A DNA stretch of 64,000 nt from a virus, in IMG/VR virus record IMGVR_UViG_3300049215_000481, positions 62,001-126,000 of that record. One strand, 5' to 3'. The position numbers and the translations under genes were made by a program. The notes under the pieces are model-generated. The model ran no database searches. It was not told the DNA's origin and worked only from the letters and a program-made list of their open reading frames with translations. This document shows positions 1-64,000 of this stretch, one piece after another (the first letter of the stretch is position 1; the number at the start of each line of letters is the position of its first letter).

Positions 1-467
1 GGGATGGCCGACCCCTTCTCGACCTCCACCTCCAGGAAGCGCCTCCCGTCGTTGGCAATCTCGCACAGAGAGACGCAGACGTCGTACGTCCCGAGGTCGC
101 ACACGCAGTGGTACTTGAAGTCGTGGACGTCACCCTTGCGCAGCGTGACGATGGGGGCCCAGCCCGTCTCGCGCAGGAACGCGTCGACGTCCTCCGGGGT
201 GGTCTCCGGCCCAAACGTCAGGTCGATCTCGATGCGGTCTGCGGTGCTGTAGTTGCTTTTGCGCTTCTTGACCGTCAGCTCGCCCGCGCCGCCCTTGAGT
301 CGGTGGCGGACGACGCCAGCCTGTCCGTTGATGTAGTAGACGTCCGTGTGCGATTGCCCGCTGCGGGTCGCGTAGGGTCGCCCCTCCTTGCACCAGTGGA
401 CGAACGCCTTGGTCGAGACGTGCGTGGCGTCGAACTTGTACTCGATCTCTGAGTGCTTGTCGGTCAT
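1..467 (-). CDS. CYTH-like triphosphate-binding protein (partial, C-terminus beyond window)
   Basis: An open frame runs from an ATG at 467 off the left edge, with about 155 codons visible. The N-terminus has SEIEYKF, which fits the ExExK signature of the CYTH family (thiamine triphosphatase, CyaB-type cyclase, polyphosphatase). It is followed by alternating charged strands typical of the triphosphate tunnel: VVRHRL, ELTVKKR, RIEIDL and FLEVEVEKG. Family knowledge: CYTH enzymes bind a triphosphate and divalent metal inside a beta tunnel. The actual substrate cannot be told from sequence. The start overlaps the stop of the upstream aminotransferase gene by ATGA, so the two are probably translated together. 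Confidence 0.72.
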   Translation of the reverse strand, partial: MTDKHSEIEYKFDATHVSTKAFVHWCKEGRPYATRSGQSHTDVYYINGQAGVVRHRLKGGAGELTVKKRKSNYSTADRIEIDLTFGPETTPEDVDAFLRETGWAPIVTLRKGDVHDFKYHCVCDLGTYDVCVSLCEIANDGRRFLEVEVEKGSAI

Positions 468-1477
468 GTGAAACTTCGCGTGAGCGCCTCGACCGCGTTC
501 GCCATGTCGCGTGGTGCCAGCCCGAGAGACGCCCGGTACCAGCCAGGCTCCCGCTGTCCGAAGACGCTGCCGCGGAGCATGTGCACGTCCGCCTTCTTGA
601 GGGCGCGCTCGAACGCCGGCTGTGCGTCGACCCTGATCTGGAACCACGCGAACATGCCGAGACCCTCAGGAGCGAAGCGCTCGACGATCTTCAGGCCGTA
701 CAGCCCCTCCTGCAGTGTGAAGTGGTTCATGTTGATGACCTGCGCAGCCGTCTCGGTGCTGACCGAGAGGTCGGTCGACAACATCCGTGCGACGAGCCGC
801 TGCGACAGGTTGGAGACGCCAGACGTTGTCGACTCGACGAACATCGCCGCGCGCTCGGCGAGCTGTGGGTTCTCCGTCACGAGCCAGCCGACGCGCAGCC
901 CGGAGACGCCCAGCATCTTCGACGCGGACTCGACCTTCACCTCCCAGGTGAATGGCTCCTTCCAGCGCCAGCCGTAGAGCGGACTGGCGTACGCCGCGTC
1001 CCAGATCTGGGTGTGCTTGGCGCGCTCGTAGTCCCAGCCGCAAGGGTTCCCGGGAGCCGTGAGGATGCGGCACACGTCCTCGGGGTGGTAGTTGGGCAGC
1101 GACTCCTCGTCGCGGATGAACGTCAGGAGCTGGTTGCGCGCCAGCGTCTCGAAGCTCGGCCAGTAGGGCCTCTTCGCGTACACGGCACCCAGGGCGACAC
1201 CGCCTGGCATCGACGTCGCGTAGTAGTGCAACGCCGCTTCCAGCGCCTGCTTCGCGCCGTTCGCCACGACCACGTGCATGCCCGGGTAGCGTGCCCGGAG
1301 CTGCTCCAGCAGCTCAGGATGGCCTCCCAGCTCCGGGTACTGCAGGTCCTCCTCGCGAGCCGCGAGCCGCGGGATCTCCAGGCGCGCGGCCAGGATGCTC
1401 TGCAGGCAGTAGGGCTCCCCGATGGCGAGGTTGAACCCGGTGCCGCGCTTCTTCGCGAACGCGATGTCGTGGTTCAC
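464..1477 (-). CDS. PLP-dependent aminotransferase-like protein (fold type I)
   Basis: This 337-residue protein uses a GTG start that overlaps the stop of the preceding gene (GTGA). It shows the class I/II aminotransferase landmarks in order: NGAKQALEAA near residue 73, APGNPCGW with the substrate-contacting Asn-Pro near 144, WDAAY (Asp160, Tyr163), and SASKMLGVSGLRVGW, where Lys187 is the expected Schiff-base lysine and Arg195 the phosphate contact. Length is somewhat short compared with the usual 380-400 residues. Substrate is unknown; amino-acid or modified-nucleotide metabolism are both possible. It sits in an operon with a CYTH-like gene downstream and a membrane protein upstream. Aminotransferases are uncommon cargo for a phage. 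Confidence 0.75.
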   Translation of the reverse strand: MNHDIAFAKKRGTGFNLAIGEPYCLQSILAARLEIPRLAAREEDLQYPELGGHPELLEQLRARYPGMHVVVANGAKQALEAALHYYATSMPGGVALGAVYAKRPYWPSFETLARNQLLTFIRDEESLPNYHPEDVCRILTAPGNPCGWDYERAKHTQIWDAAYASPLYGWRWKEPFTWEVKVESASKMLGVSGLRVGWLVTENPQLAERAAMFVESTTSGVSNLSQRLVARMLSTDLSVSTETAAQVINMNHFTLQEGLYGLKIVERFAPEGLGMFAWFQIRVDAQPAFERALKKADVHMLRGSVFGQREPGWYRASLGLAPRDMANAVEALTRSFT

Positions 1478-1734
1478 AGACCCTTCATCGCAATGCGCTT
1501 CAGCTCGACCACCTTTGCTTCGAGTGCCGCCGCCTTGGTGAGCGCCGCCTTCTTGACCTTCGCCACAGCTTCGGCGCGCGTCCCGAACGCGTCCGTGCCG
1601 ATGCGCACGAACACGAACATCTGGGTGATGCCCGTGCCGGACTTGAAGTACGTGGCGTTCTGCCCCTGGACGACCTCGCCCTCCACTTCCAGGATGCCGC
1701 GGGTCTCCCACCACTTCGTGACGTAGGCCTTCAC
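1474..1734 (-). CDS. Small protein of unknown function (86 aa)
   Basis: The GTG start follows the stop of the upstream membrane-protein gene by one base, and the stop overlaps the next start by GTGA, so the gene is embedded in an operon. The protein has a beta-rich first half (FVFVRIGTDAFG) and an Ala/Lys-rich helical second half ending in IAMKGL. I recognise no family. The coupling to neighbours and the amphipathic C-terminal helix support it being real. Confidence 0.6.
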   Translation of the reverse strand: MKAYVTKWWETRGILEVEGEVVQGQNATYFKSGTGITQMFVFVRIGTDAFGTRAEAVAKVKKAALTKAAALEAKVVELKRIAMKGL

Positions 1735-1735
1735 C

Positions 1736-2344
1736 TCACCACTCCAGGCGCAGCGACAGGCCGCCGTCGAGGTGGGTGCTCGCCCAGGCGCCGATGAACA
1801 GCGGGCCAGCAAGGCGGCGCTCGACCAGGACGTTCGCCATCACGTGCTTCAGCGGCAGCGGCGACAGCAGGTTGAAGGGCTGCGCCCCCATCCCGAATGC
1901 GGGAGCGAACTCGAAGCCGGGCATCACCGCGAGCGACCACTGCGGCTTGGCGCGCTCGATCGTCTTCGTCACCTCGCGGTCGCGGTACACGACCCTGTCC
2001 TCGGTCTTCTTCTCCTCGCTCTTCGTCTTGTCCTGGATCTGCGAAGTGGATTCGGACTTCGACTTGTCGTCGGTCGTTGTCGTGACGGTCACCACGCCGG
2101 TCTTCTCGTTCTTCGTGAGCACGCGGACGGTGTGCACGTCCTTCTGCGTGTTCAGCGTCTTGAGCGCGTTCAGGATGGTGTCGGTGTCGACGACGGAGAA
2201 GACCTTCTCCGTCTGGACCTCGTGGACCTTCTCCGTGACCACGGTCTTCTGCGGGGCCTCGTAGCGCCCGATGGCGTAGCCACCCGCCAGCAGCACGGCC
2301 GCCACTGCGGCCAGGATCGCGCGTTCCTTCATCGTTGCGTTCAT
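1736..2344 (-). CDS. Membrane-anchored protein of unknown function, spanin-like topology
   Basis: This 202-residue protein begins MNATMKERA (a second ATG at 2332 is possible) with a strong ribosome site AAGGAGG about 8 bases upstream. One N-terminal membrane helix (about residues 9-28, ILAAVAAVLLAGGYAIG) is followed by a long Lys/Glu/Thr/Ser-rich stalk (about 30-135) and a more hydrophobic C-terminal part. Single-pass proteins with a charged stalk occur in phages as inner-membrane spanins or as envelope-associated factors; neither role is proven here. It is the first gene of the leftmost operon, with a class A motif 24 bases before the start. Confidence 0.65.
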   Translation of the reverse strand: MNATMKERAILAAVAAVLLAGGYAIGRYEAPQKTVVTEKVHEVQTEKVFSVVDTDTILNALKTLNTQKDVHTVRVLTKNEKTGVVTVTTTTDDKSKSESTSQIQDKTKSEEKKTEDRVVYRDREVTKTIERAKPQWSLAVMPGFEFAPAFGMGAQPFNLLSPLPLKHVMANVLVERRLAGPLFIGAWASTHLDGGLSLRLEW

Positions 2345-2367
2345 TCCAGGGTTCCTCCTTGGGCCCC

Positions 2368-2379
2368 TATAGCGAATCT
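2368..2379 (-). promoter_or_regulatory. Class A motif (candidate early/middle promoter)
   Basis: In gene sense this reads AGATTCGCTATA, the same block found at 13 other gene starts in the window. Here it lies 24 bases before the ATG of the membrane-protein gene, leaving room for a short leader with a good AAGGAGG ribosome site. Confidence 0.7.
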
Positions 2380-2763
2380 CGTTCCTGCACATTGCAGGAC
2401 CGTCAGGAACGAGGCGTAAACGCCACGCTGATGACATGGGTTGCACGTACTACTGAACGCATGTTGCTGAAAAAATGCAGCGCGTCATGAACGTAACTAC
2501 ACGTAACTGTTACCAAATCTTGACACTCACTCGCACCTACACGGAATCACTGCAGTATCTGTGTTGCAGCCGTTCCAGGTCACCTGTTACATTTTCCAGG
2601 TGACGTCACTTGCCAGTAACGCGGCCCTGCACTGTGCAGTCCCGCGCGGCCACAAGCCGCACTAGCGCAGCGCGTTAACCGAGCCCCGTTGCTGGCCCTT
2701 TGTGACGTTTCTGACCCGAACCACTGAACACCCGTTCAGCACACCCGGAAAGGAACCTGGAAC
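2380..2763. other. Non-coding region between divergent genes, rich in inverted and direct repeats
   Basis: This is the only gene-free stretch over 300 bases. It holds CCTGCA-cat-TGCAGG (2384-2398) nested in GTTCCTG / CAGGAAC (2381-2410), GTCACCTG / CAGGTGAC (2579-2586 and 2597-2604), the perfect 13-base palindrome CTGCACTGTGCAG (2627-2639), and two ACGTAACT copies spaced by one helical turn near 2490-2507. It is locally less GC-rich than the coding sequence. A TTGACA at 2520 has no convincing -10 partner. It could be a replication origin, an operator region, or a host-type early promoter for the gene at 2764. Confidence 0.55.
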
Positions 2764-3891
2764 ATGAAGAACACCGACCCTCGCGCACTGAACATCGTCA
2801 AGAGCTGGCTGACCGCTTGCGGCATCACCTTCCAGCCTGGACGCCACCCCCAGGCCGACCTCTTGGTCTGCAACGCCACCGGTAGCACCGTGGGCGTTTC
2901 AGTCTCGGTGAAGGGGAGCTACGTGGCGGACGACTCCATCGTCGTCGACGGCGCTTCGATCACTCACCGCGACCTGCGCAAGTCGCTCGAAGCGTTCCGG
3001 ACGCTCCAGCTCGCCCTCGGCTACGACGCCGAGACGCCCGTGGACCGCGGGCCGATCCCGAAGCGTCGTCCGTACGGCGACGACTTTGACCTGGTGGCGA
3101 TGCGGCACTCGGAGTTCCGCCGCGCGCCGAACCCCGACCCCAGGCGCCTCCAGGCCTACTTCAACACCGTCGAGAGAGCGTCGTGGAAGTTCTTCCGTGC
3201 GAACCAGCGCCTGTGCGCTGACCAGATGCTCTCGGTCGAGGACCTGCGGACGTTCGCTCTCGTGTGGACGACCATCTACATCGGCCAGTACGAGATCCCC
3301 GCGGAGCGGGTCACGAACAACGACAACGAGCACCTGCTCTTCACGTACCTCGCGCAGCGCTTCGCCGAGTTCCGTACCAGTCTGATCCGCAAGGGCCGCA
3401 ACGAGCTGCCCGTCCTCGACGCCGCCTTCATCGGCACGCGTGGTCGCCCCTACGACTACAACAACAAGGCGGCATGGCAGGGCGCGGCCGGCGGCAGCGA
3501 GGACATCGAGTACATCGAGTCCTGCGACGAGCCGTCGGAGCGCATCAACACGAAGCTGTACCGTCGCGCCATCGACGAGGCGCACGACGACGAGCAGGAG
3601 GACACGGACTACGTCGCCCGTCACTGCGTGCTCGACGTGAGCAGCCCTGCCGCGCGCCGTACGTCGGCGACGGCGCTCTTGGAGACGCTGCTCGCGGGCC
3701 TGCCCCACGATCAGCTCATCCAGAAGCTCACGCTCGCGGCCGAGAGCGACCGCATCCACACGGACGCGCGCAAGGAGGCCGCCCGCCGGCTGCGCACCCA
3801 CCAACAGCACTGCCCCACGTGCGCGGGTCTCGCGCTGCCTGTCAGCGCCGCCGACGACGAGGACGAGCAGGAGGCTGAGACGGCGGCCTAG
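2764..3891 (+). CDS. Unknown protein, possible sigma region-2-like transcription factor
   Basis: This 375-residue protein is the only plus-strand gene in the first 29 kb. It has a purine-rich ribosome site (AAAGGAAC) and ends 4 bases inside the convergent primase gene. Residues about 125-215 have the helical order of sigma region 2: KFFRANQRLCADQML, then SVEDLRTFALVW, then HLLFTYLAQRFAEFRTSL. This is a weak resemblance that I could not test. The C-terminus has a CPTC pair and an acidic tail. Its isolated position beside the repeat-rich intergenic region suggests independent, perhaps very early, expression. Confidence 0.6.
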   Translation: MKNTDPRALNIVKSWLTACGITFQPGRHPQADLLVCNATGSTVGVSVSVKGSYVADDSIVVDGASITHRDLRKSLEAFRTLQLALGYDAETPVDRGPIPKRRPYGDDFDLVAMRHSEFRRAPNPDPRRLQAYFNTVERASWKFFRANQRLCADQMLSVEDLRTFALVWTTIYIGQYEIPAERVTNNDNEHLLFTYLAQRFAEFRTSLIRKGRNELPVLDAAFIGTRGRPYDYNNKAAWQGAAGGSEDIEYIESCDEPSERINTKLYRRAIDEAHDDEQEDTDYVARHCVLDVSSPAARRTSATALLETLLAGLPHDQLIQKLTLAAESDRIHTDARKEAARRLRTHQQHCPTCAGLALPVSAADDEDEQEAETAA

Positions 3892-4934
3892 TAGTCGAAC
3901 CGCTTGAAGTACACGAACAACCGGCCAGTCCGCACCCGCTCGGCGTTCAGGAACGACTCGTAGACCTGCTCGCAGGTCATCTCACCGAGGTCCTTGAAGC
4001 CGGGCGGGGGCACCATCGTGTACACCTCAAGGCCCGAGAACTCCTTCACCAGCCGCGCAGTCTCGCGCGCGGCGTCCGGGTCGAGCGCGAGGTAGATGCG
4101 CTCGACCCCAGTGTTCTGCAGCAGCCCCACATCTAGCCGCGTGAGGCGCTGAGGGTCGCGGAGGGCCTCCACCTGGCCCTTGGTGACACCCTTGCCCATC
4201 GTAGCGATGTTGCCGCCGCAGAGGTGCGCCTTGAGGGCGTCGACGGGACCTTCGCAGACCACCGCGTGGCGCGAGCCCTTCAGGCGGTTGGCGAACATCA
4301 CGGTGTGTGCGACGGGGATGTCCTTCGACGAGAGGACCTTCGCCGTCTCCTTCCACTTCGACTCCTGCTCGTCCCACCACCGGTTGTCGACGACGAGACG
4401 GCCCTGCCAGCCTACGAGTCGGTCGTCCAGCTCGACCGGGAAGATCACCCGGCGCTCGATCGGAGAGAAGCGCAGGTGGTACTCCTTCGCCATCTCCAGG
4501 CTGATGCCACGACCGGCGAGGTAGTCCCGGCCGCGCTTCGCGAGCACGTGGTCGATCTGGTAGTAGTGGTACGGGAACGTCCGCGTCGGGATGATCCGCG
4601 CGTCTGGGTCGACGTCCTCGCCTGTGCCGAAGAAGTCCGTGAACTGCAGGTCGAGCCGCTCACCGGCGGCGACGATCTGCGTGCCGTAGAGCAGCTCCCT
4701 GACCTCTTCGATGGGCCGGTACATCAGGTCGGCCAGAGCGAACTCGGGCCGACCTTGGTAGTTGTCGGTCTCCTTGCAGAACCAGCAGACGAAGCGCCCG
4801 TCGCGCTTCCGGATGTAGAGCTTGTCGCTCTTGAGGCACTTCGGGCAGTTGAAGATGTACGAGACCGAGTTCTGTCGATACGACAGCCCGGCCTCGTCCA
4901 GTACTTCCTTCAGCTTGACGGGGTTGCAGCCCAC
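3888..4934 (-). CDS. DNA primase (CHC2-type zinc finger plus Toprim)
   Basis: This 348-residue protein has a zinc-finger at the N-terminus with two CxxC pairs (Cys30/Cys33 and Cys50/Cys53), as in DnaG and T7 gp4 primase. A Toprim core carries CEGPVDALKA (catalytic Glu, about residue 222) and LALDPDAARE (DxD-type metal site, about 282). It is shorter than bacterial DnaG because no helicase-binding domain is visible. It would make RNA primers for lagging-strand synthesis with the DnaB-type helicase encoded at 27-29 kb. GTG start. The gene lies three bases downstream of the recombinase stop. Confidence 0.88.
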   Translation of the reverse strand: MGCNPVKLKEVLDEAGLSYRQNSVSYIFNCPKCLKSDKLYIRKRDGRFVCWFCKETDNYQGRPEFALADLMYRPIEEVRELLYGTQIVAAGERLDLQFTDFFGTGEDVDPDARIIPTRTFPYHYYQIDHVLAKRGRDYLAGRGISLEMAKEYHLRFSPIERRVIFPVELDDRLVGWQGRLVVDNRWWDEQESKWKETAKVLSSKDIPVAHTVMFANRLKGSRHAVVCEGPVDALKAHLCGGNIATMGKGVTKGQVEALRDPQRLTRLDVGLLQNTGVERIYLALDPDAARETARLVKEFSGLEVYTMVPPPGFKDLGEMTCEQVYESFLNAERVRTGRLFVYFKRFDY

Positions 4935-4937
4935 GGA

Positions 4938-6056
4938 CTACTCGTCGTCGGTCTGGCCGCCCAGGCCGCTGTCCTCGCTGTGGTCCTGGTTGTTGTCGGC
5001 GAGGTACACCTGCTCCATGATGGCCCGCTGCAGCTCCATGTTGCCGTTGAGAGCGGCGAGCGTCTTCGGCTTGCCGACCCACTCCTCGTCGCGGAACGAG
5101 TACTTGAGCCCGTCCAGCTTGATGACGCCGAGGTTCTTGGCGAGCTTGAACACCTCCTCGTGGGTGTTGATGAGGCCCTTGCGGTAGTCCAGCGTGAACT
5201 CGGCCAGGCGACCCTTCGGACCGCACGAGCTGTCCTTCATGCGGACGCGGATCTTGTGCCCCGTCTGCTCACCGTTCTTCTCGTCGAGGCCGCTCTTGAT
5301 GTCCGAGCGGAACTCCTGGCCGTCCATCGCGGTGCGCCCCTCGACGTTGCGGTTCGGCTCGACGTACGCGAAGTACTCCGCGTAGTGCTCGACCGCCTTC
5401 GGCATCTTCATCTTGAACTTGTTGCCGCGCTTCTGCTCGATCATGTCCATCTCGGCGCGGATCTGGCAGGTCAGGATGACGGCGAACTTGTGCTTGCGCT
5501 GCACCGGGAGGATGCGCTTGAAGCCGTCGCCGAGGGTGAGGGCCCAGTCACCGATCTGCTGGGTCTCGATGGTGTCCGCGTTCATCGCGCGGCGCCCCTG
5601 GATGCCGTCGATCGAGTCGATGATGACGAGCGCGAGCGGCATGCCGTCCTGGCAGTACGCGTTCACGTCCTTCTCGACGTGGTCGAAGATGTGCATCGGC
5701 GAGTTGACCTCGTACGCCTGGTAGCGCGCGGGATCGATGCCGAACACCTCCTGCAGCTCCTCGGGCGTGGCCTGCGCCTGCTCGCGGAACTCGGTGTTGT
5801 ACTTGATGACGATCGCGTTCGGGTCCTGCTGGTGCAGCCAGCCGGTGAACATGTTCGTGAGGAGCGTCTTGCCGCCTTTCGGAGGACCACCCAGCGCGAG
5901 CGCGAGGCTCTTCGGGAGGCCATGGCCCTTGCCGAACATGAAGTTGACCGACGGCGACGCCGTGCGGATGACGTTCTCGGGGAGGTGCGGGTTGAAGCGG
6001 CCGACGACCGCGCCTTCGTGCTGTTGGAGCTTTGCGAGCCAGTTCTTCGTTGCCAC
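4938..6056 (-). CDS. uvsX: UvsX/RecA-like strand-exchange recombinase
   Basis: This 372-residue RecA-fold ATPase has Walker A GPPKGGKT at residues 57-64 and Walker B LALVIIDSID near 140-149, followed by an ILTCQIRAEM segment in the position of the RecA motif-3/L1 area. Order and size fit phage UvsX rather than bacterial RecA. The C-terminal tail is acidic (QDHSEDSGLGGQTDDE), as in many RecA proteins. It forms a recombination cassette with the UvsY-like and single-strand binding proteins just upstream. GTG start, one base overlapping the upstream TAG. Confidence 0.87.
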   Translation of the reverse strand: MATKNWLAKLQQHEGAVVGRFNPHLPENVIRTASPSVNFMFGKGHGLPKSLALALGGPPKGGKTLLTNMFTGWLHQQDPNAIVIKYNTEFREQAQATPEELQEVFGIDPARYQAYEVNSPMHIFDHVEKDVNAYCQDGMPLALVIIDSIDGIQGRRAMNADTIETQQIGDWALTLGDGFKRILPVQRKHKFAVILTCQIRAEMDMIEQKRGNKFKMKMPKAVEHYAEYFAYVEPNRNVEGRTAMDGQEFRSDIKSGLDEKNGEQTGHKIRVRMKDSSCGPKGRLAEFTLDYRKGLINTHEEVFKLAKNLGVIKLDGLKYSFRDEEWVGKPKTLAALNGNMELQRAIMEQVYLADNNQDHSEDSGLGGQTDDE

Positions 6057-6289
6057 TATGGGGTGCCTTTCATTGCTTCATCGATCATGTCGAGGTCGCC
6101 TCGCGCTTCCTTCAATGCCTTGCGCGACTTGATGGCGAGGCCGTAGAGCACGAACATCGGGGTCCGGACTCGGACCGTGTGGTTGCTGTCGGCGACGCGG
6201 AAGCTGAAGGTCAGCCTCCCGTCCCACTCCTTCTCGACTTCGAGGAACGACGCCTCGTACGTCGAGACCGTCTTCTTGCGCCCGGCCAC
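6056..6289 (-). CDS. Small protein of unknown function (77 aa)
   Basis: A beta-rich N-terminal half (LTFSFRVADSNHTVRVRTP) is followed by a charged C-terminal helix. It is placed between the UvsY-like and UvsX-like genes with one-base spacing and overlap, so it is very likely co-expressed with recombination functions. I recognise no family. An accessory recombination role is only inferred from position. Confidence 0.65.
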   Translation of the reverse strand: MAGRKKTVSTYEASFLEVEKEWDGRLTFSFRVADSNHTVRVRTPMFVLYGLAIKSRKALKEARGDLDMIDEAMKGTP

Positions 6290-6290
6290 G

Positions 6291-6878
6291 TCAGACCTTG
6301 GGGCGGCCGAAGCCGGGGAGGATGCGACCGCTCGACGGCGGCACAGATGCCGGCCGCGCGTGGATCGGGGCGCTCGTGTCGCCGGAGAGGTTCGTGTTCT
6401 TGCCGGCGTACGAGTAGGAGTCCTCGCCCATGATCTTCTTCACGGACGTGAACGAGTTCTCGAAGCTCTTCAGCTTGCCCTTCAGGTACTCGATGGCAGC
6501 GTCGAGCTGGTCGACGCGGTCCTGGAGGCTCTCCCGCTCCGGGTCGAGCTGGACGACCGCTTCCCGCATGTCCGCCGACGACGGGACCCCGAGTTCCTTG
6601 AGCTTCGCCGGCACGACCTCCAGCAGGAGCCGCGCGCGCCTGTTGGCGACGTGCTTCTCCGCCTGGATCTTCTCCGCGGTCAGCTTGGTGACGAGCTGGT
6701 GGATGTCCCTCCAGCTCGTGTTGAATGCAGAGAGCAGCTCCGGCGCCTTCGTCGGCGTGACGGTTGCAACTTCCGCTTGGCGGGTCTCGGCGATGAGGAT
6801 CGCGCCGAGGTCGATCATCCAGTCAGGTGCGCTCGGGTCGCCCGAGGGCACACTGAGAGTGGTCTCAGTTGTGAGCAT
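6291..6878 (-). CDS. UvsY-like recombination mediator (probable)
   Basis: This 195-residue protein is mostly helical. The central pattern (MIDLGAILIAE near residue 21, NRRARLLLEV near 78, DMREAVVQLDPE near 103, then a heptad segment ending LKGKLKSFENSFTSVKKIM near 136-154) follows the layout of T4 UvsY, which loads UvsX onto gp32-coated DNA. It is longer than T4 UvsY (137 aa) by a Pro/Ser-rich tail. Its location between ssb and uvsX genes supports the call. The similarity is by layout, not proven by alignment. Confidence 0.6.
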   Translation of the reverse strand: MLTTETTLSVPSGDPSAPDWMIDLGAILIAETRQAEVATVTPTKAPELLSAFNTSWRDIHQLVTKLTAEKIQAEKHVANRRARLLLEVVPAKLKELGVPSSADMREAVVQLDPERESLQDRVDQLDAAIEYLKGKLKSFENSFTSVKKIMGEDSYSYAGKNTNLSGDTSAPIHARPASVPPSSGRILPGFGRPKV

Positions 6879-6898
6879 GGGTAGTCCAGACGCGAAAC

Positions 6899-6924
6899 GG
6901 GCCCGGAACTCGCGCTCCGGGCCC
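6899..6924 (-). terminator. Hairpin between ssb and uvsY-like genes
   Basis: GGGCCCGGA and TCCGGGCCC form a perfect 9-base-pair stem with an 8-base loop directly after the ssb stop codon. In minus-strand sense it is followed by only a short T stretch (GTTT), so it is probably an attenuator that lowers, rather than ends, transcription of the genes below. Confidence 0.65.
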
Positions 6925-6936
6925 CTCGGTTGGGTG

Positions 6937-8103
6937 TTAGCCGGCCGCTTGCGCCGTCTGCGTGCTCATGAAGGCGAGGAACGCGTCCTCGTCCATCTCC
7001 ATCGGGTTCGCACCCGCGGGAGCCGCAGCCTTCGCCGCTGCCTCGGCAGCCGCAGCTTCAGCGGCAGCCTTCTCGGCCGCAGCCTTCGCCTCGGCGGCCT
7101 TGCGCGCCTGGATCTCCTCCAGACGCTTCTGCAGCGCCGCCTGGTTGGCAGCCGCCGCGGGAGCGCCAGCGATGGGAGCGCTCGTGCTCGGCTTCACCGC
7201 CGCTGCCGGCGGAGTCGCCGCCGCGGGGGGCGTGAAGGCCTTCGGGGGCGTGAAGGCGGGCTTCGCCGGAGCGGAGGCCTCGTTGCGGTTGCTGCCCATG
7301 ATGGCGTCGACGGCCTCGGGCGACCCGTCGCTGGCGACGAGAGCGGCGATCTGGTCGTACGTCAGCTCCTGGCCGCCGAACGAGCGCAGGTCACGGCACT
7401 CCTTGAGAGCGCGCTCCGCCTCTTCGTCCGTGATCGGCGCGAGCTTGATCTGCTGCCCGCCGACGACGCCGGGAATCGGCTCCGTGACGATCTCGACGCG
7501 GTCGCGCGTCTGCGCGCCGTCGCCGAGACGGTTGATGTTGAACCACACGCCCTGCTCGAAGTCGAAGGCGTCGATGCCCTGGGCCGCCAGCTCCTTGATC
7601 TTGGCGCGGATGCCCGTCATGTGGTCCTGGTTGTTGAGCTTGAAGGGCTCGAACGACCGGTCCGGGCGCATCGTGTGCACGTAGTGCTTCGACTCCCGGT
7701 TGTGCGCCTTCAGCCAGTCGTTGATCGGCTGGAGCGCCGACTTCTTCTCGGCCTCGCTGACCTTCGCCTTCGTCAGCTCGGCGTCCTGCTCCTTGAGCGC
7801 GGCCTCGGCGGCCTCGATCTCGTCGCACTTCGGGCACGCCTGGAGGACCATCTTGGTGTTGCGGTTGAACACCTTGATGCAGCGGAACGGGCGGGGAATC
7901 GTCTTCCCGGGCTCGCGCGGGTTCGTCCCGTGGTAGCCCCAGTGGAGGGTGAGGTAGACCGACCAGTCACCGCTCTCCGCCAGCTCGTTCATCGGCGGCA
8001 TGAGGCGGATGATGTTGTCACCCTTCTTGACCCCTGCTGCCTTCTTGAAGTTCCCGCCGCCACCCAGTTTGGGCTTTCCGAAGCCCGGTTTGTTGAATCC
8101 CAT
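6937..8103 (-). CDS. gp32-like single-stranded DNA-binding protein
   Basis: About 388 residues from ATG at 8103 (a GTG at 8139 is an alternative; only the ATG has an AGGAG, at long spacing). The N-terminus is Gly/Lys/Phe-rich (MGFNKPGFGKPKLGGGG). The core carries FRCIKVF and a zinc-type CPKC pair, as in T4 gp32. A long Ala/Lys helix-forming linker ends in an acidic tail (MEMDEDAFLAFM), which in phage SSBs binds other replication proteins. The protein would coat single strands during recombination-dependent replication. It has its own composite promoter and a hairpin after the stop, which fits high expression. Confidence 0.82.
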   Translation of the reverse strand: MGFNKPGFGKPKLGGGGNFKKAAGVKKGDNIIRLMPPMNELAESGDWSVYLTLHWGYHGTNPREPGKTIPRPFRCIKVFNRNTKMVLQACPKCDEIEAAEAALKEQDAELTKAKVSEAEKKSALQPINDWLKAHNRESKHYVHTMRPDRSFEPFKLNNQDHMTGIRAKIKELAAQGIDAFDFEQGVWFNINRLGDGAQTRDRVEIVTEPIPGVVGGQQIKLAPITDEEAERALKECRDLRSFGGQELTYDQIAALVASDGSPEAVDAIMGSNRNEASAPAKPAFTPPKAFTPPAAATPPAAAVKPSTSAPIAGAPAAAANQAALQKRLEEIQARKAAEAKAAAEKAAAEAAAAEAAAKAAAPAGANPMEMDEDAFLAFMSTQTAQAAG

Positions 8104-8162
8104 TGCTGTTCTCGTTGCTCCTGCTTGTTCTGGTTTCACCGCTTACTGTGCGGCTCGTTCTG

Positions 8163-8184
8163 AAAGATTGCGTATAGCGAATCT
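8163..8184 (-). promoter_or_regulatory. Composite class A plus class B motif upstream of ssb
   Basis: In gene sense GATTCGCTATA is followed at once by CGCAATCTTT. This is the only place where both motif classes abut in tandem, and it precedes the gene for an abundant protein needed throughout infection. The leader to the ATG at 8103 is about 60 bases. Confidence 0.7.
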
Positions 8185-8205
8185 CGACCGTTGATTTGCT
8201 AGCGG

Positions 8206-8919
8206 TTACTTGGTCTTGAACGACCGCGTCACGAAGTCTTCGTCCACCTCGGCATCCGGCGCGATCTGGACCTGCTTCATCTGGCGGAAGAGCTTCAGCA
8301 GATCCTCGTCGGTGGCGTTGAGCACGACCACGGGCAGCAACTGCCCCTTGAACTTTGCCGCCAGGGCCTTGCTCGTGACGACGGTCGCCACGAAGTTCAT
8401 GTTGAGGACGTCGCCGCAGGCGTTGCGCACCAGCTCGCGGACGTAGTTGGTCGTGTCCTCGGCCGTCTTGACGATGCGGATGTCCTTCAGCTCGGGCGCG
8501 TTGATCGGGTCGATGCCGAGGTCCTTGACGAGCCCGTTGATGAGAGGCATCAGGCGGAAGAGCTGGTCTGACGTGAACTCCCGGCTGTTGCCGATCGTCG
8601 CGTCGACCGTCTCGGAGAGGCGGCTGTACAGCTCGCGCATGTCCACCGTGAACGTGCTGCCCACGTTCTCGGCGATCTCCGCGTACTTCTTGGTCTGCTC
8701 GGGCGTGCCGACCGGCACGAACGCGCGCGACTGGAAGAAGATGCGGCTCCGGTACTCCTTGGTCAGCTTCCCGAGGCTCTCCCGCGCCTCGTTCTTCGCC
8801 ATCTCGAACGCCGCCTGCAGCTTGCGCGGCTTCGAGGAGATGTCGACGGCCAGGGTCTCCTGGGCCGCCGTGATGTCATTCAGGATCGCTTCCGACGTCC
8901 GCTTCTGTTCCGGCTTCAT
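8206..8919 (-). CDS. Conserved-looking protein of unknown function (237 aa)
   Basis: A mixed alpha/beta protein with no motif I can name. The N-terminal half is helical and charged (AAQETLAVDISSKPRK, KLTKEYRSRIFFQSR). The second half contains a hydrophobic strand region (QLLPVVVLNATDEDLL). The gene overlaps the polymerase C-half gene by 44 bases, has a GAAGAAG ribosome site, and lies upstream of ssb, so a replication accessory role is plausible but not shown. Confidence 0.65.
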   Translation of the reverse strand: MKPEQKRTSEAILNDITAAQETLAVDISSKPRKLQAAFEMAKNEARESLGKLTKEYRSRIFFQSRAFVPVGTPEQTKKYAEIAENVGSTFTVDMRELYSRLSETVDATIGNSREFTSDQLFRLMPLINGLVKDLGIDPINAPELKDIRIVKTAEDTTNYVRELVRNACGDVLNMNFVATVVTSKALAAKFKGQLLPVVVLNATDEDLLKLFRQMKQVQIAPDAEVDEDFVTRSFKTK

Positions 8920-11128
8920 CTTCTTCTTCCTTCTCGGGTTTCGTTTCGGTTTGCTTCTGGCTTTGCTCCAGCGACGGCTGGACCACGAGCAAGTCGTCCA
9001 ATGCGAACGGCTTCTCGGTCTTGAACTTAGTGAGGACGGCGAACACGATGGAGCCGGCCAGGGAGCCTTTGAACAGCTCCGGGATGACGCCGGCCTTGCC
9101 GCCCCACTTCACGAACTGCATGCGAGCCCCGGCGACATCGAGGACGACCTCGCACGCCTCCTTCTTCTCGTCGCCCCACGTGAACGGCCTGGTCGACTCG
9201 ACGTAGGCGGCGACTGCCACCTGGAGCATCTCGTCTTCTGCTAGCGTGGTGCGGTCAGCGCGCTCGACCTCCGACGCCGACATCACGTCCAGCTTGATGA
9301 CGCGCGACGAGTTCGGCGGCTGCCAGTTGATCACCGGCCCGTCGTTCGTGTCCTCGACGAAATCTGTGGCGCCCCTGATCTCGGGCAGGAGATCCATCGA
9401 GTACGCCGGCAGGATGCTCTTCTTGATCTGGAAGCGCTTGAGCCGGCTGAGGTCCCACTTGGCCTTGTCGACCGTCTGCGGCTTGACCAGCTTCGGCTTC
9501 TCGGCGCCCGGCCTCTTGGCCAGCTCCTCGTTGGTGGCGTTGACCGCGGCAGCCAGCGCGCGCTCGAAGTCATTGAGCTGCTCGCCTAGGTGCATCTCGG
9601 GCGGGAACAGCGAGTCCATCGAGCCGGACAGGATCAGCTTCTCGACCACACCTCGGTTGAGTGCGCTGTTCCCTCGCTTGAACGTCGCCACCTCCTCGGT
9701 GATCTCCGGCGAGACGAGCTTCCCCTCCTCGTTGCGGTACTTGTTCTTCGTGTCCTTGCGAGTCTTCAGCTTCGTGACCCACTCGCCGCCGCGCACCCGG
9801 TGCAGGTCGATCTTCCGGCAGAAGTCGTCGATGTCCGTGTATGGGGCGTACGCCGTGAGCTGCGCCTGGGCCTTGTCACCGACGCCGTGGAGGAGGTTCA
9901 GCGGGGCACGGATGCGCGTCCCTTGGATCTCGAAGTTCTCACCCGACAGCTTCACGTCCGGGAGGTCGATGAGCTGGCCGCAGTGGCGCCAGAACTTCTC
10001 CTGGATCTCGGTCTTGTCCGCGTTGCGGAGGATGGCCGTCCACCACTCCAGCGGGTAGTGATGCTTGAGGTACGCGCAGGCGTAGCCGTCGACCGAGTAG
10101 CAGACGGAGTGCGACTTGTTGAAGCCGTACTTCGCCCAGGTGATGAAGAACTGCCAGGCCGCTTCGGCGTTCTCCTTGCCGATCTTCGCGCCGGCCTTCT
10201 CGATGAAGGGCTTGTAGGCCTTCTCGATCTTCGCCTTCTTCTTCTTGGCGACGTTCGAGCGGAACTCCTCGGCGTCCGACCCCGAGCAGCCCGTGAGCTG
10301 CTGGTACACGCGCTGGAGCTGCTCCTGATAGACCATGACCCCGTACGTCTCGGGAATCAGCTCATTGAAGATCTGGAGGACGTCCGGGCTCGGGTTCGCG
10401 CCGCGTGCCCGCCGCGCGTACTCGACCAGCATGTTGTGCTTCTTGTTGGGCTCGTCCGGGTTGCTGACCGGGATGTCGAGCGGGCCGGGGCGGTCGAGCG
10501 CCGTGAAGGCCGACATGGCCTCGATCGAGTCGATGGCGTAGTTGCCGTTCGGCTTCCTGTAGGCGAAGTGCTCCAGCCACTGCACGGCGCCCGGCGTGTT
10601 GAACTGGAACACCGTCTCGGTCTTGCCGGTGGCGACGTCAGCGAACACCGCCTGGTCACCTGGCAGGTCCCAGATGTCCACGAACTTGTCGCCCATCGGC
10701 AGCAGACGCTGCGAGGGGACGCGGCGGCCGTTGAGGATGATGGAGAACCGCTTCTCGCGGGGCGGCCCGCTCCATCCAACCAGGTTCTCCTCGTGGTCGA
10801 TGATGCGGTACTGGCTCATGTCGACGTTGTGCGCGTACCGGCTCTGGATGAGCTGGATGGCGTCGCCGATGTCGTCGAGACACCCGAGGCCGAGGAAGTC
10901 CATCTTCAGACCGCCGACCGCCTCGACGCTCGGGGCGGTGTACGCGGTGACCATGACGTCGGACACGGACGTCAGCGGAATGAACTCGGAGATGGGGCGG
11001 TTCGCGATGACGAACGCGCAGTTGTGAACAATTACCCCGCTTTCGTGAATGAAGCTGTGGTCGCCGTGCTCGACCGACAGGTCGTACACAGGCTGGACAC
11101 CTAGAGAGCGCGCGGCAACGATCTTCAC
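8876..11128 (-). CDS. dnaE-C: DNA polymerase III alpha (DnaE-like), C-terminal half with intein C-fragment
   Basis: 750 residues. Residues 1-36 are an intein C-fragment (VKIVAARSLGVQPVYDLSVE ... GVIVHN) followed by Cys+1 of the C-extein. The C-extein (714 aa) starts CAFVIANRPI, the continuation of the conserved HA-x-G/A-x-VIA segment of C-family polymerases. It carries the third catalytic aspartate region (LKMDFLGL), the fingers motif YGFNKSHSVCYS, and later tau/OB-like parts. An in-frame TGA just before the GTG start means this is a separate translation unit. The halves must be spliced in trans to give a polymerase of about 1358 aa. The far C-terminus is Lys/Glu-rich. Confidence 0.9.
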   Translation of the reverse strand: MKIVAARSLGVQPVYDLSVEHGDHSFIHESGVIVHNCAFVIANRPISEFIPLTSVSDVMVTAYTAPSVEAVGGLKMDFLGLGCLDDIGDAIQLIQSRYAHNVDMSQYRIIDHEENLVGWSGPPREKRFSIILNGRRVPSQRLLPMGDKFVDIWDLPGDQAVFADVATGKTETVFQFNTPGAVQWLEHFAYRKPNGNYAIDSIEAMSAFTALDRPGPLDIPVSNPDEPNKKHNMLVEYARRARGANPSPDVLQIFNELIPETYGVMVYQEQLQRVYQQLTGCSGSDAEEFRSNVAKKKKAKIEKAYKPFIEKAGAKIGKENAEAAWQFFITWAKYGFNKSHSVCYSVDGYACAYLKHHYPLEWWTAILRNADKTEIQEKFWRHCGQLIDLPDVKLSGENFEIQGTRIRAPLNLLHGVGDKAQAQLTAYAPYTDIDDFCRKIDLHRVRGGEWVTKLKTRKDTKNKYRNEEGKLVSPEITEEVATFKRGNSALNRGVVEKLILSGSMDSLFPPEMHLGEQLNDFERALAAAVNATNEELAKRPGAEKPKLVKPQTVDKAKWDLSRLKRFQIKKSILPAYSMDLLPEIRGATDFVEDTNDGPVINWQPPNSSRVIKLDVMSASEVERADRTTLAEDEMLQVAVAAYVESTRPFTWGDEKKEACEVVLDVAGARMQFVKWGGKAGVIPELFKGSLAGSIVFAVLTKFKTEKPFALDDLLVVQPSLEQSQKQTETKPEKEEEDEAGTEADVGSDPE
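11021..11128 (-). other. Split intein C-fragment (IntC, 36 residues)
   Basis: Residue pattern KI-A-R-LG-Q-VYD--VE--DH-F----G-I--N, followed by Cys, matches the DnaE split-intein C-fragments of cyanobacteria (for example Npu) almost position by position. It has the penultimate His (IVHN) and terminal Asn needed for branch resolution, so it looks active. Confidence 0.88.
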
Positions 11129-11174
11129 AGGCTCACCAGCGCTGCGTCACATTGATACCTGTGACACCACCCCT

Positions 11175-11723
11175 TCATGGTTCCAACCTACTCAGTACCC
11201 GGCCCACCTCGATCATCGTCTCGTACTTCATATTGTCACCTCGCACTCGGTTACAGCGCACACAGCTCGGCACGCAGTTCCCCTTGATGTGTCCTAGCGC
11301 GTTCTCGATGCGATCGAGCCCAGTTGCTGGCCGGTCGCAGTATGTGCACTTGGCTCTGACGGCACTGAGGCAGTCATTGACGTCGAGGTCGAAGCCCCTC
11401 CCAGCCTTACGATCGTGCTGGCGGTAGACGTGTCGCATCCTGATCGCACGCCGTTCTTCTTCCGTCCCGTAGATGATCCGCGAGTCATAAGCGCAGCGCC
11501 GGCACCAGTAGCCGGTCTTTTTGAGCGCAGTCCACGGGCGCTCCCATTGATGTCCCGAGGCGCACTCCCAGGTAGAGTTTCCGGTCGCCCGCCCTGGCCA
11601 TGAGACAAGTCGCCCGCCTCTAGCTGAGGCGTACCCCTCGGCCTCTCCACGTTTCCAGTCGCAGCCACGTCTACGAGAACCAGCTCCACCCCCACTTGCA
11701 TCGCCAGCGCGATCTCCATCCAC
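11175..11723 (-). CDS. HNH homing endonuclease inside the fractured polymerase gene
   Basis: 182 residues from the only usable upstream start, GTG 11723. The frame differs by one base from the polymerase/intein frame and overlaps the intein N-fragment coding region. Residues about 23-77 form a zinc-ribbon DNA-binding module of the homing-enzyme type (ASARGG, WECASGH, GYWCRRC). Residues about 125-170 form the HNH nuclease (KCTYCDRPATGLDRIENA, then CVRCNRVRGDN). It stops 46 bases before the IntC start. Expected role: cutting intein-less polymerase alleles to spread the insertion. Confidence 0.82.
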   Translation of the reverse strand: MDGDRAGDASGGGAGSRRRGCDWKRGEAEGYASARGGRLVSWPGRATGNSTWECASGHQWERPWTALKKTGYWCRRCAYDSRIIYGTEEERRAIRMRHVYRQHDRKAGRGFDLDVNDCLSAVRAKCTYCDRPATGLDRIENALGHIKGNCVPSCVRCNRVRGDNMKYETMIEVGRVLSRLEP

Positions 11724-13864
11724 CCACGCTCCGTCATCACTAGGTGATCTGGCGTGCACCGGATCTTGCTCCCGTTCTCCAGGCAGTACTCGACCACCTC
11801 GCGTTCTCCTTGGTGAAGGAGCGTAGCTTTGGCGGGAATCTGGTTCCCCGTGAGGACTGTGCGGCCGTCGCACTCTTTGATGGGCTTTGTCTCGTTGCAC
11901 GAAAGTAAGATTGCTTCTCCACCAGGGAAGCACGCGTGCCGGCCCTTCTGTCGCGCCAGGCCGAGGCACTTCTGGACGATCTCCCAGTCCTGCGGATACG
12001 CGTTGATGTAGTCGCGCAGCGCGGGGTCGTACTCGACGGAGCCCTGGACGTGGCCCTCGTCGGTGTCGTAGCCCATGACGAAGTCGAAGTCCGTCACGCC
12101 CTGCGGCGGCTTGATGAACTTCTTCGAGTATCTCGCGATGTCCGGCGCGACGTGCCCGCGCATCGCGCGCGAGACGTCCATGACGGCCATGCTGACCTTC
12201 AGCGTGCTGTCGACCGAGATCTGCGCGTAGTGGTCGCCGAAGCGCTTCTTGAGCCACCCGTTCACCGGGTCGATCAGCAGCTCGCGGCGTCGCTTCGGGA
12301 GGTCCTGATCGATGTCGGGGAGCTTCCCGGACTCGATGCGGTCCTGCGTGAGGAAGCGCTCCATCGACAGCTCGTACTTGAGCGGGTCGACGTGCGTGAT
12401 GCCGATGAGGTAGGTCAGCAGCATGCCGGCCGCCGAACCACGACCCGGGCCCGTGAGGTAGCCGAGACGCTCGAAGAAGGAGCACACCTCTTCGTCGACG
12501 AAGAAGTACGGCAGGAGGTCGATGGTGCGGTTCTCGTGCAGCAGCGTGATCTCGGCTCGGAGCCGGTCGACGTAGCGCTTGTCGCTCCAGTCCATCCGGC
12601 CGTGCCGCTGGATGAGGTCGCGGGTGTAGCGCAGGGAGTTGTGGCGGTCGCCGGGGATGAACCACGGCTGCAGCTCGTACTTCTCCTCGTAGAACTTGGT
12701 GGGCAGCGACGGCGGCGAATCGAAGACGAAGCCCTTGAACCGCTCGGCCCACTCGTGGGTGTTCTCCACCCATCCCTCGAAGGTCTTCTCCGAGGTGAAG
12801 AGCTTGTTCTTGAAGTAGTGGAGCGCCTCTTCGCTGGACTGCCGGTGGTAGTTGCCGTAGAAGCGCCACGAGCCCGACTGAGCCAGGCGCACGTCCTGGA
12901 CGACCTTCTCGTCGATCTTCGCGTAGTGCGAGTCGTCTCCGATGAGGACCTTGCAGTCGAACTGCCGCGCGAGGGCGATCATCATCTTGTTGAGACCGGC
13001 CTGCACGTCGCCATCGGGTGCCCACGGGCGGCACTCGTTCGGCATGAACTCCTCGACGTACTCGACGTTCGTGATCTCGACCTCTGGCATCTCGCGCCAG
13101 ACGGAGTAGTCCTTGATGGACCGCAGGACCTTGTGCTCGTTCGACTTGGTGCCCCACGCCGAGGCAAGAGCCGCCGCGCGGATCTCGCCGACGTTCGTCA
13201 GGAACCACTTCTTGTCGTGGAACTTCGCGCGCGTGCCGTCTGCGAGCGTGATGAACACGCCCTTGACCCAGTTCTTCGACGTGTCGTGCGGGTTGACCTC
13301 GACGTACAGGTTCCCGGGCTTGACGATCGACTTCAGGCGCTCGAAGTACTTGATCGCCATCGGCACGTCGTTGTTTTCGAGGACGTGGCGCTGGACCATG
13401 CCGATCATGCAGCCGGTCGTCATCGTCACGTTGTGAGAGGCCAGCTCTTCGAGGTTGGCCCAGTTGAAAAGCGGCTTGCGCTCCTTGCCGTGGAACTCGG
13501 CGCGCACGTCTGCCTTCGACAGCAACCGGACACCGCACTCGTAGGCGGCCTGGTCCAGGAAGTGGAGGGTGATGTGGCAGTACTTCAGGTAGTCGACGTA
13601 CGTGCCGTCCTCGTTCTTGGGCACGCCCGCGGCCTGGAAGATCGGGCAGTCGTCGTCTCGGAAGTAGCCTTCGAGACCGAGCACCGGAGTGAGCCCTCTG
13701 GCCTTGCCGAGGTCGTAGACCTTGCGACAGGCAGCGAGGCTCCCGTGGTCGGTCACCGTGATGACCCCGGAGCCCAGCTCGACCTCTCGGTCTGCGAACG
13801 CTTCAGGGGTCGAGGCTGAGTCGAGCGACTGGGGATGACAGTGACAGGTAGCGAAGTTCCGCAC
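11294..13864 (-). CDS. dnaE-N: DNA polymerase III alpha (DnaE-like), N-terminal half with intein N-fragment
   Basis: 856 codons from GTG 13864. Residues 1-644 are the N-extein: a PHP domain (CHCHPQSLD with His8/His10, ITVTDHGSL, GLEGYF, GDDSHYAK) and the palm with SGKLPDIDQDLPKRRR, whose two aspartates match the PDxDxD catalytic pair. The extein ends at GRHA. Cys645 begins the intein N-fragment. The last ~118 codons of this frame are low-complexity and simply shadow the HNH gene in another frame, so the useful protein probably ends near residue 738. A class A motif lies 11 bases upstream. No Shine-Dalgarno site. Confidence 0.9.
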   Translation of the reverse strand: MRNFATCHCHPQSLDSASTPEAFADREVELGSGVITVTDHGSLAACRKVYDLGKARGLTPVLGLEGYFRDDDCPIFQAAGVPKNEDGTYVDYLKYCHITLHFLDQAAYECGVRLLSKADVRAEFHGKERKPLFNWANLEELASHNVTMTTGCMIGMVQRHVLENNDVPMAIKYFERLKSIVKPGNLYVEVNPHDTSKNWVKGVFITLADGTRAKFHDKKWFLTNVGEIRAAALASAWGTKSNEHKVLRSIKDYSVWREMPEVEITNVEYVEEFMPNECRPWAPDGDVQAGLNKMMIALARQFDCKVLIGDDSHYAKIDEKVVQDVRLAQSGSWRFYGNYHRQSSEEALHYFKNKLFTSEKTFEGWVENTHEWAERFKGFVFDSPPSLPTKFYEEKYELQPWFIPGDRHNSLRYTRDLIQRHGRMDWSDKRYVDRLRAEITLLHENRTIDLLPYFFVDEEVCSFFERLGYLTGPGRGSAAGMLLTYLIGITHVDPLKYELSMERFLTQDRIESGKLPDIDQDLPKRRRELLIDPVNGWLKKRFGDHYAQISVDSTLKVSMAVMDVSRAMRGHVAPDIARYSKKFIKPPQGVTDFDFVMGYDTDEGHVQGSVEYDPALRDYINAYPQDWEIVQKCLGLARQKGRHACFPGGEAILLSCNETKPIKECDGRTVLTGNQIPAKATLLHQGEREVVEYCLENGSKIRCTPDHLVMTERGWMEIALAMQVGVELVLVDVAATGNVERPRGTPQLEAGDLSHGQGGRPETLPGSAPRDINGSARGLRSKRPATGAGAALMTRGSSTGRKKNGVRSGCDTSTASTIVRLGGASTSTSMTASVPSEPSAHTATGQQLGSIASRTR
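11651..11932 (-). other. Split intein N-fragment (IntN, about 94 residues)
   Basis: Begins with Cys1 (CFPGGEAILL) after extein GRHA. It contains GEREVVEYCLENGSKIRCT and PDHLVMTERGWMEI, the block A/B features (TxxH) of Hint domains, close to Npu DnaE-N in order and spacing. It ends near VELVLVDVAATGN, almost exactly where the HNH domain begins in the shifted frame. Confidence 0.87.
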
Positions 13865-13875
13865 GCCCGGGGCTA

Positions 13876-13886
13876 ATAGCGAATGT
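13876..13886 (-). promoter_or_regulatory. Class A motif upstream of polymerase N-half
   Basis: Gene-sense ACATTCGCTATT, 11 bases before the GTG start and overlapping the perfect inverted repeat TAGCGA-cat-TCGCTA. No ribosome site lies between motif and start, so a leaderless or near-leaderless message is likely. Confidence 0.68.
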
Positions 13887-13888
13887 CG

Positions 13889-14083
13889 CTACTGCTTCTT
13901 GGGCTCGGTCCTCGGCAGCACGAACTTGTTGTGCCGCGTCTCCCACTCGGTCAGGAACGGCTGCGAGTACCCTTCGTCGGTCTTCCACGTTCGTGGACAG
14001 TCCACACACCCGATCGTCTTCCCCATGTCCTTGAACACGAGGTGCAGGTGCACGCAGTTCGGGCCGCCCTCCTCGGGCTTCAC
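13889..14083 (-). CDS. Small cysteine-containing protein (64 aa)
   Basis: Contains CVHLHLVF and IGCVDCPRTW, a compact Cys/His arrangement that could bind one zinc. GTG start overlaps the upstream stop (GTGA). It lies directly before the polymerase operon promoter. No family recognised. Confidence 0.6.
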   Translation of the reverse strand: MKPEEGGPNCVHLHLVFKDMGKTIGCVDCPRTWKTDEGYSQPFLTEWETRHNKFVLPRTEPKKQ

Positions 14084-14298
14084 GGCTTCACGCCCATCGC
14101 TGTGCGCAGCTTCTCGATGATGGTGTCCATCTTCTCCTGCACCTCGTCCTCTGAGATGCCGAGGGCGCTCGCGATGACGTGGTCAGGACAGCCGTCCGGG
14201 TAGCGCTCTTCGAGGCGGCTCAGGCTGTTGCCGAACCGGCGCGCGCAGACGAAGTCGGGGTCCGTCTCGATCAACTTCTTTACCTCCGCTTCGTTCAT
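14080..14298 (-). CDS. Small helix-turn-helix protein resembling sigma region 4
   Basis: 72 residues. Residues 30-70 (RLEERYPDGCPDHVIASALG, then ISEDEVQEKMDTIIEKLR) follow the sigma-70 region 4.2 helix-turn-helix pattern of an LG[IV]-x-E-x-V turn followed by KLR. It contains no region 2. Because the sigma-like factor at 31719 ends before a region-4.2 helix-turn-helix, this protein could supply that part in trans, as gp33 complements gp55 in T4. This pairing is an inference. The gene overlaps its neighbours by GTGA and ATGA. Confidence 0.62.
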   Translation of the reverse strand: MNEAEVKKLIETDPDFVCARRFGNSLSRLEERYPDGCPDHVIASALGISEDEVQEKMDTIIEKLRTAMGVKP

Positions 14299-14699
14299 GC
14301 AGTCTTGCCCGGGAAGGGGATGACCTGGCCGTACTCGGCGTGCATCGCGCGAGCCTTCCCCAGGTTCTTCTCGTTCTGTTCGATCTCGCCCTGGATAGTC
14401 AGGCGCGCGCGGTCGATGATGCTCATATCATTGAGCACCTTCTCCAGCTCGATCTCCGCTGCCTCGATGAGCCTGGCGATGCCAGCCAGCTCCTCCAGGT
14501 TGACCAAGTCGGCCCTCCTTCGGAGGTGCTCTTGGTTGCCCTGCTGGAGCTTGATGCGGCTCTCGATGGCCTTCCGCTTCTCCGCGAAGCGCTCGTATTC
14601 TCCGTCGAGGCGGGTGAGCTGACCTTTGTTGTTCCGCAGCGCGTCCTTGAAATTGGAGATGGCTGCCTTCAGCTCCTGGATCTCCTCTTTCGCCGGCAC
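14295..14699 (-). CDS. Coiled-coil protein of unknown function (134 aa)
   Basis: Almost wholly helical with heptad-like hydrophobic spacing from residue 5 to about 120 (ELKAAISNFKDALRNN, EYERFAEKRKAIESRI), then a short tail VIPFPGKTA. GTG start just after the stop of the phosphoesterase gene. No family recognised; it may be a structural or adaptor protein. Confidence 0.62.
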   Translation of the reverse strand: MPAKEEIQELKAAISNFKDALRNNKGQLTRLDGEYERFAEKRKAIESRIKLQQGNQEHLRRRADLVNLEELAGIARLIEAAEIELEKVLNDMSIIDRARLTIQGEIEQNEKNLGKARAMHAEYGQVIPFPGKTA

Positions 14700-14700
14700 C

Positions 14701-16296
14701 TCACGCTCTCCATCGTCCGTCGATGATGATGAGCATCTGCCTCTTGCCGTCGGCGTTGATCACGCAGTGAGCGTTCAACCAGGACGAGGGCGCGCCCTCC
14801 GTGTACTCCAGCGTCAGCTCCGTCGACGTCCCGACCTGCCAGCACCCCTCCAGGATGCCCGGCGAGTGGGAGTGGCCGATGATCGACCTGACGCCAAGGT
14901 TGCGGTGGTTCCGGATGCTGCCGCGGGCTCCGTTCGGGCCGCGATCGCCGTGCATGATCAGCTCGATGCCGGCGATCTGGTAGCTCTGCTTGCCGACCAG
15001 CGTGTCGATGTTGTCGCAGTCGACGATCTGCGGGAACAGCATCGGCAACGGCGACGGATAGCGGGTGCCGAAGCCGGGCTCGAACGTCGTCTCCTCGACC
15101 ATCTGAAGGGCCGTCTTGAGATAGAACTTCGCGTTGGCCGGGTCTTGTCGCCAGTCGTTGTTGACGATCCAGCGGCGCAGGAAGTCGTTGTGGTTGCTGG
15201 GGACGACGACGGACTTCGTGCCGGCCGGCGTGTGGTCCTTGACGTAGCGACAGCCACGCTCGACCTCGCCACCCACCGCGCTCATCCCGCTCTGCATCTT
15301 GGCGATGCTGTTGAAGATGTTGCCCTTGTGATGAGGGTTGCAGGAGTACGCGTCGACGAGGTCGTGCCAGACGAGCTGCTCGGGATTGAGCACCTCGACG
15401 ATGCCGCCCTTGCCGAAGGTCGCAGACTCCACACCCTTCGCGATGAAGTCGGTGTGCGTGTCACCCATCACGAGGGCGAGGGCGCGGGGCGCCGCTTCGA
15501 TGCGGTCCTCGTAGTAGCGTGTGTCGAGGTCGGTGAACGACTGCGTCTTCGTGTCGAAGTTGAGCTGGCGGAGGAAGAAGCGCTTGCCGACGATCTCGAC
15601 GACCAGGGCGCTGAGGGTGTGGTGGAACCGCCCGATACGCCCGGCCTTGCTGTCGGTGTAGTTCGGCACCGTGCAGGCGCCCGTGGTGGTGAGGATCTTC
15701 GGCATCCGGTTGCCGGGCGTCGGGATGCTCTTCAGCTCCATGCGCGGGTGCCCGATGATTGCGGACGAGCGCCCCGTGATGCCCTCGTAGCCCTCCAGCG
15801 GCTTCGTCGAGGTCGGCTGAGTCTTGCTCTCACCCATGAGGATGAGGTTCTGGTTGAGGACCTTCGTCTGGTTCCAGAGGTACGGCTGGACCTGGGGCGC
15901 CCACCGCTCCTCGTTCGCCTGCGACGCCGTCCACCGCGACGTCGGGTTCTTGTAGCGGATCGGAACGACCAGCAGCTCAGCGTCCCGGTGCTCCGCCATC
16001 TTCTTGAGGCAGCCCCAGAACACGTCGTGAACAGGCGTCGCGTTCTGGGCGCTGGTGATGATGTACGTCCGCGCGTCCTCGTCGAGCTTCCGCTTGAAGA
16101 CTGTCGGCCTCTTGCTGGCGCCGGTGTTGCCGTTCTTCTTGCGCAGCGTGCCCTCGGTCGAGGTTGTGGAGCCGTGGTAGTAGTCACGGCCCCTGCACTC
16201 CCAGCGGGTCTGACCGGCAGGAGTCTTCGACCGGGGCTTCATCGGCTTGTCACACTCGGGACAAACCGGCGCTGTCTCTTTCGACGAGTCGGACAT
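14701..16296 (-). CDS. Calcineurin-like metallophosphoesterase, possibly T5 A1-like
   Basis: 531 residues. The N-terminus has a zinc-type CPEC pair. The C-terminal half has the metallophosphoesterase signature in order: VMGDTHTDF (GDxH), VWHDLVDAYS (Asp), VVPSNHNDFL (the GNH[D/E] site with Ser replacing Gly), IMHGDRG (His) and IGHSHSP (GHxH). A conserved-looking middle region (TGACTVPNYTDSKAGRIGRF) resembles what I recall of the phage T5 A1 / large phage phosphoesterase family implicated in host DNA breakdown. That specific link is unproven. It would hydrolyse phosphodiesters, probably in nucleic acid. Confidence 0.75.
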   Translation of the reverse strand: MSDSSKETAPVCPECDKPMKPRSKTPAGQTRWECRGRDYYHGSTTSTEGTLRKKNGNTGASKRPTVFKRKLDEDARTYIITSAQNATPVHDVFWGCLKKMAEHRDAELLVVPIRYKNPTSRWTASQANEERWAPQVQPYLWNQTKVLNQNLILMGESKTQPTSTKPLEGYEGITGRSSAIIGHPRMELKSIPTPGNRMPKILTTTGACTVPNYTDSKAGRIGRFHHTLSALVVEIVGKRFFLRQLNFDTKTQSFTDLDTRYYEDRIEAAPRALALVMGDTHTDFIAKGVESATFGKGGIVEVLNPEQLVWHDLVDAYSCNPHHKGNIFNSIAKMQSGMSAVGGEVERGCRYVKDHTPAGTKSVVVPSNHNDFLRRWIVNNDWRQDPANAKFYLKTALQMVEETTFEPGFGTRYPSPLPMLFPQIVDCDNIDTLVGKQSYQIAGIELIMHGDRGPNGARGSIRNHRNLGVRSIIGHSHSPGILEGCWQVGTSTELTLEYTEGAPSSWLNAHCVINADGKRQMLIIIDGRWRA

Positions 16297-16305
16297 GCGC
16301 GTCGC

Positions 16306-16941
16306 TTAGGCCGCCGTCTCGTTGAGGTCGCTCGTGAGCGCCTCGTCGGTTGCCGCTGCTTCCGACTCCACCGCGTCAACCGCAGCGTTGTGTGCTGCGA
16401 CCTCGGCCGCCTGGTCCGCCGCCACCTTCGCCGCAACGAAGTCGTAGATCTCGGTGACCTCGAACTTGCCGCCGACGGGCGTGTCCACGGTCGTGCCGAC
16501 CGACTGCCCCTTCAGCTTCTCCTGGAACTCCGGGAGGAACTGCCCGAAGATGAGCTGCACGCGGCCCGGCGGGATGACCTCGCCGTCGGCGGTGACCTCC
16601 TTGCCGACGACCACCGACTGCTCGGAGATGACGTCCGCCTTCACGAGAGCGCCCGACGAGAGCTGCGTCTCCAGCGCGGCCTTCTCCGCGGCGGAGCGAG
16701 CCTCGGCGCGCTCGATGCGAGCCGCCTTGATCGCGTCGTCGATCCCCTTCTCGCCGACCACGACCTTGATCGCCGCGATCGTCTCCTTCAGCGTGCTGAT
16801 CTCGTGGGCCTGCTGGGTGAGCGTGCCCTGCAGCGCCTCGACGAGGCTCTTGTAGCCCGCCTCCAGGGTCTCGATGCGTTCGAGCGAGTTCGTGAACTTC
16901 TTGTTGAGCACTTTCGCGTTCTTGCCGATTCCTGATCCCAT
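16306..16941 (-). CDS. Coiled-coil protein of unknown function (211 aa)
   Basis: The N-terminal ~95 residues are a predicted coiled coil (KKFTNSLERIETLEAGYKSL ...). A beta-type middle follows (VVVGKEVTADGEVIPPG, VQLIFGQFLPEF), then an Ala/Glu-rich acidic tail. No enzyme motif. Its position between two other low-complexity proteins and the phosphoesterase gives no clear functional hint. Confidence 0.62.
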   Translation of the reverse strand: MGSGIGKNAKVLNKKFTNSLERIETLEAGYKSLVEALQGTLTQQAHEISTLKETIAAIKVVVGEKGIDDAIKAARIERAEARSAAEKAALETQLSSGALVKADVISEQSVVVGKEVTADGEVIPPGRVQLIFGQFLPEFQEKLKGQSVGTTVDTPVGGKFEVTEIYDFVAAKVAADQAAEVAAHNAAVDAVESEAAATDEALTSDLNETAA

Positions 16942-16963
16942 GTTCCTGCGAGGTTCCTTTCAG

Positions 16964-17878
16964 TTACTGACGGTCGATGTCGCCAGCGACTGAGCTGGCC
17001 TTTGCTGCCGCCTGCGCGAGCCCGGCGAGAGCCGGCGCTGCTGTGGCGAGAATCGAGAGGGAGCGCGAGGCGGCTGCTTCAGTCGCCTGCGAGATCGCGT
17101 GGCCCATCGGCATCGGAACCGCCCCTTGAGGAGCCTGACGGCGCTGTCTCTTGATCCTCACCGTCTTGCCCTCTTGTCCGGGACGACGGTCTTCGACCTC
17201 GATGTACTCGTCCTCGGGTGGCGCGGGCGGCGCCTTCGGTGCTGGCTTCTGTGCTGGCTTCGCCTTCGCCGGCTTGGGAGCCAGCTTGGTGGGCTTCGCC
17301 TCTTGCTTGGGAGCTGCTGCTGGCTTCGGCGTCGCGGCGGGCTTGACTGCCGGGCGCACGGCCGGCGCAGGAGCCTGGGTGGGCCGCACGACTGCGGGAG
17401 CGGCGGCCTTCACCGGTGCGGCCGGAGCGGTGACTCGTGCCGGCGCGTCCTTCTCCCGGACCTTGTTGACCAGGAACGACAGCTCCTGGTGACCGGAGAG
17501 GAGGGAGCGGATGAGTGCCACCTCTTCGTCGTTGAACTGCGCCTCCGTCTTCTGAGCTGGCTCGCGGATGGAGAGCAGCACCTCCAGCCGCTCGCGGACG
17601 AACTTCCTGATCTCCCGCTCGACGATGCGGGCCGAATTGCCGCCGCCCGAGAAGAGCGGTGCCTTCACCAGCTCGCGGTAGTGGGTCGCGACCTCCAGTC
17701 GCTTGTCCACGTCCCCGAGGTACTCGGTGTCGACCTCGTCGTCACTCTCAGTGTCGGACGTGTACTCGTCCACCGCGGCCTCTGCTGCTGCCGCGGTGGC
17801 TGCCTCGGTCTCCGCCGTCGCGGGCTCCTCGGCGTTGTCGTCATCCCCACCAAACTCTTGTTCGAAGTCGAACGGCAT
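16964..17878 (-). CDS. Pro/Ala/Lys-rich protein of unknown function (304 aa)
   Basis: An acidic N-terminus (DFEQEFGGDDDNAEEP), a short folded helical segment (about residues 55-145, ATHYRELVKAPLF, IREIRKFVRERLEVLL-like) and a long Pro-Ala-Lys linker (about 150-220), then a basic stretch VRIKRQRRQ and an Ala-rich tail. The linker resembles flexible tethers of DNA-associated proteins. First gene after a class A motif, 17 bases before ATG. Function unknown. Confidence 0.62.
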   Translation of the reverse strand: MPFDFEQEFGGDDDNAEEPATAETEAATAAAAEAAVDEYTSDTESDDEVDTEYLGDVDKRLEVATHYRELVKAPLFSGGGNSARIVEREIRKFVRERLEVLLSIREPAQKTEAQFNDEEVALIRSLLSGHQELSFLVNKVREKDAPARVTAPAAPVKAAAPAVVRPTQAPAPAVRPAVKPAATPKPAAAPKQEAKPTKLAPKPAKAKPAQKPAPKAPPAPPEDEYIEVEDRRPGQEGKTVRIKRQRRQAPQGAVPMPMGHAISQATEAAASRSLSILATAAPALAGLAQAAAKASSVAGDIDRQ

Positions 17879-17895
17879 CTCGTTTGTGGGATGCG

Positions 17896-17907
17896 TATAG
17901 CGAATCT
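17896..17907 (-). promoter_or_regulatory. Class A motif
   Basis: Gene-sense AGATTCGCTATA 17 bases before the ATG at 17878. It overlaps the last codon of the upstream reductase gene, so space for a conventional leader is minimal. Confidence 0.72.
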
Positions 17908-19771
17908 ACTTAATCGGGCAGGCCCCGCCTTCGCACTCAGTGCCCGACAAATCGAAGCCGCCGTTGTCTTCGTCCAACGAGATCGGAGAGATCTTCGCGG
18001 TGAACTGCTCGTACTGCTCCTTGGTGATGGCCTCCTTCGGAGCCTGCTTGAAGCCGTGGTCGTTCCAACAGAGGAACGAGATGGTCTTCAGGTGCTTCAG
18101 GTGCAGTGCAAGCCACGCCTTCAGCTCAGCGATCTCGTGCTTCCGGTAGTAGACCGTCACGGAGACCGCCTGGTCGGCCCAGTGTTTCTGGGCGAGGAGC
18201 AGGACGTCAAGCTGCTGCCAGGTCGTGAAGCCCTCGTCCGCAGTCGGGAGGTCGGCCGGGCACTCGATGTAGAAGTCCACCACCAGGGTGCCGTGGTCTA
18301 GCGTCCCGTCGAACTTCACGACGGGCTCCATGTAGTGGCCGGCTGCGCGGAGCTTCGGGATCGCGGGGTCGTTCGCGGCGAATCGAACGCGCTGGATCAT
18401 GTAGCGCGCGAACCCGCAGTGGATGCCCTCACCCTGCACGTCGTACAGCTTCGAGAGCGTGCCCGACGGCTTCACGACGGTCGTGCGGATGCTCGGCGGG
18501 ATGCCCAGCTCCTTCGAGTAGGAGATGTTCTCCTCCTGGATGGCGGCGTACGCCTGGTCCAGGACGGCCGGGTTGAAGAGGTCGGGCGCTTGCAGACAGC
18601 CCGTGATGCCGGTGCCGACGCGACGGTTGCGGCTGACGACCTCCTGGACCTCTGCGTGGTGGTAGTTCTCGCAGGTCACGCGCTTGCCCCAGCGGTGCAT
18701 GAGGCGCGAGGACTCGAAGAACTCCTCGGGGCCGTTCATGTTGGGCAGCGCCTGCTCCTGGAGGTTGCACGGCTCCAGGTTCTCCAGCGTCGCCTCGGCG
18801 CACGGGTTCACCACCACGGCCGAGTCCTTCTTCAGCTCGCCCATGCGGCCGTACTTCCGCATGTTGGTGCGGTTCACGATGCCGAAGGGCTCGCCCTGGT
18901 GGTACGTCTCCCAAAAGAGCGGGTGGAGGTCGTCGACCTCGTCGGCGACGACGCTGAAGTTCGCGTTCGACCGCTGGCTCGGGATCGTCCCGAGGTCCCA
19001 GCGCTTCGCCTTGAGGAAGACCTTGTCCCACGGGTCGCCGATGATGATGAGCGCGGAGCGCCGCACGTTGCCGGCGACGACCATCTCTGCGATGAGGCAG
19101 AGCAGGTCCGCGGCGTCGATCGGCCGCATCGCCTTGCCCTCACGCGAGATGAGGAGAGCGCACAGCTTCTCGATGAACGTGACGAGGGGGCCGGGGCCCG
19201 AGGCCGTGCCGCCGAAGCCCTTGATCGGCTCGCCACTGCCGCGCACGCAGACGGTGCTGTACGAGAACGAACGCCCCGTGACGAAGAACGCTTCGAGGAC
19301 TCGGCGGGTCAGCTCGACCCAGCCCTCGCGCGAGTCCGGCACGATGAACTCCGCATCCTTCGTGGGCCGGTGGACGATCTTCACGTCCTTGCGGACGCGC
19401 GGCAGCTTCGAGGTGTACTGGTGCTCGACACTCATCCCGACGCCGCCGCCCAGCATCAGGAGGTCCTGCGAGATGACGAAGTTCATCCAGTCGTCGGACG
19501 TCGTGCCCCAACAGTTGTTGAGGGCGACGCCGCCCAGCCGCTGATGGCCGGGGCTGCCGCTGTACCACCACCCTCGCCCGGCAGGGCCCGACTTGCGCTC
19601 GCCCAGGAAGTAGCGGAGGCGCTGAATCTCGCGCTCGCTGACGTTGAACCCGCGGACGTTGCCCGCGATGGCTCGCTCGACGGTGTCATTCCAGTTCTCG
19701 GTGTGGCCGGTATCCTTTCGTGCGTAAGTGCGCTTGTAGACGACGGTTGCCAAATTGCTCCAGGGCTTCAT
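17906..19771 (-). CDS. nrdJ: Ribonucleotide reductase, class II, adenosylcobalamin-dependent (NrdJ)
   Basis: 621 residues from ATG 19771, which overlaps the preceding HNH stop (ATGA). Diagnostic features: N-terminal VVYKRTYARKD, LGGGVGMSVEHQ, NPCAEATLENLEPCNL (the NPCxE active-site segment), TVVKPSGTLSKL and a C-terminal CEGGACPIK, the redox Cys pair of monomeric class II triphosphate reductases of the Lactobacillus leichmannii type. It would make dNTPs without oxygen, using host or environmental B12. It supplies replication precursors together with the dNMP kinase at the right edge. Confidence 0.92.
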   Translation of the reverse strand: MKPWSNLATVVYKRTYARKDTGHTENWNDTVERAIAGNVRGFNVSEREIQRLRYFLGERKSGPAGRGWWYSGSPGHQRLGGVALNNCWGTTSDDWMNFVISQDLLMLGGGVGMSVEHQYTSKLPRVRKDVKIVHRPTKDAEFIVPDSREGWVELTRRVLEAFFVTGRSFSYSTVCVRGSGEPIKGFGGTASGPGPLVTFIEKLCALLISREGKAMRPIDAADLLCLIAEMVVAGNVRRSALIIIGDPWDKVFLKAKRWDLGTIPSQRSNANFSVVADEVDDLHPLFWETYHQGEPFGIVNRTNMRKYGRMGELKKDSAVVVNPCAEATLENLEPCNLQEQALPNMNGPEEFFESSRLMHRWGKRVTCENYHHAEVQEVVSRNRRVGTGITGCLQAPDLFNPAVLDQAYAAIQEENISYSKELGIPPSIRTTVVKPSGTLSKLYDVQGEGIHCGFARYMIQRVRFAANDPAIPKLRAAGHYMEPVVKFDGTLDHGTLVVDFYIECPADLPTADEGFTTWQQLDVLLLAQKHWADQAVSVTVYYRKHEIAELKAWLALHLKHLKTISFLCWNDHGFKQAPKEAITKEQYEQFTAKISPISLDEDNGGFDLSGTECEGGACPIK

Positions 19772-20328
19772 TGATCTGCGGTCTTCTCGGTGAGTTGTTG
19801 GGCCTTGCGTGCTTCGTAGTCTTCGAGGTAGGCGGTGACGGCCTGGAACTTCGGGAGCACGACCGTCACGGCAGGCGGATGGTCGAGGTATGCGGCGAGG
19901 TTCCGCAGGGTCTCCGCGTTGTCTCGGAGCAGGCCGAGCGCGCGGTTGCAGGTGTGACAAAGCAAGCCCCGCACATGCGAAGCGCGCTCCCACGGTTCGC
20001 GCTTCTTGTCTTGCGGCTGATGCTTGTGATCGATGTTCAGCCGCTTGTTGTCCTTCGGCGGCCTTCCACACCCGGCGCACCCGCCCTTCTGCAGGGCGAG
20101 CATTTCTTCGTAGTCAGCCTCCGTGAGGCCGTACCAGGCGAAGCGTCCTTGGCGAGCGGCCTCGTTGTGCTCTGCACGCCACTTGGGTTCCTTGCGTCGC
20201 TCGCGTACGAACTGCTTCTGGTACTCCTTCTTGCAGACGCGGCACCATGAAGACTTTCCGTTCGTCTTCCGAGGGTCCGGACCAAAAGCTTTGAGAGGAA
20301 GATCCTTCGTACACTTGGTGCACAGCAT
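19768..20328 (-). CDS. HNH / recombination endonuclease VII-like free-standing endonuclease
   Basis: 186 residues. An N-terminal zinc ribbon (CTKCTKDLP, CRVCKKEY) is followed by the endonuclease VII core: YGLTEADYEEMLALQKGGCA, GCGRPP, LNIDHKHQ and HVRGLLCHTCNRALGLLRDN. Family: T4 gp49-like HNH nucleases with a structural zinc. Adjacent to and coupled with nrdJ, a common target for phage mobile endonucleases. One of four such genes in the window. A class B-like motif precedes it. Confidence 0.82.
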   Translation of the reverse strand: MLCTKCTKDLPLKAFGPDPRKTNGKSSWCRVCKKEYQKQFVRERRKEPKWRAEHNEAARQGRFAWYGLTEADYEEMLALQKGGCAGCGRPPKDNKRLNIDHKHQPQDKKREPWERASHVRGLLCHTCNRALGLLRDNAETLRNLAAYLDHPPAVTVVLPKFQAVTAYLEDYEARKAQQLTEKTADQ

Positions 20329-20340
20329 CGGGCTGGCACC

Positions 20341-20350
20341 GAAGATTGAG
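20341..20350 (-). promoter_or_regulatory. Class B-like motif upstream of HNH gene
   Basis: Gene-sense CTCAATCTTC, 12 bases before the HNH ATG. It differs from the consensus at the first positions but shares CAATCTT and the same spacing as in the late region. Confidence 0.45.
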
Positions 20351-20356
20351 ACTCGG

Positions 20357-20488
20357 TCAGTCGATCTCGTGGACCTCGAAACTGTCGTTCGGACCGAGTG
20401 CGAGAGCGATCGGCTTGATCTTCAGTGCGTCGCTGAACTTCTGCTTCAGCGCGTCCGCGATCTTCGAGAGCGACCGGTGGTCATGTCG
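20357..20488 (-). pseudogene. Out-of-frame continuation of the 20613 gene
   Basis: In the -1 frame relative to the upstream segment, the stretch reads DHRSLSKIADALKQKF, then ALGPNDSFEVHEID and a TGA, a plausible protein end with amphipathic helix character. It has no start codon of its own. I see no classical slippery heptamer at the junction near 20480-20490, which argues for an indel rather than programmed frameshifting. Confidence 0.45.
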
Positions 20489-20613
20489 TCGGCCTTGAAG
20501 GCGAAGAAGATGATGCGCTGGCTGTCGTCGACCTCGATAGAGGTCTTCTCCGCCACGCGGCCGTCTACGTTGTCGTCTTCCGGCTTGATGAGCCGGACTT
20601 CCAGCTTCCGCAT
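20446..20613 (-). CDS. Small protein with an apparent -1 frameshift at its 3' end
   Basis: From ATG 20613 (overlapping the upstream TGA) the frame gives 55 residues, the first ~45 of which look like a real beta-rich domain (MRKLEVRLIKPEDDN, SQRIIFFAFKADDMT). It then turns into an Arg/Ser-rich nonsense tail and stops. The natural continuation lies one base back in the -1 frame, to 20357. A one-base deletion/insertion, a sequencing error or programmed frameshifting could explain this. Confidence 0.5.
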   Translation of the reverse strand: MRKLEVRLIKPEDDNVDGRVAEKTSIEVDDSQRIIFFAFKADDMTTGRSRRSRTR

Positions 20614-20876
20614 CAGATCTGCGACGTGTCCGCGCTCGGACCGAGGACCAGCACCACGCACCGCTTGTCCGCGGGCACGAGCTTGCGCAGCTTCTCCTTG
20701 ATGCCGACCAGGTCCTTCGGCATGAGGGACGACCACGTGTCCGTGATGAAGAAGAGGAGCGCTTCGCCCTCGGGCAGGTCGCCCGTGAGCTGGACGTCCG
20801 CGTTCTCGGTGATGACGCCCACCGACTTGACGGGCAGCTCGCTGAGCGCCAGGGCCTTCAGTGCGATCTGGGGCAT
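20613..20876 (-). CDS. Small protein of unknown function (87 aa)
   Basis: An alpha/beta pattern with hydrophobic strands VKSVGVITENA, EALLFFITDTW and KRCVVLVLGP alternating with helices, suggesting a small Rossmann-like or similar fold. TGATG coupling to the following gene. No family recognised. Confidence 0.6.
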   Translation of the reverse strand: MPQIALKALALSELPVKSVGVITENADVQLTGDLPEGEALLFFITDTWSSLMPKDLVGIKEKLRKLVPADKRCVVLVLGPSADTSQI

Positions 20877-20877
20877 G

Positions 20878-21180
20878 TTACTCGACCCCCGACTCGCCGG
20901 ACGGCTTGCCCATCGCATCCAAGATCGAGCGCGCGTACGCGACGGCGAGCTTGTAGCGCTTCGTGCCCTCGCGGTACACACGCCCAGCCTCGCTGGCCTG
21001 CTCGCGCTTCGCAGCCAGGTCCTGGTCGTTCTTCTTCAGCTCCATGAGGGCTTCCTGGTCGAGCGTGAGCTTCGCGAGACGGTCGCGAATCTCCGGCTCC
21101 TTCATGTTCGCGATCGTGTCCTTGAAGTCGGAGTCGAGATCTGCGAACCGGTCCTTCTTCGTTCCCTTTTTTCCACGCAT
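20878..21180 (-). CDS. Small helical, charged protein (100 aa)
   Basis: Starts MRGKKGTKKDRF with a strong ribosome site (AAAGGAG, 6 bases upstream). Mostly helical with Lys/Glu/Asp. The gene has a class A motif 31 bases upstream, one of the few class A genes with a real leader. No family recognised; small basic-to-acidic proteins of this type are often host-takeover factors, but that is speculation. Confidence 0.65.
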   Translation of the reverse strand: MRGKKGTKKDRFADLDSDFKDTIANMKEPEIRDRLAKLTLDQEALMELKKNDQDLAAKREQASEAGRVYREGTKRYKLAVAYARSILDAMGKPSGESGVE

Positions 21181-21211
21181 GCACAGCTCCTTTTGTGAGT
21201 GACGGTGTTCG

Positions 21212-21222
21212 AATAGCGAATC
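21212..21222 (-). promoter_or_regulatory. Class A motif
   Basis: Gene-sense GATTCGCTATT, 31 bases before the ATG at 21180, with AAAGGAG in the leader. It overlaps the stop of the upstream gene. Confidence 0.68.
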
Positions 21223-21541
21223 AATGGATGGTCTCGGCCGAGTCCCACAGGACCTCGGCCACACGCCCGGCGTCGCGGTACACGGCGACACGCAGCGGAG
21301 CGCGGAAGTGCCGCATTGACTCCTCAGCCAGGTGCTTGAGAGCGGCCCACACGTCTTCCAGGAAGACGATGTCGGCCTTCAGACCCGGCGCACCGATCTC
21401 CATCTTGTAGACGGCGCACTCAACCGGCGTCGTGAACAGCTTTAGGACCGACGCCTCGTTCTCGTCGCCCGGGTCGTAGAAGAACGTGTTCCCGAGCCGG
21501 AGCGCGTAGACTGTGACGGGCGCGGAGTCGAGCGGTGCCAC
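21221..21541 (-). CDS. Small protein of unknown function (106 aa)
   Basis: GTG start (21541) two bases after the upstream stop. Beta-rich N-terminus (VTVYALRLGNTFFYDPG) and C-terminus (PLRVAVYRDAGRVAEVLW) around a helical middle (LEDVWAALKHLAEESM). No family recognised. Confidence 0.58.
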   Translation of the reverse strand: MAPLDSAPVTVYALRLGNTFFYDPGDENEASVLKLFTTPVECAVYKMEIGAPGLKADIVFLEDVWAALKHLAEESMRHFRAPLRVAVYRDAGRVAEVLWDSAETIH

Positions 21542-21543
21542 GA

Positions 21544-21819
21544 CTACTTCGCTGATGCGACGGAGTAGTCCTGCCCCTCCACGACTTCCTGCACTTCGGT
21601 GTACGGCTTCGGGGTCAGCTCGTCGAAGGCACCCGGCGCGATGGCGCCGTGTCGCGAGAGATGCGACACGCACGCTTGTACGTAGGCGATGGTGCGCTTC
21701 TCGTCCTCGTCGAGGTCCCTGAGCATCCCCGGGAGCCGGCAGCGCCCCGGGAGGGCGATGAAGTTCTTGATCGCGTTGTCTTTGATCAGGACCAGGTCGC
21801 TGGGTGAGAACCGCTTCAT
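21544..21819 (-). CDS. Small protein of unknown function (91 aa)
   Basis: Begins MKRFSPSDLVLIKDNAI. A helical middle (EDEKRTIAYVQACVSHL) is followed by a flexible C-terminus. A class A motif sits 8 bases before the ATG with no ribosome site, the same layout as other class A genes, which supports the start chosen. Function unknown. Confidence 0.62.
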   Translation of the reverse strand: MKRFSPSDLVLIKDNAIKNFIALPGRCRLPGMLRDLDEDEKRTIAYVQACVSHLSRHGAIAPGAFDELTPKPYTEVQEVVEGQDYSVASAK

Positions 21820-21827
21820 GGGAATCT

Positions 21828-21839
21828 GATAGCGATTGT
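21828..21839 (-). promoter_or_regulatory. Class A motif (variant)
   Basis: Gene-sense ACAATCGCTATC, 8 bases before ATG 21819. It keeps the ATCGCTAT core but lacks the first T of ATTCG. Confidence 0.6.
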
Positions 21840-23983
21840 CACGATGCGGCTAGCGTGCTCTCCGAGCCCTCGTAGTCGACGACGACCTTCTGCGTGAAGA
21901 GCCCCTGCGTCTCGCTCATGTGGTCGACCACGATGACAAGTCGATCCCGCGCGTACACCTGGAGGATCTCCAGGCAGCTCTCCTTCTCCACCGGCCCGAG
22001 TCCGTCGAACGACTCGTCCAGGATGAGCCACCCGGGGCAGCATCCAGAGCGGCGCGAGATGACGGCACCGACGGCAAGGTCCACGGCCAGCTCCACGGCC
22101 GACCTCATGCCGCCCGAGAGGCCGGCGTTGAGCGACGTCTCGTAGCCGTGGACTGTGACGACCGGACGGATCTCCTTCTTGATCGAGCCCTTGCCCGTGA
22201 TCTTCTCGGACACGAAGCGCAGGGTGCAGTGGCGCGTGTTCGCGACCGACGCGAGGATCTGGTTCGTCTCGTCGGAGATCTCCGCGAGCACCTCGTCGAA
22301 GATGGCGCCGAGGAAGCCTTCGCGCCCGATGAGGCCCAGGAAGTCTTTCTCGGTGGTGAGCTTCTTCTCCTGCTCACCCACCTTCGCCGCAGCAGCGTCC
22401 ACCTGTTGCTGCAGCTTCTCGACCTGCGCGATCTTCGCTTCGAGTCGCGCGAAGGTGACGGACAGCTCCGTGCGCCTCGTCTCGCCTTGCTGCAGCTCGA
22501 TGTTGACGGCCGAGGCAACCTCTTCGAGCTGGTTCGCCTCGACTCGCGCAGCTTCGAGGACCGTCGCACTGGCTGCCTTGGCGCGAGTCCGCACCTCGGT
22601 GTACGCCTGCGTGGCGCGGGCGATCTCCGCCTGGAGCTGCGCATCTCGCAGTGAGAGGTCCGCCTGCTCCTGCTGACGGACGGCGGCCACACGCGACTGT
22701 GCATCGGCCTGCGCCACCCGCAGCTTCTCGATGGTCGGGTTCGCTACGAACGGAGCGCGCAGGGGCGCCATCTCCGCGTTGAGCTGCTCAATCGCGGATG
22801 CCGCCTTCGTGCCCGCGTCGACGACCTTGTGGGCCGCTTCGATGTCCTTGATGAGCTTCGCCTTCTTGAGGTGCGCCTCGTCCCACAGGCGCTCGCACGT
22901 CGGGCACACGGACGCCGTGAGCTGGTCGAACTCACGGTTGAGGTCCTTCAGGTTCTTCTCCGCCTGCTGCCCGAGGGCCACGTCGACGCGCGCGCGGTCC
23001 ATGAGCTTCTGCAGCTCGGCCAGCTTCTTCCGCGTCTCCTCCTGCTTCGCGCGGTCCTGCGCGAGGAGCCGATCGATGCGCCCCTGGCACTCGGCCACGA
23101 GGTCGTTGAAGCGCGTGATCTCGGGGTTCGGCTGGGGGACGATCTCGGTGTTCTGCAGCTCCACGAGCTTGGCGTTCGCCGCCGCGACATCATCAGCGAA
23201 GACCGCCTCGGCTGCCTTCGCGTCGACGCACGCCTTCTCGGCGATGGCCCTGATCTGGCTCTTGAGGCTGGCGAGCGTGTCGGAGCGCATCTGCTTCAGC
23301 CCCTGCAGTTCCTCCAGCTCGGCGTGGAGTCTGTCGAGGCCAGAGCGCAGCGAGTCCATGTCGGACCCGTTGAGCAGCTCAGCCAGTGCGCTCGCGTACG
23401 CGCCGTGCTCGGCCCTCGCCTTGTCGACGTCCTTCTCGTACGCGCTGACGTTCGTCGTCGCCTTCTCGATCGCTTCCTCGAACTTGGCGAGGTCGAGGAT
23501 CTGGGTCAGGAACTCCTGCTTCTCGACGTTGGTCTGGTTGAGGAAGAGGCCCGGCTTGCCCTGACCTCGGTACGTCAGGATCTGCAACATCTCCCTCGTG
23601 ACGCGCGGACCGCCGATGCGCTTGAGGACCTCGGCGCTCTTCTGCTTGGCGCTGCCGTCGAGCGCCTTGCCGTTGAGCTTGACGTCGTAGCTCTTGCCCT
23701 TGCTCACGGAGAGCAGGCCGTCGTCGCAGCTATACGTCGCTGACGCAGTCGCCGGCTCCTTCACACCCCACGTCTGCAGCTCAGTCGCGGGGGTGTCGCA
23801 GATGTCCTCGACGTAGCTCAGTGCTCGGAGGACGCTCGACTTGCCAGCACCAGAGCCGCCGCCGGTGTTCTTGTTCCTCCCGTGCAGGAGGAACAGACCC
23901 GTCTCCGGGAACTCGATGGTCGCCGGCTTCTTGAACGACTGGAACGGACCCAGGGTGAGTGACTTCAGACGCGCGTTCGGCAC
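21839..23983 (-). CDS. SbcC / gp46-like SMC-family ATPase, recombination nuclease subunit
   Basis: 714 residues from GTG 23983. Walker A near 35-50 carries an unusual Gly-rich insertion (GRNKNTGGGSGAGKSS). Long coiled-coil arms (about 165-540) surround a zinc-hook CPTC. The ABC signature LSGGMRSAVELAVDLA and Walker B GWLILDESFDGL lie at the C-terminus. This is the Rad50/SbcC/T4 gp46 layout. It would pair with the Mre11/SbcD-like nuclease at 33090-34061 to process DNA ends and degrade DNA. A class A motif lies 8 bases upstream. No ribosome site. Confidence 0.87.
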   Translation of the reverse strand: MPNARLKSLTLGPFQSFKKPATIEFPETGLFLLHGRNKNTGGGSGAGKSSVLRALSYVEDICDTPATELQTWGVKEPATASATYSCDDGLLSVSKGKSYDVKLNGKALDGSAKQKSAEVLKRIGGPRVTREMLQILTYRGQGKPGLFLNQTNVEKQEFLTQILDLAKFEEAIEKATTNVSAYEKDVDKARAEHGAYASALAELLNGSDMDSLRSGLDRLHAELEELQGLKQMRSDTLASLKSQIRAIAEKACVDAKAAEAVFADDVAAANAKLVELQNTEIVPQPNPEITRFNDLVAECQGRIDRLLAQDRAKQEETRKKLAELQKLMDRARVDVALGQQAEKNLKDLNREFDQLTASVCPTCERLWDEAHLKKAKLIKDIEAAHKVVDAGTKAASAIEQLNAEMAPLRAPFVANPTIEKLRVAQADAQSRVAAVRQQEQADLSLRDAQLQAEIARATQAYTEVRTRAKAASATVLEAARVEANQLEEVASAVNIELQQGETRRTELSVTFARLEAKIAQVEKLQQQVDAAAAKVGEQEKKLTTEKDFLGLIGREGFLGAIFDEVLAEISDETNQILASVANTRHCTLRFVSEKITGKGSIKKEIRPVVTVHGYETSLNAGLSGGMRSAVELAVDLAVGAVISRRSGCCPGWLILDESFDGLGPVEKESCLEILQVYARDRLVIVVDHMSETQGLFTQKVVVDYEGSESTLAAS

Positions 23984-23991
23984 CTGAGTCG

Positions 23992-24003
23992 AATAGCGAA
24001 TCT
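23992..24003 (-). promoter_or_regulatory. Class A motif
   Basis: Gene-sense AGATTCGCTATT, 8 bases before the GTG start at 23983, overlapping the upstream stop. No Shine-Dalgarno sequence fits in the gap. Confidence 0.7.
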
Positions 24004-24253
24004 ACCTGTTGCGCTTGGGGTCGGTCAGTGCGCGCTCGTGGTACAGACGCTCGGCGTCCGCCAGGCGCTCGACCGGCTTCGCCATCAAGCCGTTGTCGAG
24101 CTTTTCCAGCACCTGCGTCGACGGCGGATTAGGATCGCGCCACATGGTCGACTGGCACTTCTCGCAGGCGACCGGCTGCGTCTGCTGCCCCGACGGCAGC
24201 ATCTTGCGCTTGCGGTGCCCGCAGACCTTGCACTCGAATCGGTAGAACGGCAT
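24002..24253 (-). CDS. FmdB-like zinc-ribbon protein (83 aa)
   Basis: Begins MPFYRFECKVCGHRK with a second CEKC pair about 20 residues later, then MWRDPNPP, the typical FmdB/putative regulatory zinc-ribbon arrangement. The remainder is helical and charged. Role unknown; such ribbons often bind nucleic acid or other proteins. TGATG coupling with the upstream membrane gene. Confidence 0.7.
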   Translation of the reverse strand: MPFYRFECKVCGHRKRKMLPSGQQTQPVACEKCQSTMWRDPNPPSTQVLEKLDNGLMAKPVERLADAERLYHERALTDPKRNR

Positions 24254-24435
24254 CAGTCGGTGAACGGCTTGTCCGTCTCTTCGGGTCCGCCGTCCGACCC
24301 GTCACCTGCGAGCTGGTCCTCGAACCACTCGCCCTCGGGCATGTTCTCCACCCGCTTGCGCGCCTTGTACAGCGCAAACGGGGGCAGGCCGACGGCGAAC
24401 GCGAACATCACGATGAGAACGATCCCTACGAACAT
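24253..24435 (-). CDS. Small single-pass membrane protein (60 aa)
   Basis: The first ~22 residues (MFVGIVLIVMFAFAVGLPPF) form one membrane helix, followed by a basic patch KARKR and an acidic soluble tail. A class A motif is 8 bases upstream. Function unknown; membrane-active early proteins and holin-like proteins are possibilities. Confidence 0.62.
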   Translation of the reverse strand: MFVGIVLIVMFAFAVGLPPFALYKARKRVENMPEGEWFEDQLAGDGSDGGPEETDKPFTD

Positions 24436-24443
24436 GGATGCCT

Positions 24444-24455
24444 GATAGCGAATTA
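24444..24455 (-). promoter_or_regulatory. Class A motif
   Basis: Gene-sense TAATTCGCTATC, 8 bases before ATG 24435, overlapping the stop codon of the upstream gene. Confidence 0.66.
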
Positions 24456-25004
24456 GGTGTTGGGGGCGGGCGGGTTCCAGGTGTTGTCGACGACGCCGTT
24501 CTCGTTCGGGCGGTCGTCCTGGGTCATGTTGGCGAAGTCGGCGACGCTGTGCTTCGGGCGCGCCCGGCGGTTCTGGTCGCGCACCTGGTAGCGGGCGAGC
24601 GAGGGCTGCTTGCGCTCCTGGCCTGGGAACGGGATGGCGCCGAAGTTGTGCACCTGCCCGTCACGGCGAAACGCCGGCTTCGCCACTGGCGGAGGCGGCA
24701 CGATGTCCTTCGTGCTGATGGTCAGCTTCTCGCGCCGCAGCTCCTGCCCCTTCAGCCACTCGTACTTCAGGTCGACCTGGTCGTCGACCGTGAACGAGTT
24801 GTCCGGCTTGAGCTTCAGGGCCGCCCAGGCGAGCTTCGCATCGCCGTGACGGCAGGCCGGGCGGAAGAGACGGTGCGCGGCGAGGTTCTTCTGCTGATCG
24901 CTGTAGACGGGACGGCTCGCCAGGTACGACCCGTCGGTCTGCCGACGCATCGGCCGCTGCCGATGCTGGTTCTTCAGGATCTTCTTTGCGACGCGCTTCT
25001 TCAC
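24453..25004 (-). CDS. Protein of unknown function (183 aa)
   Basis: GTG start at 25004 overlaps the upstream stop (GTGA). Basic N-terminus (VKKRVAKKILKNQHRQR), a central segment FRPACRHGDAKLAWAALKLK, and a Pro-rich C-terminus (DNTWNPPAPNT). No motif recognised. Confidence 0.6.
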   Translation of the reverse strand: MKKRVAKKILKNQHRQRPMRRQTDGSYLASRPVYSDQQKNLAAHRLFRPACRHGDAKLAWAALKLKPDNSFTVDDQVDLKYEWLKGQELRREKLTISTKDIVPPPPVAKPAFRRDGQVHNFGAIPFPGQERKQPSLARYQVRDQNRRARPKHSVADFANMTQDDRPNENGVVDNTWNPPAPNT

Positions 25005-25495
25005 GTCGTCATCGCCTTCGCCAGCTCGCGGATGATCTTCGCGTCGGCAGCCGCCTGCGAATCGACCTCTTCCTTCGCGGCCTTGGCGTCGAGAGCGCTC
25101 ATTTGTGCCGCCAGGTCCTTGAGCGCCTGGGAGTCCTTGTGCTCGGCAGGCTCGGGAGGCGACAGGTGCTCGGCAGCCTTGGCCACCTCGACGCTCGCCT
25201 TCGCAAGGACCGCCTTCACGTCGCCGCCCTTCTGCGCGGCGTCTCGCGCGTCGTAGAGGATCTGCTGGAGCAGGTCCTCGACCAGGCGCCCGTCCGGCAG
25301 CAGCCGCTTCTTCTCCTCGTCTGAGAGGGGTCGACCGACGACCACCGGTTGCCACCCACGGGGGCGCACGATATAGCGCGGCGACACGGTCGGAGCGAGC
25401 CGACCGTACATCTCCTTCGCCCACGTGAAGCGCGAGAACTTCGCCAGCAGGCGGAGCGCCCAGCCCCTCAGTCTTGCCTTCGTCTTCTTGAACAT
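25001..25495 (-). CDS. Protein of unknown function with basic N-terminus (164 aa)
   Basis: Begins MFKKTKARLRGWALRLLAKF, a basic amphipathic segment that could associate with membrane or nucleic acid, followed by a Lys/Ala/Glu-rich helical domain. Starts 5 bases after the chaperonin stop, so it is co-transcribed with it. A chaperonin cofactor role cannot be claimed. Confidence 0.6.
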   Translation of the reverse strand: MFKKTKARLRGWALRLLAKFSRFTWAKEMYGRLAPTVSPRYIVRPRGWQPVVVGRPLSDEEKKRLLPDGRLVEDLLQQILYDARDAAQKGGDVKAVLAKASVEVAKAAEHLSPPEPAEHKDSQALKDLAAQMSALDAKAAKEEVDSQAAADAKIIRELAKAMTT

Positions 25496-25500
25496 CGTCT

Positions 25501-27261
25501 TTACGGCCTCTCGTCCGCGGGGTTGCTGTTCGCGTCTCGGAGCCACGCTGCCGTGGCTTGCGCCTCGGAGCGCTCCAGCTCGTTGTCGCGCCGGAACACG
25601 ACCGTGCCGCCCAGCGTGCCCAGGAGCGTCGCGATCGAGATGCTGTTCCGCACCGACTCCAGCACCGCGGGTGTGCTGTCGAGGATGCCGTCGGCGTACG
25701 GGTCGACGTGCTTGTTGTTGAGGAAGTCGTAGACGACCGGCTTGCCGTCGCGGATGCCCTCCAAGATCGGGCCGAGGACCGCGCGGGCCTCCTTGTCGTC
25801 GACGATGCCCGAGTTCGAGAGGAGCCGGTTGAAGGGCTCCATGAACGCCGGACGCAGCACGGAGTCGATGATCTCGTCGTGGGGGAGGATGCTCAGCAGC
25901 TTCAGCAGCGTCCACGCGCCGCCGGGCAGGCAGCCGTGCTTGATGGCTCCGCGCACGGCGCACACGGCGTCCTCCGCACGGTCACGCTTCTCCTTGCGTT
26001 CGCCGTTCGACGAGCCGATGACGTGCAGCTTCGCGATGCCGCCGGCCAGCTTGGCGATGCGCTCACGGAGCTGGATGGCGTCCAGCTCCGCCTCGGCCGC
26101 CGAGAGCTGCTGTTCCAGCTCGGAGATGCGGATCTCCAGCAGGGTCTCGTCGGCGTAGCCGAGGACCGACGAGCGGAAGCGCCCGCCCTCGAACATCTCG
26201 ACGCCGGGGCCCAGGTCCTCGATGCTCGCCTGGTCGATGGGTGCCGACAGCGGGTCGAGGATCTTCGCGCCCGTGATGGCCGACATGTCCTTCAGGAACT
26301 CCTGCTGGCCGTTCGGCATGATGCTCTGGGGCACGACGAGCGGGAACACGTTGATGGTGTCGTCCCGAAGGAAGTTCGCCGCGAGGTTCGCCAGCACCGT
26401 CTCGGAGAACCCGATCGCGCAGATGACGACGTTGCGGTTGTACTTCTTCGTCTCCCACAGGTAGCCGACCTGCTCCATCAGGAGCTTGATCGACTGAATC
26501 TCCGTGATGCGCCCGTGGTAGAGGAGGAAGACCGGCTTCTCCATGACGACCCGCTGCGTGCCGGGGTCGTTGATGAACGCCGAGTAGAACTTGCCGCACG
26601 AGTCGTCGTAGCCGACCGGCACGGAGTAGCCGTCGATCTTCTCGACCTCGTAGCGACTCGGGCCGCTCGTCTCGACGATCGTGACGTTGCCCTCGTCGCC
26701 GGTGATCTCGAAGCACTGCATGACGGCGTCCGCGAGGGCCGTGTCGCCGTTCGCCGACACCTGCGCGACCGCGCGGAGGAGCTTCGCGTCCTCCGCGTTG
26801 TCGAAGTTCACCCGCCGCGAGAGCTGCTTGATGCCGGGCTCGATGTAGTCCCGGAACATGCTCTCCAGGTGCCGCACGACCTTCTGCGGGCTCACCCGCT
26901 TCTTCGCGTTGCAGTACTCGTTGATGTACCGCACGATCGCCTCGGAGAGGATCGTCGCTGTCGTCGTGCCGTCACCGGCGTCCGAAGCCGTGCGGACCGC
27001 GGCGTCGCGCGCCGCTTCCATGATGCAGTGGGCGGCCGAGTCGTCGAAGCCCAGGCTCCGGAACACGGTGACGCCGTCCTTGGTCACGATGGGCGGGAGG
27101 TTGTGCTCGTAACGCTCGATGAGCACCGGCTGGCCGCCGGGCCCGAGCGTGCCGCCGACGATCTTCGAGATCGTCGACATCGTGTGCAGGATGGTGGAGT
27201 TGAGCGAGTCGCCCTTGACTGAGACGCTCTTCGCTACGCTCTTGACCTTGTGGTAATCCAT
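25501..27261 (-). CDS. groEL: Phage-encoded GroEL-like chaperonin (Hsp60)
   Basis: 586 residues starting MDYHKVKSVAKSVSV. Group I chaperonin marks: VGGTLGPGGQPVLI (nucleotide-binding loop), DAGDGTTTATILSEAI (DGTTT), apical domain in the middle (VEKIDGYSVPVGYDD), and GGIAKLHVIGSS with CLPGGAWTLLK further on. It is slightly longer than E. coli GroEL (548) and clearly divergent. It would fold phage proteins, most likely capsid or other large proteins, either with host GroES or alone as in phage EL-type chaperonins. A class A motif sits 11 bases before the ATG. Confidence 0.9.
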   Translation of the reverse strand: MDYHKVKSVAKSVSVKGDSLNSTILHTMSTISKIVGGTLGPGGQPVLIERYEHNLPPIVTKDGVTVFRSLGFDDSAAHCIMEAARDAAVRTASDAGDGTTTATILSEAIVRYINEYCNAKKRVSPQKVVRHLESMFRDYIEPGIKQLSRRVNFDNAEDAKLLRAVAQVSANGDTALADAVMQCFEITGDEGNVTIVETSGPSRYEVEKIDGYSVPVGYDDSCGKFYSAFINDPGTQRVVMEKPVFLLYHGRITEIQSIKLLMEQVGYLWETKKYNRNVVICAIGFSETVLANLAANFLRDDTINVFPLVVPQSIMPNGQQEFLKDMSAITGAKILDPLSAPIDQASIEDLGPGVEMFEGGRFRSSVLGYADETLLEIRISELEQQLSAAEAELDAIQLRERIAKLAGGIAKLHVIGSSNGERKEKRDRAEDAVCAVRGAIKHGCLPGGAWTLLKLLSILPHDEIIDSVLRPAFMEPFNRLLSNSGIVDDKEARAVLGPILEGIRDGKPVVYDFLNNKHVDPYADGILDSTPAVLESVRNSISIATLLGTLGGTVVFRRDNELERSEAQATAAWLRDANSNPADERP

Positions 27262-27272
27262 CAAGAAGTGCG

Positions 27273-27284
27273 TATAGCGAATCT
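27273..27284 (-). promoter_or_regulatory. Class A motif upstream of chaperonin gene
   Basis: Gene-sense AGATTCGCTATA, 11 bases before ATG 27261, in the short gap after the helicase stop. No ribosome site between motif and start. Confidence 0.72.
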
Positions 27285-27286
27285 CC

Positions 27287-28813
27287 CTATGCCGGCTTCG
27301 CAGCCGGCTGGAGCTTCCCAGTCTCCGGAGGAGCGAGCAGGAAGAACGACTTCGCCCAGGTCGGCCTGTCGCGGATGTCTGTGAGCGGAAGCCACTTGGT
27401 GTCGGAGCCGGCGAGGCGCCCGACCGTGTAGAGCTTGCGGTACTGACCGCGCTTGAAGTACGTGACCATCGTGAACGAGGTGCGCGTCCCGCCGCCATCG
27501 CGAGACTTCAAGATACGGACGAAGGTCGGCTGGCCACCCTCACCTTCGGCCGCCTGCCTCAGACGCTGCAGCGGCACCTTCTCCTCGTCGACGCCGTTCG
27601 GCTGCCCGAGCGCCACGATCCAGGTCGCTGCCTTCGAGATGTCCGACGAGCCGTGGATGTCGTCGATCGACGGCAGAAGCACGAGGTCGCGGCGCGGTCC
27701 CGTGTGCTTGCGGACGTGAGCCGCGAGGACGATCGGGCGGTCGATAGTCAGGTTGACGTCGCGGATGCGCTGCACGATGTCCGAGAGGGCCTCGGTCTCG
27801 CTCTTCTTGTCGCCCTTGTCGATGTAGTGGAGGTGGTCGACGAGGATGATGTCGACGTCCTTCGCCACCGCGAGGATGTCCCGCTCCAGCGTCTCGATCG
27901 TGTACCGGCTGTTGACCTTGTACGTGATGTTGATGTTCGCGAGGACCGCCTTCAGCTCCTCAGGCTTCGGCTCGAACAGCTTCAGGTCAGGACGTAGGCC
28001 ACGACTCCACTCGACGTAGTCGATCGGCTTGCCGTTCGAGACGTTCGAGCCGTAGTAGTTCTCCTGGATCTTCGCGAACTGGAGGCGTGCCTCCATCTCG
28101 CCCTTCGCAGCTTCGAGTGCGAAGAGCTTCACCTTCTTGCCCATCGCGGCCATGTTCCAGGCCATCAGGGCCATGATCTGGGACTTGCCGACGCCGGTGC
28201 TGGCGGTGACGATCACGAGGTCGTCGGGCCGGATGCCGTACATCGGCTCGTCCAGGAACGAGAGGCCGGTGTACACGAGGCGCTCGGGTGTCGCCTCTCG
28301 TCGAGCGATCGAGATGTCGTACCAGTCCGCAGACGACTTGGCCATCGCGGTGAGGCCGTTGCTCGACATGTGGTCGAGCTTCCGCGAGAGGTTGTGCAGC
28401 TTCGCCACAGCCTCGTCCTGCATCTGCTTGTTCCAGACCGACTCCAGGTCGACCATGCCGGTGAGGAACTCGGAGCCGACCCGGAGGTGCACGAGGTCGT
28501 CGAACACGGTCTCCAGACCCACGGTCTTCGCCTGTGTGAGGGCGAGGTCGAGTGTGCGGAGAGATGCCTGCGTGACCTTCGAGTCGGCACCTTCACCCTT
28601 CGCGAGAGCGATCTTCAGCTCTTCGAGAGTGGGGTGCCTGTGGAACTTCCGGGCGAACTCGTCGAGGCGACCGAAGATGCGCTGCGTGTTGGGCTCGTCG
28701 AGCATCTCCGGCTTGTAGCCGAGGTGCACGGCTGCGTCGTAGACGCGCTGTTCGTTGACGAGGTGACCGAGGAGAGCGAGCTGCTGTTCAGGAGAGAATG
28801 AGACGGTGGGCAT
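27287..28813 (-). CDS. DnaB-type replicative DNA helicase
   Basis: 508 residues. An N-terminal helical domain (about 1-150) is followed by a RecA-like core with VYTGLSFLDEPMYGIRPDDL (the DnaB linker-to-core motif), Walker A TASTGVGKSQ near 207, LFALEAAKGEME (H1a-like), Walker B DIILVDHLHYI near 325, and VLAAHVRKH in the Q/sensor position. It would unwind DNA ahead of the split DnaE polymerase and work with the primase at 3888-4934. The upstream gene encodes a replication-initiation-type protein. Confidence 0.87.
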   Translation of the reverse strand: MPTVSFSPEQQLALLGHLVNEQRVYDAAVHLGYKPEMLDEPNTQRIFGRLDEFARKFHRHPTLEELKIALAKGEGADSKVTQASLRTLDLALTQAKTVGLETVFDDLVHLRVGSEFLTGMVDLESVWNKQMQDEAVAKLHNLSRKLDHMSSNGLTAMAKSSADWYDISIARREATPERLVYTGLSFLDEPMYGIRPDDLVIVTASTGVGKSQIMALMAWNMAAMGKKVKLFALEAAKGEMEARLQFAKIQENYYGSNVSNGKPIDYVEWSRGLRPDLKLFEPKPEELKAVLANINITYKVNSRYTIETLERDILAVAKDVDIILVDHLHYIDKGDKKSETEALSDIVQRIRDVNLTIDRPIVLAAHVRKHTGPRRDLVLLPSIDDIHGSSDISKAATWIVALGQPNGVDEEKVPLQRLRQAAEGEGGQPTFVRILKSRDGGGTRTSFTMVTYFKRGQYRKLYTVGRLAGSDTKWLPLTDIRDRPTWAKSFFLLAPPETGKLQPAAKPA

Positions 28814-28824
28814 TGTTCCTTTGC

Positions 28825-29565
28825 TTATTCCGGCACCCAGGGGACGTACGTGTCAGGCGAGGTCGCTGTTTCGATCAGCTCCGTCTCCCACTTGCCGTCT
28901 CGGATGAAGTTCCGGAGGGCTCCCAGGAACTTCTTGCTCTCCGGGTCAGGGTCCATGCTGATCCGGTTCAGCCTCAGCTCGACTGCCTGCTCCAGACGGT
29001 CGAGGTCGACTGGCTTCTCGCTGTAGCTCTTCAGGACGTCCTTGAAGTTCTCCCGGTTCTTCGGAACCTGGTGACTGTTCCAAGACAGCCACAGCGCCTT
29101 CAGGCGCCTCTCGGAGTCCCCGGCGTCCACCACACCAGGAGCTGCTCCACTCCCTTCCTCTCCTTTCCCTTCCTGGTCCAGATCCGTCGAGAGGTTCTCG
29201 CGAATCCTCGCGAGGGTCTCGCGAGGGTCTCGCGAAACGCGGGGAGGTGGCGGAATGTTTGACTTTCCCGGGTGGTCGACCTTCTGGTGCTTCTCCCAAC
29301 CGCAGATGTGAGCGTACTGCTGTCCGTTGACCTCGTAGAACCTCAGCAGTTCCAGTTCAGCGAGCCTCGAAATGGCCTCACGACAGGACTGCTCCTTGAA
29401 CGCCCAGAGCGCCGCTCCGTCGATCTGCTCGACCTCGGCGCGGAAGTTCCCGTAGTCGTCCGCCAACAGGAACAGCGAGACGAAGACTCGCCACTCCAGG
29501 TGAGAGAGCCTCGCCGTCTTACCGTCGTCGAGGAGTTCTGGCTTGATGGTACGAATGCGGCGCAC
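28825..29565 (-). CDS. DnaD/phage O-like replication initiation protein (probable helicase loader partner)
   Basis: 246 residues from a GTG that overlaps the previous TAG by one base. The N-terminal domain begins RRIRTIKPELLDDGKTARLS, followed by FVSLFLLADDYGNFRAEVEQ and the end ICGWEKHQKVDHPGK. This is the winged-helix pattern common in phage replication proteins of the lambda O/DnaD type. A Pro-rich linker leads to a C-terminal helical domain (LKALWLSWNSHQVPKNRE). Placed directly before dnaB-type helicase, which fits origin binding or helicase recruitment. Confidence 0.75.
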   Translation of the reverse strand: MRRIRTIKPELLDDGKTARLSHLEWRVFVSLFLLADDYGNFRAEVEQIDGAALWAFKEQSCREAISRLAELELLRFYEVNGQQYAHICGWEKHQKVDHPGKSNIPPPPRVSRDPRETLARIRENLSTDLDQEGKGEEGSGAAPGVVDAGDSERRLKALWLSWNSHQVPKNRENFKDVLKSYSEKPVDLDRLEQAVELRLNRISMDPDPESKKFLGALRNFIRDGKWETELIETATSPDTYVPWVPE

Positions 29566-29852
29566 TAGATTGCCTCTCCCGTCGGGATGGCCGCTGCCTT
29601 CGCTCGACCGTGCATCACCGCAGCCAGCGCGCGCTCGGTCTGACCGCTGGCCAGCGTGACGTCGCTGTTGTTCGCGCGCTCCCACAGGATGTGCGCGTCG
29701 AGCAGCCCGAGCCCCGCCACGATGAGGTCGTCCGCCTTCACGGGGAAGCGACCGAGATGAGGAGCCGCCTTCCACTTCTTCAACATCGCGGACAGCAGGC
29801 GGTGGGTGTCCGGAGTGAGTGCCGCACACGGCGGCGACTTCTTTTTGCTCAT
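29565..29852 (-). CDS. Small protein of unknown function (95 aa)
   Basis: Begins MSKKKSPPCAALTPDTHRLL. The rest is helical (LSAMLKKWKAAPHLG, AHILWERANNSDVTLASG). First gene of the leftward helicase operon; its class A motif faces the motif of the rightward operon. No family recognised. Confidence 0.6.
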   Translation of the reverse strand: MSKKKSPPCAALTPDTHRLLSAMLKKWKAAPHLGRFPVKADDLIVAGLGLLDAHILWERANNSDVTLASGQTERALAAVMHGRAKAAAIPTGEAI

Positions 29853-29861
29853 TGGATGTCG

Positions 29862-29873
29862 TATAGCGATTCC
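29862..29873 (-). promoter_or_regulatory. Class A motif, leftward arm of divergent hub
   Basis: Gene-sense GGAATCGCTATA, 9 bases before ATG 29852. Together with the rightward copy at 29904 it forms the switch point between the left and right operons. Confidence 0.7.
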
Positions 29874-29903
29874 GCTCCATCGGCGATTAAGACCGGCGAA
29901 CGA

Positions 29904-29914
29904 CATTCGCTATA
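29904..29914 (+). promoter_or_regulatory. Class A motif, rightward arm of divergent hub
   Basis: CATTCGCTATA ends 9 bases before ATG 29924. The preceding GCGAA can pair with TTCGC of the motif. No ribosome site. Confidence 0.72.
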
Positions 29915-29923
29915 CGCACTCGG

Positions 29924-31426
29924 ATGTTGGCCCTCCTAGCACCGACGGAACTCCGTCTCGGTGGATACGAGAAGAACCGCGCGCTCCTCGCTGAGACGCT
30001 GACGTACACCGACAAGCGGGTCGACTACGAGTACCGGAAGGCCAAGGCGAGCAAGGGCTGGTTCGTCCGGGTGCATGGCCAAGCCGCCTACGACGAGCGC
30101 ATCGCAGCGCTCGAAGCAGAGCGCAAGAAGTCGCTGCTGTACGAGGACGCCGAGGGGCTGTGGACCCGGTCAGGAGTTCATCCGCTGCTGGCGCGCGTGT
30201 TCGACGACAAGCTCGTGCGCAGTTACGAGCTGCCGGCGCCGCGCGTGGTGCCGTGGGCGAAGATGCCCGAGCACCAAGACCGCTACTACCAGGTCGCCGC
30301 GCACGACGCGCTCCTGGCTGCCGCGCAGAACGGCCCCGCCTGCGTCGAGATCGGAACCGGCCTCGGCAAGAGCCGCATCATCCGCAACCTCATCAAGTCC
30401 CTCGGCCTTCAGGCCGTCGTAATGGCGCCGTCGAAGAACATCGCGCAGCAGCTCTTCGACGACCTCACGCTCCACTTCGGCAGTGCGCGCGTCGGCTTCT
30501 TCGGCGACGGCAAGAAGCAGTACAGCAAGCTGATCACCGTCGCCATCGGCGCCTCGCTCACGCGCGTCGAGCCGGGCTCGCCGATCTGGGAGAAGCTCTC
30601 GCAGGCCCGCGTCTTCATCGCCGACGAGTCGCACCTCTGTCCTGCCGCGACGCTGGAGAAGGTGTGCTTCGGGCTGCAGGGCAGCGCGCCCTACCGGTTC
30701 TTCTTCTCAGGCACGCAGATGCGCAACGACGGGCTCGATCTCGTCCTCGACGGCATCACCGGCCCGTGCGTATACAGCATGACCGTCCGCGAGGGCGTCG
30801 ACCAGGGCTTCCTGAGCAAGCCGGTGTTCCGCACGGTGTGGATGGACTCGAAGGTACTCGGCGCCTCCGGGCGCATCTACGACTCCGACGACGCCAACGA
30901 CCTCACGCGAGCGCATGTCTTCTACAACCCGGACGTCAACGCGCGCGCCGCGGAGTTCGCGAACAAGTCGGTCAGCATGCTCGGCCGCCCGACCGTCATC
31001 CTCGTCGAGGAGATGGAGCAGTTCGGGCACCTCCTGCCGCTCCTCCGCTACGAGGCGCGCTTCGCCCACGGCGGCGTGACCAAGGAGAACAAGGACAAAA
31101 TCCCGGAGCAGTACCACGACAGCGATCCCAAGGCGCTCGTGGCTGCGTTCAACCGGAACGAGTTCCCCATCCTCGTCGGCACGTCCTGCATCGTCACGGG
31201 CACCGACATCCAGGCCGCCCAGACGATCATCTTCCTCCGTGGCGGCAAGTCGGAGATCGAGGTCAAGCAGGCCATCGGTCGCGGCACGCGGCTCTTCCCC
31301 GGCAAGAACGACTGCATCTTCCTCGACTTCGGCATCTCGAACGTCGAGACGCTCGAACGGCACGCCAACGCGCGCATCAAGATTTTCGACGACGTCTACC
31401 CGTCACACCAGGAGCTGCGCCTGTAA
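29924..31426 (+). CDS. UvsW-like SF2 DNA/RNA helicase
   Basis: 500 residues. An N-terminal DNA-binding-type domain (about 1-110) is followed by SF2 motifs: CVEIGTGLGKSRI (motif I), AVVMAPSKNIAQQL (Ia), FIADESHLC (II, DESH), FFSGTQMR (III), TVILVEEMEQ (IV), VGTSCIVTGTDI (V) and KQAIGRGTRLF (VI). The layout fits T4 UvsW, which drives branch migration and R-loop removal during recombination-dependent replication. First gene of the rightward arm. The ATG is set by the adjacent class A motif. Confidence 0.82.
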   Translation: MLALLAPTELRLGGYEKNRALLAETLTYTDKRVDYEYRKAKASKGWFVRVHGQAAYDERIAALEAERKKSLLYEDAEGLWTRSGVHPLLARVFDDKLVRSYELPAPRVVPWAKMPEHQDRYYQVAAHDALLAAAQNGPACVEIGTGLGKSRIIRNLIKSLGLQAVVMAPSKNIAQQLFDDLTLHFGSARVGFFGDGKKQYSKLITVAIGASLTRVEPGSPIWEKLSQARVFIADESHLCPAATLEKVCFGLQGSAPYRFFFSGTQMRNDGLDLVLDGITGPCVYSMTVREGVDQGFLSKPVFRTVWMDSKVLGASGRIYDSDDANDLTRAHVFYNPDVNARAAEFANKSVSMLGRPTVILVEEMEQFGHLLPLLRYEARFAHGGVTKENKDKIPEQYHDSDPKALVAAFNRNEFPILVGTSCIVTGTDIQAAQTIIFLRGGKSEIEVKQAIGRGTRLFPGKNDCIFLDFGISNVETLERHANARIKIFDDVYPSHQELRL

Positions 31427-31722
31427 TGCTGATCTTCGTCATCATTGGCTTCCTCGTCACTTGGGCCGCGCTGCTGTACTTCGCGCTCCGCAACGCAGGT
31501 ACGGTCGCGAAGCGCCTCGACGAGGAGAGTGAGGGCACGCTGGTGCGCTCCCTGAACCTCGCGATAGGGCCGCACAACCACCCTGACTCGTGCCGGGAGC
31601 TGGCCGCCCTGCGGAGGCTCGGCTGGGACATCTCCACCCGCGGCAACGCGCTGTCCGGCGAGATCACCATCGTCATGAAGCACCCGGAGCGCCTCGCCCG
31701 CGCCGCTCGATTCTCCCGATGA
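31426..31722 (+). CDS. Small single-pass membrane protein (98 aa)
   Basis: MLIFVIIGFLVTWAALLYFA forms one N-terminal membrane helix. The soluble part includes PHNHPDSCRELAALRRLGW and ends with a basic segment. Start overlaps the helicase stop (TAATG) and its stop overlaps the sigma-like gene start (ATGA). Function unknown. Confidence 0.62.
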   Translation: MLIFVIIGFLVTWAALLYFALRNAGTVAKRLDEESEGTLVRSLNLAIGPHNHPDSCRELAALRRLGWDISTRGNALSGEITIVMKHPERLARAARFSR

Positions 31723-32798
31723 TCTTCACCGACGACGCACACTTCAGGTACTTCGCGTCCTCGCTGGAGAGCGCCATCGCGAAGTACGGCGACATCGCCG
31801 ACTTCGACGAGAAGCAGAAGGCGCAGGTCGAGGGGCTCATCGCCCTGGAGCACGAGTTCCGCGATACGCTCATCGCGCACCGCTGGGGTCGCGCGGTCTA
31901 CGAGACGTTCGTCAAGTTCATCTGCGACGAGAAGCGCAACATCCTGGCCGCGCGGCCATACTTCCGCGAGAGGCAGGAGGTCTTCACCGCCGACATCTCA
32001 GAGGCCTTGAAGACTCGCAACGCCGAAGGGCTCTACCGCTTCTCGATCAACTACCAGTTCATCGCATTCGTGATGAAGGCGAGGCGTTGGGAGGCGGACA
32101 ACATCGGCAGCACGATCGTCAGTCTGGCGCGGAAGATCGAGGCACTGCGCACTGAGCTGATCGAGATGAACATGCCGCTGGCCATCAGCCGCGCCCGCAT
32201 CTTCTTCTCGCGCACGCCGTTGAGCCACCTCACGTACATGGACCTCATTCAGATCGCATCGGAGGGGCTCATGTCGGGCATCGACAAGTACTCCCCCGAA
32301 GACGGCGTGTTCTCGCGCGCGTTTCGCTCCACCGCCATCGGTCGCATGACGGGCAACTTCATCGAGGAGTACTCGGAGACGCTGCTGCACTTCTACCCGG
32401 CCGACAAGCGCAAGCTCTACCGCGCGAACAAGGCCGTCGGCCGCCACGCTGGCGTGGTCGACTTCGAGCGACTGGCCACGCAGGTCAACGACGGAGCGAA
32501 GAAGGGGTGCAAGACCAACCCGAACGAGATCGCCGACCTCATGGCGGCTGCCAGCACCGTCTCGGCCGACTCCAGCCCCAGTGACAACTTCGAGTCCGAG
32601 AGCGACTCCGGCGCCCCCCGCGTGCTGGCAGAGCGCTTCGCCGCTCCGGAGACGGACCAGCCGGACGTTCGCTTCGAGCGCGACCACGACATGACCGTCC
32701 TCGCCAAGGCGCTCTCCTCACTCTCGCTCGTCGAGCAGAAATTGCTCCGCCTGAAGGGGCTCGGAGTCGAGAACTTTCGCTATATGGCTCCCGCATGA
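31719..32798 (+). CDS. Sigma-70-family-like transcription factor (region 2; no region 4.2 HTH)
   Basis: 359 residues. Region 2 is recognisable at about 145-220: ALRTELIEMNMPLAISRARI (2.1), LTYMDLIQIASEGLMSGIDK (2.2 core-binding), YSPEDGVFSRAFRSTAIGRM (2.3/2.4). A helical region-3-like part follows, and the protein ends soon after LSLVEQKLLRLKGL, before a region-4.2 helix-turn-helix. Its partner could be the region-4-like protein at 14080. By analogy with T4 gp55, it may direct RNA polymerase to the phage motifs, most likely class B. Coupled to both neighbours by ATGA overlaps. Confidence 0.75.
   Translation: MIFTDDAHFRYFASSLESAIAKYGDIADFDEKQKAQVEGLIALEHEFRDTLIAHRWGRAVYETFVKFICDEKRNILAARPYFRERQEVFTADISEALKTRNAEGLYRFSINYQFIAFVMKARRWEADNIGSTIVSLARKIEALRTELIEMNMPLAISRARIFFSRTPLSHLTYMDLIQIASEGLMSGIDKYSPEDGVFSRAFRSTAIGRMTGNFIEEYSETLLHFYPADKRKLYRANKAVGRHAGVVDFERLATQVNDGAKKGCKTNPNEIADLMAAASTVSADSSPSDNFESESDSGAPRVLAERFAAPETDQPDVRFERDHDMTVLAKALSSLSLVEQKLLRLKGLGVENFRYMAPA
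32775..32785 (+). promoter_or_regulatory. Class A motif inside sigma-like gene 3' end
   Basis: TTTCGCTATAT ends 9 bases before ATG 32795. It lies in coding sequence but has the same spacing to the next start as the other class A copies, so it may fire an internal transcript. Confidence 0.55.
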
Positions 32799-33088
32799 TC
32801 GAAGGGTTCAACAACAACATCGCGTGTGCTCCGTTCGAGAAGAAGTCGGTCGAGACTAAGGTGTCGAACGCCTTCGGGACCGTCGCCCAGAAGGTCACGC
32901 TGACCAAGCTCCGCGTGATCTACGGCAACGACAAGATCCCGGCTGGCGCCCTCATCTACGTGAAGGGCGACACCATGAAGCACGTCTGGGCCAATGAGGA
33001 GTTCGAGGTGGACGGCCAGACCGTCATCCTCGTGCCCCAAGCCAGCGTCTTCTTGGTCGACTTCCCACTGCCTCCCGCGAACGCCTAA
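32795..33088 (+). CDS. Small beta-rich protein, possible GroES-like co-chaperonin
   Basis: 97 residues. The second half (IPAGALIYVKGDTMKHVWAN, then EFEVDGQTVILVPQASVFLV) has the strand order of GroES/gp31: a 'G-x-x-V/I-Y' step, then a final strand pair. The N-terminal part could hold a mobile loop (PFEKKSVETKVSN). This resemblance is weak and I could not test it, but a partner for the phage GroEL would be expected. ATGA overlap with the sigma-like gene. Confidence 0.55.
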   Translation: MIEGFNNNIACAPFEKKSVETKVSNAFGTVAQKVTLTKLRVIYGNDKIPAGALIYVKGDTMKHVWANEEFEVDGQTVILVPQASVFLVDFPLPPANA

Positions 33089-33089
33089 C

Positions 33090-34061
33090 GTGAGGATTCT
33101 CAAGGTCGGCGACGTCCACGCGACGCCAGACGAGCTGGACGACTGCGAATGCCTCATGGCGTTCGTGCTCGCCACGGCACTCGCGCTGAAGGTCGACTAC
33201 GTCTGCCTGCTGGGCGACTCGTACCACACGCACAACATCATCCGCGTGGAGGTGCTCGCGTTCTGGCGCCGCTGGTTCGCGACGTTCAAGAGCCACGGCA
33301 TCAAGGTCATCGGCTTGGTCGGCAACCACGACTACGGCGGCGAAGGCCTCTCCATCCACGCCATGATGGCGCACGAAGAGCAGATCGAGGTCGTCGACCG
33401 CCCGACGGTCAAGGAGGGCATGTTGTTCATGCCCTACTACTCTGACCGCGAGAAGTTCGTCGTCGACTGCTGCGCCGCCGCGCCGCTCACCAAGACACTC
33501 GTCTGTCACCAGACGTTCCAGGGTGGGAAGTACGAGAACGGCTTCTACGCCGAGGACGGTGTCAACCCCGACCTCATCCCGCACACGTACATCCTGTCCG
33601 GCCACATCCACACGCCCCAGACGTTCGGCAAGGTCACCTACATCGGCGCGCCCAGGTGGCGCACGCTCAGCGACGCCAACATCGACCGAGCGATCTGGCT
33701 GTACACCTTCGCCGACGGCGAAGTGGTGGGTGCGGAGTCGTTCGATCTCGGCGATGTGTGCAGGCGGATCTACTACTTCGAGGACACCCCCGAGACTCCA
33801 TTCCTGGGCACTGTCGACCCGCGGCACGACTACCGCATCGACGTCCGCGGGCCATCCGACTGGGTGACCGCTCGCAAGCAGTTCTACGGTTCCGGCGTCA
33901 ACGTCCGGATATTCCGAACGGACCAGGCGGTCGTCAAGGTCCGTGAGTCAGAGGGCATCGACAAGGCCTTCGTGAGCTTCATGGAGCGCTATCGGCCGAA
34001 GTTCGGGACGGACCCCCAGCTCCTGCAGTCGATGGCGAAGGAGAGGCTCGCGTATGTCTAG
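33090..34061 (+). CDS. SbcD / gp47-like metallophosphoesterase nuclease subunit
   Basis: 323 residues from GTG 33090, one base after the upstream TAA. Mre11/SbcD motifs: KVGDVHATPD (with the usual GDxH), VCLLGDSYHTHN (GDxxH), GLVGNHDYGG (GNHD), TLVCHQTFQ (His) and LSGHIHTPQ (GHxH). It would form the nuclease complex with the SbcC/gp46-like ATPase at 21839-23983, unusually encoded ~10 kb away on the other strand. The start of the following gene lies inside its last codons. Confidence 0.85.
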   Translation: MRILKVGDVHATPDELDDCECLMAFVLATALALKVDYVCLLGDSYHTHNIIRVEVLAFWRRWFATFKSHGIKVIGLVGNHDYGGEGLSIHAMMAHEEQIEVVDRPTVKEGMLFMPYYSDREKFVVDCCAAAPLTKTLVCHQTFQGGKYENGFYAEDGVNPDLIPHTYILSGHIHTPQTFGKVTYIGAPRWRTLSDANIDRAIWLYTFADGEVVGAESFDLGDVCRRIYYFEDTPETPFLGTVDPRHDYRIDVRGPSDWVTARKQFYGSGVNVRIFRTDQAVVKVRESEGIDKAFVSFMERYRPKFGTDPQLLQSMAKERLAYV

Positions 34062-34425
34062 CATGCAGCCCCCTGCAGACCCGGCGCACCAGCTCATGGT
34101 GCTCAAGGCCGCGACGAAGACGACCGGCATCGTCCACGAAGCCCAGATCTTCCAGCTCCGCATGTGGGGGCGCCTGTGCCTGCAGCACGTGGAGCCTCCA
34201 ACCGTCCAGGTCCTGCCGCTCGACCGTGAAGTGATCTACCGGTCGCCAGCCACCCTGAAGGGGAAGGTCGCCAAGAAGACGATCGACGCCAGGCTCACGG
34301 CGCTCAACGACTCAGTGAAGTGGTTGCTGGGTGACGACTGGTCGCTCCTCGTTGAAGTGGCTGGAAACGCAATCTTTCCAGCTAGCACCAACGATGCCCC
34401 AAGACCTCGTACCAGTAAGCGATAA
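34054..34425 (+). CDS. Protein of unknown function (123 aa)
   Basis: Start overlaps the nuclease stop. Mostly helical (AHQLMVLKAATKTTGIVHEA, AKKTIDARLTALNDSVKWLL). The last third carries the class B hairpin of the terminase operon within its coding sequence, so the 3' end is doubly used. No family recognised. Confidence 0.62.
   Translation: MSSMQPPADPAHQLMVLKAATKTTGIVHEAQIFQLRMWGRLCLQHVEPPTVQVLPLDREVIYRSPATLKGKVAKKTIDARLTALNDSVKWLLGDDWSLLVEVAGNAIFPASTNDAPRPRTSKR
34360..34382 (+). promoter_or_regulatory. Class B motif in a perfect 8-bp hairpin, upstream of terminase genes
   Basis: GCTGGAAA / TTTCCAGC pair around the loop CGCAATC. The motif ACGCAATCTTT ends 16 bases before ATG 34394. No Shine-Dalgarno sequence follows. 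Likely start of the packaging/late transcript. Confidence 0.72.
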
Positions 34426-35035
34426 AGAACAACGCCTCGCCGAGGCGCTCGCCGCGCTCACGCCCAGAGAGCTGGACGCGTACAAGTACTTCGTCCGCAC
34501 GAAGCAGACGGAGGTCGCCGACGCGACCGCGGAGGAGATGTACGCCTTCTTCGTGAAGGGCTCCACCTGCGACGAGATCCGTCGGCTGATGGTCGGCTTC
34601 TCCCTCGGTCAGATCGTCGGCGCCCGCGTGATGAAGGGGTGGGACGCACGCCTCGCTGCGTATCGCGAGTCGCTGGCCGTCGACATCCCTCAGCGCGCAG
34701 CGCAGACGCAGTTGGAGAGCGCCGACCTGCTCGCTGCGATGCTCTCCGCGACCAACCGCCAGTGGTTGGACAAGCTGAAGCGTTACGTCGCCACGGGCGA
34801 CGCAACCCTCATCGCCGACATCCCGCTGCCGAAGAACCTGAAGGACCTGGCGACCCTGACCGAGCTGTTCCTGAAGGCGACAGGACAGGACAAGAAGCGC
34901 GTCGAGGTCACCGGCACCGTGCGCCACGAGCACGCGAAAGCCCCTCTGTCCGCGAAGGAGGCCGCGAGCCTGCTGGACGAGCTGGACGAGGACGACGCTG
35001 TCGACGCCGAGTTCACAGAGGCGCCGCGTGGGTAA
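34394..35035 (+). CDS. terS: Probable terminase small subunit
   Basis: 213 residues. A helical N-terminal region (EQRLAEALAALTPRELDAYK) and HTH-like segment (FFVKGSTCDEIRRLMVGFSL) are followed by a middle helical oligomerisation-type part and an acidic C-terminus. It directly precedes and overlaps the large terminase gene, the usual place for the small subunit. Identification is by position and fold type rather than a strict motif. The class B motif fixes the start. Confidence 0.65.
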   Translation: MPQDLVPVSDKEQRLAEALAALTPRELDAYKYFVRTKQTEVADATAEEMYAFFVKGSTCDEIRRLMVGFSLGQIVGARVMKGWDARLAAYRESLAVDIPQRAAQTQLESADLLAAMLSATNRQWLDKLKRYVATGDATLIADIPLPKNLKDLATLTELFLKATGQDKKRVEVTGTVRHEHAKAPLSAKEAASLLDELDEDDAVDAEFTEAPRG

Positions 35036-36965
35036 GAAGTTGACGCCCGAGCAGCGCGAGCAGCACCTGCGTCGCGCCCTCTTCGTCCCGTGTGAGACGA
35101 AGGAGGCCCTCCACAAGTGGATTCGGCACTACCTCGGCCTGGATGTCCCGAACTGCATCGTCGAGCCGACGAGTAACTCGTCGCCGATGGACATGATCTG
35201 GGAGATCTACGACAGCCTCCGTCGTGGTGGCTCCGAGGACATGAGCCGCGTTCTCTACTACGCGTCTCGCGACTCCTTCAAGACGCTCGGCGCCGCGATC
35301 CTCGAAGTGCTGGCCGTCGTGCACCTGCGGCTCAGCGTCGCGCACATGGCCGCCATCGAGGCGCAGTCCATCAAGTCGCAGATGTACGTCAAGGGCTTCT
35401 TCGGGAAGGCCTTCCTGCGCGAGTACATCGTTGGTGACAGCAAAGAGATCACGAAGTTCCAGCGGTACCTGAATAAGGTCACCGGGGAGAACCTCACGCT
35501 CGAACAGTACGAAGAACTGCCTGAGGGCGCGAAGGCGCAGTACACCGTCATCGAGAACTACATCCGCATCGTCATCTGCACGATGGCCGGCGCCAACTCC
35601 GAGCACGTGCCGCTCCTGGTTGTGGACGAGGTCGACGTCGTTCGCGACCCCAAAGCCTACGAGCAGGCGAAGCTGATTCCCGCGCAGTGGGCGGGCACCC
35701 TCCCTGTCACCGTCCTCACGTCCACCCGCAAGTTCGCCTTCGGCATGGTCCAGAAGGAGATGGACGAGGAGTTCGGTCCCGACGGCGACCGGCGTCTCCA
35801 CATCCGCCACTGGAACATTATCGACGTCACCGAATCGTGCGCCCCGACGCGCCACCTGCCCGAGCTGCCGAAGATCCCGATCTACGTTGACGAGGACCGG
35901 CTCCGTGCCATCTCCGAGGACCAGTACAAGCTGCTGCCCCCGGACGAGCTGCAGAAGTTCAGGAAGGAGGAGGGCTACCAGGGCTGCCTCAAGAACTGCC
36001 GCCTCTTCTCCGCGTGCCACGGCCGCCTCGCGACCGAGCAGAAGTCGAAGTCGCCGCTCCTCAAGTCGGTAGCCGACACCCTCAACAAGTTCCGAGGCCT
36101 CGGCAAGAACATCGAGATGGCCCAGGCGGAGCTGCTCTGCAAGAAGCCGTCGAAGAAGGGCCTCATCTACCCGAACCTCGACCGCTCCGTGCACCTGCTG
36201 ACGCCGGCCCAGATGGCCGAGAAACTCACCGGCGACACGTTCCGGCCCGACTTCACCAAGGCAGAGCTGATCGCGCTGATGCAGACGCGCGACGTGAAGT
36301 GGTACGCCGGCCAGGACTACGGCTGGACCCACAACTTCGCCGACGTCACCGGCGCGGTCGACGGAGCCCGCTGCTTCATCGTCAACGTCGTCTCGGCCCC
36401 GCAGCTCATGCCCGACCAGATTGTGCGCGCCGTCGACCATCTCAAGCGCTACGGCCGCGCCGTCTTCGGCGATCCCGAAGACCCGAAGATGGTGGCCATG
36501 CTGCGCGCCGCCGGCCACCGGATGCGCGCGTGGCACAAGGAGCCCGGCTCTGTCGTGGGCGGCATCAACGTCGTCCGCATGCGGCTGACGCCCACCATGG
36601 GCGAGCCCCTGCTCTTCTTCCTCGCGGGCGACCCGATGGTCGAGCTGCTCTTCAAGAGGATGAGCGAGTACCACTGGAAGCTCGACCCGACCGGCACACT
36701 CGTCGATGGCGAGCCGGACGAGGAGAACGACGACGAGTGCGATGCGCTCCGCTACCTGGTGATGAACGTCTTCGCCCCCAAGGGGAAGGTGAAGGCAGCC
36801 AAGGAGCCCGAGCACGCCCGGTCCCAGGAGACGCCTGCGGGCGTGTACACGCGCGAGAACCTCTTCTCGAAGATCTTGGAGGAGCGCGGGGTCGTCAGCG
36901 GTGGCGGAGAGAGCGCTGACCAGGCCATCGGACGCCGTGGCTCGGTCAAGTGGGACATGAGCTAG
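35028..36965 (+). CDS. terL: Terminase large subunit
   Basis: 645 residues from a GTG inside the previous gene's last codons. ATPase: degenerate Walker A (YYASRDSFKTLGAAI, near 80), Walker B VPLLVVDEVDVV with catalytic Glu near 205, and the coupling segment TVLTSTRK. Nuclease half: AGQDYGWTH (first metal Asp), FGDPEDPKM, and DECDALRYL (last metal Asp), an RNase H-like arrangement. It contains a Cys-rich insert (CLKNCRLFSACHG). It cuts and pumps DNA into the procapsid through the portal encoded two genes on. Confidence 0.88.
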   Translation: MGKKLTPEQREQHLRRALFVPCETKEALHKWIRHYLGLDVPNCIVEPTSNSSPMDMIWEIYDSLRRGGSEDMSRVLYYASRDSFKTLGAAILEVLAVVHLRLSVAHMAAIEAQSIKSQMYVKGFFGKAFLREYIVGDSKEITKFQRYLNKVTGENLTLEQYEELPEGAKAQYTVIENYIRIVICTMAGANSEHVPLLVVDEVDVVRDPKAYEQAKLIPAQWAGTLPVTVLTSTRKFAFGMVQKEMDEEFGPDGDRRLHIRHWNIIDVTESCAPTRHLPELPKIPIYVDEDRLRAISEDQYKLLPPDELQKFRKEEGYQGCLKNCRLFSACHGRLATEQKSKSPLLKSVADTLNKFRGLGKNIEMAQAELLCKKPSKKGLIYPNLDRSVHLLTPAQMAEKLTGDTFRPDFTKAELIALMQTRDVKWYAGQDYGWTHNFADVTGAVDGARCFIVNVVSAPQLMPDQIVRAVDHLKRYGRAVFGDPEDPKMVAMLRAAGHRMRAWHKEPGSVVGGINVVRMRLTPTMGEPLLFFLAGDPMVELLFKRMSEYHWKLDPTGTLVDGEPDEENDDECDALRYLVMNVFAPKGKVKAAKEPEHARSQETPAGVYTRENLFSKILEERGVVSGGGESADQAIGRRGSVKWDMS

Positions 36966-36984
36966 AGCCGCAATCTTTCGGCTC
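36965..36984 (+). promoter_or_regulatory. Class B motif in a 6-bp hairpin after terminase
   Basis: GAGCCG / CGGCTC flank the loop CAATCTTT. It begins at the terL stop codon and ends 11 bases before ATG 36996. Same loop, different stem sequence from the copy at 34360. Confidence 0.72.
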
Positions 36985-36995
36985 AGGACCCCTGA

Positions 36996-37967
36996 ATGTC
37001 GGCTTTGACTCTCATCATCAAGGCGCTGTCGTTTGACGACGACGCGGTGAACAGCAACCCCGCTCAGAAGGGGATCGATCGCGGCCGGACCCTGTCGGGG
37101 CTCACGGTCGAGAACGACGAAACCCTGAAGGTCATGGTCGACCCGGGCGCCAGCGTCACCGTCTTCGACGGATCGCGCACCCTCGGCCACGACAACACGA
37201 CCGACCTGCAGCTCACGCTGAGCCCGCTCGACCCGAACCGCTACCGAGTCACCTGCACGAGTGGCCCTTCGCCAGCATTCCGCACGAACCGCAACCTCGC
37301 CACGAGTGGGAAGAACGTCCAGTGGCAGGTCAACGCCAACCAGACGGCCACGCTCACCATCACGGCCTACTCCCCGCCTTGGTCGGTCGGTGACACCCTG
37401 TTCGTACCCGGTGCCAGCACCGGCGACTCCCCGTCAGCGTTCAACGCGCTGAACGAGGGCTACTGGACGATCCTGGCCGCGAGCGGGAACCAGGCGACGC
37501 TCGCGCGCTTCCCCGGCGAGGTCTTCTCAGGCTTCACCGAGACGGTCACGTCACCGGACAACAACGCCCTGCAGGCCTTCTCGGCCGCGGGCGTCCAGGT
37601 CGGCGACACCATCGACATCAGCGCGGGCTTCTCCGTGACGGCGCAGCACTCCTACGACGTCGTGGCTGTGAACCCCAACTGGGTCGAGTTCATCAGCACC
37701 GCGCCGCTCGGCGAGGAGGTCGCGCAGCCCGGCCAGGCAGGCTTCGTCATCTACGACGCCGCCAAGCGCTTTCTCTACATCGAGACCGACCAGGAGGTCG
37801 TGGTCCAGGTGAACGGTGACACCGGCAACTACAACCGCGTGGAGCCGGTTCTGCCCGGCGACAAGAAGTTCGTCGGCCCCTATATGAAGTGGGGCCACGC
37901 CTGGAAGCTGGTGCTCGTGAGCCGCTCCACGGCGCGCGCCAACGTCACGGTCTGTGCGGCTGAATAA
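36996..37967 (+). CDS. Beta-rich virion structural protein (323 aa)
   Basis: No catalytic motif. The sequence is dominated by short strands and Gly/Asn/Thr turns (DPGASVTVFDGSRT, ATLTITAYSPPWSVGDTL, SVTAQHSYDVVAVNPNWVEF), as in head fibres, decoration or adaptor proteins. It sits between terminase and portal under its own class B motif and overlaps the portal start (TAATG). Virion location is inferred. Confidence 0.66.
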   Translation: MSALTLIIKALSFDDDAVNSNPAQKGIDRGRTLSGLTVENDETLKVMVDPGASVTVFDGSRTLGHDNTTDLQLTLSPLDPNRYRVTCTSGPSPAFRTNRNLATSGKNVQWQVNANQTATLTITAYSPPWSVGDTLFVPGASTGDSPSAFNALNEGYWTILAASGNQATLARFPGEVFSGFTETVTSPDNNALQAFSAAGVQVGDTIDISAGFSVTAQHSYDVVAVNPNWVEFISTAPLGEEVAQPGQAGFVIYDAAKRFLYIETDQEVVVQVNGDTGNYNRVEPVLPGDKKFVGPYMKWGHAWKLVLVSRSTARANVTVCAAE

Positions 37968-40153
37968 TGGCCAAAGCGACGAAGGGTAGCGTCGGGGTCT
38001 CGTCCCTGGCGGCCAGCAACGGGTTCGCGGTGGCTTCCACCGCACCGCCCATCAAGAAGTCGTTCGTCATGATGGCGCCCGACATGCCGGAGCCGCGCCA
38101 AAAGGGCGGCGACGACGGGATGACGCTCTACAAGTCGATCGTCAACATCCTCAACGGTGGCCGCGAGGACTCCGTCGAGCGCCTGGCGTTCGAGACCGAC
38201 CCGCAACTGGTCAACCAGTTCCAGTCCGTCTATCGCGCGAAGCTGCGCCTCGTCCCGGACGTCCTCCTGAAGAGGATCATGATCCAGGACGACCTCGTCG
38301 CGTCGATCGTCCGCGCGCGCGAGACGCAGATGTCCGCCTTCGGCCGCCCGCGGCCGGACAGGTTCTCCACGGGCTACGTCATCGAGCCCCGCGTCGGCAT
38401 CGTCGACAAGATGACGCCCGAAGAGAAGCAGACCCTGGAGGTCCGCATCGAGGGCGCTGTCCGCAAGTTCGAGACGTGCGGCAGCAACGAGGGTCTCGAC
38501 CGCGAGGACTTCATGTCGTTCTCGCAGTACCTGATGATGAGCGCCCGCAACGCGGTCGGTCTCGGTCGCATCGCGACGGAAATCATCTGGACCAAGACGG
38601 CCAGGGACTCGGAGGAGAAGAAGTTCCACTCCTTCCGCCCGACGGATGCCGGCACGATCTACAAGGCGACCAAGCAGAAGCAGGCGGCAGAAGCAGTCCG
38701 CAAGCAGGCGCTCGCGATCCTCAAGCAGATCACGAACAAGAAGCTCATCGAGGAGAAGAAGTTCTTCGACGACGAGTACGCCTGGATTCAGGTCATCGAC
38801 GGTCAGCCGCGCCAAGCGCTGAGGTCTGACGAGATGGCCGTCCACACCTTCTTCCCGGTGGCGGACGTCGAGCTGGACGGGTACCCGGTCACGCCGATCG
38901 ACACGATGATGTCGGCGATCACGACCCACATCAACATCACCACGTCGAACCGGCTCTACTTCCAGAGCGGTCGCGCCACGCGCGGCATGCTGCTGTTCAA
39001 GTCGGACGACATCGACGAGCACGCGCTCGCCCGCATCAAGCAGCAGTTCAACGCGTCGATCAACAACGTCAACAACTCGTACCGAATGCCGGTCTTCGCA
39101 GTCGGCAGCGGCGACGAGATCACGTGGGAGCCCATCGACAACAGCTCCCGCGACACCGAGTTCCAGTACCTGACGGACATGAACGCGCGCGTGATCTTGA
39201 GCGCGTTCCAGATGAGCCCAGACGAGCTGCCGGGCTGGTCCTACCTCAGCCGAGGCACGAACAACCAGGCGCTGTCCGAGAGCAACAACGAGTACCGCCT
39301 GGAGGCCGCTCGCGACCTGGGCATCCGGCCGCTGCTCGCGAACTTCGAGGACTTCGTCAACTCGGTCCTCTTCCCGCTCATCGACCCGGACCTGGCGAAG
39401 ATCTGCCGGCTCAAGTTCAAGGGTCTGGACGCGGACACCGAGGAGAAGGAGTCGGTCCGGCTGCAGCAGGACATGCCGGTCCACATGACCTACGACCAGG
39501 TTCTCCAGAAGGTGGAGAAGAAGCCGATCGGTCGCGCCATGGGTGGCGAGTTCCCGCTCAACCCGCAGTTCCAAGATGTCCTCGACAAGTACTTCACGGT
39601 CGGCCAGATCCTGGAGTTCTTCATGGGCGTCGAGGGCGCCTCGAAGGACCCCAAGCTCGCCTACTTCCGCGACCCGTTCTGGTTCCAGTACCAGCAGCTC
39701 CTCCTGCAGCAGCAGCAGCTCCAGATGCAGCAGCAGCAGGCGCAGATGCAGCAGGCGGCGGCTCAGCAGCAGGCCGCTGGTACCGGCGGTCCAGGCGCGG
39801 AGCAGGCCGAGGGCTCGGGTGTCGACGTCGAGGGTTCGCCCGGTGGTGGAGATGACCAGCAGCCCGGCGGCAAGAAGGACAAGACGCCGTACGGCAGAGC
39901 TGACGACGATCAGCAGGCCCAGGCCCAGCAGAAGGCTGGCGCCGAGGCTTCTGCTGGCCAAGACCTAACTCGCTCGATCGACCAGGCCATCGCCATCCTG
40001 ACGAAGAGCGAGAGTCACCTCCCGCTGTCGAAGCGCAAGCTGCTCGCGCAGAGCCGCAAGACGCTCGACCACTTCCGCATCGGCTTGGAGAACGACGCTC
40101 GCGAGGCGACGAAGGAGATCGTTGCCCTCGCCGAGAAGCACGTGAGGCCGTAG
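37967..40153 (+). CDS. Portal protein
   Basis: 728 residues. Typical portal features: a long helical/stem arrangement with GRATRGMLLFKSDDIDEHAL, a tunnel-type region AFQMSPDELPGWSYL followed by NNEYRLEAARDLGIRPLLAN, and a Gln-rich C-terminal barrel/crown region (about 575-615) with a Gly/Gln linker. Placement between terminase and MuF-like gene agrees. It would form the dodecameric DNA channel and bind the terminase. The final ~70 residues are helical and charged. Confidence 0.85.
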   Translation: MAKATKGSVGVSSLAASNGFAVASTAPPIKKSFVMMAPDMPEPRQKGGDDGMTLYKSIVNILNGGREDSVERLAFETDPQLVNQFQSVYRAKLRLVPDVLLKRIMIQDDLVASIVRARETQMSAFGRPRPDRFSTGYVIEPRVGIVDKMTPEEKQTLEVRIEGAVRKFETCGSNEGLDREDFMSFSQYLMMSARNAVGLGRIATEIIWTKTARDSEEKKFHSFRPTDAGTIYKATKQKQAAEAVRKQALAILKQITNKKLIEEKKFFDDEYAWIQVIDGQPRQALRSDEMAVHTFFPVADVELDGYPVTPIDTMMSAITTHINITTSNRLYFQSGRATRGMLLFKSDDIDEHALARIKQQFNASINNVNNSYRMPVFAVGSGDEITWEPIDNSSRDTEFQYLTDMNARVILSAFQMSPDELPGWSYLSRGTNNQALSESNNEYRLEAARDLGIRPLLANFEDFVNSVLFPLIDPDLAKICRLKFKGLDADTEEKESVRLQQDMPVHMTYDQVLQKVEKKPIGRAMGGEFPLNPQFQDVLDKYFTVGQILEFFMGVEGASKDPKLAYFRDPFWFQYQQLLLQQQQLQMQQQQAQMQQAAAQQQAAGTGGPGAEQAEGSGVDVEGSPGGGDDQQPGGKKDKTPYGRADDDQQAQAQQKAGAEASAGQDLTRSIDQAIAILTKSESHLPLSKRKLLAQSRKTLDHFRIGLENDAREATKEIVALAEKHVRP

Positions 40154-40154
40154 C

Positions 40155-40940
40155 TTGCCGGCTACGCTCTCACGGGGAGCGATCCGGGCGGTCAACGCGG
40201 CCGTCGATCGCGTCTTCGACAGGATCAAGGGCCGGGTCATCGGTCCCGACTTCATTCGCGCTCGCGGCGACAAGCAGATCTTCATCGGTCACAAGCCGGC
40301 GCTCTCCCTGCCCGGCATCTACCGCCAGGCGGCAGCAGAGGAAGGCTCACGCGCGGACGAGACGATGGTGCACGGCCTCTCCAAGGTGGCCGAGAGCTAC
40401 ATCGACGCTCAGCGCGAGGCGACCAAAGCCCGCGTCCTGCGTTCGGTGAACGCGTGGCTCGCCGACAACAAAAAGGCCGACGTCCAGACGGTCCTGGGCG
40501 GCGAGCTGGCAGACGTCTGGGGCAAGGTGATGTCGGACGTCACCAAGATCATCGACACCGAGAGCACCGCGGCCCGCAACCTGGGCACTCTCGAAGGCAT
40601 CACGAAGGTGTCGGCCGCCCACGACATCGCCGATCCGACCGTCTACTGGGTCACGGTGCGCGACACCGAGATGTGCGAGGAGTGCAAGCGCCTCCATCTC
40701 ATCGACATCGACGGCCACACCATCCCGCGCGTCTGGAAGCTCAGCGAGGTGTCGTCGGGCTACCACAAGCGCGGCGACGAGCACCCGTGCACGTCCGGGC
40801 TGCACCCGCACTGCAGGTGCACGATCGGCAACCTGATGCCGGGCTACGGGTTCGACGACACGGGCAATGTGAAGTTCATCAAGCTCGGCTGGGACGAGTA
40901 CGCCCGCCAGCGCGGCTCAACGCCCGACGAAGACTCCTAG
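40155..40940 (+). CDS. MuF-like minor head protein
   Basis: 261 residues from a TTG start one base after the portal stop. The C-terminal domain carries the MuF signature: VTVRDTEMCEECKRLH, GHTIPRVWKL and the metal-type end CTSGLHPHCRCTI. Proteins of this family follow the portal, sit inside the capsid and are often ejected with DNA. The 3' end overlaps the convergent small gene by 24 bases. Confidence 0.82.
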   Translation: MPATLSRGAIRAVNAAVDRVFDRIKGRVIGPDFIRARGDKQIFIGHKPALSLPGIYRQAAAEEGSRADETMVHGLSKVAESYIDAQREATKARVLRSVNAWLADNKKADVQTVLGGELADVWGKVMSDVTKIIDTESTAARNLGTLEGITKVSAAHDIADPTVYWVTVRDTEMCEECKRLHLIDIDGHTIPRVWKLSEVSSGYHKRGDEHPCTSGLHPHCRCTIGNLMPGYGFDDTGNVKFIKLGWDEYARQRGSTPDEDS

Positions 40941-41180
40941 CTCGACCTGCTCCGGCGACGCCGCCAGCACGCCGAAGCCGAACGTCTTCTCGTCCGCCAC
41001 GAGATCACGCAGCTTCCTCTTGACCGCCTCCAGGTGGGCCGTGTCGAGCTTGACGACGATGGTCTCCGTCAGCTCCCACCCGCGGGGGAGCTTGTCACCG
41101 ATGAAGGGCAGGATGTTCTTCCCGGCGAAGACCTTCTCGACCTCGGCTTCGTTGAACAGGACGTACGGCTTCTTCGTCAC
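40917..41180 (-). CDS. Small protein of unknown function (87 aa), minus-strand island
   Basis: GTG start overlapping the upstream stop (GTGA). Beta-rich C-terminus (FGFGVLAASPEQVELGVFV) and a helical middle (LEAVKRKLRDLVADEKT). It is convergent with the MuF-like gene. Under the class A motif at 41497 with the next gene, so probably expressed early despite its place among late genes. Confidence 0.58.
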   Translation of the reverse strand: MTKKPYVLFNEAEVEKVFAGKNILPFIGDKLPRGWELTETIVVKLDTAHLEAVKRKLRDLVADEKTFGFGVLAASPEQVELGVFVGR

Positions 41181-41488
41181 GCTGCAGCCTCCTCTTCGGT
41201 CTCTGACTCTGACCCCTTGGTCGCTTCGTACTTCTCTGCGCACTCCCCCTGGTGAATCCGGACCAGCTTCCCGTGCCGGGTGTCGTGGAAGCCGTTCTCG
41301 AACCCCGGGACCCGCTTCCTGCACACGTAGCAGCGCGGCGCGTCGCCCTTCACATCTTCGCAGTCGCCGTGCGCGCACTCCTCGCGGCACGGGAAGGTGA
41401 CCGGGCAGTTCCGGCAGTTCTGGCGGAACGGGTGTCGCGGGGACGCCTCCCACTCGTGGGGTCCTGTGCACGACGACCTACGGCTCAT
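41177..41488 (-). CDS. Cysteine-rich putative zinc-binding protein (103 aa)
   Basis: Multiple Cys/His pairs: CRNCPVTFPC, CAHGDCEDVK, CYVCRKRV and GECAEKY, consistent with two zinc sites. The C-terminus is acidic (SETEEEAAA). First gene of a two-gene minus-strand island with a class A motif 8 bases before the ATG. Function unknown; zinc-ribbon early proteins may target host polymerase, which is speculation. Confidence 0.62.
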   Translation of the reverse strand: MSRRSSCTGPHEWEASPRHPFRQNCRNCPVTFPCREECAHGDCEDVKGDAPRCYVCRKRVPGFENGFHDTRHGKLVRIHQGECAEKYEATKGSESETEEEAAA

Positions 41489-41496
41489 GTAGAGGA

Positions 41497-41508
41497 CATA
41501 GCGAATCC
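41497..41508 (-). promoter_or_regulatory. Class A motif of minus-strand island
   Basis: Gene-sense GGATTCGCTATG, 8 bases before ATG 41488, with GGAC / GTCC able to pair around it. It is only 13 bases from a plus-strand class B motif, making a divergent early/late pair. Confidence 0.68.
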
Positions 41509-41521
41509 GTCCCGATCGCCG

Positions 41522-41532
41522 CCCGCAATCTT
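41522..41532 (+). promoter_or_regulatory. Class B motif upstream of protease-GGDEF gene
   Basis: CCCGCAATCTT, followed by GGGGAGG which could serve as a ribosome site for ATG 41554. Only a 3-base CCC/GGG stem flanks it. Confidence 0.68.
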
Positions 41533-41553
41533 GGGGAGGTGGCGAGCACCGGC

Positions 41554-44500
41554 ATGATCATCGACGGAGTCCTTGGCTCGGAAGCCATCGACTCCTCAGG
41601 CGAAATCCTCGACGTCGAGGGCGCCGACATCTCCGACGTCGACAAGGGCACCCTCCTCCTCAACTGGGAGCACGAGCCCGGCGAGAAGGGCGCCAACACC
41701 ATCGTCGGCAAGGTCATCGCCGCCAAGAAGATCTTCGGGCCCGACGACTGCGAGAACGACCGCCAGTACGCGTACTGGCAGAAGGTCAAGCTGCCGTTCA
41801 TCTACGGCATCTGCCGCCTGTTCGACGGCGCCGGCCACGAGAACGCGAAGGCCATCGCGGCCATTATCCGCGACAACGCCGCCCACGGCGAGATGCTGGT
41901 GTGCCGGTTCAGCGTCGAGGGCTCGACGCTGGAGAAGGAGGGCAACCGCCTCAAGGCCTCGGTCATCAGGCGCGTCGCCGTCACGGTGAAGCCCTGCAAC
42001 CGGACCGCGAATTCGGGCCTGATCGAGGACCCGAACGCGCCCGAGGGCTTCGAGACGAACGTCGCGAAAGAGAAGACGTCCGACCTGCTCTCCCTGCAGG
42101 ACGCCCACAAGAACGAGCTGGCCCACCCGCTCTACGAGCGCCTCGGCCGCTCCGAAGAGATCACGTGCAACCCGCTCGTCGACGGCGAGCTGGCGAAGGC
42201 CCTCACCCTCGGCGGCGGCGACGTCGCCCCGAGCGCGACCGCGGGCTTCGGCGCGCTCGTTCCGCAGAGCATCGGCAAGGGCACCGTCCTCGCCACGCTC
42301 CGGGACTACGGCTCGAAGAAGAAGTTCGACAAGACCGAGTTCCGCGCGTTCGCGAAGATGCGCCTGCCCGAGGCGAGCGACGAGTTCCTCGACCACTTCA
42401 GCGACATGGCCGAGGACTACCACGTCCGTCGCGCCCAGCTCGTGAAGAAGGAGGAGGCGGCCCCCGCTGCGAAGCAGCCGAAGGTGAAGGTCGCCAAGCC
42501 GGCCGCCCCAGCGGCGGCCAAGCCGGCCAAGGCCGCCAAGCCGAAGGAGCAGCCCGTCGACGAAGAGGATGCCGCGCCCATCAAGATCGCGAACGGCACC
42601 ATCCGTGGCATCCCGACGCAGCCGCTCAAGATGCGCGGGTACAAGTTCGACGAGCAGAACGGCATTCTGCACACGCCCAAGGGTAGCTTCCCGCTCTACA
42701 ACCCGGACAAGGGATTCGCGACGGTCGAGCACGCTGGTGCAAAGACTCCGTTCTACAAGGACGGCAAGCTGCACGTCGCGCCGGGCACTGACATGTCTAC
42801 GGTCCCGGCCAACACGCCGAACCCCGGCTTTCGCGAGATCTACAACTCGCAGCCCATCGAGGACTTCCACAGCGGCAAGGTCATGCCGAACTGGATTCGT
42901 CTGCACGAGCTGACGAAGTCCGGCCAACTCCCCGACGAGGTCGTCATGCACTCGGCGATGTTCTCGATGATGTCGCCCAACACGCCCGTGCGCCCGCACG
43001 AGCTGATGTACTCGCACCTGGCGGACACGTTCGAGGACCTCGGCATCGACCCGCGCGACCCCGACTTCAAGCGCGCTCGCAAGCACTGGCTCGACAAGGA
43101 CCAGGGCACGAACTACCCGCGTCTGGCCGGCGACTACTTCCGGAACCACGCGGACGCCCACCTGAGCAACGACTCCGAGGCCAAGGGGCGCAAGGCCGGC
43201 GAACTGATGTCGTTCATGCTCGGTCAGAACAAGTTCGACAACGTCCAGCAGTACCACAAGCTCCACTCGACGCTCGTCGACATGGTGAAGCGCCACGGCG
43301 TCAACTCGCGTGCAGCCACTGCGGAGTTGATGGGACACAAGCACAAGCAGCAGCTCTTCAAGCAGAAGTACGGCGCTGCGAAGTCAGAGGCGAGGAAGGC
43401 CGGCTTCGCCGCTGGTCTGCGCGACCACAAGATAGACTACGTCACCGCGCAGGAGGCCGCGTACGGCAAGAAGATCGACGAGCGGCAGATCGCTGGCCTC
43501 CGCAAGCAGTGGCGGGCCGAGGCTGACAAGCTCGGCCTGAAGAACGACCTCTCGGAGCACGCGGAGAACGCTGCGAAGGCGAAGATGGGCGAGTACAAGG
43601 GCGTCACCGTGCCCGGTCTCGCGCCCAAGACGGGTCGCTTCACGTTTACGATGTTGGGCGGTGGCAACACCTTCGTCCCCGACACGCACATCATCCGGCA
43701 CCTCTTCGGCATGGATGCCGACAAGGATGGCGACACGCTCGCCTACCTCAAGTCCGTGCTCTGGAACGCGAACAACCACCACGTCCTCGAAGGCATCGAC
43801 CGGTGGTATGCGAAGAACCACCCAGCCGCGCAGACGATGCAGCAGCACCCCACGTGGGGTCGCCACTTCCAACAGGACCCCGAGCAAGCGAACTTCCCCG
43901 CGTTCTGGCGCCACTGGTGCTCGATCGCCGAGGACGAGCGTCGCCGCGGCATGGTCAACAAGTCGGCCAACGAGTTCTCCACGCACGAGCCGTTCTTCCT
44001 CAAGATGAACAGCATCCTCGACCGCCTGAAGAAGTCCGCGGTCACCGGCATCGACCACGGGCTCCTCGCGCGCCTGCTCGTCCTGCACAGCCAGTACCAC
44101 GAGCAGTTCGGCGAGATCCCGGCGCAGATGATGTACGTGCACCACATCGTGCCGCACCTCCTGGAGATGGCGCAGTACCGCCAGCGGCACGACGACCTGC
44201 CCGACTTCGCGAAGCACCTCCGCGTGAACGCGCTGGAGATCGAGCTGCGCAAGGCTGCCTCGGACCTGCAGGCAGCGTCGCTCGCCGACCCGCAGATCCC
44301 GACCATCCACGGCGTGCACCTGAAGATCAACGGCCAGGAGCACCGCGCCGGCCGCTTCGCAATCGCCGACGGACACATCCACCACTTGGAGGACTACTAC
44401 GGCCTCCTCAACGAGGTGCTGCCCGAGGGCAAGCTCACGCCCGCGAAGGTCGCGACCATCCACGGCATGAAGATGTCGCCGTCGCTGCGCGTGGACGTCG

Positions 44501-45504
44501 AGCACGTCGGCCTCCCGAAGTACGACGAGGTCCCACAGGAGATCCCCGCGGCGCAGCCGCTGAAGCGGCCGATGCCGTCCGTCTTCCACTACCGCCGCGC
44601 AGGCATGGACCAAGACCACGTCCTGGAGGTGCGTCAAGGGCACTACCTGCTCGACGGTAACCGTTTGTCCTACCCGGAGGTCCAGTCGGTCGTCAGCAAC
44701 CTCCGCGACGGCTCGGCGCAGATTCGCTATCCGAACAAGGAAGGCGCAATCGAGCAGATCCGGAAGATGGAGTCGCAGTTGCAAGACCTGATGAAGGCCG
44801 CGTCGGAAGAAGAGGGGCCGGAAATCGACGAGGACGCGATGCTGCAGCATGCACGCGCGGCCGAGGCGGCTGGACACCTGCCGAAGGGCTTCGCCCGCAA
44901 CTACGCGCGCTCCCTCTACGAGGACCCGATGACCCCGGGCATGGGCAACAAGAAGGCGTGGCAGAACTTCGCCGAGAAAAAGAAGCCGGGCACCTACATC
45001 CAGATGGACGGGAACTCGTTCAAGGCCATCAACGACGCCTTCGGGCACCAAGGCGGCGACTCGGCCATCAAGGCGTTCGGAGCAGCCGCACGTTCAGCGA
45101 TGGACGAAGCTGTCGGTCAGACGCACGGCAAGCTCTTCCGCAACGGCGGCGACGAGTTCATCGCGCACGTCCCGAGCCCCGAGCACGCGGCCAAGTTCTC
45201 GCGCCTGCTCAGTCAGAAGCTCCAGGCGATGCCCGCCATCGAAGGCAAGCACCAGCTCTCGATGGCATTCGGGTTTGGCCACACACCCGAGCACGCTGAC
45301 AAGGCGCTCTATGCGGCTAAGGCGCAGAAGATCGATCCGGCTACAGGGAAGTCGCGCTGGCCGATTGGCCAGGTGCCGAATCTTGCCCACTCCCTGGTGC
45401 CTGGTCATGAGGGACCACTCCCTCTTCATGATCCGCAAGCGGCGGCTGTGCATGGGCTGCAAGATACGCCACAGCCCGCCGCAGCAGCTCAGCCGAATCT
45501 CTAA
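41554..45504 (+). CDS. Prohead protease fused to a large central region and a GGDEF domain
   Basis: About 1316 residues from ATG 41554 (GTG 41539 is an alternative; residue numbers here are from the GTG). Residues ~6-160 resemble HK97-type prohead proteases: DSSGEILDVEG, LLNWEHEPGE (catalytic His45) and CRFSVEGS with VIRRVAVTVKP at the end of the fold. A Lys/Ala/Pro linker (310-350) leads to a helical middle containing MFSMMSPNTPV, GLAPKTGRF and VPDTHIIRHLFG, vaguely like HhH DNA-glycosylases. Residues ~1130-1290 are a GGDEF domain with QMDGNSFKAINDAFGH, RNGGDEF (1203-1207) and ADKALYAAKA. An RxxD inhibitory site is absent. Confidence 0.8.
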   Translation: MIIDGVLGSEAIDSSGEILDVEGADISDVDKGTLLLNWEHEPGEKGANTIVGKVIAAKKIFGPDDCENDRQYAYWQKVKLPFIYGICRLFDGAGHENAKAIAAIIRDNAAHGEMLVCRFSVEGSTLEKEGNRLKASVIRRVAVTVKPCNRTANSGLIEDPNAPEGFETNVAKEKTSDLLSLQDAHKNELAHPLYERLGRSEEITCNPLVDGELAKALTLGGGDVAPSATAGFGALVPQSIGKGTVLATLRDYGSKKKFDKTEFRAFAKMRLPEASDEFLDHFSDMAEDYHVRRAQLVKKEEAAPAAKQPKVKVAKPAAPAAAKPAKAAKPKEQPVDEEDAAPIKIANGTIRGIPTQPLKMRGYKFDEQNGILHTPKGSFPLYNPDKGFATVEHAGAKTPFYKDGKLHVAPGTDMSTVPANTPNPGFREIYNSQPIEDFHSGKVMPNWIRLHELTKSGQLPDEVVMHSAMFSMMSPNTPVRPHELMYSHLADTFEDLGIDPRDPDFKRARKHWLDKDQGTNYPRLAGDYFRNHADAHLSNDSEAKGRKAGELMSFMLGQNKFDNVQQYHKLHSTLVDMVKRHGVNSRAATAELMGHKHKQQLFKQKYGAAKSEARKAGFAAGLRDHKIDYVTAQEAAYGKKIDERQIAGLRKQWRAEADKLGLKNDLSEHAENAAKAKMGEYKGVTVPGLAPKTGRFTFTMLGGGNTFVPDTHIIRHLFGMDADKDGDTLAYLKSVLWNANNHHVLEGIDRWYAKNHPAAQTMQQHPTWGRHFQQDPEQANFPAFWRHWCSIAEDERRRGMVNKSANEFSTHEPFFLKMNSILDRLKKSAVTGIDHGLLARLLVLHSQYHEQFGEIPAQMMYVHHIVPHLLEMAQYRQRHDDLPDFAKHLRVNALEIELRKAASDLQAASLADPQIPTIHGVHLKINGQEHRAGRFAIADGHIHHLEDYYGLLNEVLPEGKLTPAKVATIHGMKMSPSLRVDVEHVGLPKYDEVPQEIPAAQPLKRPMPSVFHYRRAGMDQDHVLEVRQGHYLLDGNRLSYPEVQSVVSNLRDGSAQIRYPNKEGAIEQIRKMESQLQDLMKAASEEEGPEIDEDAMLQHARAAEAAGHLPKGFARNYARSLYEDPMTPGMGNKKAWQNFAEKKKPGTYIQMDGNSFKAINDAFGHQGGDSAIKAFGAAARSAMDEAVGQTHGKLFRNGGDEFIAHVPSPEHAAKFSRLLSQKLQAMPAIEGKHQLSMAFGFGHTPEHADKALYAAKAQKIDPATGKSRWPIGQVPNLAHSLVPGHEGPLPLHDPQAAAVHGLQDTPQPAAAAQPNL

Positions 45505-45946
45505 AGTGGCCGAGGCCGGCGTTGCACGGCTGGCACAGCAGGGCGCGGACCTGCCCCGTCTCGTGATCGTGGTCAACACTGAAGTATTTCCGCGTTGGCG
45601 GACCGCCACAGATCGCACACCCTCCGCCCTGGCTCGCGACCAGTGCATCGTAGTCGGCCAGCTCTAGACCGTAGAGGTGTCGGAGATGTCGGCGCCTGTT
45701 CCCGTTTGCATTGTCGCGCGTGACAGCCTTCCGTCGCTTTTCGGGATGGAGCGCATTCCAGGTTGTGGCGTTGTCCTTGGTACAGCTCTTACACAGGCCG
45801 TAGAGGCCATAGAAGTGGGTGTCCAACGGCAGCGTCTTCTCGCACTGCCTGCAATTCCGCAGGTTACGTGCTCGAAGACAGCGCTGGCACCGCGCGGGCG
45901 TGTGCGCGCGGCTTGCGACGTACGGGCATCTGAAGTCGTTATTCAC
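45341..45946 (-). CDS. HNH / endonuclease VII-like free-standing endonuclease
   Basis: 201 residues from GTG 45946. Zinc pairs CQRC, CRQCEKTL and CKSC precede the nuclease core [36 protein letters not shown] and VRALLCQPCNAGLGHFRDS. Its last ~55 codons (Pro/Gly/Ser-rich tail) overlap, antisense, the 3' end of the protease-GGDEF gene by 164 bases. Probably a mobile endonuclease lodged between capsid genes. Class B-like motif 7 bases upstream. Confidence 0.78.
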   Translation of the reverse strand: MNNDFRCPYVASRAHTPARCQRCLRARNLRNCRQCEKTLPLDTHFYGLYGLCKSCTKDNATTWNALHPEKRRKAVTRDNANGNRRRHLRHLYGLELADYDALVASQGGGCAICGGPPTRKYFSVDHDHETGQVRALLCQPCNAGLGHFRDSAELLRRAVAYLAAHAQPPLADHEEGVVPHDQAPGSGQDSAPGQSASATSL

Positions 45947-46301
45947 ATGCTTTTAGATTGCTACTCCGAGCGCGCCGCGCGGCCTTCGAGCACGTCTTGC
46001 ACGTGCGGCGCCCCTCGTAGAACTCGATGAAGATCGGGAGCAGGGCGCCGCACGGACCTCGACACTGGCGGAGTCCGGTCTCCTCGTTGCAGCGCGAGCA
46101 GATCTTGTTCTTGTCGAGTGGCCGGTTCCTCAGACACTGCGCACACACAGTGTCGTAGCGGCTGTCGTAGTACGCCTGCGACCTGCACTCCTTGCAGCGC
46201 GACTTCACCTCGCGCCTGCGGTCGGGCGCAGACTCTTCGTGAAACTCGCGGCGCGGTTTCGGCGTGGTGCAGCCGGCGCACACGTACAACTTCTCGTTCA
46301 C
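45939..46301 (-). CDS. Zinc-ribbon protein related to HNH N-terminal domains (120 aa)
   Basis: GTG start. Four to five Cys pairs in series: CAGCTTPKPRREF, CKECRSQAYYD, CAQCLRNRPLD, CSRCNEETG, CRGPCGALLP and CKTCSKAARR. The CxxC-x-PR/F spacing is that of the amino-terminal ribbons in the neighbouring endonucleases, but no HNH core is present. It may be an accessory or a leftover half of a mobile endonuclease. Overlaps the downstream nuclease start by 8 bases. Confidence 0.66.
   Translation of the reverse strand: MNEKLYVCAGCTTPKPRREFHEESAPDRRREVKSRCKECRSQAYYDSRYDTVCAQCLRNRPLDKNKICSRCNEETGLRQCRGPCGALLPIFIEFYEGRRTCKTCSKAARRARSSNLKACE
45954..45963 (-). promoter_or_regulatory. Class B-like motif upstream of HNH gene
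   Basis: Gene-sense TAGCAATCTA, 7 bases before GTG 45946, within the 3' end of the zinc-ribbon gene. Matches GCAATCT of the late consensus. Confidence 0.42.
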
Positions 46302-46308
46302 GACGCAG

Positions 46309-46318
46309 AAGATTGCAT
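46309..46318 (-). promoter_or_regulatory. Class B-like motif upstream of zinc-ribbon gene
   Basis: Gene-sense ATGCAATCTT, 7 bases before GTG 46301. Faces away from the plus-strand class B copy at 46343, giving a divergent pair. Confidence 0.5.
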
Positions 46319-46342
46319 TGCAGGATTTTTGTCTCGGTTACA

Positions 46343-46354
46343 GCCGCAATCTCC
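46343..46354 (+). promoter_or_regulatory. Class B motif upstream of capsid gene cluster
   Basis: GCCGCAATCTCC, 56 bases before ATG 46411. This copy has a long leader with a conventional AGGAG ribosome site, unlike most other class B genes. Confidence 0.62.
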
Positions 46355-46410
46355 TAGGGGCATCGAGCGCGCAGTCGCTCCTTTCAAGTTCCCAACAGGA
46401 GATTCATTCA

Positions 46411-46866
46411 ATGTCCGCAAAGTCCCAGGCAATCGCTCACGAGCTGGCCGATGAGCTGAAGAAGCGTCTCTCGTCTCTCGCCCTCGTCGAGGGTCAGGAC
46501 ACCAACGGCGACGCCACGATCACGATCGGCACGGGCACCGCTGGTCAGAAGAACGTGTTCATCCGCGTGAAGGCGATCGACTGGCCGCTGGCGACGAACG
46601 TCATCGGTCTCGCTCAGCCGGTCTACACGCCCACGGTGATCCAGTTCGTCACCGAGAAGAACTACGAGGGCACCACGGACAACGTGCTCGACATCCTCGG
46701 CCCGGCGGAGCTGCTCCCGCTCATCGGCACGATCGTGGCCAAGGGCACGAACGTCGAGTGGTACCGCACGAACAACGGCACGGCTCCCACCGTCTCCGGC
46801 ATCACGGGCGCCGCTGCGGCGACGTGGAAGGAGTCGCTGTACTGGGGCATGAAGGCGTCCCAGTAG
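46411..46866 (+). CDS. Probable capsid-associated protein (151 aa)
   Basis: Starts MSAKSQAIAHELADELKKRL after CAGGAGATTC. The bulk is beta-rich (DATITIGTGTAGQKNVFIRV, TVIQFVTEKNYEG, TNVEWYRTNNGTAPTV), like head decoration proteins or small head proteins placed before the scaffold and capsid genes. Identification is by position and strand pattern only. Confidence 0.62.
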   Translation: MSAKSQAIAHELADELKKRLSSLALVEGQDTNGDATITIGTGTAGQKNVFIRVKAIDWPLATNVIGLAQPVYTPTVIQFVTEKNYEGTTDNVLDILGPAELLPLIGTIVAKGTNVEWYRTNNGTAPTVSGITGAAAATWKESLYWGMKASQ

Positions 46867-46911
46867 GCCCCAGCTCCGTCACTCAGTACGGCTGGAAGGA
46901 ACACCTACACA

Positions 46912-47853
46912 ATGTCCACGAAAGACATCAACCTCGACACGCTGGTGTCCGAGGTCAAGAAGGAGCTGGAAGGGCTCCTCAAGGCGGAGGCCGACGTTCT
47001 GGCCAAGGCCCATCCCGGCGAGGACACTTCGGACGAGACCCCCGCGGACGAGTCCGCGACGGCCTCGGAGGCCAGCTCGCCGGCTGACGCGGGTCCTCCC
47101 GCTGACGACGCTTCGGCGTCCGCTGCGCCTCCGCCCTCGGGTGACGGCGACGCTGACGACGCTCCCCCGGCGGATGCCTCGGGTTCGGCCCCGGCCGACG
47201 CGAGCGCCTCGGGCGATCCCGCGGCCGACGCGACCACGGACCACGACGCGCTCGTCGCCGAGTACAGCAAGCTCGACGCCGAGACGCTGAAGGCGCACTT
47301 CCTCGCGGCGAAGGAGGCCCTCATGGCCGCCCTCGGCGCGGACGCAGCCGGAGCGGCCGACGGCGCCCCCGCAGCTCCTCCCGCTCCGGCGGCGGACGCG
47401 GGCGCACCTCCTCCGGCAGCAGCGGCGGCGCCCCCGATGGACGCCGGCTCTCCTCCTCCCGACGCGCCCCCGGCGCTGAAGGGCGAGATGCCGGCCGACG
47501 GCAACGGTGAGAACCCGCTCGACGCGGTTCGCAAGGCCGAGGCCACGGTGAAGGACGCCGAGATCGCCGCGCTCAAGAAGAAGGTCGCGGAGCAGGACGA
47601 GGCCCTCGGGAAGCTCGTCACGGCGATGAAGGTCGTCGTCGAAGCTCCGGCGCGCAAGACGGTGACGTCGCTCACCCAGATCAAGAAGAACGAGGGCGTC
47701 GACGTCACGTCGATGTCGCGCGACCAGGTTCGCGCCGCTCTCCGTCGCAAGGCGGAAGGGAAGCTCAGCAAGTCGGACCGCGAGCTGATCAACCAGTTCG
47801 CTCTGAACCTCATCACGGTCGAGAAGGTCGCCCACCTCCTCGAAAACAAGTAA
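46912..47853 (+). CDS. Probable scaffolding / prohead core protein
   Basis: 313 residues with a GGAAGGA ribosome site. An N-terminal helix (DTLVSEVKKELEGLLKAEAD), a long Ala/Asp/Pro-rich disordered region (about 40-200) and a C-terminal helical section (EIAALKKKVAEQDEALGKLV) ending with a compact helix bundle (FALNLITVEKVAHLLENK). This low-complexity acidic plus C-terminal helical layout directly upstream of the major capsid gene is typical of scaffolding proteins, which the fused prohead protease would remove. Confidence 0.68.
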   Translation: MSTKDINLDTLVSEVKKELEGLLKAEADVLAKAHPGEDTSDETPADESATASEASSPADAGPPADDASASAAPPPSGDGDADDAPPADASGSAPADASASGDPAADATTDHDALVAEYSKLDAETLKAHFLAAKEALMAALGADAAGAADGAPAAPPAPAADAGAPPPAAAAAPPMDAGSPPPDAPPALKGEMPADGNGENPLDAVRKAEATVKDAEIAALKKKVAEQDEALGKLVTAMKVVVEAPARKTVTSLTQIKKNEGVDVTSMSRDQVRAALRRKAEGKLSKSDRELINQFALNLITVEKVAHLLENK

Positions 47854-47920
47854 CCGGGGTTGACCCGGCAACCAGGGCAGCAACCCCACCAGATACGGAA
47901 TCACTTAGGAGCCAAGGATC

Positions 47921-49324
47921 ATGAATCTCATCGAGCAAATCGGCGGCCTGGTCAAGGCACTCGAAGCCGGCAACTACGACGCGGCCCCCAGCCGCCTGCA
48001 GCAGGGCGCGGCCCTGCAGGTCGAGGACCTGTCCGACGTCATGCACAACGTGACGTTCGACCAGGACAAGATCAAGCTGCAGAAGATGCTGAAGGTCGAG
48101 AGCTGCAAGAGCCAGCTCGCGCAGTTCAACCGTCAGCTCAGCTACGGCATCATGGGCGGCGCCGCCGCCATGGAAGGCGGCATCGGTCAGGAGGAGACCT
48201 CGGATTACGTCCGTGTGACGGTTCCGATGGCGTACTACTCCGAGCTGCGCCGGGTCACGCTCCAGGCCAACCTGGTCGAGACCGTGGACGGCGTGAAGGC
48301 GGAGGAGCGCGCGGCTTCGGACGCGGCGATCCACCTGGCGGCGAACATCGAGTTCGACTGCTTCCGCGGCATGGCCGACTTCAGCAACGCGGGCGTGTTC
48401 GACGGCAACCCGCTGACGATCGCCGACCTCCCGAACATGCACGGTCTCGACCTGCAGGTTCGCCAGAGCGACAACCAGCGCAGCTCGCGCGACCTCATGT
48501 TCTCCGAGTTCGGCTCGGACGAGACGGTCGTGCTCTCGCAGGGCGGCGTCCTGACGCAGGAGACGGTCGAGGACGCGAGCGTCCGTTCGGCCCTCAACTG
48601 GGGTGAGGCGGAGAAGCTCATCATCGACCCGCGCTCGCTCAGCGCGTACAACAAGCTCGCGTTCGGCATCTCGCGCAACGTTCTCGCGGGCCAGCCGCTG
48701 GACGCGACGGGCGCCGACCTGCGCAAGCAGTGGGTGAGCGGCGGCACGGTCTCGATCGAGGCGTCGCACTTCCTCCGCGGCAAGTACAAGCCCGCTCCGG
48801 CTCGCGCCAACGGCCCCCTGGCCCCGGCGTCGATCTCGCCGGCTTCGACCACGGACGCGACGGCCCCCACGGCCTTCACCGCCGGCCAGGTGTACATCTA
48901 CACCGCGACGAGCTGCAACGAGCTGGGCGAGAGCCTCCAGTGCGCGTCGCAGTCGGTGACGATCGGGACCACGGCCGACAAGGTCGTCGTGACGATCAAC
49001 CACCCGGCGTCGGGCACGGTCCGCTTCTTCAACGTCTACCGCACGGTGGCGGGCGGCGCGGCCGGCACGCAGAAGTTCATCGGCCGCGTGGTCATCACGC
49101 CGGGCGCGAACTCGACGACGTTCACGGACCTCGGCAACAAGCTGCCCGGCTTCGTGACGGGCTTCCTGATCGAGGGCGACACGATGATGCTCAAGGAGCT
49201 GGCGTCGTACTCGCGCGTGAAGCTGGCGGTCACCGACCTCAGCATGCCCGAGGCGCACTTCCGCTTCTGCACCCTCGCGGTGACGGAGCCCCGCAAGAAC
49301 GTCCTCATCGACAACCTGAAGTAG
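47921..49324 (+). CDS. Major capsid protein with an inserted Ig/FN3-like domain
   Basis: 467 residues with a GGAG site before MNLIEQIGGLVKALE. The N-terminal part and the segment VTVPMAYYSELRRVTLQANL through RSALNWGEAEKLIIDPRSLS look like an HK97-fold capsid protein. Residues about 300-415 are a beta-sandwich-like insert (VYIYTATSCNELGESLQCAS, VRFFNVYRTVAGGAAGT, TTFTDLGNKLPG) resembling FN3/Ig domains displayed on phage heads. It then returns to the capsid fold (LKELASYSRVKLAVTDLSMP). A strong terminator follows. Confidence 0.82.
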   Translation: MNLIEQIGGLVKALEAGNYDAAPSRLQQGAALQVEDLSDVMHNVTFDQDKIKLQKMLKVESCKSQLAQFNRQLSYGIMGGAAAMEGGIGQEETSDYVRVTVPMAYYSELRRVTLQANLVETVDGVKAEERAASDAAIHLAANIEFDCFRGMADFSNAGVFDGNPLTIADLPNMHGLDLQVRQSDNQRSSRDLMFSEFGSDETVVLSQGGVLTQETVEDASVRSALNWGEAEKLIIDPRSLSAYNKLAFGISRNVLAGQPLDATGADLRKQWVSGGTVSIEASHFLRGKYKPAPARANGPLAPASISPASTTDATAPTAFTAGQVYIYTATSCNELGESLQCASQSVTIGTTADKVVVTINHPASGTVRFFNVYRTVAGGAAGTQKFIGRVVITPGANSTTFTDLGNKLPGFVTGFLIEGDTMMLKELASYSRVKLAVTDLSMPEAHFRFCTLAVTEPRKNVLIDNLK

Positions 49325-49353
49325 TCCTTCAGGACACGCAGTAGGCACCTAGA

Positions 49354-49387
49354 AGGGCCTCCGGGAAACCGGGGGCCCTTTTCTTTT
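49354..49387 (+). terminator. Rho-independent terminator after major capsid gene
   Basis: AGGGCC-t-CCGG and CCGG-g-GGCCCT pair around a GAAA tetraloop, followed by TTTTCTTTT. This is the clearest intrinsic terminator in the window and would insulate the capsid transcript from the class A unit starting 45 bases on. Confidence 0.88.
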
Positions 49388-49409
49388 GCGCAGCGAGTCG
49401 ACGGGCGCT

Positions 49410-49420
49410 GATTCGCTATT
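49410..49420 (+). promoter_or_regulatory. Class A motif after the capsid terminator
   Basis: GATTCGCTATT ends 11 bases before ATG 49432. It starts a small plus-strand group of probable early genes in the middle of the structural region. Confidence 0.72.
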
Positions 49421-49431
49421 GGTTCTTCAAG

Positions 49432-49734
49432 ATGGGCCAGAACCCGCTGCAAAAACTCAACGAGAACCCCGACTTGGTCGAGAAGGTTCGCGCTGCCGGC
49501 ATCGAGCTGGCGATGGCCGCCCCCGGCTTGGTCGACAACGACCCGTACCTCGCCTTCACCGCCCTGATGGTCGCGACCTGCCAGGTCGGAGCCATCGTCA
49601 ACATGTCCTACGAGGACGTGGTCAAGCTCATCGGCGAGCAGTTCCAGTACGTCGTCCGCGAGCAGGCAGCACGCGAGGCCTCGAAGGACGGAGCGCCGGT
49701 GATGATGCTGCCGAAACCCCGCGAGGCAGCGTGA
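49432..49734 (+). CDS. Protein of unknown function (100 aa)
   Basis: Begins MGQNPLQKLNENPDLVEK. A central hydrophobic helix (AFTALMVATCQVGAIVNM) may be buried or membrane-associated. Start set by the class A motif. Overlaps the next GTG start (GTGA). Function unknown. Confidence 0.62.
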   Translation: MGQNPLQKLNENPDLVEKVRAAGIELAMAAPGLVDNDPYLAFTALMVATCQVGAIVNMSYEDVVKLIGEQFQYVVREQAAREASKDGAPVMMLPKPREAA

Positions 49735-50045
49735 GCCTGCTGCAGGTCGAAGTCATGCGCGGAGAAGCGCTCGTAAGTGCACTCCAGGCTCTGCGCAGGT
49801 TCTTCGCCTGGCTGTTCCTCGGGCACATCTGCCCGCAGTGCAGGACGAACCGCACGGGCCACCGCGCAAAGACCTGGTGGAACGTCCTCTACGACGAGGA
49901 GCGGCTGCACGTCTGCAACGACTGCCAGCGCGAGAACAACCTCGCCTACTACCGCAAGAAGGACGCGCGTGAACGAGAGGCGCGCATCGAAGAGATGGCG
50001 GAAGCGATCCGCCGTGCACGATGCACAGGAGACCCCAGTAAGTGA
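49731..50045 (+). CDS. Zinc-ribbon protein of unknown function (104 aa)
   Basis: GTG start inside the previous stop. A helical N-terminus (ALVSALQALRRFFAWLFLG) is followed by a zinc ribbon ICPQCRTNRTG with VCNDCQRENN about 30 residues later, then a basic/acidic helix. A small nucleic-acid or polymerase-binding protein is possible. Coupled to both neighbours by overlaps. Confidence 0.62.
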   Translation: MSLLQVEVMRGEALVSALQALRRFFAWLFLGHICPQCRTNRTGHRAKTWWNVLYDEERLHVCNDCQRENNLAYYRKKDAREREARIEEMAEAIRRARCTGDPSK

Positions 50046-50221
50046 GCAACCAGAAGAACGTGAAGAAGAGACTCGACGAGATCGCCGCCGCCATCAAGGC
50101 CGGCGCCAACCCGGAGAAGTTCAGCGCAGAGATGGACCGACTGCTCGGCACGGAGATGACGGAGCGGGACCACGTCGCCGAGGCGACCTGGGAGCATGGG
50201 CGCGAGGCCAACCGTGAGTGA
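50042..50221 (+). CDS. Small helical protein (59 aa)
   Basis: GTG start overlapping the previous TGA. Sequence SNQKNVKKRLDEIAAAIKAG followed by NPEKFSAEMDRLLGTEM is a two-helix pattern. It ends GREANRE with the stop overlapping the next gene. Short, but frame, codon use and coupling support it. Confidence 0.58.
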   Translation: MSNQKNVKKRLDEIAAAIKAGANPEKFSAEMDRLLGTEMTERDHVAEATWEHGREANRE

Positions 50222-50561
50222 CGTGACCGAGCGCCTCGATAGGATGGAAGCGAAGCTCCGCGACATGCACACTGGAGGTCACGTCGACGACGAGACGTTC
50301 CACAAGGGCCTGCTCGTTCTCGCGTACGAGCACGTACTGCTCGGCGACGCCGAAGAGGCGAAGAGGTTGGTCGGAGGTGTCTCGGTCGAGTACGCGCAGA
50401 ACACCTTGGCCAGGCATATGGGGGACGACCCGGCGTTCCACGCGACTGTAACGGCGCTGGCTCGCTTCCTCGACCCCATCATTCCAGAGGTTCAGGAAGA
50501 CGAGCCAGAAGTAGCCGTCGTGCTGGTGCAGAAGGTCCAGGATCAGGGATTGAAGAACTGA
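50214..50561 (+). CDS. Helical protein of unknown function (115 aa)
   Basis: Chosen start is GTG 50214 in the GTGAGTGA overlap; ATG 50196 is an alternative. Mostly helical (VTERLDRMEAKLRDMHTG, KGLLVLAYEHVLLGDAEEAK). Fourth gene of the class A unit. The 3' end overlaps the convergent gene by 19 bases. Confidence 0.58.
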   Translation: MSDVTERLDRMEAKLRDMHTGGHVDDETFHKGLLVLAYEHVLLGDAEEAKRLVGGVSVEYAQNTLARHMGDDPAFHATVTALARFLDPIIPEVQEDEPEVAVVLVQKVQDQGLKN

Positions 50562-50932
50562 AGCTGGACTTTCCCGTCCGGCATGATCTCGATCATTCTG
50601 ACACCTGCCGCCCGCATCGTTCGCTCGATGGAAGCCATGTCGATGGCTCCTGCTGGAACGATCTCCGGCGTAGGGAGCCTGATCGATACCTGCGGAGTTT
50701 CACCACGCAGCTTCGCCCTCGCGTCCTCGGCGGCGCGCTTCAAGATCTCCGCGACGAACGCGGTCCCTGGCGCGATGCCGTAGACCCCCTTGGCGTGCTG
50801 TCGTGCCTTCACGACTGTCTGTACGTCGTGCGCGAGAGCACGCTCTAGCGCCCACTGGTACAGCTCTTCCCGCCGTTCCTGCGGCGTGGAAGGTGGCGGA
50901 TGAGTCCGCCGTGGTTCTGTTTCGTTCGCCAT
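50543..50932 (-). CDS. Protein of unknown function (129 aa), minus-strand
   Basis: An ATG start with an AGAAG element upstream. A helical N-terminal half (ERREELYQWALERALAHD, VVKARQHAKGVYGIAPGTAF) and a short beta end (RMIEIMPDGKVQLQFFNP). It stands alone, with no class A motif. A run of C residues and an inverted repeat GGTTT / AAACC lie just upstream. No family recognised. Confidence 0.58.
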   Translation of the reverse strand: MANETEPRRTHPPPSTPQERREELYQWALERALAHDVQTVVKARQHAKGVYGIAPGTAFVAEILKRAAEDARAKLRGETPQVSIRLPTPEIVPAGAIDMASIERTMRAAGVRMIEIMPDGKVQLQFFNP

Positions 50933-51048
50933 CTTCTTGGTCCCCCCCCAACGGTTTTAGTTACGAAACCAATTCTTGCTGTAACGGGAGTGGCCGTCAA
51001 GACCTGGACGCGCGTTCAGTGGCGCGTACCAGGATGAACCAGGAACGG

Positions 51049-51059
51049 ACGCAATCTTC
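51049..51059 (+). promoter_or_regulatory. Class B motif upstream of connector genes
   Basis: ACGCAATCTTC, ending 8 bases before ATG 51068. No extended stem around this copy and no clear ribosome site. Confidence 0.64.
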
Positions 51060-51067
51060 TCGGGGCG

Positions 51068-51466
51068 ATGCTCCTTTCCTGCAGGTTCCTGAACGACGTC
51101 GGCAGCGTCAACAGCTTCGAGTACGTCAGCCAGGTCGAGATCTACGCCGGGGACACCCAGACCCTGTACTTCCAGCTCATCGACGCGAGCCTGGACCGCC
51201 CGGAGCAAGGGTTTCAGCCGTCGGGCCGGCGCTACATGCCGGCCGCGGGCGCCTCCCTCGTCGTCACGCTCATGAACGTCGACGACGCGAAGAAGGTCGT
51301 GCGGACGGCGACTCAGCCGTACCCGCAGGACCCCTCGATCTGGTCGATCCCCATCCTGGCGACCGACCCTCTGCTCGGGTCCATCAACCTCAAGATGGTG
51401 CTGACAGAGGGGCCGAAGTCGCTCGGCTTCACCTCGCAGCCCGGCGCCCTCCTCCGGGTGCGGTAG
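51068..51466 (+). CDS. Virion protein of unknown role (132 aa)
   Basis: Beta-rich: FEYVSQVEIYAGDTQTLYFQ, ASLVVTLMNVDDAKKVV, SINLKMVLTEGPKSLGF. Small beta proteins at this place are often head-tail connector or neck components. First gene of a class B transcript. Four bases before the next gene. Confidence 0.6.
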   Translation: MLLSCRFLNDVGSVNSFEYVSQVEIYAGDTQTLYFQLIDASLDRPEQGFQPSGRRYMPAAGASLVVTLMNVDDAKKVVRTATQPYPQDPSIWSIPILATDPLLGSINLKMVLTEGPKSLGFTSQPGALLRVR

Positions 51467-51469
51467 TCC

Positions 51470-52318
51470 ATGGCCGACTACACGAACAGCAAGGGCGGCC
51501 TCGGCGAGGTCTTCCCGATCGGGCAGGTCGCGGCCGACTGGGCGCGCACGGAGCCGCTCGTCACGCCGGAGAAGCTCGTCCAGCGTCACCTGTGGGGCCT
51601 CCCGCTCGTGAGCGGCATGAAGGACCCGATCACGGGCGTCGCCGCGCGCATCACGTCCGACATGCTCGTCGACTTCATCGACAAGGCGGCAGCGACCGCG
51701 GAGCTGGACACCGGACTGACCATCTTCCCGATGCAGATCGAGAAGAAGTTCGAGTGGTCGCTGAAGGACTACCAGTCGTACGGCTACTTCAAGATCCCCC
51801 ACCGCCCCGTCGCCTCGATCGAGTCGATGACGGTGAACCTGTCCGACAACAGCGACGTCTACAACGTGCCGCTGGAGTGGATCGAGACCGCGAACCTGCA
51901 GTGGGGCCAGCTCAACATCATCCCGCTGACGGTCGCGCTGATGGGCGGGAACAGCACCGGCATCCCGACGACGGGCGGAGGCATGGCCTTCCTCTCGGCG
52001 TTCCAGGGGCGCATGAACTGGATTCCTGCCTTCTGGAAGATCCGGTACACGATCGGCTTCCCGCAGGGCGCTCTCCCGAAGATGGTGAACGAGCTGATCG
52101 GCGTCATCGCGGCGATGGACGTCCTCAGCCAGCTCGGCGCCACGTACGGCAAGTCGTCGGGCTCCTCGATGTCGATCGACGGCTTCTCGCAGAGCGTGAG
52201 CACGCCCGGCCCCGAGATCTTCAAGACACGCCTCGCGGACCTCGAAGCGAAGCGGCAGATGCTCGTCCGAAAGCTGAAGAATCTCTACAGTCTTCGTCTC
52301 TTCTCAGATAACGTCTGA
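51470..52318 (+). CDS. Probable head-tail connector / adaptor protein (282 aa)
   Basis: Begins MADYTNSKGGLGEVFPIGQV. An alternating helix/strand protein with a conserved-looking hydrophobic centre (GQLNIIPLTVALMGGNSTGI, WIPAFWKIRYTIGFPQGALP) and a C-terminal helical part (LADLEAKRQMLVRKLKNLYS). Size and position after the capsid suggest a head-completion or portal-adaptor function. Not proven. Confidence 0.6.
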   Translation: MADYTNSKGGLGEVFPIGQVAADWARTEPLVTPEKLVQRHLWGLPLVSGMKDPITGVAARITSDMLVDFIDKAAATAELDTGLTIFPMQIEKKFEWSLKDYQSYGYFKIPHRPVASIESMTVNLSDNSDVYNVPLEWIETANLQWGQLNIIPLTVALMGGNSTGIPTTGGGMAFLSAFQGRMNWIPAFWKIRYTIGFPQGALPKMVNELIGVIAAMDVLSQLGATYGKSSGSSMSIDGFSQSVSTPGPEIFKTRLADLEAKRQMLVRKLKNLYSLRLFSDNV

Positions 52319-52346
52319 CCTAGGTCGTTCGGTAACGTTTCAACGA

Positions 52347-52358
52347 GCCGCAATCTTC
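52347..52358 (+). promoter_or_regulatory. Class B motif upstream of HNH and Nudix/kinase genes
   Basis: GCCGCAATCTTC, ending 8 bases before ATG 52367. Starts the transcript for the endonuclease and the two kinase-like genes. Confidence 0.68.
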
Positions 52359-52366
52359 GATTCGCG

Positions 52367-52897
52367 ATGCGGCAGGTGTCCTTCCACTTCATGCACAAGA
52401 AGCGTCCGACCTCCCGCCACGCGCAGGAGGACAAGGACGGGTGGGTGCGGATGTACCAGCAGGGGAAGAGCTATCGCGAGATCGCGGTAGCGTTCGACGT
52501 ACCGTATCCGAGCGTCTTCTACTATGTCAGGAAGACCCTCGGCATCACTGACGGACGGAAGCCCGGACGCAAGAAAAAGTACACGGATCTTTCTCCTCGC
52601 CAGGTCCAGCGCAACTGCCAGCTCAGGAACTCGTACGGCATCTCTCTCGACGAGTACGCAGTATTGAAGGAGTCGCAGGGTGGCGTCTGCGCGATTTGCG
52701 AACTGCCGCCGAAGAACGGCAAGACGTCGACAAGTGCACTGCACGTAGATCACGACCACGAGACTGGTCGAGTGCGTGGGCTGCTCTGTCAGAAGTGCAA
52801 CCCAGCTCTCGGCCAGTTCAACGACGACCCAGACCTGCTGGAGCGTGCGGCCTCGTACCTGCGCCTTCACCGTGAAGCTCAGAAGGTGGCTGCGTAG
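52367..52897 (+). CDS. HNH / endonuclease VII-like endonuclease with N-terminal HTH
   Basis: 176 residues. The N-terminus has a resolvase-type helix-turn-helix ([30 protein letters not shown]), not seen in the other copies. The nuclease core follows: [36 protein letters not shown] and [19 protein letters not shown]. Stop overlaps the next GTG (TAGTG). Probably a mobile endonuclease that acquired a different targeting domain. Confidence 0.8.
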
Positions 52898-55737
52898 TGG
52901 CTGAAGTCGCTCTGATCACCGCATACAACGGCCACGGCCAGCTCCTCTTCGGGAAGCGCAAGGACAACGGCCGCTGGACCCTCCCGGGCGGTCACTTCGA
53001 GGAGGGCGAGACTCCCGAGCAGGCGGCGCGCCGCGAGATGTTCGAGGAGACGGGTCTGCACGCGCAGACTCTCGTCCCGTTCGCCACGTTCACGAACCCG
53101 CAGGGCATCACACTGCACTGCTTCTCCGCGTTCGTCACCGGCGAGCCCCACAGCAACTTCGACCCCGACGACGAGGTCGAGAAGTGGGAGTTCGTTGACA
53201 TCGAGAACGGCATCCCGTCGAAGATCTGGGAGCACCTCCACGGTCCGCAGGACGATCAGAACCTCGTCCGCCGCGTGTTCGAGGCTGAGGGCCTGTCGAA
53301 GGCCGAGGAGCCGCTGGCGAAGGCCAAGTGGCGCGTCAAGGACAGCGACGTCTACACCACGTACGAGTTCCCCGACGAGGAGTCGGCGAAGGAGTACCGG
53401 AAGAAGGCGGGCAGCAAGTACGAAGACGACTGGAAGGGCATCGGCGTCTGTGAGGTGAAGGGGAAGCGCGTGGTCGCCCGCGCGTGGAGCGACTCTAACC
53501 TCGACGACTTCACGTCGCTCGCGGTGAAGATGGGAGGCAAGATCGTCGACGCCGACGACATGGACGACCTCGTGTCGCCGGAGCGCTTCCGCGAGCTGGG
53601 GAAGGCCGAGGACGAGGTCGGCAGGCTCCTGGAGCATCCCTCGCCGCACGAGCGCACGCTCGCGCTGAAGCTCAACACCGTCACGCCGCGCCACCTGCAG
53701 ACGGCCTCGCTCGACCCGCACCCAGACGTGCACTCGCTCGCCATCGCGAACCCGCAGTTCGGGCACGCGGAGGCACACCACCTGATGTCGGCTTCTGCCG
53801 GCAGCGACGGGAAGTTCCCGCTCGTGCAGCAGCACGAGTTCCTGCGCCAGCACGACCGCGTTCGGCCGTACCACCTCGTCTCGTTCGTGAACAACGCTCG
53901 CGCTCACGCCGCGGGCGACGACCTCGACCGCGCGCTGACCATCGCTGTCGGCCACCCCAGCCTGCCGCCTGTCATGGTGCGGTCTCTGTACCTCGACCCG
54001 CGCACCTCAGCGGCGCACCGCCTCGCCCTAGTGGGTCATATGAAGGCGCCTGTCGACGTCCTGGAGCACGCCCTCCACACGGGCCTCATCGTCCCGTCGG
54101 CCGAGGCGACCTCACTCGCACAGGCTGCGGTCGCACACCCCTCCCTCCCCCACAGCTCCGTCGAGCACGTCGTCAAGATGGCCGGTGACCGAGGCGAGCC
54201 GCACGTCGTCGCCATCGCGACCCACGCTCTCAAGACGAACGCCACGTCGCCGGAGATGAAGGAGCACCTCTTCACGCAGACGCTCCTGAAGCCGCGCTCC
54301 GCAGCCTCGCGCGCGCTCCTGAACGCGTTCCTGGAGGGGCCCTCGGCGAAGCCCGAGGACCGCCAGCGCGCTCTCGGGCAGTTGCTGAACAAGTCCGAGC
54401 CGCTCGCGAAGGCCGTCGCCCCGCAGCACTTCAGCTCCATCGTGAAGGCGCTCGACCCCGAAGCTCACAAGCTCGTTGACCACAAGCCAGACCTGTCCGC
54501 GCACCCGCAGTCGCACGGCGCCGAGGTCCAGGCGTATCACCACAACGTCGTGAACAGCGCCCAGCGCGTTGGCGCGCACTCCAGCGGCAGCGCTGGCCTC
54601 GGCGGTGGCATCACGCGCAAGAAGGTGTTCCGCTACCAGGTCCCGGGTCAAACAGAGCCCGGCAAGGCCATGGTGAAGCCCTATCACGAGCGTGTCATCC
54701 AGCGCTGCAGCAAGTGGATGAAGTATCCGATCCAGGGCTGGGCCGAAATGACGACGCAGGCCCTCTTCCACGCAGGCGGCATCGGGCACCTCCACCAGAA
54801 GGTCCACGTCACAGAGCACAACATGGGTCCGGGGCACGAGCACGAGCCCGCCCTGGTCGTGCACCTCGCCCCGAATCACCTCGCGGTCACGGACGGCGGT
54901 CGGACCTACTACAAGCCCGAGCAACACGACCTGGACGTGCGGAAGATCGCGCTGATGGACTTCCTTACGAACAACAACGACCGCCACGGTGGGAACTTGA
55001 TGTTCAACGCCGACACCGGCGCACCGCTCGCGATCGACCACTCGCGGAACTTCCAGTACATCCGTCCGGCGCAGGACCGTTTGTCGCTGGACCGCACGCC
55101 CGACGGCGAGGACACGTTCAAGAACTACGCAACCGGTGCGCTCCACGGCATCGCCAGTCCGGTCACGGAGGATGTCCGCCGCAACTACGACTACGACAAG
55201 CCGGGTGACCGCCAGCGCGCCCTGTACGACGCGCAGCTCGACGGCATGCGGAAGTACGCCCCGGCCTTCGAGTGGTGGGACGAGGCGGGTCCGAAGATCC
55301 GCCAGGAGTTCCACAAGCGCCTCGACCAGATCAAGGACCCGGAGGTGCGCGACCACCTGAAGCGCAACTTCGATGCGCGCGCCGACTGGCTCGACGAGCG
55401 CGGGCATTTCGGCTTGGAGAACTACGGCGGCGACTGGTACCACGACGCCGTTCCGATGTACAAACCGGACCAGCTCTCCGAGGCGGAGAAGGACGACCCC
55501 GAGGCCGTGGCCCGCTTCAACGAGCGTATCCGCGCGAAGCAGGACGCAGAGAAGAAGGCGCGCGCGGACAAGCGCAACGCGAAGAAGGCGTATCAGAACT
55601 GGCTCAACGAGAAGCCGCAGTACCCGCACCACATCATGAGCCTGCCTCGCGAGCAGATCGACCAACACCCGGACTGGAAGAAGTACGTCGAAGCGTACGA
55701 TCCGTGGCTCGCGCGACGGCCGGCGGAGGCAGCGTAA
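52897..55737 (+). CDS. Nudix hydrolase + helical repeats + HipA/PI3K-like kinase fusion
   Basis: 946 residues from GTG. Residues 1-130: Nudix hydrolase with a complete Nudix box, [18 protein letters not shown] followed by FEETGL. Residues ~240-540: repeated helical units of the type 'HPSLPxxxVxxL', like HEAT/ARM variants. Residues ~585-720: a kinase-like core with KAMVKPYHE (Lys594 candidate), catalytic loop [17 protein letters not shown] (Asp695, Asn700) and LAIDHSRNF (Asp714 metal), the HipA / PI3-4-kinase pattern. A charged helical C-terminus follows. Located among virion genes, so it may be packaged and injected; this is inferred. Confidence 0.8.
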
Positions 55738-57081
55738 ATGCGCGTCGTAGTGACGGACCACATGACCGACAAGTCCAAGCTCTACGAGGGCACGGACGAC
55801 GTGATTGAGCAGCGCCTGCTGTTCGACTACCCGTGGCTGCGTCCGGAGGACGACTCAGATCGCGACCTGCACGCCACCCTGGAACATCTGGACGCCACAG
55901 GCGCCTATCAGGTCTTCGTCGAGGAGGAGCCGCTCACGAAGAGCAATCTTGAGCGCAAGGACCTCGCGAACCACCCCGTCATCGCGTCGATGCTCGGCTT
56001 CATCCCCACCTCCACGCCCGAGTTCCAGGCAGCACGCTGGATGTCCGGCGGGCGCGACATCCCGATCGAAGCCGTTCGCCGCGCGCTCTACGACGAGGAC
56101 GGGAACATTGAGCACGCTGCCCTGAAGGCCTACGGGTTCGAGATCAACGACACCAACATCAAGGCTCTCCACGCGGTCCGCGGCATGGGCGACTTCTCCA
56201 AGTCGGAGGAGTTGGCCGCGACCGCTGGTTCTGTCATCGCGGCGCACGCCGAAGGTGAGGACGTCGCGCAGGCGCTCCGCCGCGCGTACAAGGACCAGTT
56301 CGTGCTCCCCGTCGCACTCGCCGGAAAGCACTCGAAGGGGTCGCTCGTCGCTCGCGACGAGGCCACGCACTCGACCTGGCTCCTGAAGCCGGGCTCGGGG
56401 AAGGCCGGCGCTGCCGCCGGCAGCTCCCAAGACCCGTCCACGCAGAGCGCCCGCGAGGCTGCCTGGTACCACATCGCGAAGGAGTGGGGCCTTTGGAGCA
56501 GCTTCCCCCGCGCGGAGCTGATCCTCATCGACGGCCAGCAGTACGCCGCGCTCCAGCTCCTGCCGTGGAGCTACAAGACCGCCGAGAAGCGTCGCGTGTC
56601 GGAGCCGGGCATCGTCCGCAAGGTCCTGGCACCGTACCTGACCGACGGCGTGCTCCACCAGTGGGCGATCATGGACTTCGTCCTCGGCAACCCCGACTCG
56701 CACGGCCAGAACGTCATGGTCGATGACGAGGGGGACGTGAAGCTCATCGACCACGGCTCGGCGTTCGCCGGTCCTGCCTTCGACCCCGCACACGACAACG
56801 ACTCGTTCGTCCCCTACTACCTGCGCGCGTGGGCCCCGCGGCAGAACTTCAACGCCTTCACGACCGACGAGAAGCTCCGCTACATGCCGCGCGTGTCTGC
56901 GTCCACCGCCGCACGCATCAGCCAGTGGGTCCTGGGGCTCAACGCGGGCGCCGTCCAGGCGCTCTGCCACCGCTACGGCATCAACCCGGCCCCGACGCTC
57001 GACCGCCTCGCCCGGGTGAAGGCTGCGGTCGCCTCGGCACCGGCTGACGAGGCGATCAACCGGCTCTGGGTCACGACGTAG
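55738..57081 (+). CDS. HipA/PI3K-like kinase-domain protein (447 aa)
   Basis: Starts one base after the previous stop. The C-terminal half holds a kinase-like core: HSTWLLKPGSGKAG (Lys217 candidate ATP contact), SAREAAWYHIAKEW (Glu helix), catalytic loop MDFVLGNPDSHGQNVMV (Asp320, Asn325) and KLIDHGSAFAG (Asp338 metal). The N-terminal ~190 residues are a separate helical/mixed domain (LLFDYPWLRPEDDSD; EFQAARWMSGGRD). Related in motif, though not closely in sequence, to the kinase part of the preceding protein. Substrate unknown. Confidence 0.75.
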   Translation: MRVVVTDHMTDKSKLYEGTDDVIEQRLLFDYPWLRPEDDSDRDLHATLEHLDATGAYQVFVEEEPLTKSNLERKDLANHPVIASMLGFIPTSTPEFQAARWMSGGRDIPIEAVRRALYDEDGNIEHAALKAYGFEINDTNIKALHAVRGMGDFSKSEELAATAGSVIAAHAEGEDVAQALRRAYKDQFVLPVALAGKHSKGSLVARDEATHSTWLLKPGSGKAGAAAGSSQDPSTQSAREAAWYHIAKEWGLWSSFPRAELILIDGQQYAALQLLPWSYKTAEKRRVSEPGIVRKVLAPYLTDGVLHQWAIMDFVLGNPDSHGQNVMVDDEGDVKLIDHGSAFAGPAFDPAHDNDSFVPYYLRAWAPRQNFNAFTTDEKLRYMPRVSASTAARISQWVLGLNAGAVQALCHRYGINPAPTLDRLARVKAAVASAPADEAINRLWVTT

Positions 57082-57098
57082 CCTGGGAGACAACACTC

Positions 57099-57117
57099 GG
57101 GCCGCAATCTTAGGCCC
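57099..57117 (+). promoter_or_regulatory. Class B motif in a 5-bp hairpin abutting the start codon
   Basis: GGGCC / GGCCC flank the loop GCAATCTTA. The stem ends on the base before ATG 57118, leaving no room for any ribosome site. Confidence 0.7.
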
Positions 57118-57435
57118 ATGCGAGCCCTGGCAGTTCTCCTCCTGGTCCTCGCGTCGTGTTCCAGCACGTTCGCGTACACCGGCCCCACCGCGCTGGACCC
57201 GTTCATCTCCGTCGACACCCGCGTGGTGCTCGACAGCGTCTCGAACCAGCACTTCCCCGCGTGGAAGCACACCGGGATCGCGTCCGTGACCAACCCCTCG
57301 AACAACGAGATGGCCGTGGACGTCTCGTGCGACGTAACTCTCATGCTCGGCGTGGTCCTACCGCCGCGCTCGGTGACCGAGTTCTACCTGAACCCGTCCG
57401 ACCGCCTCTGCACGGTCAGCTACGCACGGTACTAG
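57118..57435 (+). CDS. Small secreted lipoprotein-like protein (105 aa)
   Basis: MRALAVLLLVLASCSSTFA is a signal peptide with lipobox LASC, so Cys14 is likely lipidated. The mature part is beta-rich (VSNQHFPAWKHTGIASVTN, EMAVDVSCDVTLMLGVVL) with two further Cys. Phage lipoproteins can act in superinfection exclusion or as outer spanins. The class B motif and missing ribosome site suggest a leaderless late message. Confidence 0.7.
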   Translation: MRALAVLLLVLASCSSTFAYTGPTALDPFISVDTRVVLDSVSNQHFPAWKHTGIASVTNPSNNEMAVDVSCDVTLMLGVVLPPRSVTEFYLNPSDRLCTVSYARY

Positions 57436-57438
57436 GCC

Positions 57439-57669
57439 ATGGAGAGGAAGTGGGACGAGGACGGCGAGCGCCACGAGGCGGTCACCGTAGTCGAACCCGT
57501 CGTCAACGGCGACTCTCTGACGCAGTTGATGCCGGAGACGTGTCTACTGTGTCAGCGTCGCGCGAAGATGGAGATCGTGCGCGGTGGAACGCTGCCCGAC
57601 TACTGCTGCAACGGCGGCTCATGGGGCTGGTGCTTCGTCAGCCGCATCGCCTGGGCGCGCGTCGACTAG
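57439..57669 (+). CDS. Small cysteine-containing protein (76 aa)
   Basis: Four bases after the lipoprotein gene. Contains TCLLCQRRAKMEI and YCCNGGSWGWC, which could hold one zinc or disulfides. Convergent with the minus-strand island by 4 bases. No family recognised. Confidence 0.58.
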   Translation: MERKWDEDGERHEAVTVVEPVVNGDSLTQLMPETCLLCQRRAKMEIVRGGTLPDYCCNGGSWGWCFVSRIAWARVD

Positions 57670-57905
57670 TGCTCCTGGTCAGCACGCTCGACCGCTCGCT
57701 GAGCCTCCTCGCGCGTCGCGAACTTGCCGACGAACACCTCAGGACCGCCCAGCTTGGGAATCCAGCCGTACCACTGCGGCGCCTCGGACTCGTAGACCTG
57801 TCGGAGGGCAACCTTCCCGTGTACGTCCCACTCGGGGAGGAGGTTCTGGGTGTACTCCGCCAGGTAGATGCCGGTGTTCTCGTGCCAGATCCACGTCTTC
57901 TTCAT
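57666..57905 (-). CDS. Small protein of unknown function (79 aa)
   Basis: Begins MKKTWIWHENTGIYLAEYTQ. Aromatic-rich strands (APQWYGWIPKLGGPEVFVG) then a helix (FATREEAQRAVERADQEH). This pattern, strands plus an 'F-x-T-x-x-E-A' helix, is common in small phage proteins of unknown function. ATGA overlap with the upstream small gene. Confidence 0.6.
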   Translation of the reverse strand: MKKTWIWHENTGIYLAEYTQNLLPEWDVHGKVALRQVYESEAPQWYGWIPKLGGPEVFVGKFATREEAQRAVERADQEH

Positions 57906-58039
57906 TCGTCGACCTCCTCGTCGTCGAACTCGCCGTCTTCGGCCTCTTCGACCTCCTCGTTGTCGTTCGCGACCTGATTGCGCTCGAACGTCTCCAGGTC
58001 GTCCTCGTAGACCTCAATCCCTTCGCACTCGTAGCACAT
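57902..58039 (-). CDS. Small acidic protein with CxxC (45 aa)
   Basis: ATG 58039 to TGA 57902. Sequence MCYECEGIEVYEDDLETFER then a run of Glu/Asp. Located between two real genes on the same strand, coupled to the next by ATGA; the start is one base after the 480-residue gene's stop. Highly acidic, perhaps a DNA mimic or polymerase contact, but unproven. Confidence 0.55.
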   Translation of the reverse strand: MCYECEGIEVYEDDLETFERNQVANDNEEVEEAEDGEFDDEEVDE

Positions 58040-58040
58040 T

Positions 58041-59483
58041 TTACGCGGCCTCCTTGGCCTTCTCGGCCTTCTTCGCTGCGCGCGCGGCCTTCTGCGCGGC
58101 CTTCTTCTCCGCCTTGGCGGCCTCCGCCTCGGCCGCCAGCTCGGACTCCACCTCGACGCGCTTCGCGTTCGCGGCGGACCAGTCGTCCACGTTCGAGTCG
58201 CGCGCGGGCTTCACCAGCTCGATGGCCCAGCACCGCGTGAGAACGGTCTGCTTGATGCCCGCGAAGCCCGGCTGCGCGTCGCGGGGGATGTAGACCTTGT
58301 GCTCCTTCACCGTACCGACGACGCGGTAGATGCTGCCGAGACTGAGGGCCTCCTTGGTCTTCCACGAGAACCGATTGCCCTGCTCGTCCTGCATCAGGTT
58401 GATGTGCGACGTGCCGTAGATCTCGTGGGTGAGGTCGACGACGCGGGTTACGACCAGCGTCCAAATGTCAGTCTTCTTGACCTCGCCCTGGAACTCGCTC
58501 TGCTGGGCCTTCTTGCGCTCCAGCTCCTTACCCATGAGGCGCTCTGAGAAGGCGATGATCGAAGCGGTCAGCCCCGAGCCGCGCGCGTCAGTCGAGTTCC
58601 CCTCGATGATGAGGCGCAGGTTGTGCTCGTAGTCCGACAACTCCTTGTCCTCTTCCTCGGCTTTCTCGAAGTAGGCCTTCGCGAACTCCAGGGCGACGGT
58701 GGCGCGCGTGAGGTCGGCGGCCGTCAGCTCCGTGATGAACTTGCGCTTGTCCTCGGCGCGCGCCGTGAGGTACCCGAGCACCAGGTCGGCCGTCGACTGG
58801 ACCGACGAGCCATCGAAGCGAGACTCGTTGATCGAGCGGGCCTTCGTGCGCGAGAGCCAGCCGTTCTCGCGGATGGACGCGGCCGTCGCGTGGAGGAACA
58901 CCGCCAGCGACCAACCGAGCACGCCCCCACCCCAGCCGCCGCCGAGGCCGTCCTCGTCCTCGCCGACTGACTCGACGAACGCGCCCAGCAGCTCCGCCCA
59001 GCGCGCGATGACCTCGGGAGAGTCGTGGCCCGTGAAGTCGCGGAGGCAGTTGCGTCCGACCTGGAGCTGGCGGCCGTCCTCGTGCGCGACGACGTAGGTG
59101 TCCAGCCGGCGGCGCTCCGTCTTGCAGTGATTGCAGAACGGCTTGACGGCGCGGAGGTCCTTCTCGACCTTGATGGAGTCCGTGCAGGGGACGCGGTGGA
59201 CGATGTTGCCCTTCTCCTCGTGCTGGAGAACGGCGACGAAGGTCCAGCCGGCGATCTTGGGCGACTGGCCAGATACCGTGACGACCTGGAAGTGCTTCGC
59301 CGGGACGGTGACCTCGCCGAGGGCGCCGATCACGGCCGGAACCACCTTCTCGCCCACGACCTCGTAGGTCGGCGGGACGAGCTTCAGCTTCTTGGCCTTC
59401 TTCGCGAGCCGCTCGAACTCGCGGACGAACTCACCGAAGTGGGAGGTGCGGATTTCGAAGGTGACCAGCTCCGTCGTGCTCAT
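58041..59483 (-). CDS. Conserved phage-type protein with zinc-finger and OB-like strands (480 aa)
   Basis: The N-terminal third is beta-rich (VTVPAKHFQVVTVSGQSPKI, GWTFVAVLQHEEKGNIVHRV), then a zinc-type site FCNHCKTERRRLDTYVV with QVGRNCLRDFTGHD. The middle is helical (DLTRATVALEFAKAYFEKAE). The last third looks like an OB-type barrel (IWTLVVTRVVDLTHEIYGTS) before an Ala/Lys tail. I recall this layout from hypothetical proteins of phages and plasmids but cannot name a function. It is isolated on the minus strand without a class A motif. Confidence 0.65.
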   Translation of the reverse strand: MSTTELVTFEIRTSHFGEFVREFERLAKKAKKLKLVPPTYEVVGEKVVPAVIGALGEVTVPAKHFQVVTVSGQSPKIAGWTFVAVLQHEEKGNIVHRVPCTDSIKVEKDLRAVKPFCNHCKTERRRLDTYVVAHEDGRQLQVGRNCLRDFTGHDSPEVIARWAELLGAFVESVGEDEDGLGGGWGGGVLGWSLAVFLHATAASIRENGWLSRTKARSINESRFDGSSVQSTADLVLGYLTARAEDKRKFITELTAADLTRATVALEFAKAYFEKAEEEDKELSDYEHNLRLIIEGNSTDARGSGLTASIIAFSERLMGKELERKKAQQSEFQGEVKKTDIWTLVVTRVVDLTHEIYGTSHINLMQDEQGNRFSWKTKEALSLGSIYRVVGTVKEHKVYIPRDAQPGFAGIKQTVLTRCWAIELVKPARDSNVDDWSAANAKRVEVESELAAEAEAAKAEKKAAQKAARAAKKAEKAKEAA

Positions 59484-59568
59484 GGAAAGTACGTTACAGG
59501 CGTTCCACCCATTTTACAACCCCCGCACTTGCCCACCATGTGCGATAGGTGAACAGTGCGTCATCGCC

Positions 59569-59595
59569 TTCCAGCCGCAATCTTTCCACCTGGAA
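59569..59595 (+). promoter_or_regulatory. Class B motif within a 6-bp inverted repeat
   Basis: TTCCAG / CTGGAA flank a 15-base loop that contains CCGCAATCTTT. ATG 59599 follows 3 bases after the stem, with no ribosome site. Confidence 0.7.
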
Positions 59596-59598
59596 CCG

Positions 59599-59889
59599 AT
59601 GAATATTACGAAAGAGCACATCGACTACAAGCGCCAGATCGGGACGCTGGACAACCGTCCGGTCATCGAGCTGGCCACCACCGGCGGCCTCCACCTGGTC
59701 GTGGTGGCGAAGGGTGACGGCGTCGAGACGCTCGGCGCGGGTCCCCACCGCGCGGTCGCGCGTCACATCGCGAAGAAGCTCCGCCCCGACCTGAAGATCA
59801 CGGCGCTGGAGAAGTCGGACGACCTGCCGCTCTCCAGCTTCGCGCACATGGTCCCGCTCTGGGAACAGTTCACGAACCGTAACCGATAG
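59599..59889 (+). CDS. Small protein of unknown function (96 aa)
   Basis: Begins MNITKEHIDYKRQIGTLDNR. Compact alpha/beta (IELATTGGLHLVVVAKGDGV, HRAVARHIAKKLRPDLKITA). First gene of a class B transcript. No family recognised. Confidence 0.6.
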   Translation: MNITKEHIDYKRQIGTLDNRPVIELATTGGLHLVVVAKGDGVETLGAGPHRAVARHIAKKLRPDLKITALEKSDDLPLSSFAHMVPLWEQFTNRNR

Positions 59890-59898
59890 GAACGTTTC

Positions 59899-60306
59899 GT
59901 GGCCGAGACGAAGGAACAGGCAGCCGTCCGGATGCGAGAGTGGCGCCGGACTCATCCCCGCACCAATGCCATGCGGGTGGCAGCGCGTGAGAACGCGCGT
60001 CGATGGCGGAAGAACAACCCTGCCAAGGTGAAGATCCAGAACCGTCGCGACAACCTCAAGAAGAACTACGACCTCAGTACCGAGCAGTACGAGGCGATGA
60101 TCGTCGCGCACGAAGGCAAGTGCCACGTCTGCAAGCAGCCTCCGACTGGACGCTGGAAGCGGCTCCACGTAGATCACGACCATAGTACCGGTGTGATTCG
60201 CGGCCTGCTGTGCAGCGGCTGCAATCTTGCCCTCGGCCACGTGAGAGACAACCCTCAGACTCTCCGCGACCTGGCCACGTACCTGGAGGCGAGCCGTGAA
60301 CACTAA
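59899..60306 (+). CDS. HNH / endonuclease VII-like endonuclease (135 aa)
   Basis: GTG start nine bases after the previous stop. A basic N-terminus (RMREWRRTHPRTNAMRVAAR) and the core YDLSTEQYEAMIVAHEGKCH, VCKQPP, LHVDHDHSTG and IRGLLCSGCNLALGHVRDN. The shortest copy, without an N-terminal zinc ribbon. Its 3' end overlaps the next start by 11 bases. Likely a mobile endonuclease in the late region. Confidence 0.8.
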   Translation: MAETKEQAAVRMREWRRTHPRTNAMRVAARENARRWRKNNPAKVKIQNRRDNLKKNYDLSTEQYEAMIVAHEGKCHVCKQPPTGRWKRLHVDHDHSTGVIRGLLCSGCNLALGHVRDNPQTLRDLATYLEASREH

Positions 60307-61117
60307 GCCTGAAGGGAATGTAGCCCTCCAGTTCAGCTACATCACGACCAGTTTTGACCCCGTGATGTTCGACGTCGCGATCCGCGCGAACGGCGTCAAG
60401 CTCGTGCACTACCGCGCGATGAAGTGCCCCGTCGGCATGGTCGACCGGTACGACACGCGGCGCATCCACGAGGACCACGCCGGCTGCAGCAACGGCTTCC
60501 TGTACACGAAGGCGGGCACCATCACGTGCCTGTTCACCGGCAACGGCAACCGGCAGAACTCGTCCGACCTCGGCCTCCTCGACGACAGCACCGTCTCGGT
60601 CACCGCCCCGCGCTTCTACGACGACACCGAAGAGGACACGCAGGTCGCTCAGTACGACCGCATGTACCTCGACGAGGAAGCGATCACTGTGCCGCACTGG
60701 CAGCTCGTCGAGACGCACGCCACCGGCCGCGACAAGCTCAGCTTCCCCGTCGTCGAGGTGATGGACATCGTCGACACGCACGGCAAGCGCTACAGCGTGA
60801 ACGACTACAAGATCGAGAACGGGCAGATCGTCTGGGTGGGGGACCGCCCCGGCTTCGACGCCATCGCCAACAAGGGCGAGATCTACTCGATCCGCTACAC
60901 GTACCGCCCCTACTGGTACGTCCAGCGCATCAACCATCAGGTCCGTGTCGCGCAGGTGGAGACGCCGCTCGCCCGCAAGCTCATCCGGATGCCCCAGGCC
61001 TTCACGCTCCAGCGCGAGTACGTCTTCGAGAAGGAAGAGAAGGACGACCAGGCGCCGGACCCGAACAGTCCGCGGCAGCACAAGGGTCCGCGCGACGGCT
61101 CGTACGGTCCCCGGTAG
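60296..61117 (+). CDS. Virion structural protein (273 aa), neck/tail-associated candidate
   Basis: GTG start inside the HNH gene end. Beta-rich with a Cys/His cluster (MVDRYDTRRIHEDHAGCSNG, FLYTKAGTITCLFTGNGN) and long strands (EIYSIRYTYRPYWYVQRINH, VRVAQVETPLARKLIRMPQA). This looks like a structural protein family common in tailed-phage late operons; exact role not assignable. Confidence 0.62.
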   Translation: MNTKPEGNVALQFSYITTSFDPVMFDVAIRANGVKLVHYRAMKCPVGMVDRYDTRRIHEDHAGCSNGFLYTKAGTITCLFTGNGNRQNSSDLGLLDDSTVSVTAPRFYDDTEEDTQVAQYDRMYLDEEAITVPHWQLVETHATGRDKLSFPVVEVMDIVDTHGKRYSVNDYKIENGQIVWVGDRPGFDAIANKGEIYSIRYTYRPYWYVQRINHQVRVAQVETPLARKLIRMPQAFTLQREYVFEKEEKDDQAPDPNSPRQHKGPRDGSYGPR

Positions 61118-61126
61118 CAATCTTTC
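61114..61126 (+). promoter_or_regulatory. Class B motif variant
   Basis: GTAGCAATCTTTC directly before GTG 61127 (ATG 61139 is the alternative start), overlapping the previous stop codon TAG. If it acts as a promoter, the ATG is the likelier start. Confidence 0.58.
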
Positions 61127-61978
61127 GTGAGCACGCGCATGCATCCTCGGAAGCTAGCCTTTCTCACCGGCGTCCTCGGCTCAGACGGCGCTCTGGCACT
61201 CGCCAAAGCCAGTGAACGCTCCGAGGTGTTCGCTCACGCCATCGTTCCCCGCACCATCCTCGCGTGGCTCGCCTCTGAGCCCGCCTACGAGGGGCCACTT
61301 CCGGGCGTCGGTGACACGTACATCGCGTTCACGAAGAACGAGTCCGCGTTCTCGGGCTCGGTCACCGTCGGCAAGGAGCTGTACCGGTTCGAGAACGAGA
61401 CGGTCTTCCACGTCGCCGCCAGCATCGCCGTCGCGCTCGGCGTCGAGAAGGAGCGCATCGACCCCGGCATGCGGAACGTCGACATCCAGCGCCTCGGCAA
61501 GACCATCGACCTCTTCGCGAAGACGAGGATGGTGAAGCGCGAGCTGAACAAGGCGTTCTGCCCGGGGTGCATCAGCAAGAAGGCGGAGCACGTCGAGTCG
61601 TGTACCAAGCGCAAGGAGCTGGAGAAGGGCCAGGAGGGCCCCGGGCTCACCGCGGCGCCGACGGCACCCGAAGCTCCGACGCCGCCCACGCCGGCCGGAG
61701 GCACGCCGCCCAAGAGCGCCACGGTGGTCAAGCCGCCCAAGCCTCCCGGTGCGAAGAGCGCCACCGTCAAGTTCACGCGCTCGGAGGCGACTCATCGCTG
61801 CGCCGCCTGCGGCATCGCGCAGTTCAAGAACGAGCGCATCCTCGGCTGCATGTGCCTGCGCGACCTGTGCAAGTCCGCGCGGGTGGTCGCGACGGACGCA
61901 GAGACGCTCACCGTCGAGTTCAAAGACCTCGACCGCGAGTCGCTCGTCACGATCTACGAGGCCGTGGGGAGGAAGTAG
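61127..61978 (+). CDS. Protein of unknown function with two Cys clusters (283 aa)
   Basis: GTG 61127 or ATG 61139. Folded N-terminal half (VPRTILAWLASEPAYEGPLP), then FCPGCISKKAEHVESCTK, a Thr/Pro/Ala linker (about 175-215), and a C-terminal zinc-type HRCAACGIAQF with GCMCLRDLCKSA. Linker plus metal domain suggests an adaptor. Function unknown. Confidence 0.6.
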   Translation: MSTRMHPRKLAFLTGVLGSDGALALAKASERSEVFAHAIVPRTILAWLASEPAYEGPLPGVGDTYIAFTKNESAFSGSVTVGKELYRFENETVFHVAASIAVALGVEKERIDPGMRNVDIQRLGKTIDLFAKTRMVKRELNKAFCPGCISKKAEHVESCTKRKELEKGQEGPGLTAAPTAPEAPTPPTPAGGTPPKSATVVKPPKPPGAKSATVKFTRSEATHRCAACGIAQFKNERILGCMCLRDLCKSARVVATDAETLTVEFKDLDRESLVTIYEAVGRK

Positions 61979-62377
61979 ATGGACCCGAAAGTTTTCCCGA
62001 AGTGGCTCGGCCGCTACAACATCGTCGACGCGGACCACGTCCACGATCTCGACACGCGCGCAGCGATCAACGAGTTCCACTTCAAGCTGCCCCGCCACGA
62101 GGCGGAAGCCAAGGCGCACAAGGACTACGTCCACGACCAGCTCGTCGAGGCGGCAGCACACCACCTCGTCGGCATGCAGGCCGCACGCGGCGCAGGTGAC
62201 CGCGAGGCCGAGGCCAAACACGGGGCGATGTACAAGCTCACCGTGAAGGCGCTCGGCGGAGACCACGTCGGAGAGCCGCCGGAGGAGGTCGCCACGAAGG
62301 CGAAGAACACTCCGGCGACCGTCTACCGGTTCAAGGCGCACAAGGGCGACGCGTTCGCGCTGCCCACCGAGGAGTAG
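61979..62377 (+). CDS. Protein of unknown function (132 aa)
   Basis: Starts immediately after the previous stop. Helical with many His (NEFHFKLPRHEAEAKAHKDY, LVEAAAHHLVGMQAARGAGD). It ends at the convergent ligase gene with no gap. No family recognised. Confidence 0.6.
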   Translation: MDPKVFPKWLGRYNIVDADHVHDLDTRAAINEFHFKLPRHEAEAKAHKDYVHDQLVEAAAHHLVGMQAARGAGDREAEAKHGAMYKLTVKALGGDHVGEPPEEVATKAKNTPATVYRFKAHKGDAFALPTEE

Positions 62378-63604
62378 CTACTCGTAGATCCGGACGGCGA
62401 CGCCGACCGGGAAGCACGGCTTCTTGTCTTCGGTCCACTCGAAGAACTTGACCGTGAGCAGCTTGCCGATCAGCTTGTCGCCGAGTCGCAGGAACTCCGC
62501 GCGGTCCTCGAAGTTCCCGGGGGCGCAGCAGTCGAACTCCTTACCTTCGTCCGTCTTGCACGTGAAGACTTCGTCCGTCTTGCACGTGAAGACGGCCAAG
62601 CCCTCGAACTTCCCGCGGCCCTCGCCTACGGCGACGATGGGAAACTCGCGCTCGATGAAGGACTTCACCTTCATCAGGCCCGACGACCGCTTCCCTGCCT
62701 CGTACTCTCCGTACGGGTCGCGCAGAATGCCGCCCTCGTAGCCCTCGCCGACCCACTTCTTCTCGATCGCCCGAGCTTCGCTCTCGCTTGCGACCGAGAT
62801 CGTCTCGACCCGATGGATGTGGTCGTGCGTCAGGCCGATGATGTTCGTGAAGATCTCGTCCAGCTCTCCGCGTCTGACGCGCCATGGACGCTTCAGGTTG
62901 GCGAAGTCACTGTTGACGGGCAGGTCGTAGACGAAGTGCCCGAGCTGCTCGAAGTCCGGCTTGGTCTTCTCCTTCCGGACGTAGCCGGAGATCTTCTGCA
63001 GCGACCAGCCGTGGCGATAGATCTCGCCGTCGAGCGTGAATCTGCCGGGGACGTCGCGGAACGCGGCCTCGTACGCTGCCTGGATGTGAGGCACGCCGAG
63101 GATGCGCTTTCGCTTCCGGCTCCAGAGGCTGACCTTGCCGTCGACCACCTCGACGATGCAGCGCACGCCGTTGAACTTGCGCTGGTAGTCGTAGGGCCAG
63201 GTGCGCTTCTTCTCGGGGACGTCCTCCAGCGATTTGGCGAGCATCGGGAAGATGCCGCCCTCGGCATCATCCTCGCCGGCTTCAGCGCGCTCGCGCTCGA
63301 CGACGTAGCCGTTGCGCTCCTTCTTCTTGCGCCACAGAGCCTCAGCTTCGAGGCAGGCCTGCTGGTAGGCGTCCGTTTCGTTCTTCTTGCCCAGGTTCTT
63401 TCCTTGGCGGACTACATCCTCGCCCGTCTGAAGCTTCCCGTCGACCTGGCCATGTTCGGTGTGGATGATCCCAGCCAGTTGGGGGTCGCCCGGTTCGTGA
63501 AGATCCTTTTGGAAGCACTTCTCGACCCAGATGCGCCACTGCTGGAGCGCCCCAGAGCTGGACCGCTTGTACAGCGTCGGAAACATCATCATCTCGGGCA
63601 TCAC
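62378..63604 (-). CDS. ATP-dependent DNA ligase
   Basis: 408 residues from GTG 63604 (ATG 63601 alternative). The N-terminal ~100 residues resemble a WGR-like domain. The nucleotidyltransferase core has YQRKFNGVRC (Lys143 adenylated; KxxGxR motif I), FTLDGEIYRH (III), VGEGYEGGILRDP (IV) and SGLMKVKSF (V), followed by an OB part. It carries an in-frame tandem repeat of VFTCKTDE from a 24-base duplication. It would seal nicks from lagging-strand synthesis. Overlaps the dNMP kinase stop. Confidence 0.88.
   Translation of the reverse strand: MMPEMMMFPTLYKRSSSGALQQWRIWVEKCFQKDLHEPGDPQLAGIIHTEHGQVDGKLQTGEDVVRQGKNLGKKNETDAYQQACLEAEALWRKKKERNGYVVERERAEAGEDDAEGGIFPMLAKSLEDVPEKKRTWPYDYQRKFNGVRCIVEVVDGKVSLWSRKRKRILGVPHIQAAYEAAFRDVPGRFTLDGEIYRHGWSLQKISGYVRKEKTKPDFEQLGHFVYDLPVNSDFANLKRPWRVRRGELDEIFTNIIGLTHDHIHRVETISVASESEARAIEKKWVGEGYEGGILRDPYGEYEAGKRSSGLMKVKSFIEREFPIVAVGEGRGKFEGLAVFTCKTDEVFTCKTDEGKEFDCCAPGNFEDRAEFLRLGDKLIGKLLTVKFFEWTEDKKPCFPVGVAVRIYE
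62546..62593 (-). repeat. Exact 24-bp tandem duplication inside the ligase gene
   Basis: Two perfect head-to-tail copies of 24 bases (62546-62569 and 62570-62593), adding eight residues (VFTCKTDE) in frame to the OB-fold part of the ligase. Perfect identity suggests a recent slippage event or an assembly artefact. Confidence 0.9.
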
Positions 63605-64000
63605 GCGGCCCTCCGCAGCACGGCGCCGTACACGTCGTGCATCATCTCGCGCGCGTCGGTGTACAGCTCGTCCAGCGAGCCGTCGTTCTTGATGATGCCG
63701 TGGAAGAAGTGGCGCGGGATGCCGCCCAGCTCGGCTTCGCTGCGGTGGTTCTTCATCCCGCCCGCTTCGACCGCCTTCGCGTTGGCGTTCGGCCGAACGA
63801 TCAGGACGGGGAAGCCGCCCACCATGGCCACGCTGATCACCTCGTTGCGGAAGCGCCCGTCGGTGATGATGGCGAAGTCGTAGCCCGGGAACTCGTCGTT
63901 CTGGACGAGGCCCTGGTCACGGTCGTAGGTCCAGCCGCCGCTCAGGAGCTTCTGCGCGGTCCGGATCGCGTGCTGCGACCACATCTCCTTGTTGACGTGG
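63601..64000 (-). CDS. Deoxynucleotide monophosphate kinase (partial, N-terminus beyond window)
   Basis: The frame is open to the right edge; 132 codons are visible. Features of phage dNMP kinases: HVNKEMWSQHAIRTAQ, FAIITDGRFRNEV, GGFPVLIVRPNA, then MKNHRSEAELGG and FHGIIKNDGSLDEL. It would phosphorylate dNMPs from host DNA breakdown to dNDPs for phage synthesis, alongside the class II reductase. Stop overlaps the ligase start. Confidence 0.85.
   Translation of the reverse strand, partial: HVNKEMWSQHAIRTAQKLLSGGWTYDRDQGLVQNDEFPGYDFAIITDGRFRNEVISVAMVGGFPVLIVRPNANAKAVEAGGMKNHRSEAELGGIPRHFFHGIIKNDGSLDELYTDAREMMHDVYGAVLRRAA

Follow-up and report, generated by a model that had tools for sequence, protein, structure and literature searches.

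A candidate single-block promoter class at a fixed distance from gene starts in a tailed phage related to Myxococcus phage Mx1

The late promoters of phage T4 are read by the sigma factor gp55 together with gp33 and the clamp gp45. These promoters consist of a single -10 block without a -35 element, with the consensus TATAAATA at -13 to -6 (PMC1524935). The T4 middle promoters, which depend on MotA and AsiA, precede non-structural genes and are read by the host RNA polymerase from a -10 element without a -35 element, with a MotA box at about -30 (PMC11598898). Sigma-70 promoters of the extended -10 type (TGn-TATAAT) carry extra conserved bases upstream of -10 and likewise have no -35 element. 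Phages AR9 and phiKZ have short phage promoters, and phage transcripts are described as often leaderless (PMC5312081); the leaders of AR9 itself are long. The nearest named relative found for the phage described here is Myxococcus phage Mx1 (OR576727), which infects Myxococcus xanthus and whose genome paper does not mention promoters (PMC10720576). A search of the open-access literature returned no paper describing the motif or the promoters of Mx1-type phages.

The DNA analyzed here is a window of 64,000 nucleotides, comprising bases 62,001–126,000 of a 169,280-base virus record. The window encodes a portal, a major head protein, a PolIII-alpha-like polymerase with a PHP domain, and a DnaB-like helicase, together with Cpn60, a B12-type ribonucleotide reductase, and a T5-A1-like DNA transfer protein. 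This gene content identifies the record as a tailed phage. Comparison of the whole window at the DNA level gave no match to known phages. The major capsid protein of Mx1 is 57% identical to that of the record, and the gene order around the helicase and sigma genes is common to both. Genes were called with our own simple hexamer model, which did not use the motif as input and may misplace starts, and functions were assigned manually, on the basis of family hits and of homologs in Mx1. The PolIII-alpha-like polymerase is encoded by two open reading frames (8876–11128 and 11294–13864, minus strand) and by a single 1289-aa gene in Mx1 (153579–157448). The ribonucleotide reductase (17906–19771, minus strand) is of the B12-dependent type, while the Mx1 annotation gives class Ia alpha and beta subunits. 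No tRNA genes were found in the window (1–64000), compared with 22 in Mx1.

A preliminary description of this window listed 14 copies of a motif, termed class A, and read it as an early or middle promoter. All 14 copies were present on the strands given, with two positions displaced by one base (13875 instead of 13876, and 32774 instead of 32775). Four of them are exact copies of GATTCGCTATA, six carry one mismatch, three carry two, and the copy at 21828 (CAATCGCTATC) carries three. Matches with at most two mismatches numbered 20 in the window against 4.8 expected, a count reached by none of 100 shuffles. Across the record, the core TTCGCTAT occurs 49 times, compared with once in a reversed control, and TCGCTAT occurs 58 times, about 54 of these copies being plausible as sites. 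One extra core match, at 44721 on the plus strand, falls within a gene and is probably not a real site.

The weight-matrix scan proposed in that description was carried out as a hold-out test, in which the 14 window sites alone supplied the matrix and the rest of the record was scanned at a threshold of 12. Matches before starts far outnumbered those in gene interiors, so that the refuting outcome named in the description, equal numbers of the two, did not occur: 34 of 44 matches lay in sense and no more than 40 nt ahead of a called start (random positions, 4.8%), four were inside genes in sense, six were at other intergenic positions, and none was antisense. The same matrix gave four matches on the whole reversed record. 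We regard the class A observation as confirmed.

The distance to the start codon, given previously as mostly 8–17 bases, proved far more regular than that range conveys. Genome-wide, 28 of the 58 TCGCTAT copies have an ATG exactly 9 nt downstream, where chance would give 0.62 at any one distance; every other spacing under 20 nt is represented by two copies at most. Several called starts shift to this ATG at +9 (9 nt after TCGCTAT), correcting the gene starts concerned. In the window, an ATG follows the core after exactly 9 nt at 21828–21838, 24444–24454, and 41497–41507 (all minus strand), as does the GTG of a recombination-endonuclease-like gene at 23992–24002 (minus). At 27273–27283 (minus; GATTCGCTATA), before the Cpn60-like gene, a TTG lies 9 nt and an ATG 12 nt after the core. 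The divergent pair at 29862–29872 (minus) and 29904–29914 (plus), the latter heading the helicase-sigma operon, has an ATG at 10 nt on each side. The distance is 11 nt both at 13875–13885 (minus; CATTCGCTATT), to the GTG of the PolIII-alpha-like gene, and at 32774–32784 (plus), to an ATG. It is 12 nt, again to an ATG, at 49410–49420 (plus), and 18 nt at 17896–17906 (minus; GATTCGCTATA).

The remaining three sites in the window lie farther from their start codons. At 2368–2378 (minus; GATTCGCTATA), AGGAGG begins about 9 nt after TCGCTAT and the ATG follows 24 nt after it. At 21212–21222 (minus), the ATG is 32 nt after the core and has AAAGGAG in front of it. The site at 8173–8183 (minus), before an ssDNA-binding-like gene, has a start 34 or 70 nt away and overlaps a CAATCTT match. 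A small FmdB-like zinc-ribbon protein (24002–24253, minus strand), a possible transcription regulator, is also encoded in the window and is conserved in Mx1 and other relatives.

Among the 26 sites lacking an ATG at 9 nt, a Shine-Dalgarno (SD)-like word begins 8–10 nt after the core in 12, and at exactly 9 nt in nine. A pyrimidine-purine step falls at the predicted -1/+1 in 15 of the 26, the top value among offsets 8 to 25. Examples are TCGCTATcagctcttc|aggaggacacgATG and TCGCTATcaggctcac|ATG. At some sites, such as 8173, 21212, and 17896, the predicted position coincides with no ATG and no SD. Because an ATG or, often where that is missing, an SD begins at one and the same base, the constant is a position in the DNA and not the start codon. 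If TAT is taken as -12 to -10, the base 9 nt after TCGCTAT is +1, which would make class A a -10-only promoter with leaderless or very-short-leader mRNAs. Over 54 sites, the information content reads gAtTCGCTATnnG (TCGCTAT being fixed by the search), followed by a pyrimidine-rich stretch and then a purine. The earlier statement that no -35 block is shared held in this larger set: taking the T of TCGCTAT as the reference point, the information stays at or below 0.12 bit everywhere between -60 and -20, and the only upstream signals are weak (0.12–0.24 bit at -19, -16, and -9 to -7). Hold-out enrichment, exact spacing, and the lack of a -35 block all agree with the single-block promoter reading. 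Class A is very probably a promoter, and the predicted start base and leaderless class of its transcripts are likely.

The same spacing bears on two other readings. A constant 9-nt gap to the ATG in half of the sites would also suit a translation-start element in the mRNA, such as a start-associated sequence or a non-SD ribosome binding site, with no promoter involved. However, the fixed point is kept at many sites where the start codon sits 11–15 nt off and an SD begins there instead, and sites head operons and divergent pairs, making this reading highly improbable. A directional single block with many intergenic copies could also be a stoperator-like operator, placed near starts and bound by a DNA-binding protein of the phage. 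We give this equally little credence, given the base-exact spacing to ATG or SD, the pyrimidine-purine step at the predicted +1, and the TAT register at the canonical -12 to -10.

Under the promoter reading, TTCGC directly upstream of TAT (gaTTCGC-TAT-nnG) would act as an extended -10-like element, with no -35 element used. Counting from the first T of TAT, transcription would begin 12 nt downstream, at the pyrimidine-purine step. At about half of the sites the start base would be the A of the ATG, giving a leaderless mRNA, and at many others it would be the first base of the SD, giving a leader of roughly 11–15 nt. Leaderless mRNAs are thus predicted to be widespread, and infected hosts of such phages could be used for the study of leaderless translation.

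Class A was then compared with sigma-70 promoters. T and A occupy the predicted -12 and -11 with the start 12 nt downstream, a sigma-70-type arrangement in which TAT was fixed by the search word and the start was deduced from the ATG or SD. As in extended -10 promoters, extra bases are conserved upstream of -10 and no -35 is seen, but TTCGC stands in place of TGn. The query has CG at -15/-14; TG is found only in a deep clade of relatives, where TGATAT is enriched at the same distance from the ATG (15 versus 1.3). Ordinary sigma-70 prefers T at -7, whereas 47 of 54 query sites have G at the predicted -7, and 59 of 62 sites of a related genome, G010, have a purine there.

A second octamer, GCAATCTT (class B), occurs in 30 copies in the record against 1.3 expected and precedes structural genes, whose start often follows 6 nt later. 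Copies in the window, all on the plus strand, lie at 36970–36977, before the gene that follows the terminase; at 41525–41532, with a start 6 nt after and before a prohead-protease-like gene; at 52350–52357; at 57104–57111, with a start 6 nt after; and at 34369–34376, 51051–51058, and 59577–59584. When each gene was assigned to its nearest upstream motif on the same strand, structural genes fell to class B in 17 of 17 cases, and non-structural genes to class A in 15 of 20 and to class B in 5 of 20 (p = 3e-6). These five assignments, which involve CAATCTT matches that are intragenic or overlap a class A site, are probably due to chance. The split bears out the earlier view that early/middle-type genes lie behind class A. 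Host-like TTGACA..TAnnnT promoters were not enriched in the record (5 versus about 4 in shuffles), so a separate early class could not be shown. A few well-placed copies near 1.2–5.2 kb were considered as such a class and, with a count no higher than in shuffles, are not claimed.

These gene classes also set class A beside the two T4 systems. With T4 late promoters it shares a single -10 block without a -35, in a register within one base of the one inferred here, and in both cases the phage encodes a sigma factor without -35 reading. It differs in preceding non-structural genes, the structural ones having class B, and in its upstream TTCGC block and predicted start at the ATG. With T4 middle promoters it shares non-structural genes, a -10 without a -35, and probable use of the host polymerase, but its 54 sites show no upstream box.

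The preliminary description had offered two enzymes for class A, the host polymerase with a phage factor or another RNA polymerase. A search of the record, which is possibly incomplete, found no RNA polymerase beta or beta' families, while positive controls were detected, which argues against the second option and leaves the host core polymerase as the likely enzyme. A phage-encoded polymerase, virion-borne or single-subunit, would fit short phage-specific promoters like those of AR9 (PMC5312081). AR9 and phiKZ promoters are, however, read by phage multisubunit polymerases of which none was found here, and with the sigma-70-like -10 geometry this makes a phage polymerase very unlikely. The first option, host polymerase aided by a phage factor, would fit the data.

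A candidate for such a factor, the one sigma-like protein found, is encoded in the window. The helicase gene (29924–31426, plus strand) is the first in an operon that includes a 359-aa sigma-70-family protein (31719–32798, plus strand) in which profile alignment places regions 2, 3, and 4.1 but no 4.2 helix-turn-helix. Its match to Sigma70_r2 is weak (E 5.8e-5 in a six-frame search, below the curated cut-off), and it matches a phage sigma family at 1e-6. Together with its relatives, a family of about 76 members, it aligns to residues 370–566 of Escherichia coli RpoD (hhalign 3.7e-7; hmmsearch E 2.8e-12). Most members end 1–12 residues past RpoD residue ~566, and one ends at 20, so that they stop short of the 4.2 helix-turn-helix; a further five fell outside the tail pattern applied, at least one of them being an incomplete contig end. 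Sigma70_r4 was not found in the record. The protein keeps regions 3 and 4.1 and has no profile match to T4 gp55 (hhalign probability 0.6%), from which it differs in both respects. The class A site at 32774–32784 lies at the sigma stop codon, before a candidate GroES/gp31-like co-chaperonin gene (32795–33088, plus strand). This small protein, encoded directly 3' of sigma, is conserved in sequence with relatives, and its family was assigned by eye; the Cpn60-like gene lies at 25501–27261 (minus strand). The position next to sigma had been considered for a gp33-like co-activator, and this was set aside as the neighbor looks GroES-like instead.

As the reader of class A we favor host polymerase with a host-type sigma, the phage sigma being a serious rival. 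The explanation that we consider best, and somewhat probable as a whole, is that class A is a single-block -10-type promoter of non-structural genes, which host core polymerase reads by means of a host-type sigma, leaving the late motif to the phage sigma. For the host-type sigma as reader, taken by itself, we see roughly even chances. Host core polymerase with this sigma, perhaps aided by a phage helper, would fire class A, and the truncated phage sigma, itself behind class A, would then direct the polymerase to the late motif GCAATCTT. If class A is read at a time when no phage sigma has yet been made, a sigma operon behind class A is what one would expect. The non-T base at the predicted -7 makes it less likely that a host sigma acts there unaided.

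That base is also among the points in favor of the rival, in which host core polymerase with the phage's own sigma (31719–32798) reads class A. Class B would then have another reader, or this sigma would turn to it later with the help of a co-factor, and sigma would amplify its own operon. A sigma that stops before 4.2 in nearly all of its ~76 relatives would explain a promoter without a -35. Across six relatives region 2.4 hardly varies, and it has diverged in Mx1, whose sigma is 44% identical to the query's and whose genome has no class A motif. In two related loci (L017 and L018), the motif is TTCGCTATAAATA, which contains TATAAATA, the T4 late consensus read by gp55; TATAAATA is found in these two only, the query having TATnnG. 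Against this, a sigma gene that is itself behind class A needs a priming source, and sigma is kept, with the late motif alongside, where the class A word has been replaced (Mx1 and the deep clade). The late motif persists alongside sigma throughout the family even as the class A word varies, which favors a host-type sigma at class A. We judge the phage sigma the less probable reader, though a substantial contender.

This variation was followed in 78 loci with the sigma gene, among which the class A word differs. TTCGCTAT or TTCGCTA is found in the query, L012, L015–L019, L022, L033, L037, L059, and L060, and variants such as TACGCTATATC occur in L026. When k-mers were pooled and searched clade by clade, only the query's own clade and the deep clade showed an unambiguous counterpart of class A. 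The class A site before the helicase (29904 in the query) is conserved in several relatives, and that at the sigma/GroES-like boundary (32774) is present in L012, L015, L016, L017, and L019 despite 41–59% GC. The late word [CT]AATCT[TA] precedes the homolog of the post-terminase gene in 66 of 72 loci, against a background of 1.3%.

The contig of L060 (G010; 168,646 bp) provides a near-complete independent case. Its sigma is 43% identical to that of the query, and it carries 57 copies of TTCGCTAT against 1.6 expected, with the consensus CGTTCGCTATAGR. An ATG lies at 9 nt in 24 of these and at 8–10 nt in 34. Class A in G010 precedes GroEL, GroES-like, DnaB, helicase-sigma, PolIII, SSB, and dNMP kinase genes, and no structural gene among those examined. 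The late word of this genome, read by eye, is GCAATCAT. Spacing is looser in the other relatives, where 6 of 29 sites have their start at 9 nt, compared with 1.3% of random positions. The fixed distance, the leaderless class, the truncated sigma, and the replicate genomes are all points absent from the preliminary description.

Together these data offer a base-exact, testable transcription map for a phage family of ~170 kb genomes related to Mx1. They link single-block promoters to a sigma family whose loss of the -35-reading helix apparently took another path than in T4 gp55. A broader proposal, which we put forward only tentatively and consider rather doubtful, is that in this large, mostly uncultured family a sigma-70 cut before its -35-reading helix runs genome-wide single-block promoters (class A and perhaps class B) that start on the start codon, so that mRNAs would be largely leaderless and the regulon would feed its own sigma.

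Mx1 resembles the record in its late motif, (C)AATCTT, and differs in lacking class A. In Mx1 (L008–L011), early/middle genes carry instead a promoter-like class of the form GATCAAC-N15-ATG, and many small genes have a further promoter-like word, GGATCT..TAG(A/T)(G/A)T, accompanied by an SD.

What the first reader, a model, noticed from the sequence alone, without database searches (positions are those of the whole stretch)
8876..13864. DNA polymerase split into two genes by a trans-splicing intein, with an HNH endonuclease in the gap
Seen: the N-half (11294-13864) has the PHP domain and the PDxDxD aspartates, ending GRHA-Cys; the C-half (8876-11128) starts with a 36-aa IntC then Cys-AFVIA and carries the third catalytic Asp (KMDFLGL). 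The halves are separated by stops in the polymerase frame, and a 182-aa HNH gene lies between them, one base out of frame and abutting the end of IntN. Known: this matches the 'fractured gene' layout of split inteins, and IntN/IntC resemble cyanobacterial DnaE inteins, but the insertion point (HA-x-x-VIA) differs from the cyanobacterial FNKSHS-proximal site. Inference: active polymerase exists only after trans-splicing, which could also act as a timing control.
Basis: partly seen in the sequence, partly recalled or inferred. Interest (0 to 1): 0.92.

Follow-up and report, generated by a model that had tools for sequence, protein, structure and literature searches.

The report
Phage polymerase gene split by intein
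A large bacterial virus related to Myxococcus phage Mx1 makes its replicative DNA polymerase as two proteins, each ending in half of a self-splicing intein that should join them, with a DNA-cutting gene in the gap that probably spreads the whole insertion; the arrangement is a known but rare one, here in a new gene position and a new virus group.

Summary
The window is 64 kb of a 169,280-bp IMG/VR phage record related to Myxococcus phage Mx1. DnaE is encoded as N-extein+IntN (11294-13864) and IntC+C-extein (8876-11128), with an HNH/endonuclease VII-like gene (11175-11723) between. IntN and IntC both pass NCBIfam intein cut-offs, match Npu DnaE best (1.5e-14), keep Cys1, TPDH, penultimate His, Asn and Cys+1, and AlphaFold2 assembles them into a HINT fold (best PDB match Npu DnaE, TM 0.80). 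Joining GRHA|CAFVIA restores the uninterrupted Mx1 sequence.

Five in-frame stops, and an independent distant phage (L009) with the same site, order and parts, rule out a simple sequencing error. IntN and HNH have GC3 of about 71% against 92-93% in the exteins, so the cassette arrived recently. A third phage (L151) carries a one-piece LAGLIDADG intein at the same site.

It is a new member of the known 'fractured gene' kind, at a DnaE position other than the cyanobacterial one. That activity requires splicing, or that splicing is a timing control, is unproven. Eleven relatives have DnaE broken elsewhere with splice-dead HINT remnants as tails, so this polymerase family seems to tolerate being in pieces.

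The parts
11933..13864 (-). N-extein of DnaE (PHP domain and first part of palm, PDIDQD), ends ...RQKGRHA
   Evidence: 50.6% identical to Mx1 DnaE over 641 aa
12308..12316 (-). PDIDQD: codons of two catalytic Asp (Asp517, Asp519)
   Evidence: invariant in 15 relatives; catalytic role from established knowledge of DnaE
11654..11932 (-). IntN, about 93 aa, Cys1 at 11932-11930, block B TPDH
   Evidence: TIGR01445 25.8 bits over cut-off; 49% identical to L009 IntN; pLDDT about 90 for residues 1-80
11294..11653 (-). Out-of-frame C-terminal extension of the IntN ORF, overlapping the HNH gene; probably meaningless sequence ending at the first stop (TAG 11294-11296)
   Evidence: codon-position composition and shuffles; L009 IntN stops at 93 aa
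11175..11723 (-). HNH / endonuclease VII-like gene, 182 aa from GTG 11723; zinc CxxC...CxxCN and GLDR motifs present
   Evidence: PHROG 1035 endonuclease VII 5e-13; 45.5% identical to the L009 HNH over 156 aa; freestanding homologues in other phages, e.g. ESCO41 1e-12
11729..11732 (-). GGAG, possible ribosome-binding site 5 nt before the HNH GTG
   Evidence: sequence inspection; inference
11021..11128 (-). IntC, 36 aa, GTG start, blocks F and G, ends VHN
   Evidence: TIGR01443 35.1 bits over cut-off; 55.6% identical to L009 IntC
8876..11020 (-). C-extein of DnaE, starts Cys+1-AFVIA, third catalytic Asp in KMDFLGL (codon 10898-10900), finger and HhH domains

Best explanation
The phage's only replicative DNA polymerase (DnaE) is made as two proteins. 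The first is N-extein plus IntN, the second IntC plus C-extein. IntN and IntC associate into a class 1 HINT splicing domain of the DnaE split-intein type and join GRHA to CAFVIA by trans-splicing, which unites the two catalytic Asp of the N-half with the one of the C-half. The cassette IntN-HNH-IntC is a mobile element: its HNH/endonuclease VII-like enzyme probably cuts uninterrupted dnaE alleles at the conserved RHA^C site so that repair copies the whole cassette in. Shown by computation: intact halves, intact splice residues, complementary fold, exact empty sites in relatives, same site and order in an independent phage, foreign codon composition of the cassette. Inferred: that splicing takes place, that the HNH starts at GTG 11723, and that it drives homing to this site.
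For: (1) Family models for both intein halves exceed cut-offs and there is no other intein in the record. (2) phmmer against PDB: Npu DnaE intein 1.5e-14; nearly all of the strongest hits are DnaE inteins. (3) AlphaFold2 of the read-through IntN...IntC: IntN and IntC at pLDDT about 90 with a disordered linker; top PDB match 4kl5 Npu DnaE, TM 0.80 by target, alignment spanning both halves. (4) Splice residues Cys1, TPDH, HSF, VHN, Cys+1 conserved in L009. (5) Empty site: Mx1 SRHA-CAYVIA without insertion; L006 and L007, the closest relatives at 61-62% identity, are uninterrupted. (6) L009, a distant member (sister of Mx1), has IntN with its own stop, HNH in the same -1 frame, and IntC whose ATG overlaps the HNH stop. 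(7) Exteins GC3 92-93%, IntN 71.9, IntC 72.2, HNH 70.8; no extein stretch of the same length is as low as IntN or HNH. (8) Single DnaE, no PolA or PolB match in the record; root-to-tip distance of the window's DnaE is below the median of uninterrupted relatives. (9) No Rfam intron in the region.
Against: No splicing assay exists. The IntN ORF carries a 120-aa out-of-frame tail that could slow folding or mark the protein for degradation. The HNH lacks about 75 N-terminal residues present in L009 and has no clear start codon, so it may be decaying. The record is a metagenome assembly without reads. Related polymerases broken at another site lack any splice residues, so splicing may not be needed for activity.
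Confidence: 0.85

Rival explanations
1. Non-covalent reassembly: the halves form an active two-subunit polymerase without (or before) splicing, the intein halves serving only as docking pieces.
For: Eleven relatives carry DnaE broken after PDIDxD with splice-dead HINT remnants and no sign of pseudogenisation. Split T4-like polymerase 43A/43B and split Aeh1 NrdA are active as complexes (PMC2988022).
Against: At this site all splice residues are intact in two distant phages, which would be unexpected without selection for splicing.
Confidence: 0.08
2. Sequencing or assembly error in a normal one-piece intein carrying an HNH domain.
For: Metagenome assembly; IntN and IntC share one frame; the HNH frame is shifted by one base from IntN.
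Against: Five stops lie between IntN and IntC, the HNH has its own stop, and L009 from another sample shows the same three-ORF order with a stop after IntN and an ATGA overlap.
Confidence: 0.03
3. IntN and HNH are one protein made by -1 ribosomal frameshifting, the HNH having no start codon of its own.
For: HNH lies in the -1 frame relative to IntN in both phages, with only a GTG inside IntN as possible start.
Against: No canonical slippery heptamer seen by eye; a GGAG-GTG start is available; the L009 HNH has an N-terminal region of its own.
Confidence: 0.1
4. Decaying polymerase gene replaced by a host or second enzyme.
For: The gene is interrupted.
Against: Only polymerase found in the record; 1358 extein codons without a lesion; no rate acceleration.
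Confidence: 0.02

Closest known systems
Cyanobacterial split DnaE inteins (Npu, Ssp DnaE)
   Same: DnaE host protein; ~100-aa IntN and 36-aa IntC split at the same place in the fold; best sequence and structure matches; class 1 residues
   Different: Inserted at RHA^C in the palm, not near FNKSHS; halves are adjacent genes in one phage with an HNH gene between, whereas the cyanobacterial halves lie far apart and have no endonuclease (own knowledge)
'Fractured genes' with split inteins and freestanding homing endonucleases (Dassa et al. 2009, doi 10.1093/nar/gkp095; text not held, from own knowledge)
   Same: Adjacent split gene halves, IntN and IntC at the break, endonuclease gene in the gap, viral origin
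   Different: Host protein is DnaE at a new site; the endonuclease is HNH/endonuclease VII-like rather than the Vsr-like EDxHD family named there
LAGLIDADG cis-intein in DnaE of phage record L151
   Same: Identical insertion site QHP^C...HN^CGYVIA
   Different: One open frame of 1489 aa with a different endonuclease type
Endonuclease-split phage genes without splicing (Aeh1 nrdA/mobE; T4-like gene 43A/43B, PMC2988022)
   Same: Essential replication gene cut by an HNH or Seg-type endonuclease gene
   Different: No intein halves; pieces assemble non-covalently
Rhodococcus phage Trina DnaE intein
   Same: Actinophage DnaE with an intein; also encoded in two ORFs
   Different: The intein is a one-piece mini-intein at FNK^SHS

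Membership tests
Class 1 split intein | N-terminal nucleophile Cys1 and block B TxxH | tested here: met
   Cys1 at 11932; TPDH, H63 invariant in alignment A5
Class 1 split intein | Block F/G with penultimate His, terminal Asn and Cys/Ser/Thr +1 | tested here: met
   VYDLSVEHGDHSF...VIVHN|C; TIGR01443 35.1 bits
Class 1 split intein | Halves encoded on separate ORFs | tested here: met
   five stops between them in the common frame
Class 1 split intein | HINT fold formed by both halves | tested here: met
   AlphaFold2 read-through model, 4kl5 TM 0.80
Class 1 split intein | Trans-splicing activity | not testable with these tools
   needs co-expression
Fractured gene (Dassa et al. 2009) | Conserved gene broken where an uninterrupted homologue continues, with IntN and IntC at the break | tested here: met
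   Mx1 SRHA-CAYVIA
Fractured gene (Dassa et al. 2009) | Freestanding endonuclease gene in the gap | tested here: met
   HNH/endonuclease VII PHROG 1035 5e-13
Fractured gene (Dassa et al. 2009) | Endonuclease of the Vsr-like EDxHD family (typical, not obligatory; from own knowledge) | tested here: not met
   HNH/endonuclease VII motifs instead
Cyanobacterial DnaE split intein allele | Same insertion site next to FNKSHS | tested here: not met
   insertion at RHA^C, about 300 residues upstream of YGFNKSHS
HNH / endonuclease VII homing endonuclease | Zinc CxxC pair and catalytic D/N motif | tested here: met
   CTYC...GLDR...CVRCN, shared with L009
HNH / endonuclease VII homing endonuclease | Cuts the empty target allele | not testable with these tools
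   needs a cleavage assay

The most novel reading that the evidence does not exclude
In this phage clade, a mobile IntN-HNH-IntC cassette breaks DnaE on arrival and trans-splicing repairs it. At another DnaE site, descendants of a similar split intein have lost splicing but kept HINT remnants as docking tails, turning a one-chain polymerase into a permanent two-subunit enzyme. The clade would then show the whole path from selfish split intein to domesticated assembly domain.
Probability: 0.3. Interest if true: 0.78.

Novelty: new member of a known kind. Interest (0 to 1): 0.56.

Why it matters
Naturally split inteins are scarce and are used in protein engineering; this adds two DnaE-type pairs (window and L009) from outside cyanobacteria. 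The same site holds an empty allele (Mx1, L006, L007), a one-piece LAGLIDADG intein (L151) and two split-plus-HNH versions, so it is a natural series for asking how split inteins arise and move. It also shows that a replicative polymerase is a repeated target in one phage group, with at least six break or insertion sites.

Tried and rejected
Viral-contig scans with the C-half and the HNH as single queries found nothing; alignment-based scans did. No Rfam intron and no repeats at the break. Pfam and NCBIfam gave no HNH hit; PHROGs did. The paper search found no report of Mx1 or of this polymerase, and Dassa et al. 2009 is not held. A scan of bacterial genomes found only two related loci in MAGs (Saccharibacteria, Elusimicrobia), so the host is not identified. 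The idea that the 120-aa IntN extension is functional was rejected on codon-position composition and shuffles. AlphaFold2 of the L010 break supported the tail fold (pLDDT 78-93) but not its pairing with the C-part start.

Full report
What the window is. The window is part of a 169,280-bp IMG/VR virus record. Around the finding lies a replication module on the minus strand: primase, UvsX-like recombinase, ssDNA-binding protein, DnaE, ribonucleotide reductase, SbcC-like protein, DnaB. The nearest named relative is Myxococcus phage Mx1 (169,621 bp), whose DnaE is one uninterrupted gene about half identical to the window's.

Observation. The two DnaE ORFs, the intein halves and the HNH gene are present as described. 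Small corrections: the HNH gene overlaps IntN by about 70 nt; IntN and IntC share one frame with five stops between them; the last 120 residues of the IntN ORF are an out-of-frame reading of the HNH gene.

It is an intein. Both halves pass the NCBIfam cut-offs and are the only such matches in the record. The pair matches Npu DnaE at 1.5e-14. A read-through of IntN to IntC, aligned with eight one-piece inteins from related phages, folds with IntN and IntC at pLDDT about 90 and a disordered middle; its best PDB match is Npu DnaE, with the alignment spanning both halves. Removing it gives GRHA-CAFVIA, the same as Mx1 SRHA-CAYVIA.

It is a real split. I fetched 23, then 44, DnaE loci from viral contigs and mapped interruptions on 47 DnaE sequences. 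Besides the window, L009 is broken at exactly this codon. It has IntN with a stop after 93 aa, an HNH gene in the same -1 frame, and an IntC gene whose ATG overlaps the HNH stop. Identity between window and L009 is 49% (IntN), 56% (IntC), 45% (HNH), close to the exteins' 53%. L009 groups with Mx1 and the window with L006/L007, all three uninterrupted, so the cassette is patchily distributed. A pattern scan of the viral collection for the IntC/C-extein junction found only L009 and L151; L151 has a one-piece LAGLIDADG intein at the same site.

Mobility. Extein GC3 is 93.0 and 92.0; IntN, IntC and HNH are 71.9, 72.2 and 70.8. No extein stretch of equal length falls as low as IntN or HNH; IntC is too short to judge alone. 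The three pieces therefore look like one recently acquired unit. The HNH belongs with phage endonuclease VII-like genes, and its homologues elsewhere are freestanding. That it drives homing to this site is inference.

How it works. The break lies in the palm domain, so two catalytic Asp are on one protein and one on the other. Class 1 trans-splicing should restore the 1358-aa enzyme. There is no other DnaE, PolA or PolB match in the record, and the DnaE branch is not accelerated. Splicing itself is not shown.

Caveat from relatives. In eleven other DnaE sequences of this clade the gene is broken about 110 residues upstream, just after PDIDxD. The N-part ends in a ~45-aa tail that matches the block B region of the inteins (hhalign 94%, 1.4e-7; control against extein 0.13%) but lacks Cys1 and TxxH. 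The C-part in most of them starts with MKI-S or similar, like IntC, but lacks blocks F and G. Some have an endonuclease VII-type gene in the gap (L016, L057), others none (L005, with an ATGA overlap). AlphaFold2 gives the tail the strand-helix order of IntN (strands at 123, 131, 137 and helix at 141 of the L010 model, against 56, 64, 70 and 74 in the window's IntN), but does not place the C-part start against it. These look like intein fossils, possibly kept as docking tails, and they warn against saying that the window's polymerase must be spliced to work.

Known or new. The layout is that of 'fractured genes' with split inteins (Dassa et al. 2009, cited; text not held). New here are the DnaE RHA^C site, the HNH/endonuclease VII-type nuclease, and the phage group. 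Split phage polymerases and reductases without inteins are known (PMC2988022).

Noticed in passing
L005:7465-7679, L010:7341-7559, L015, L016:7049-7676, L017, L018, L019, L050, L054, L057:4492-5082, L058:5994-6903: DnaE split right after PDIDxD in eleven distinct phage DnaE sequences; the N-part tail is a splice-dead HINT remnant (block B region), the C-part mostly starts like IntC; possible docking tails derived from an intein.
   Followed up: partly
L016:8868-9914, L017:8838-10127, L018:8868-10133: One-piece inteins at FN(K/Q/R)^SHS whose long middle is open in the intein frame while another frame of the same DNA encodes a putative endonuclease (VDFVSPDHKxWVExDG motif), i.e. apparently overlapping genes.
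   Followed up: partly
L151 (read on its - strand): DnaE of a 146,673-bp phage record with a one-piece LAGLIDADG intein at the same codon as the window's split intein.
   Followed up: yes
L013:8619-9650, L015:8610-9197, L064:6909-8054, L019:8808-9209, L043:10707-11276, L021:8184-9028: Further inteins or insertions at other sites of the same polymerase; DnaE is a repeated target in Mx1-like phages.
   Followed up: partly
window 25501-27498 (-): Phage-encoded GroEL-like chaperonin (PHROG 5725, 1.6e-81).
   Followed up: no
window 52897-55737 (+): 946-aa protein in the plus-strand gene block whose first ~100 residues match NUDIX hydrolase and portal-protein PHROG profiles; the rest is unassigned.
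   Followed up: no
L003:2458-6236 (Rhodococcus phage Trina): Trina DnaE is also encoded as two ORFs (PHP part and polymerase part) and carries a mini-intein at FNK^SHS.
   Followed up: no
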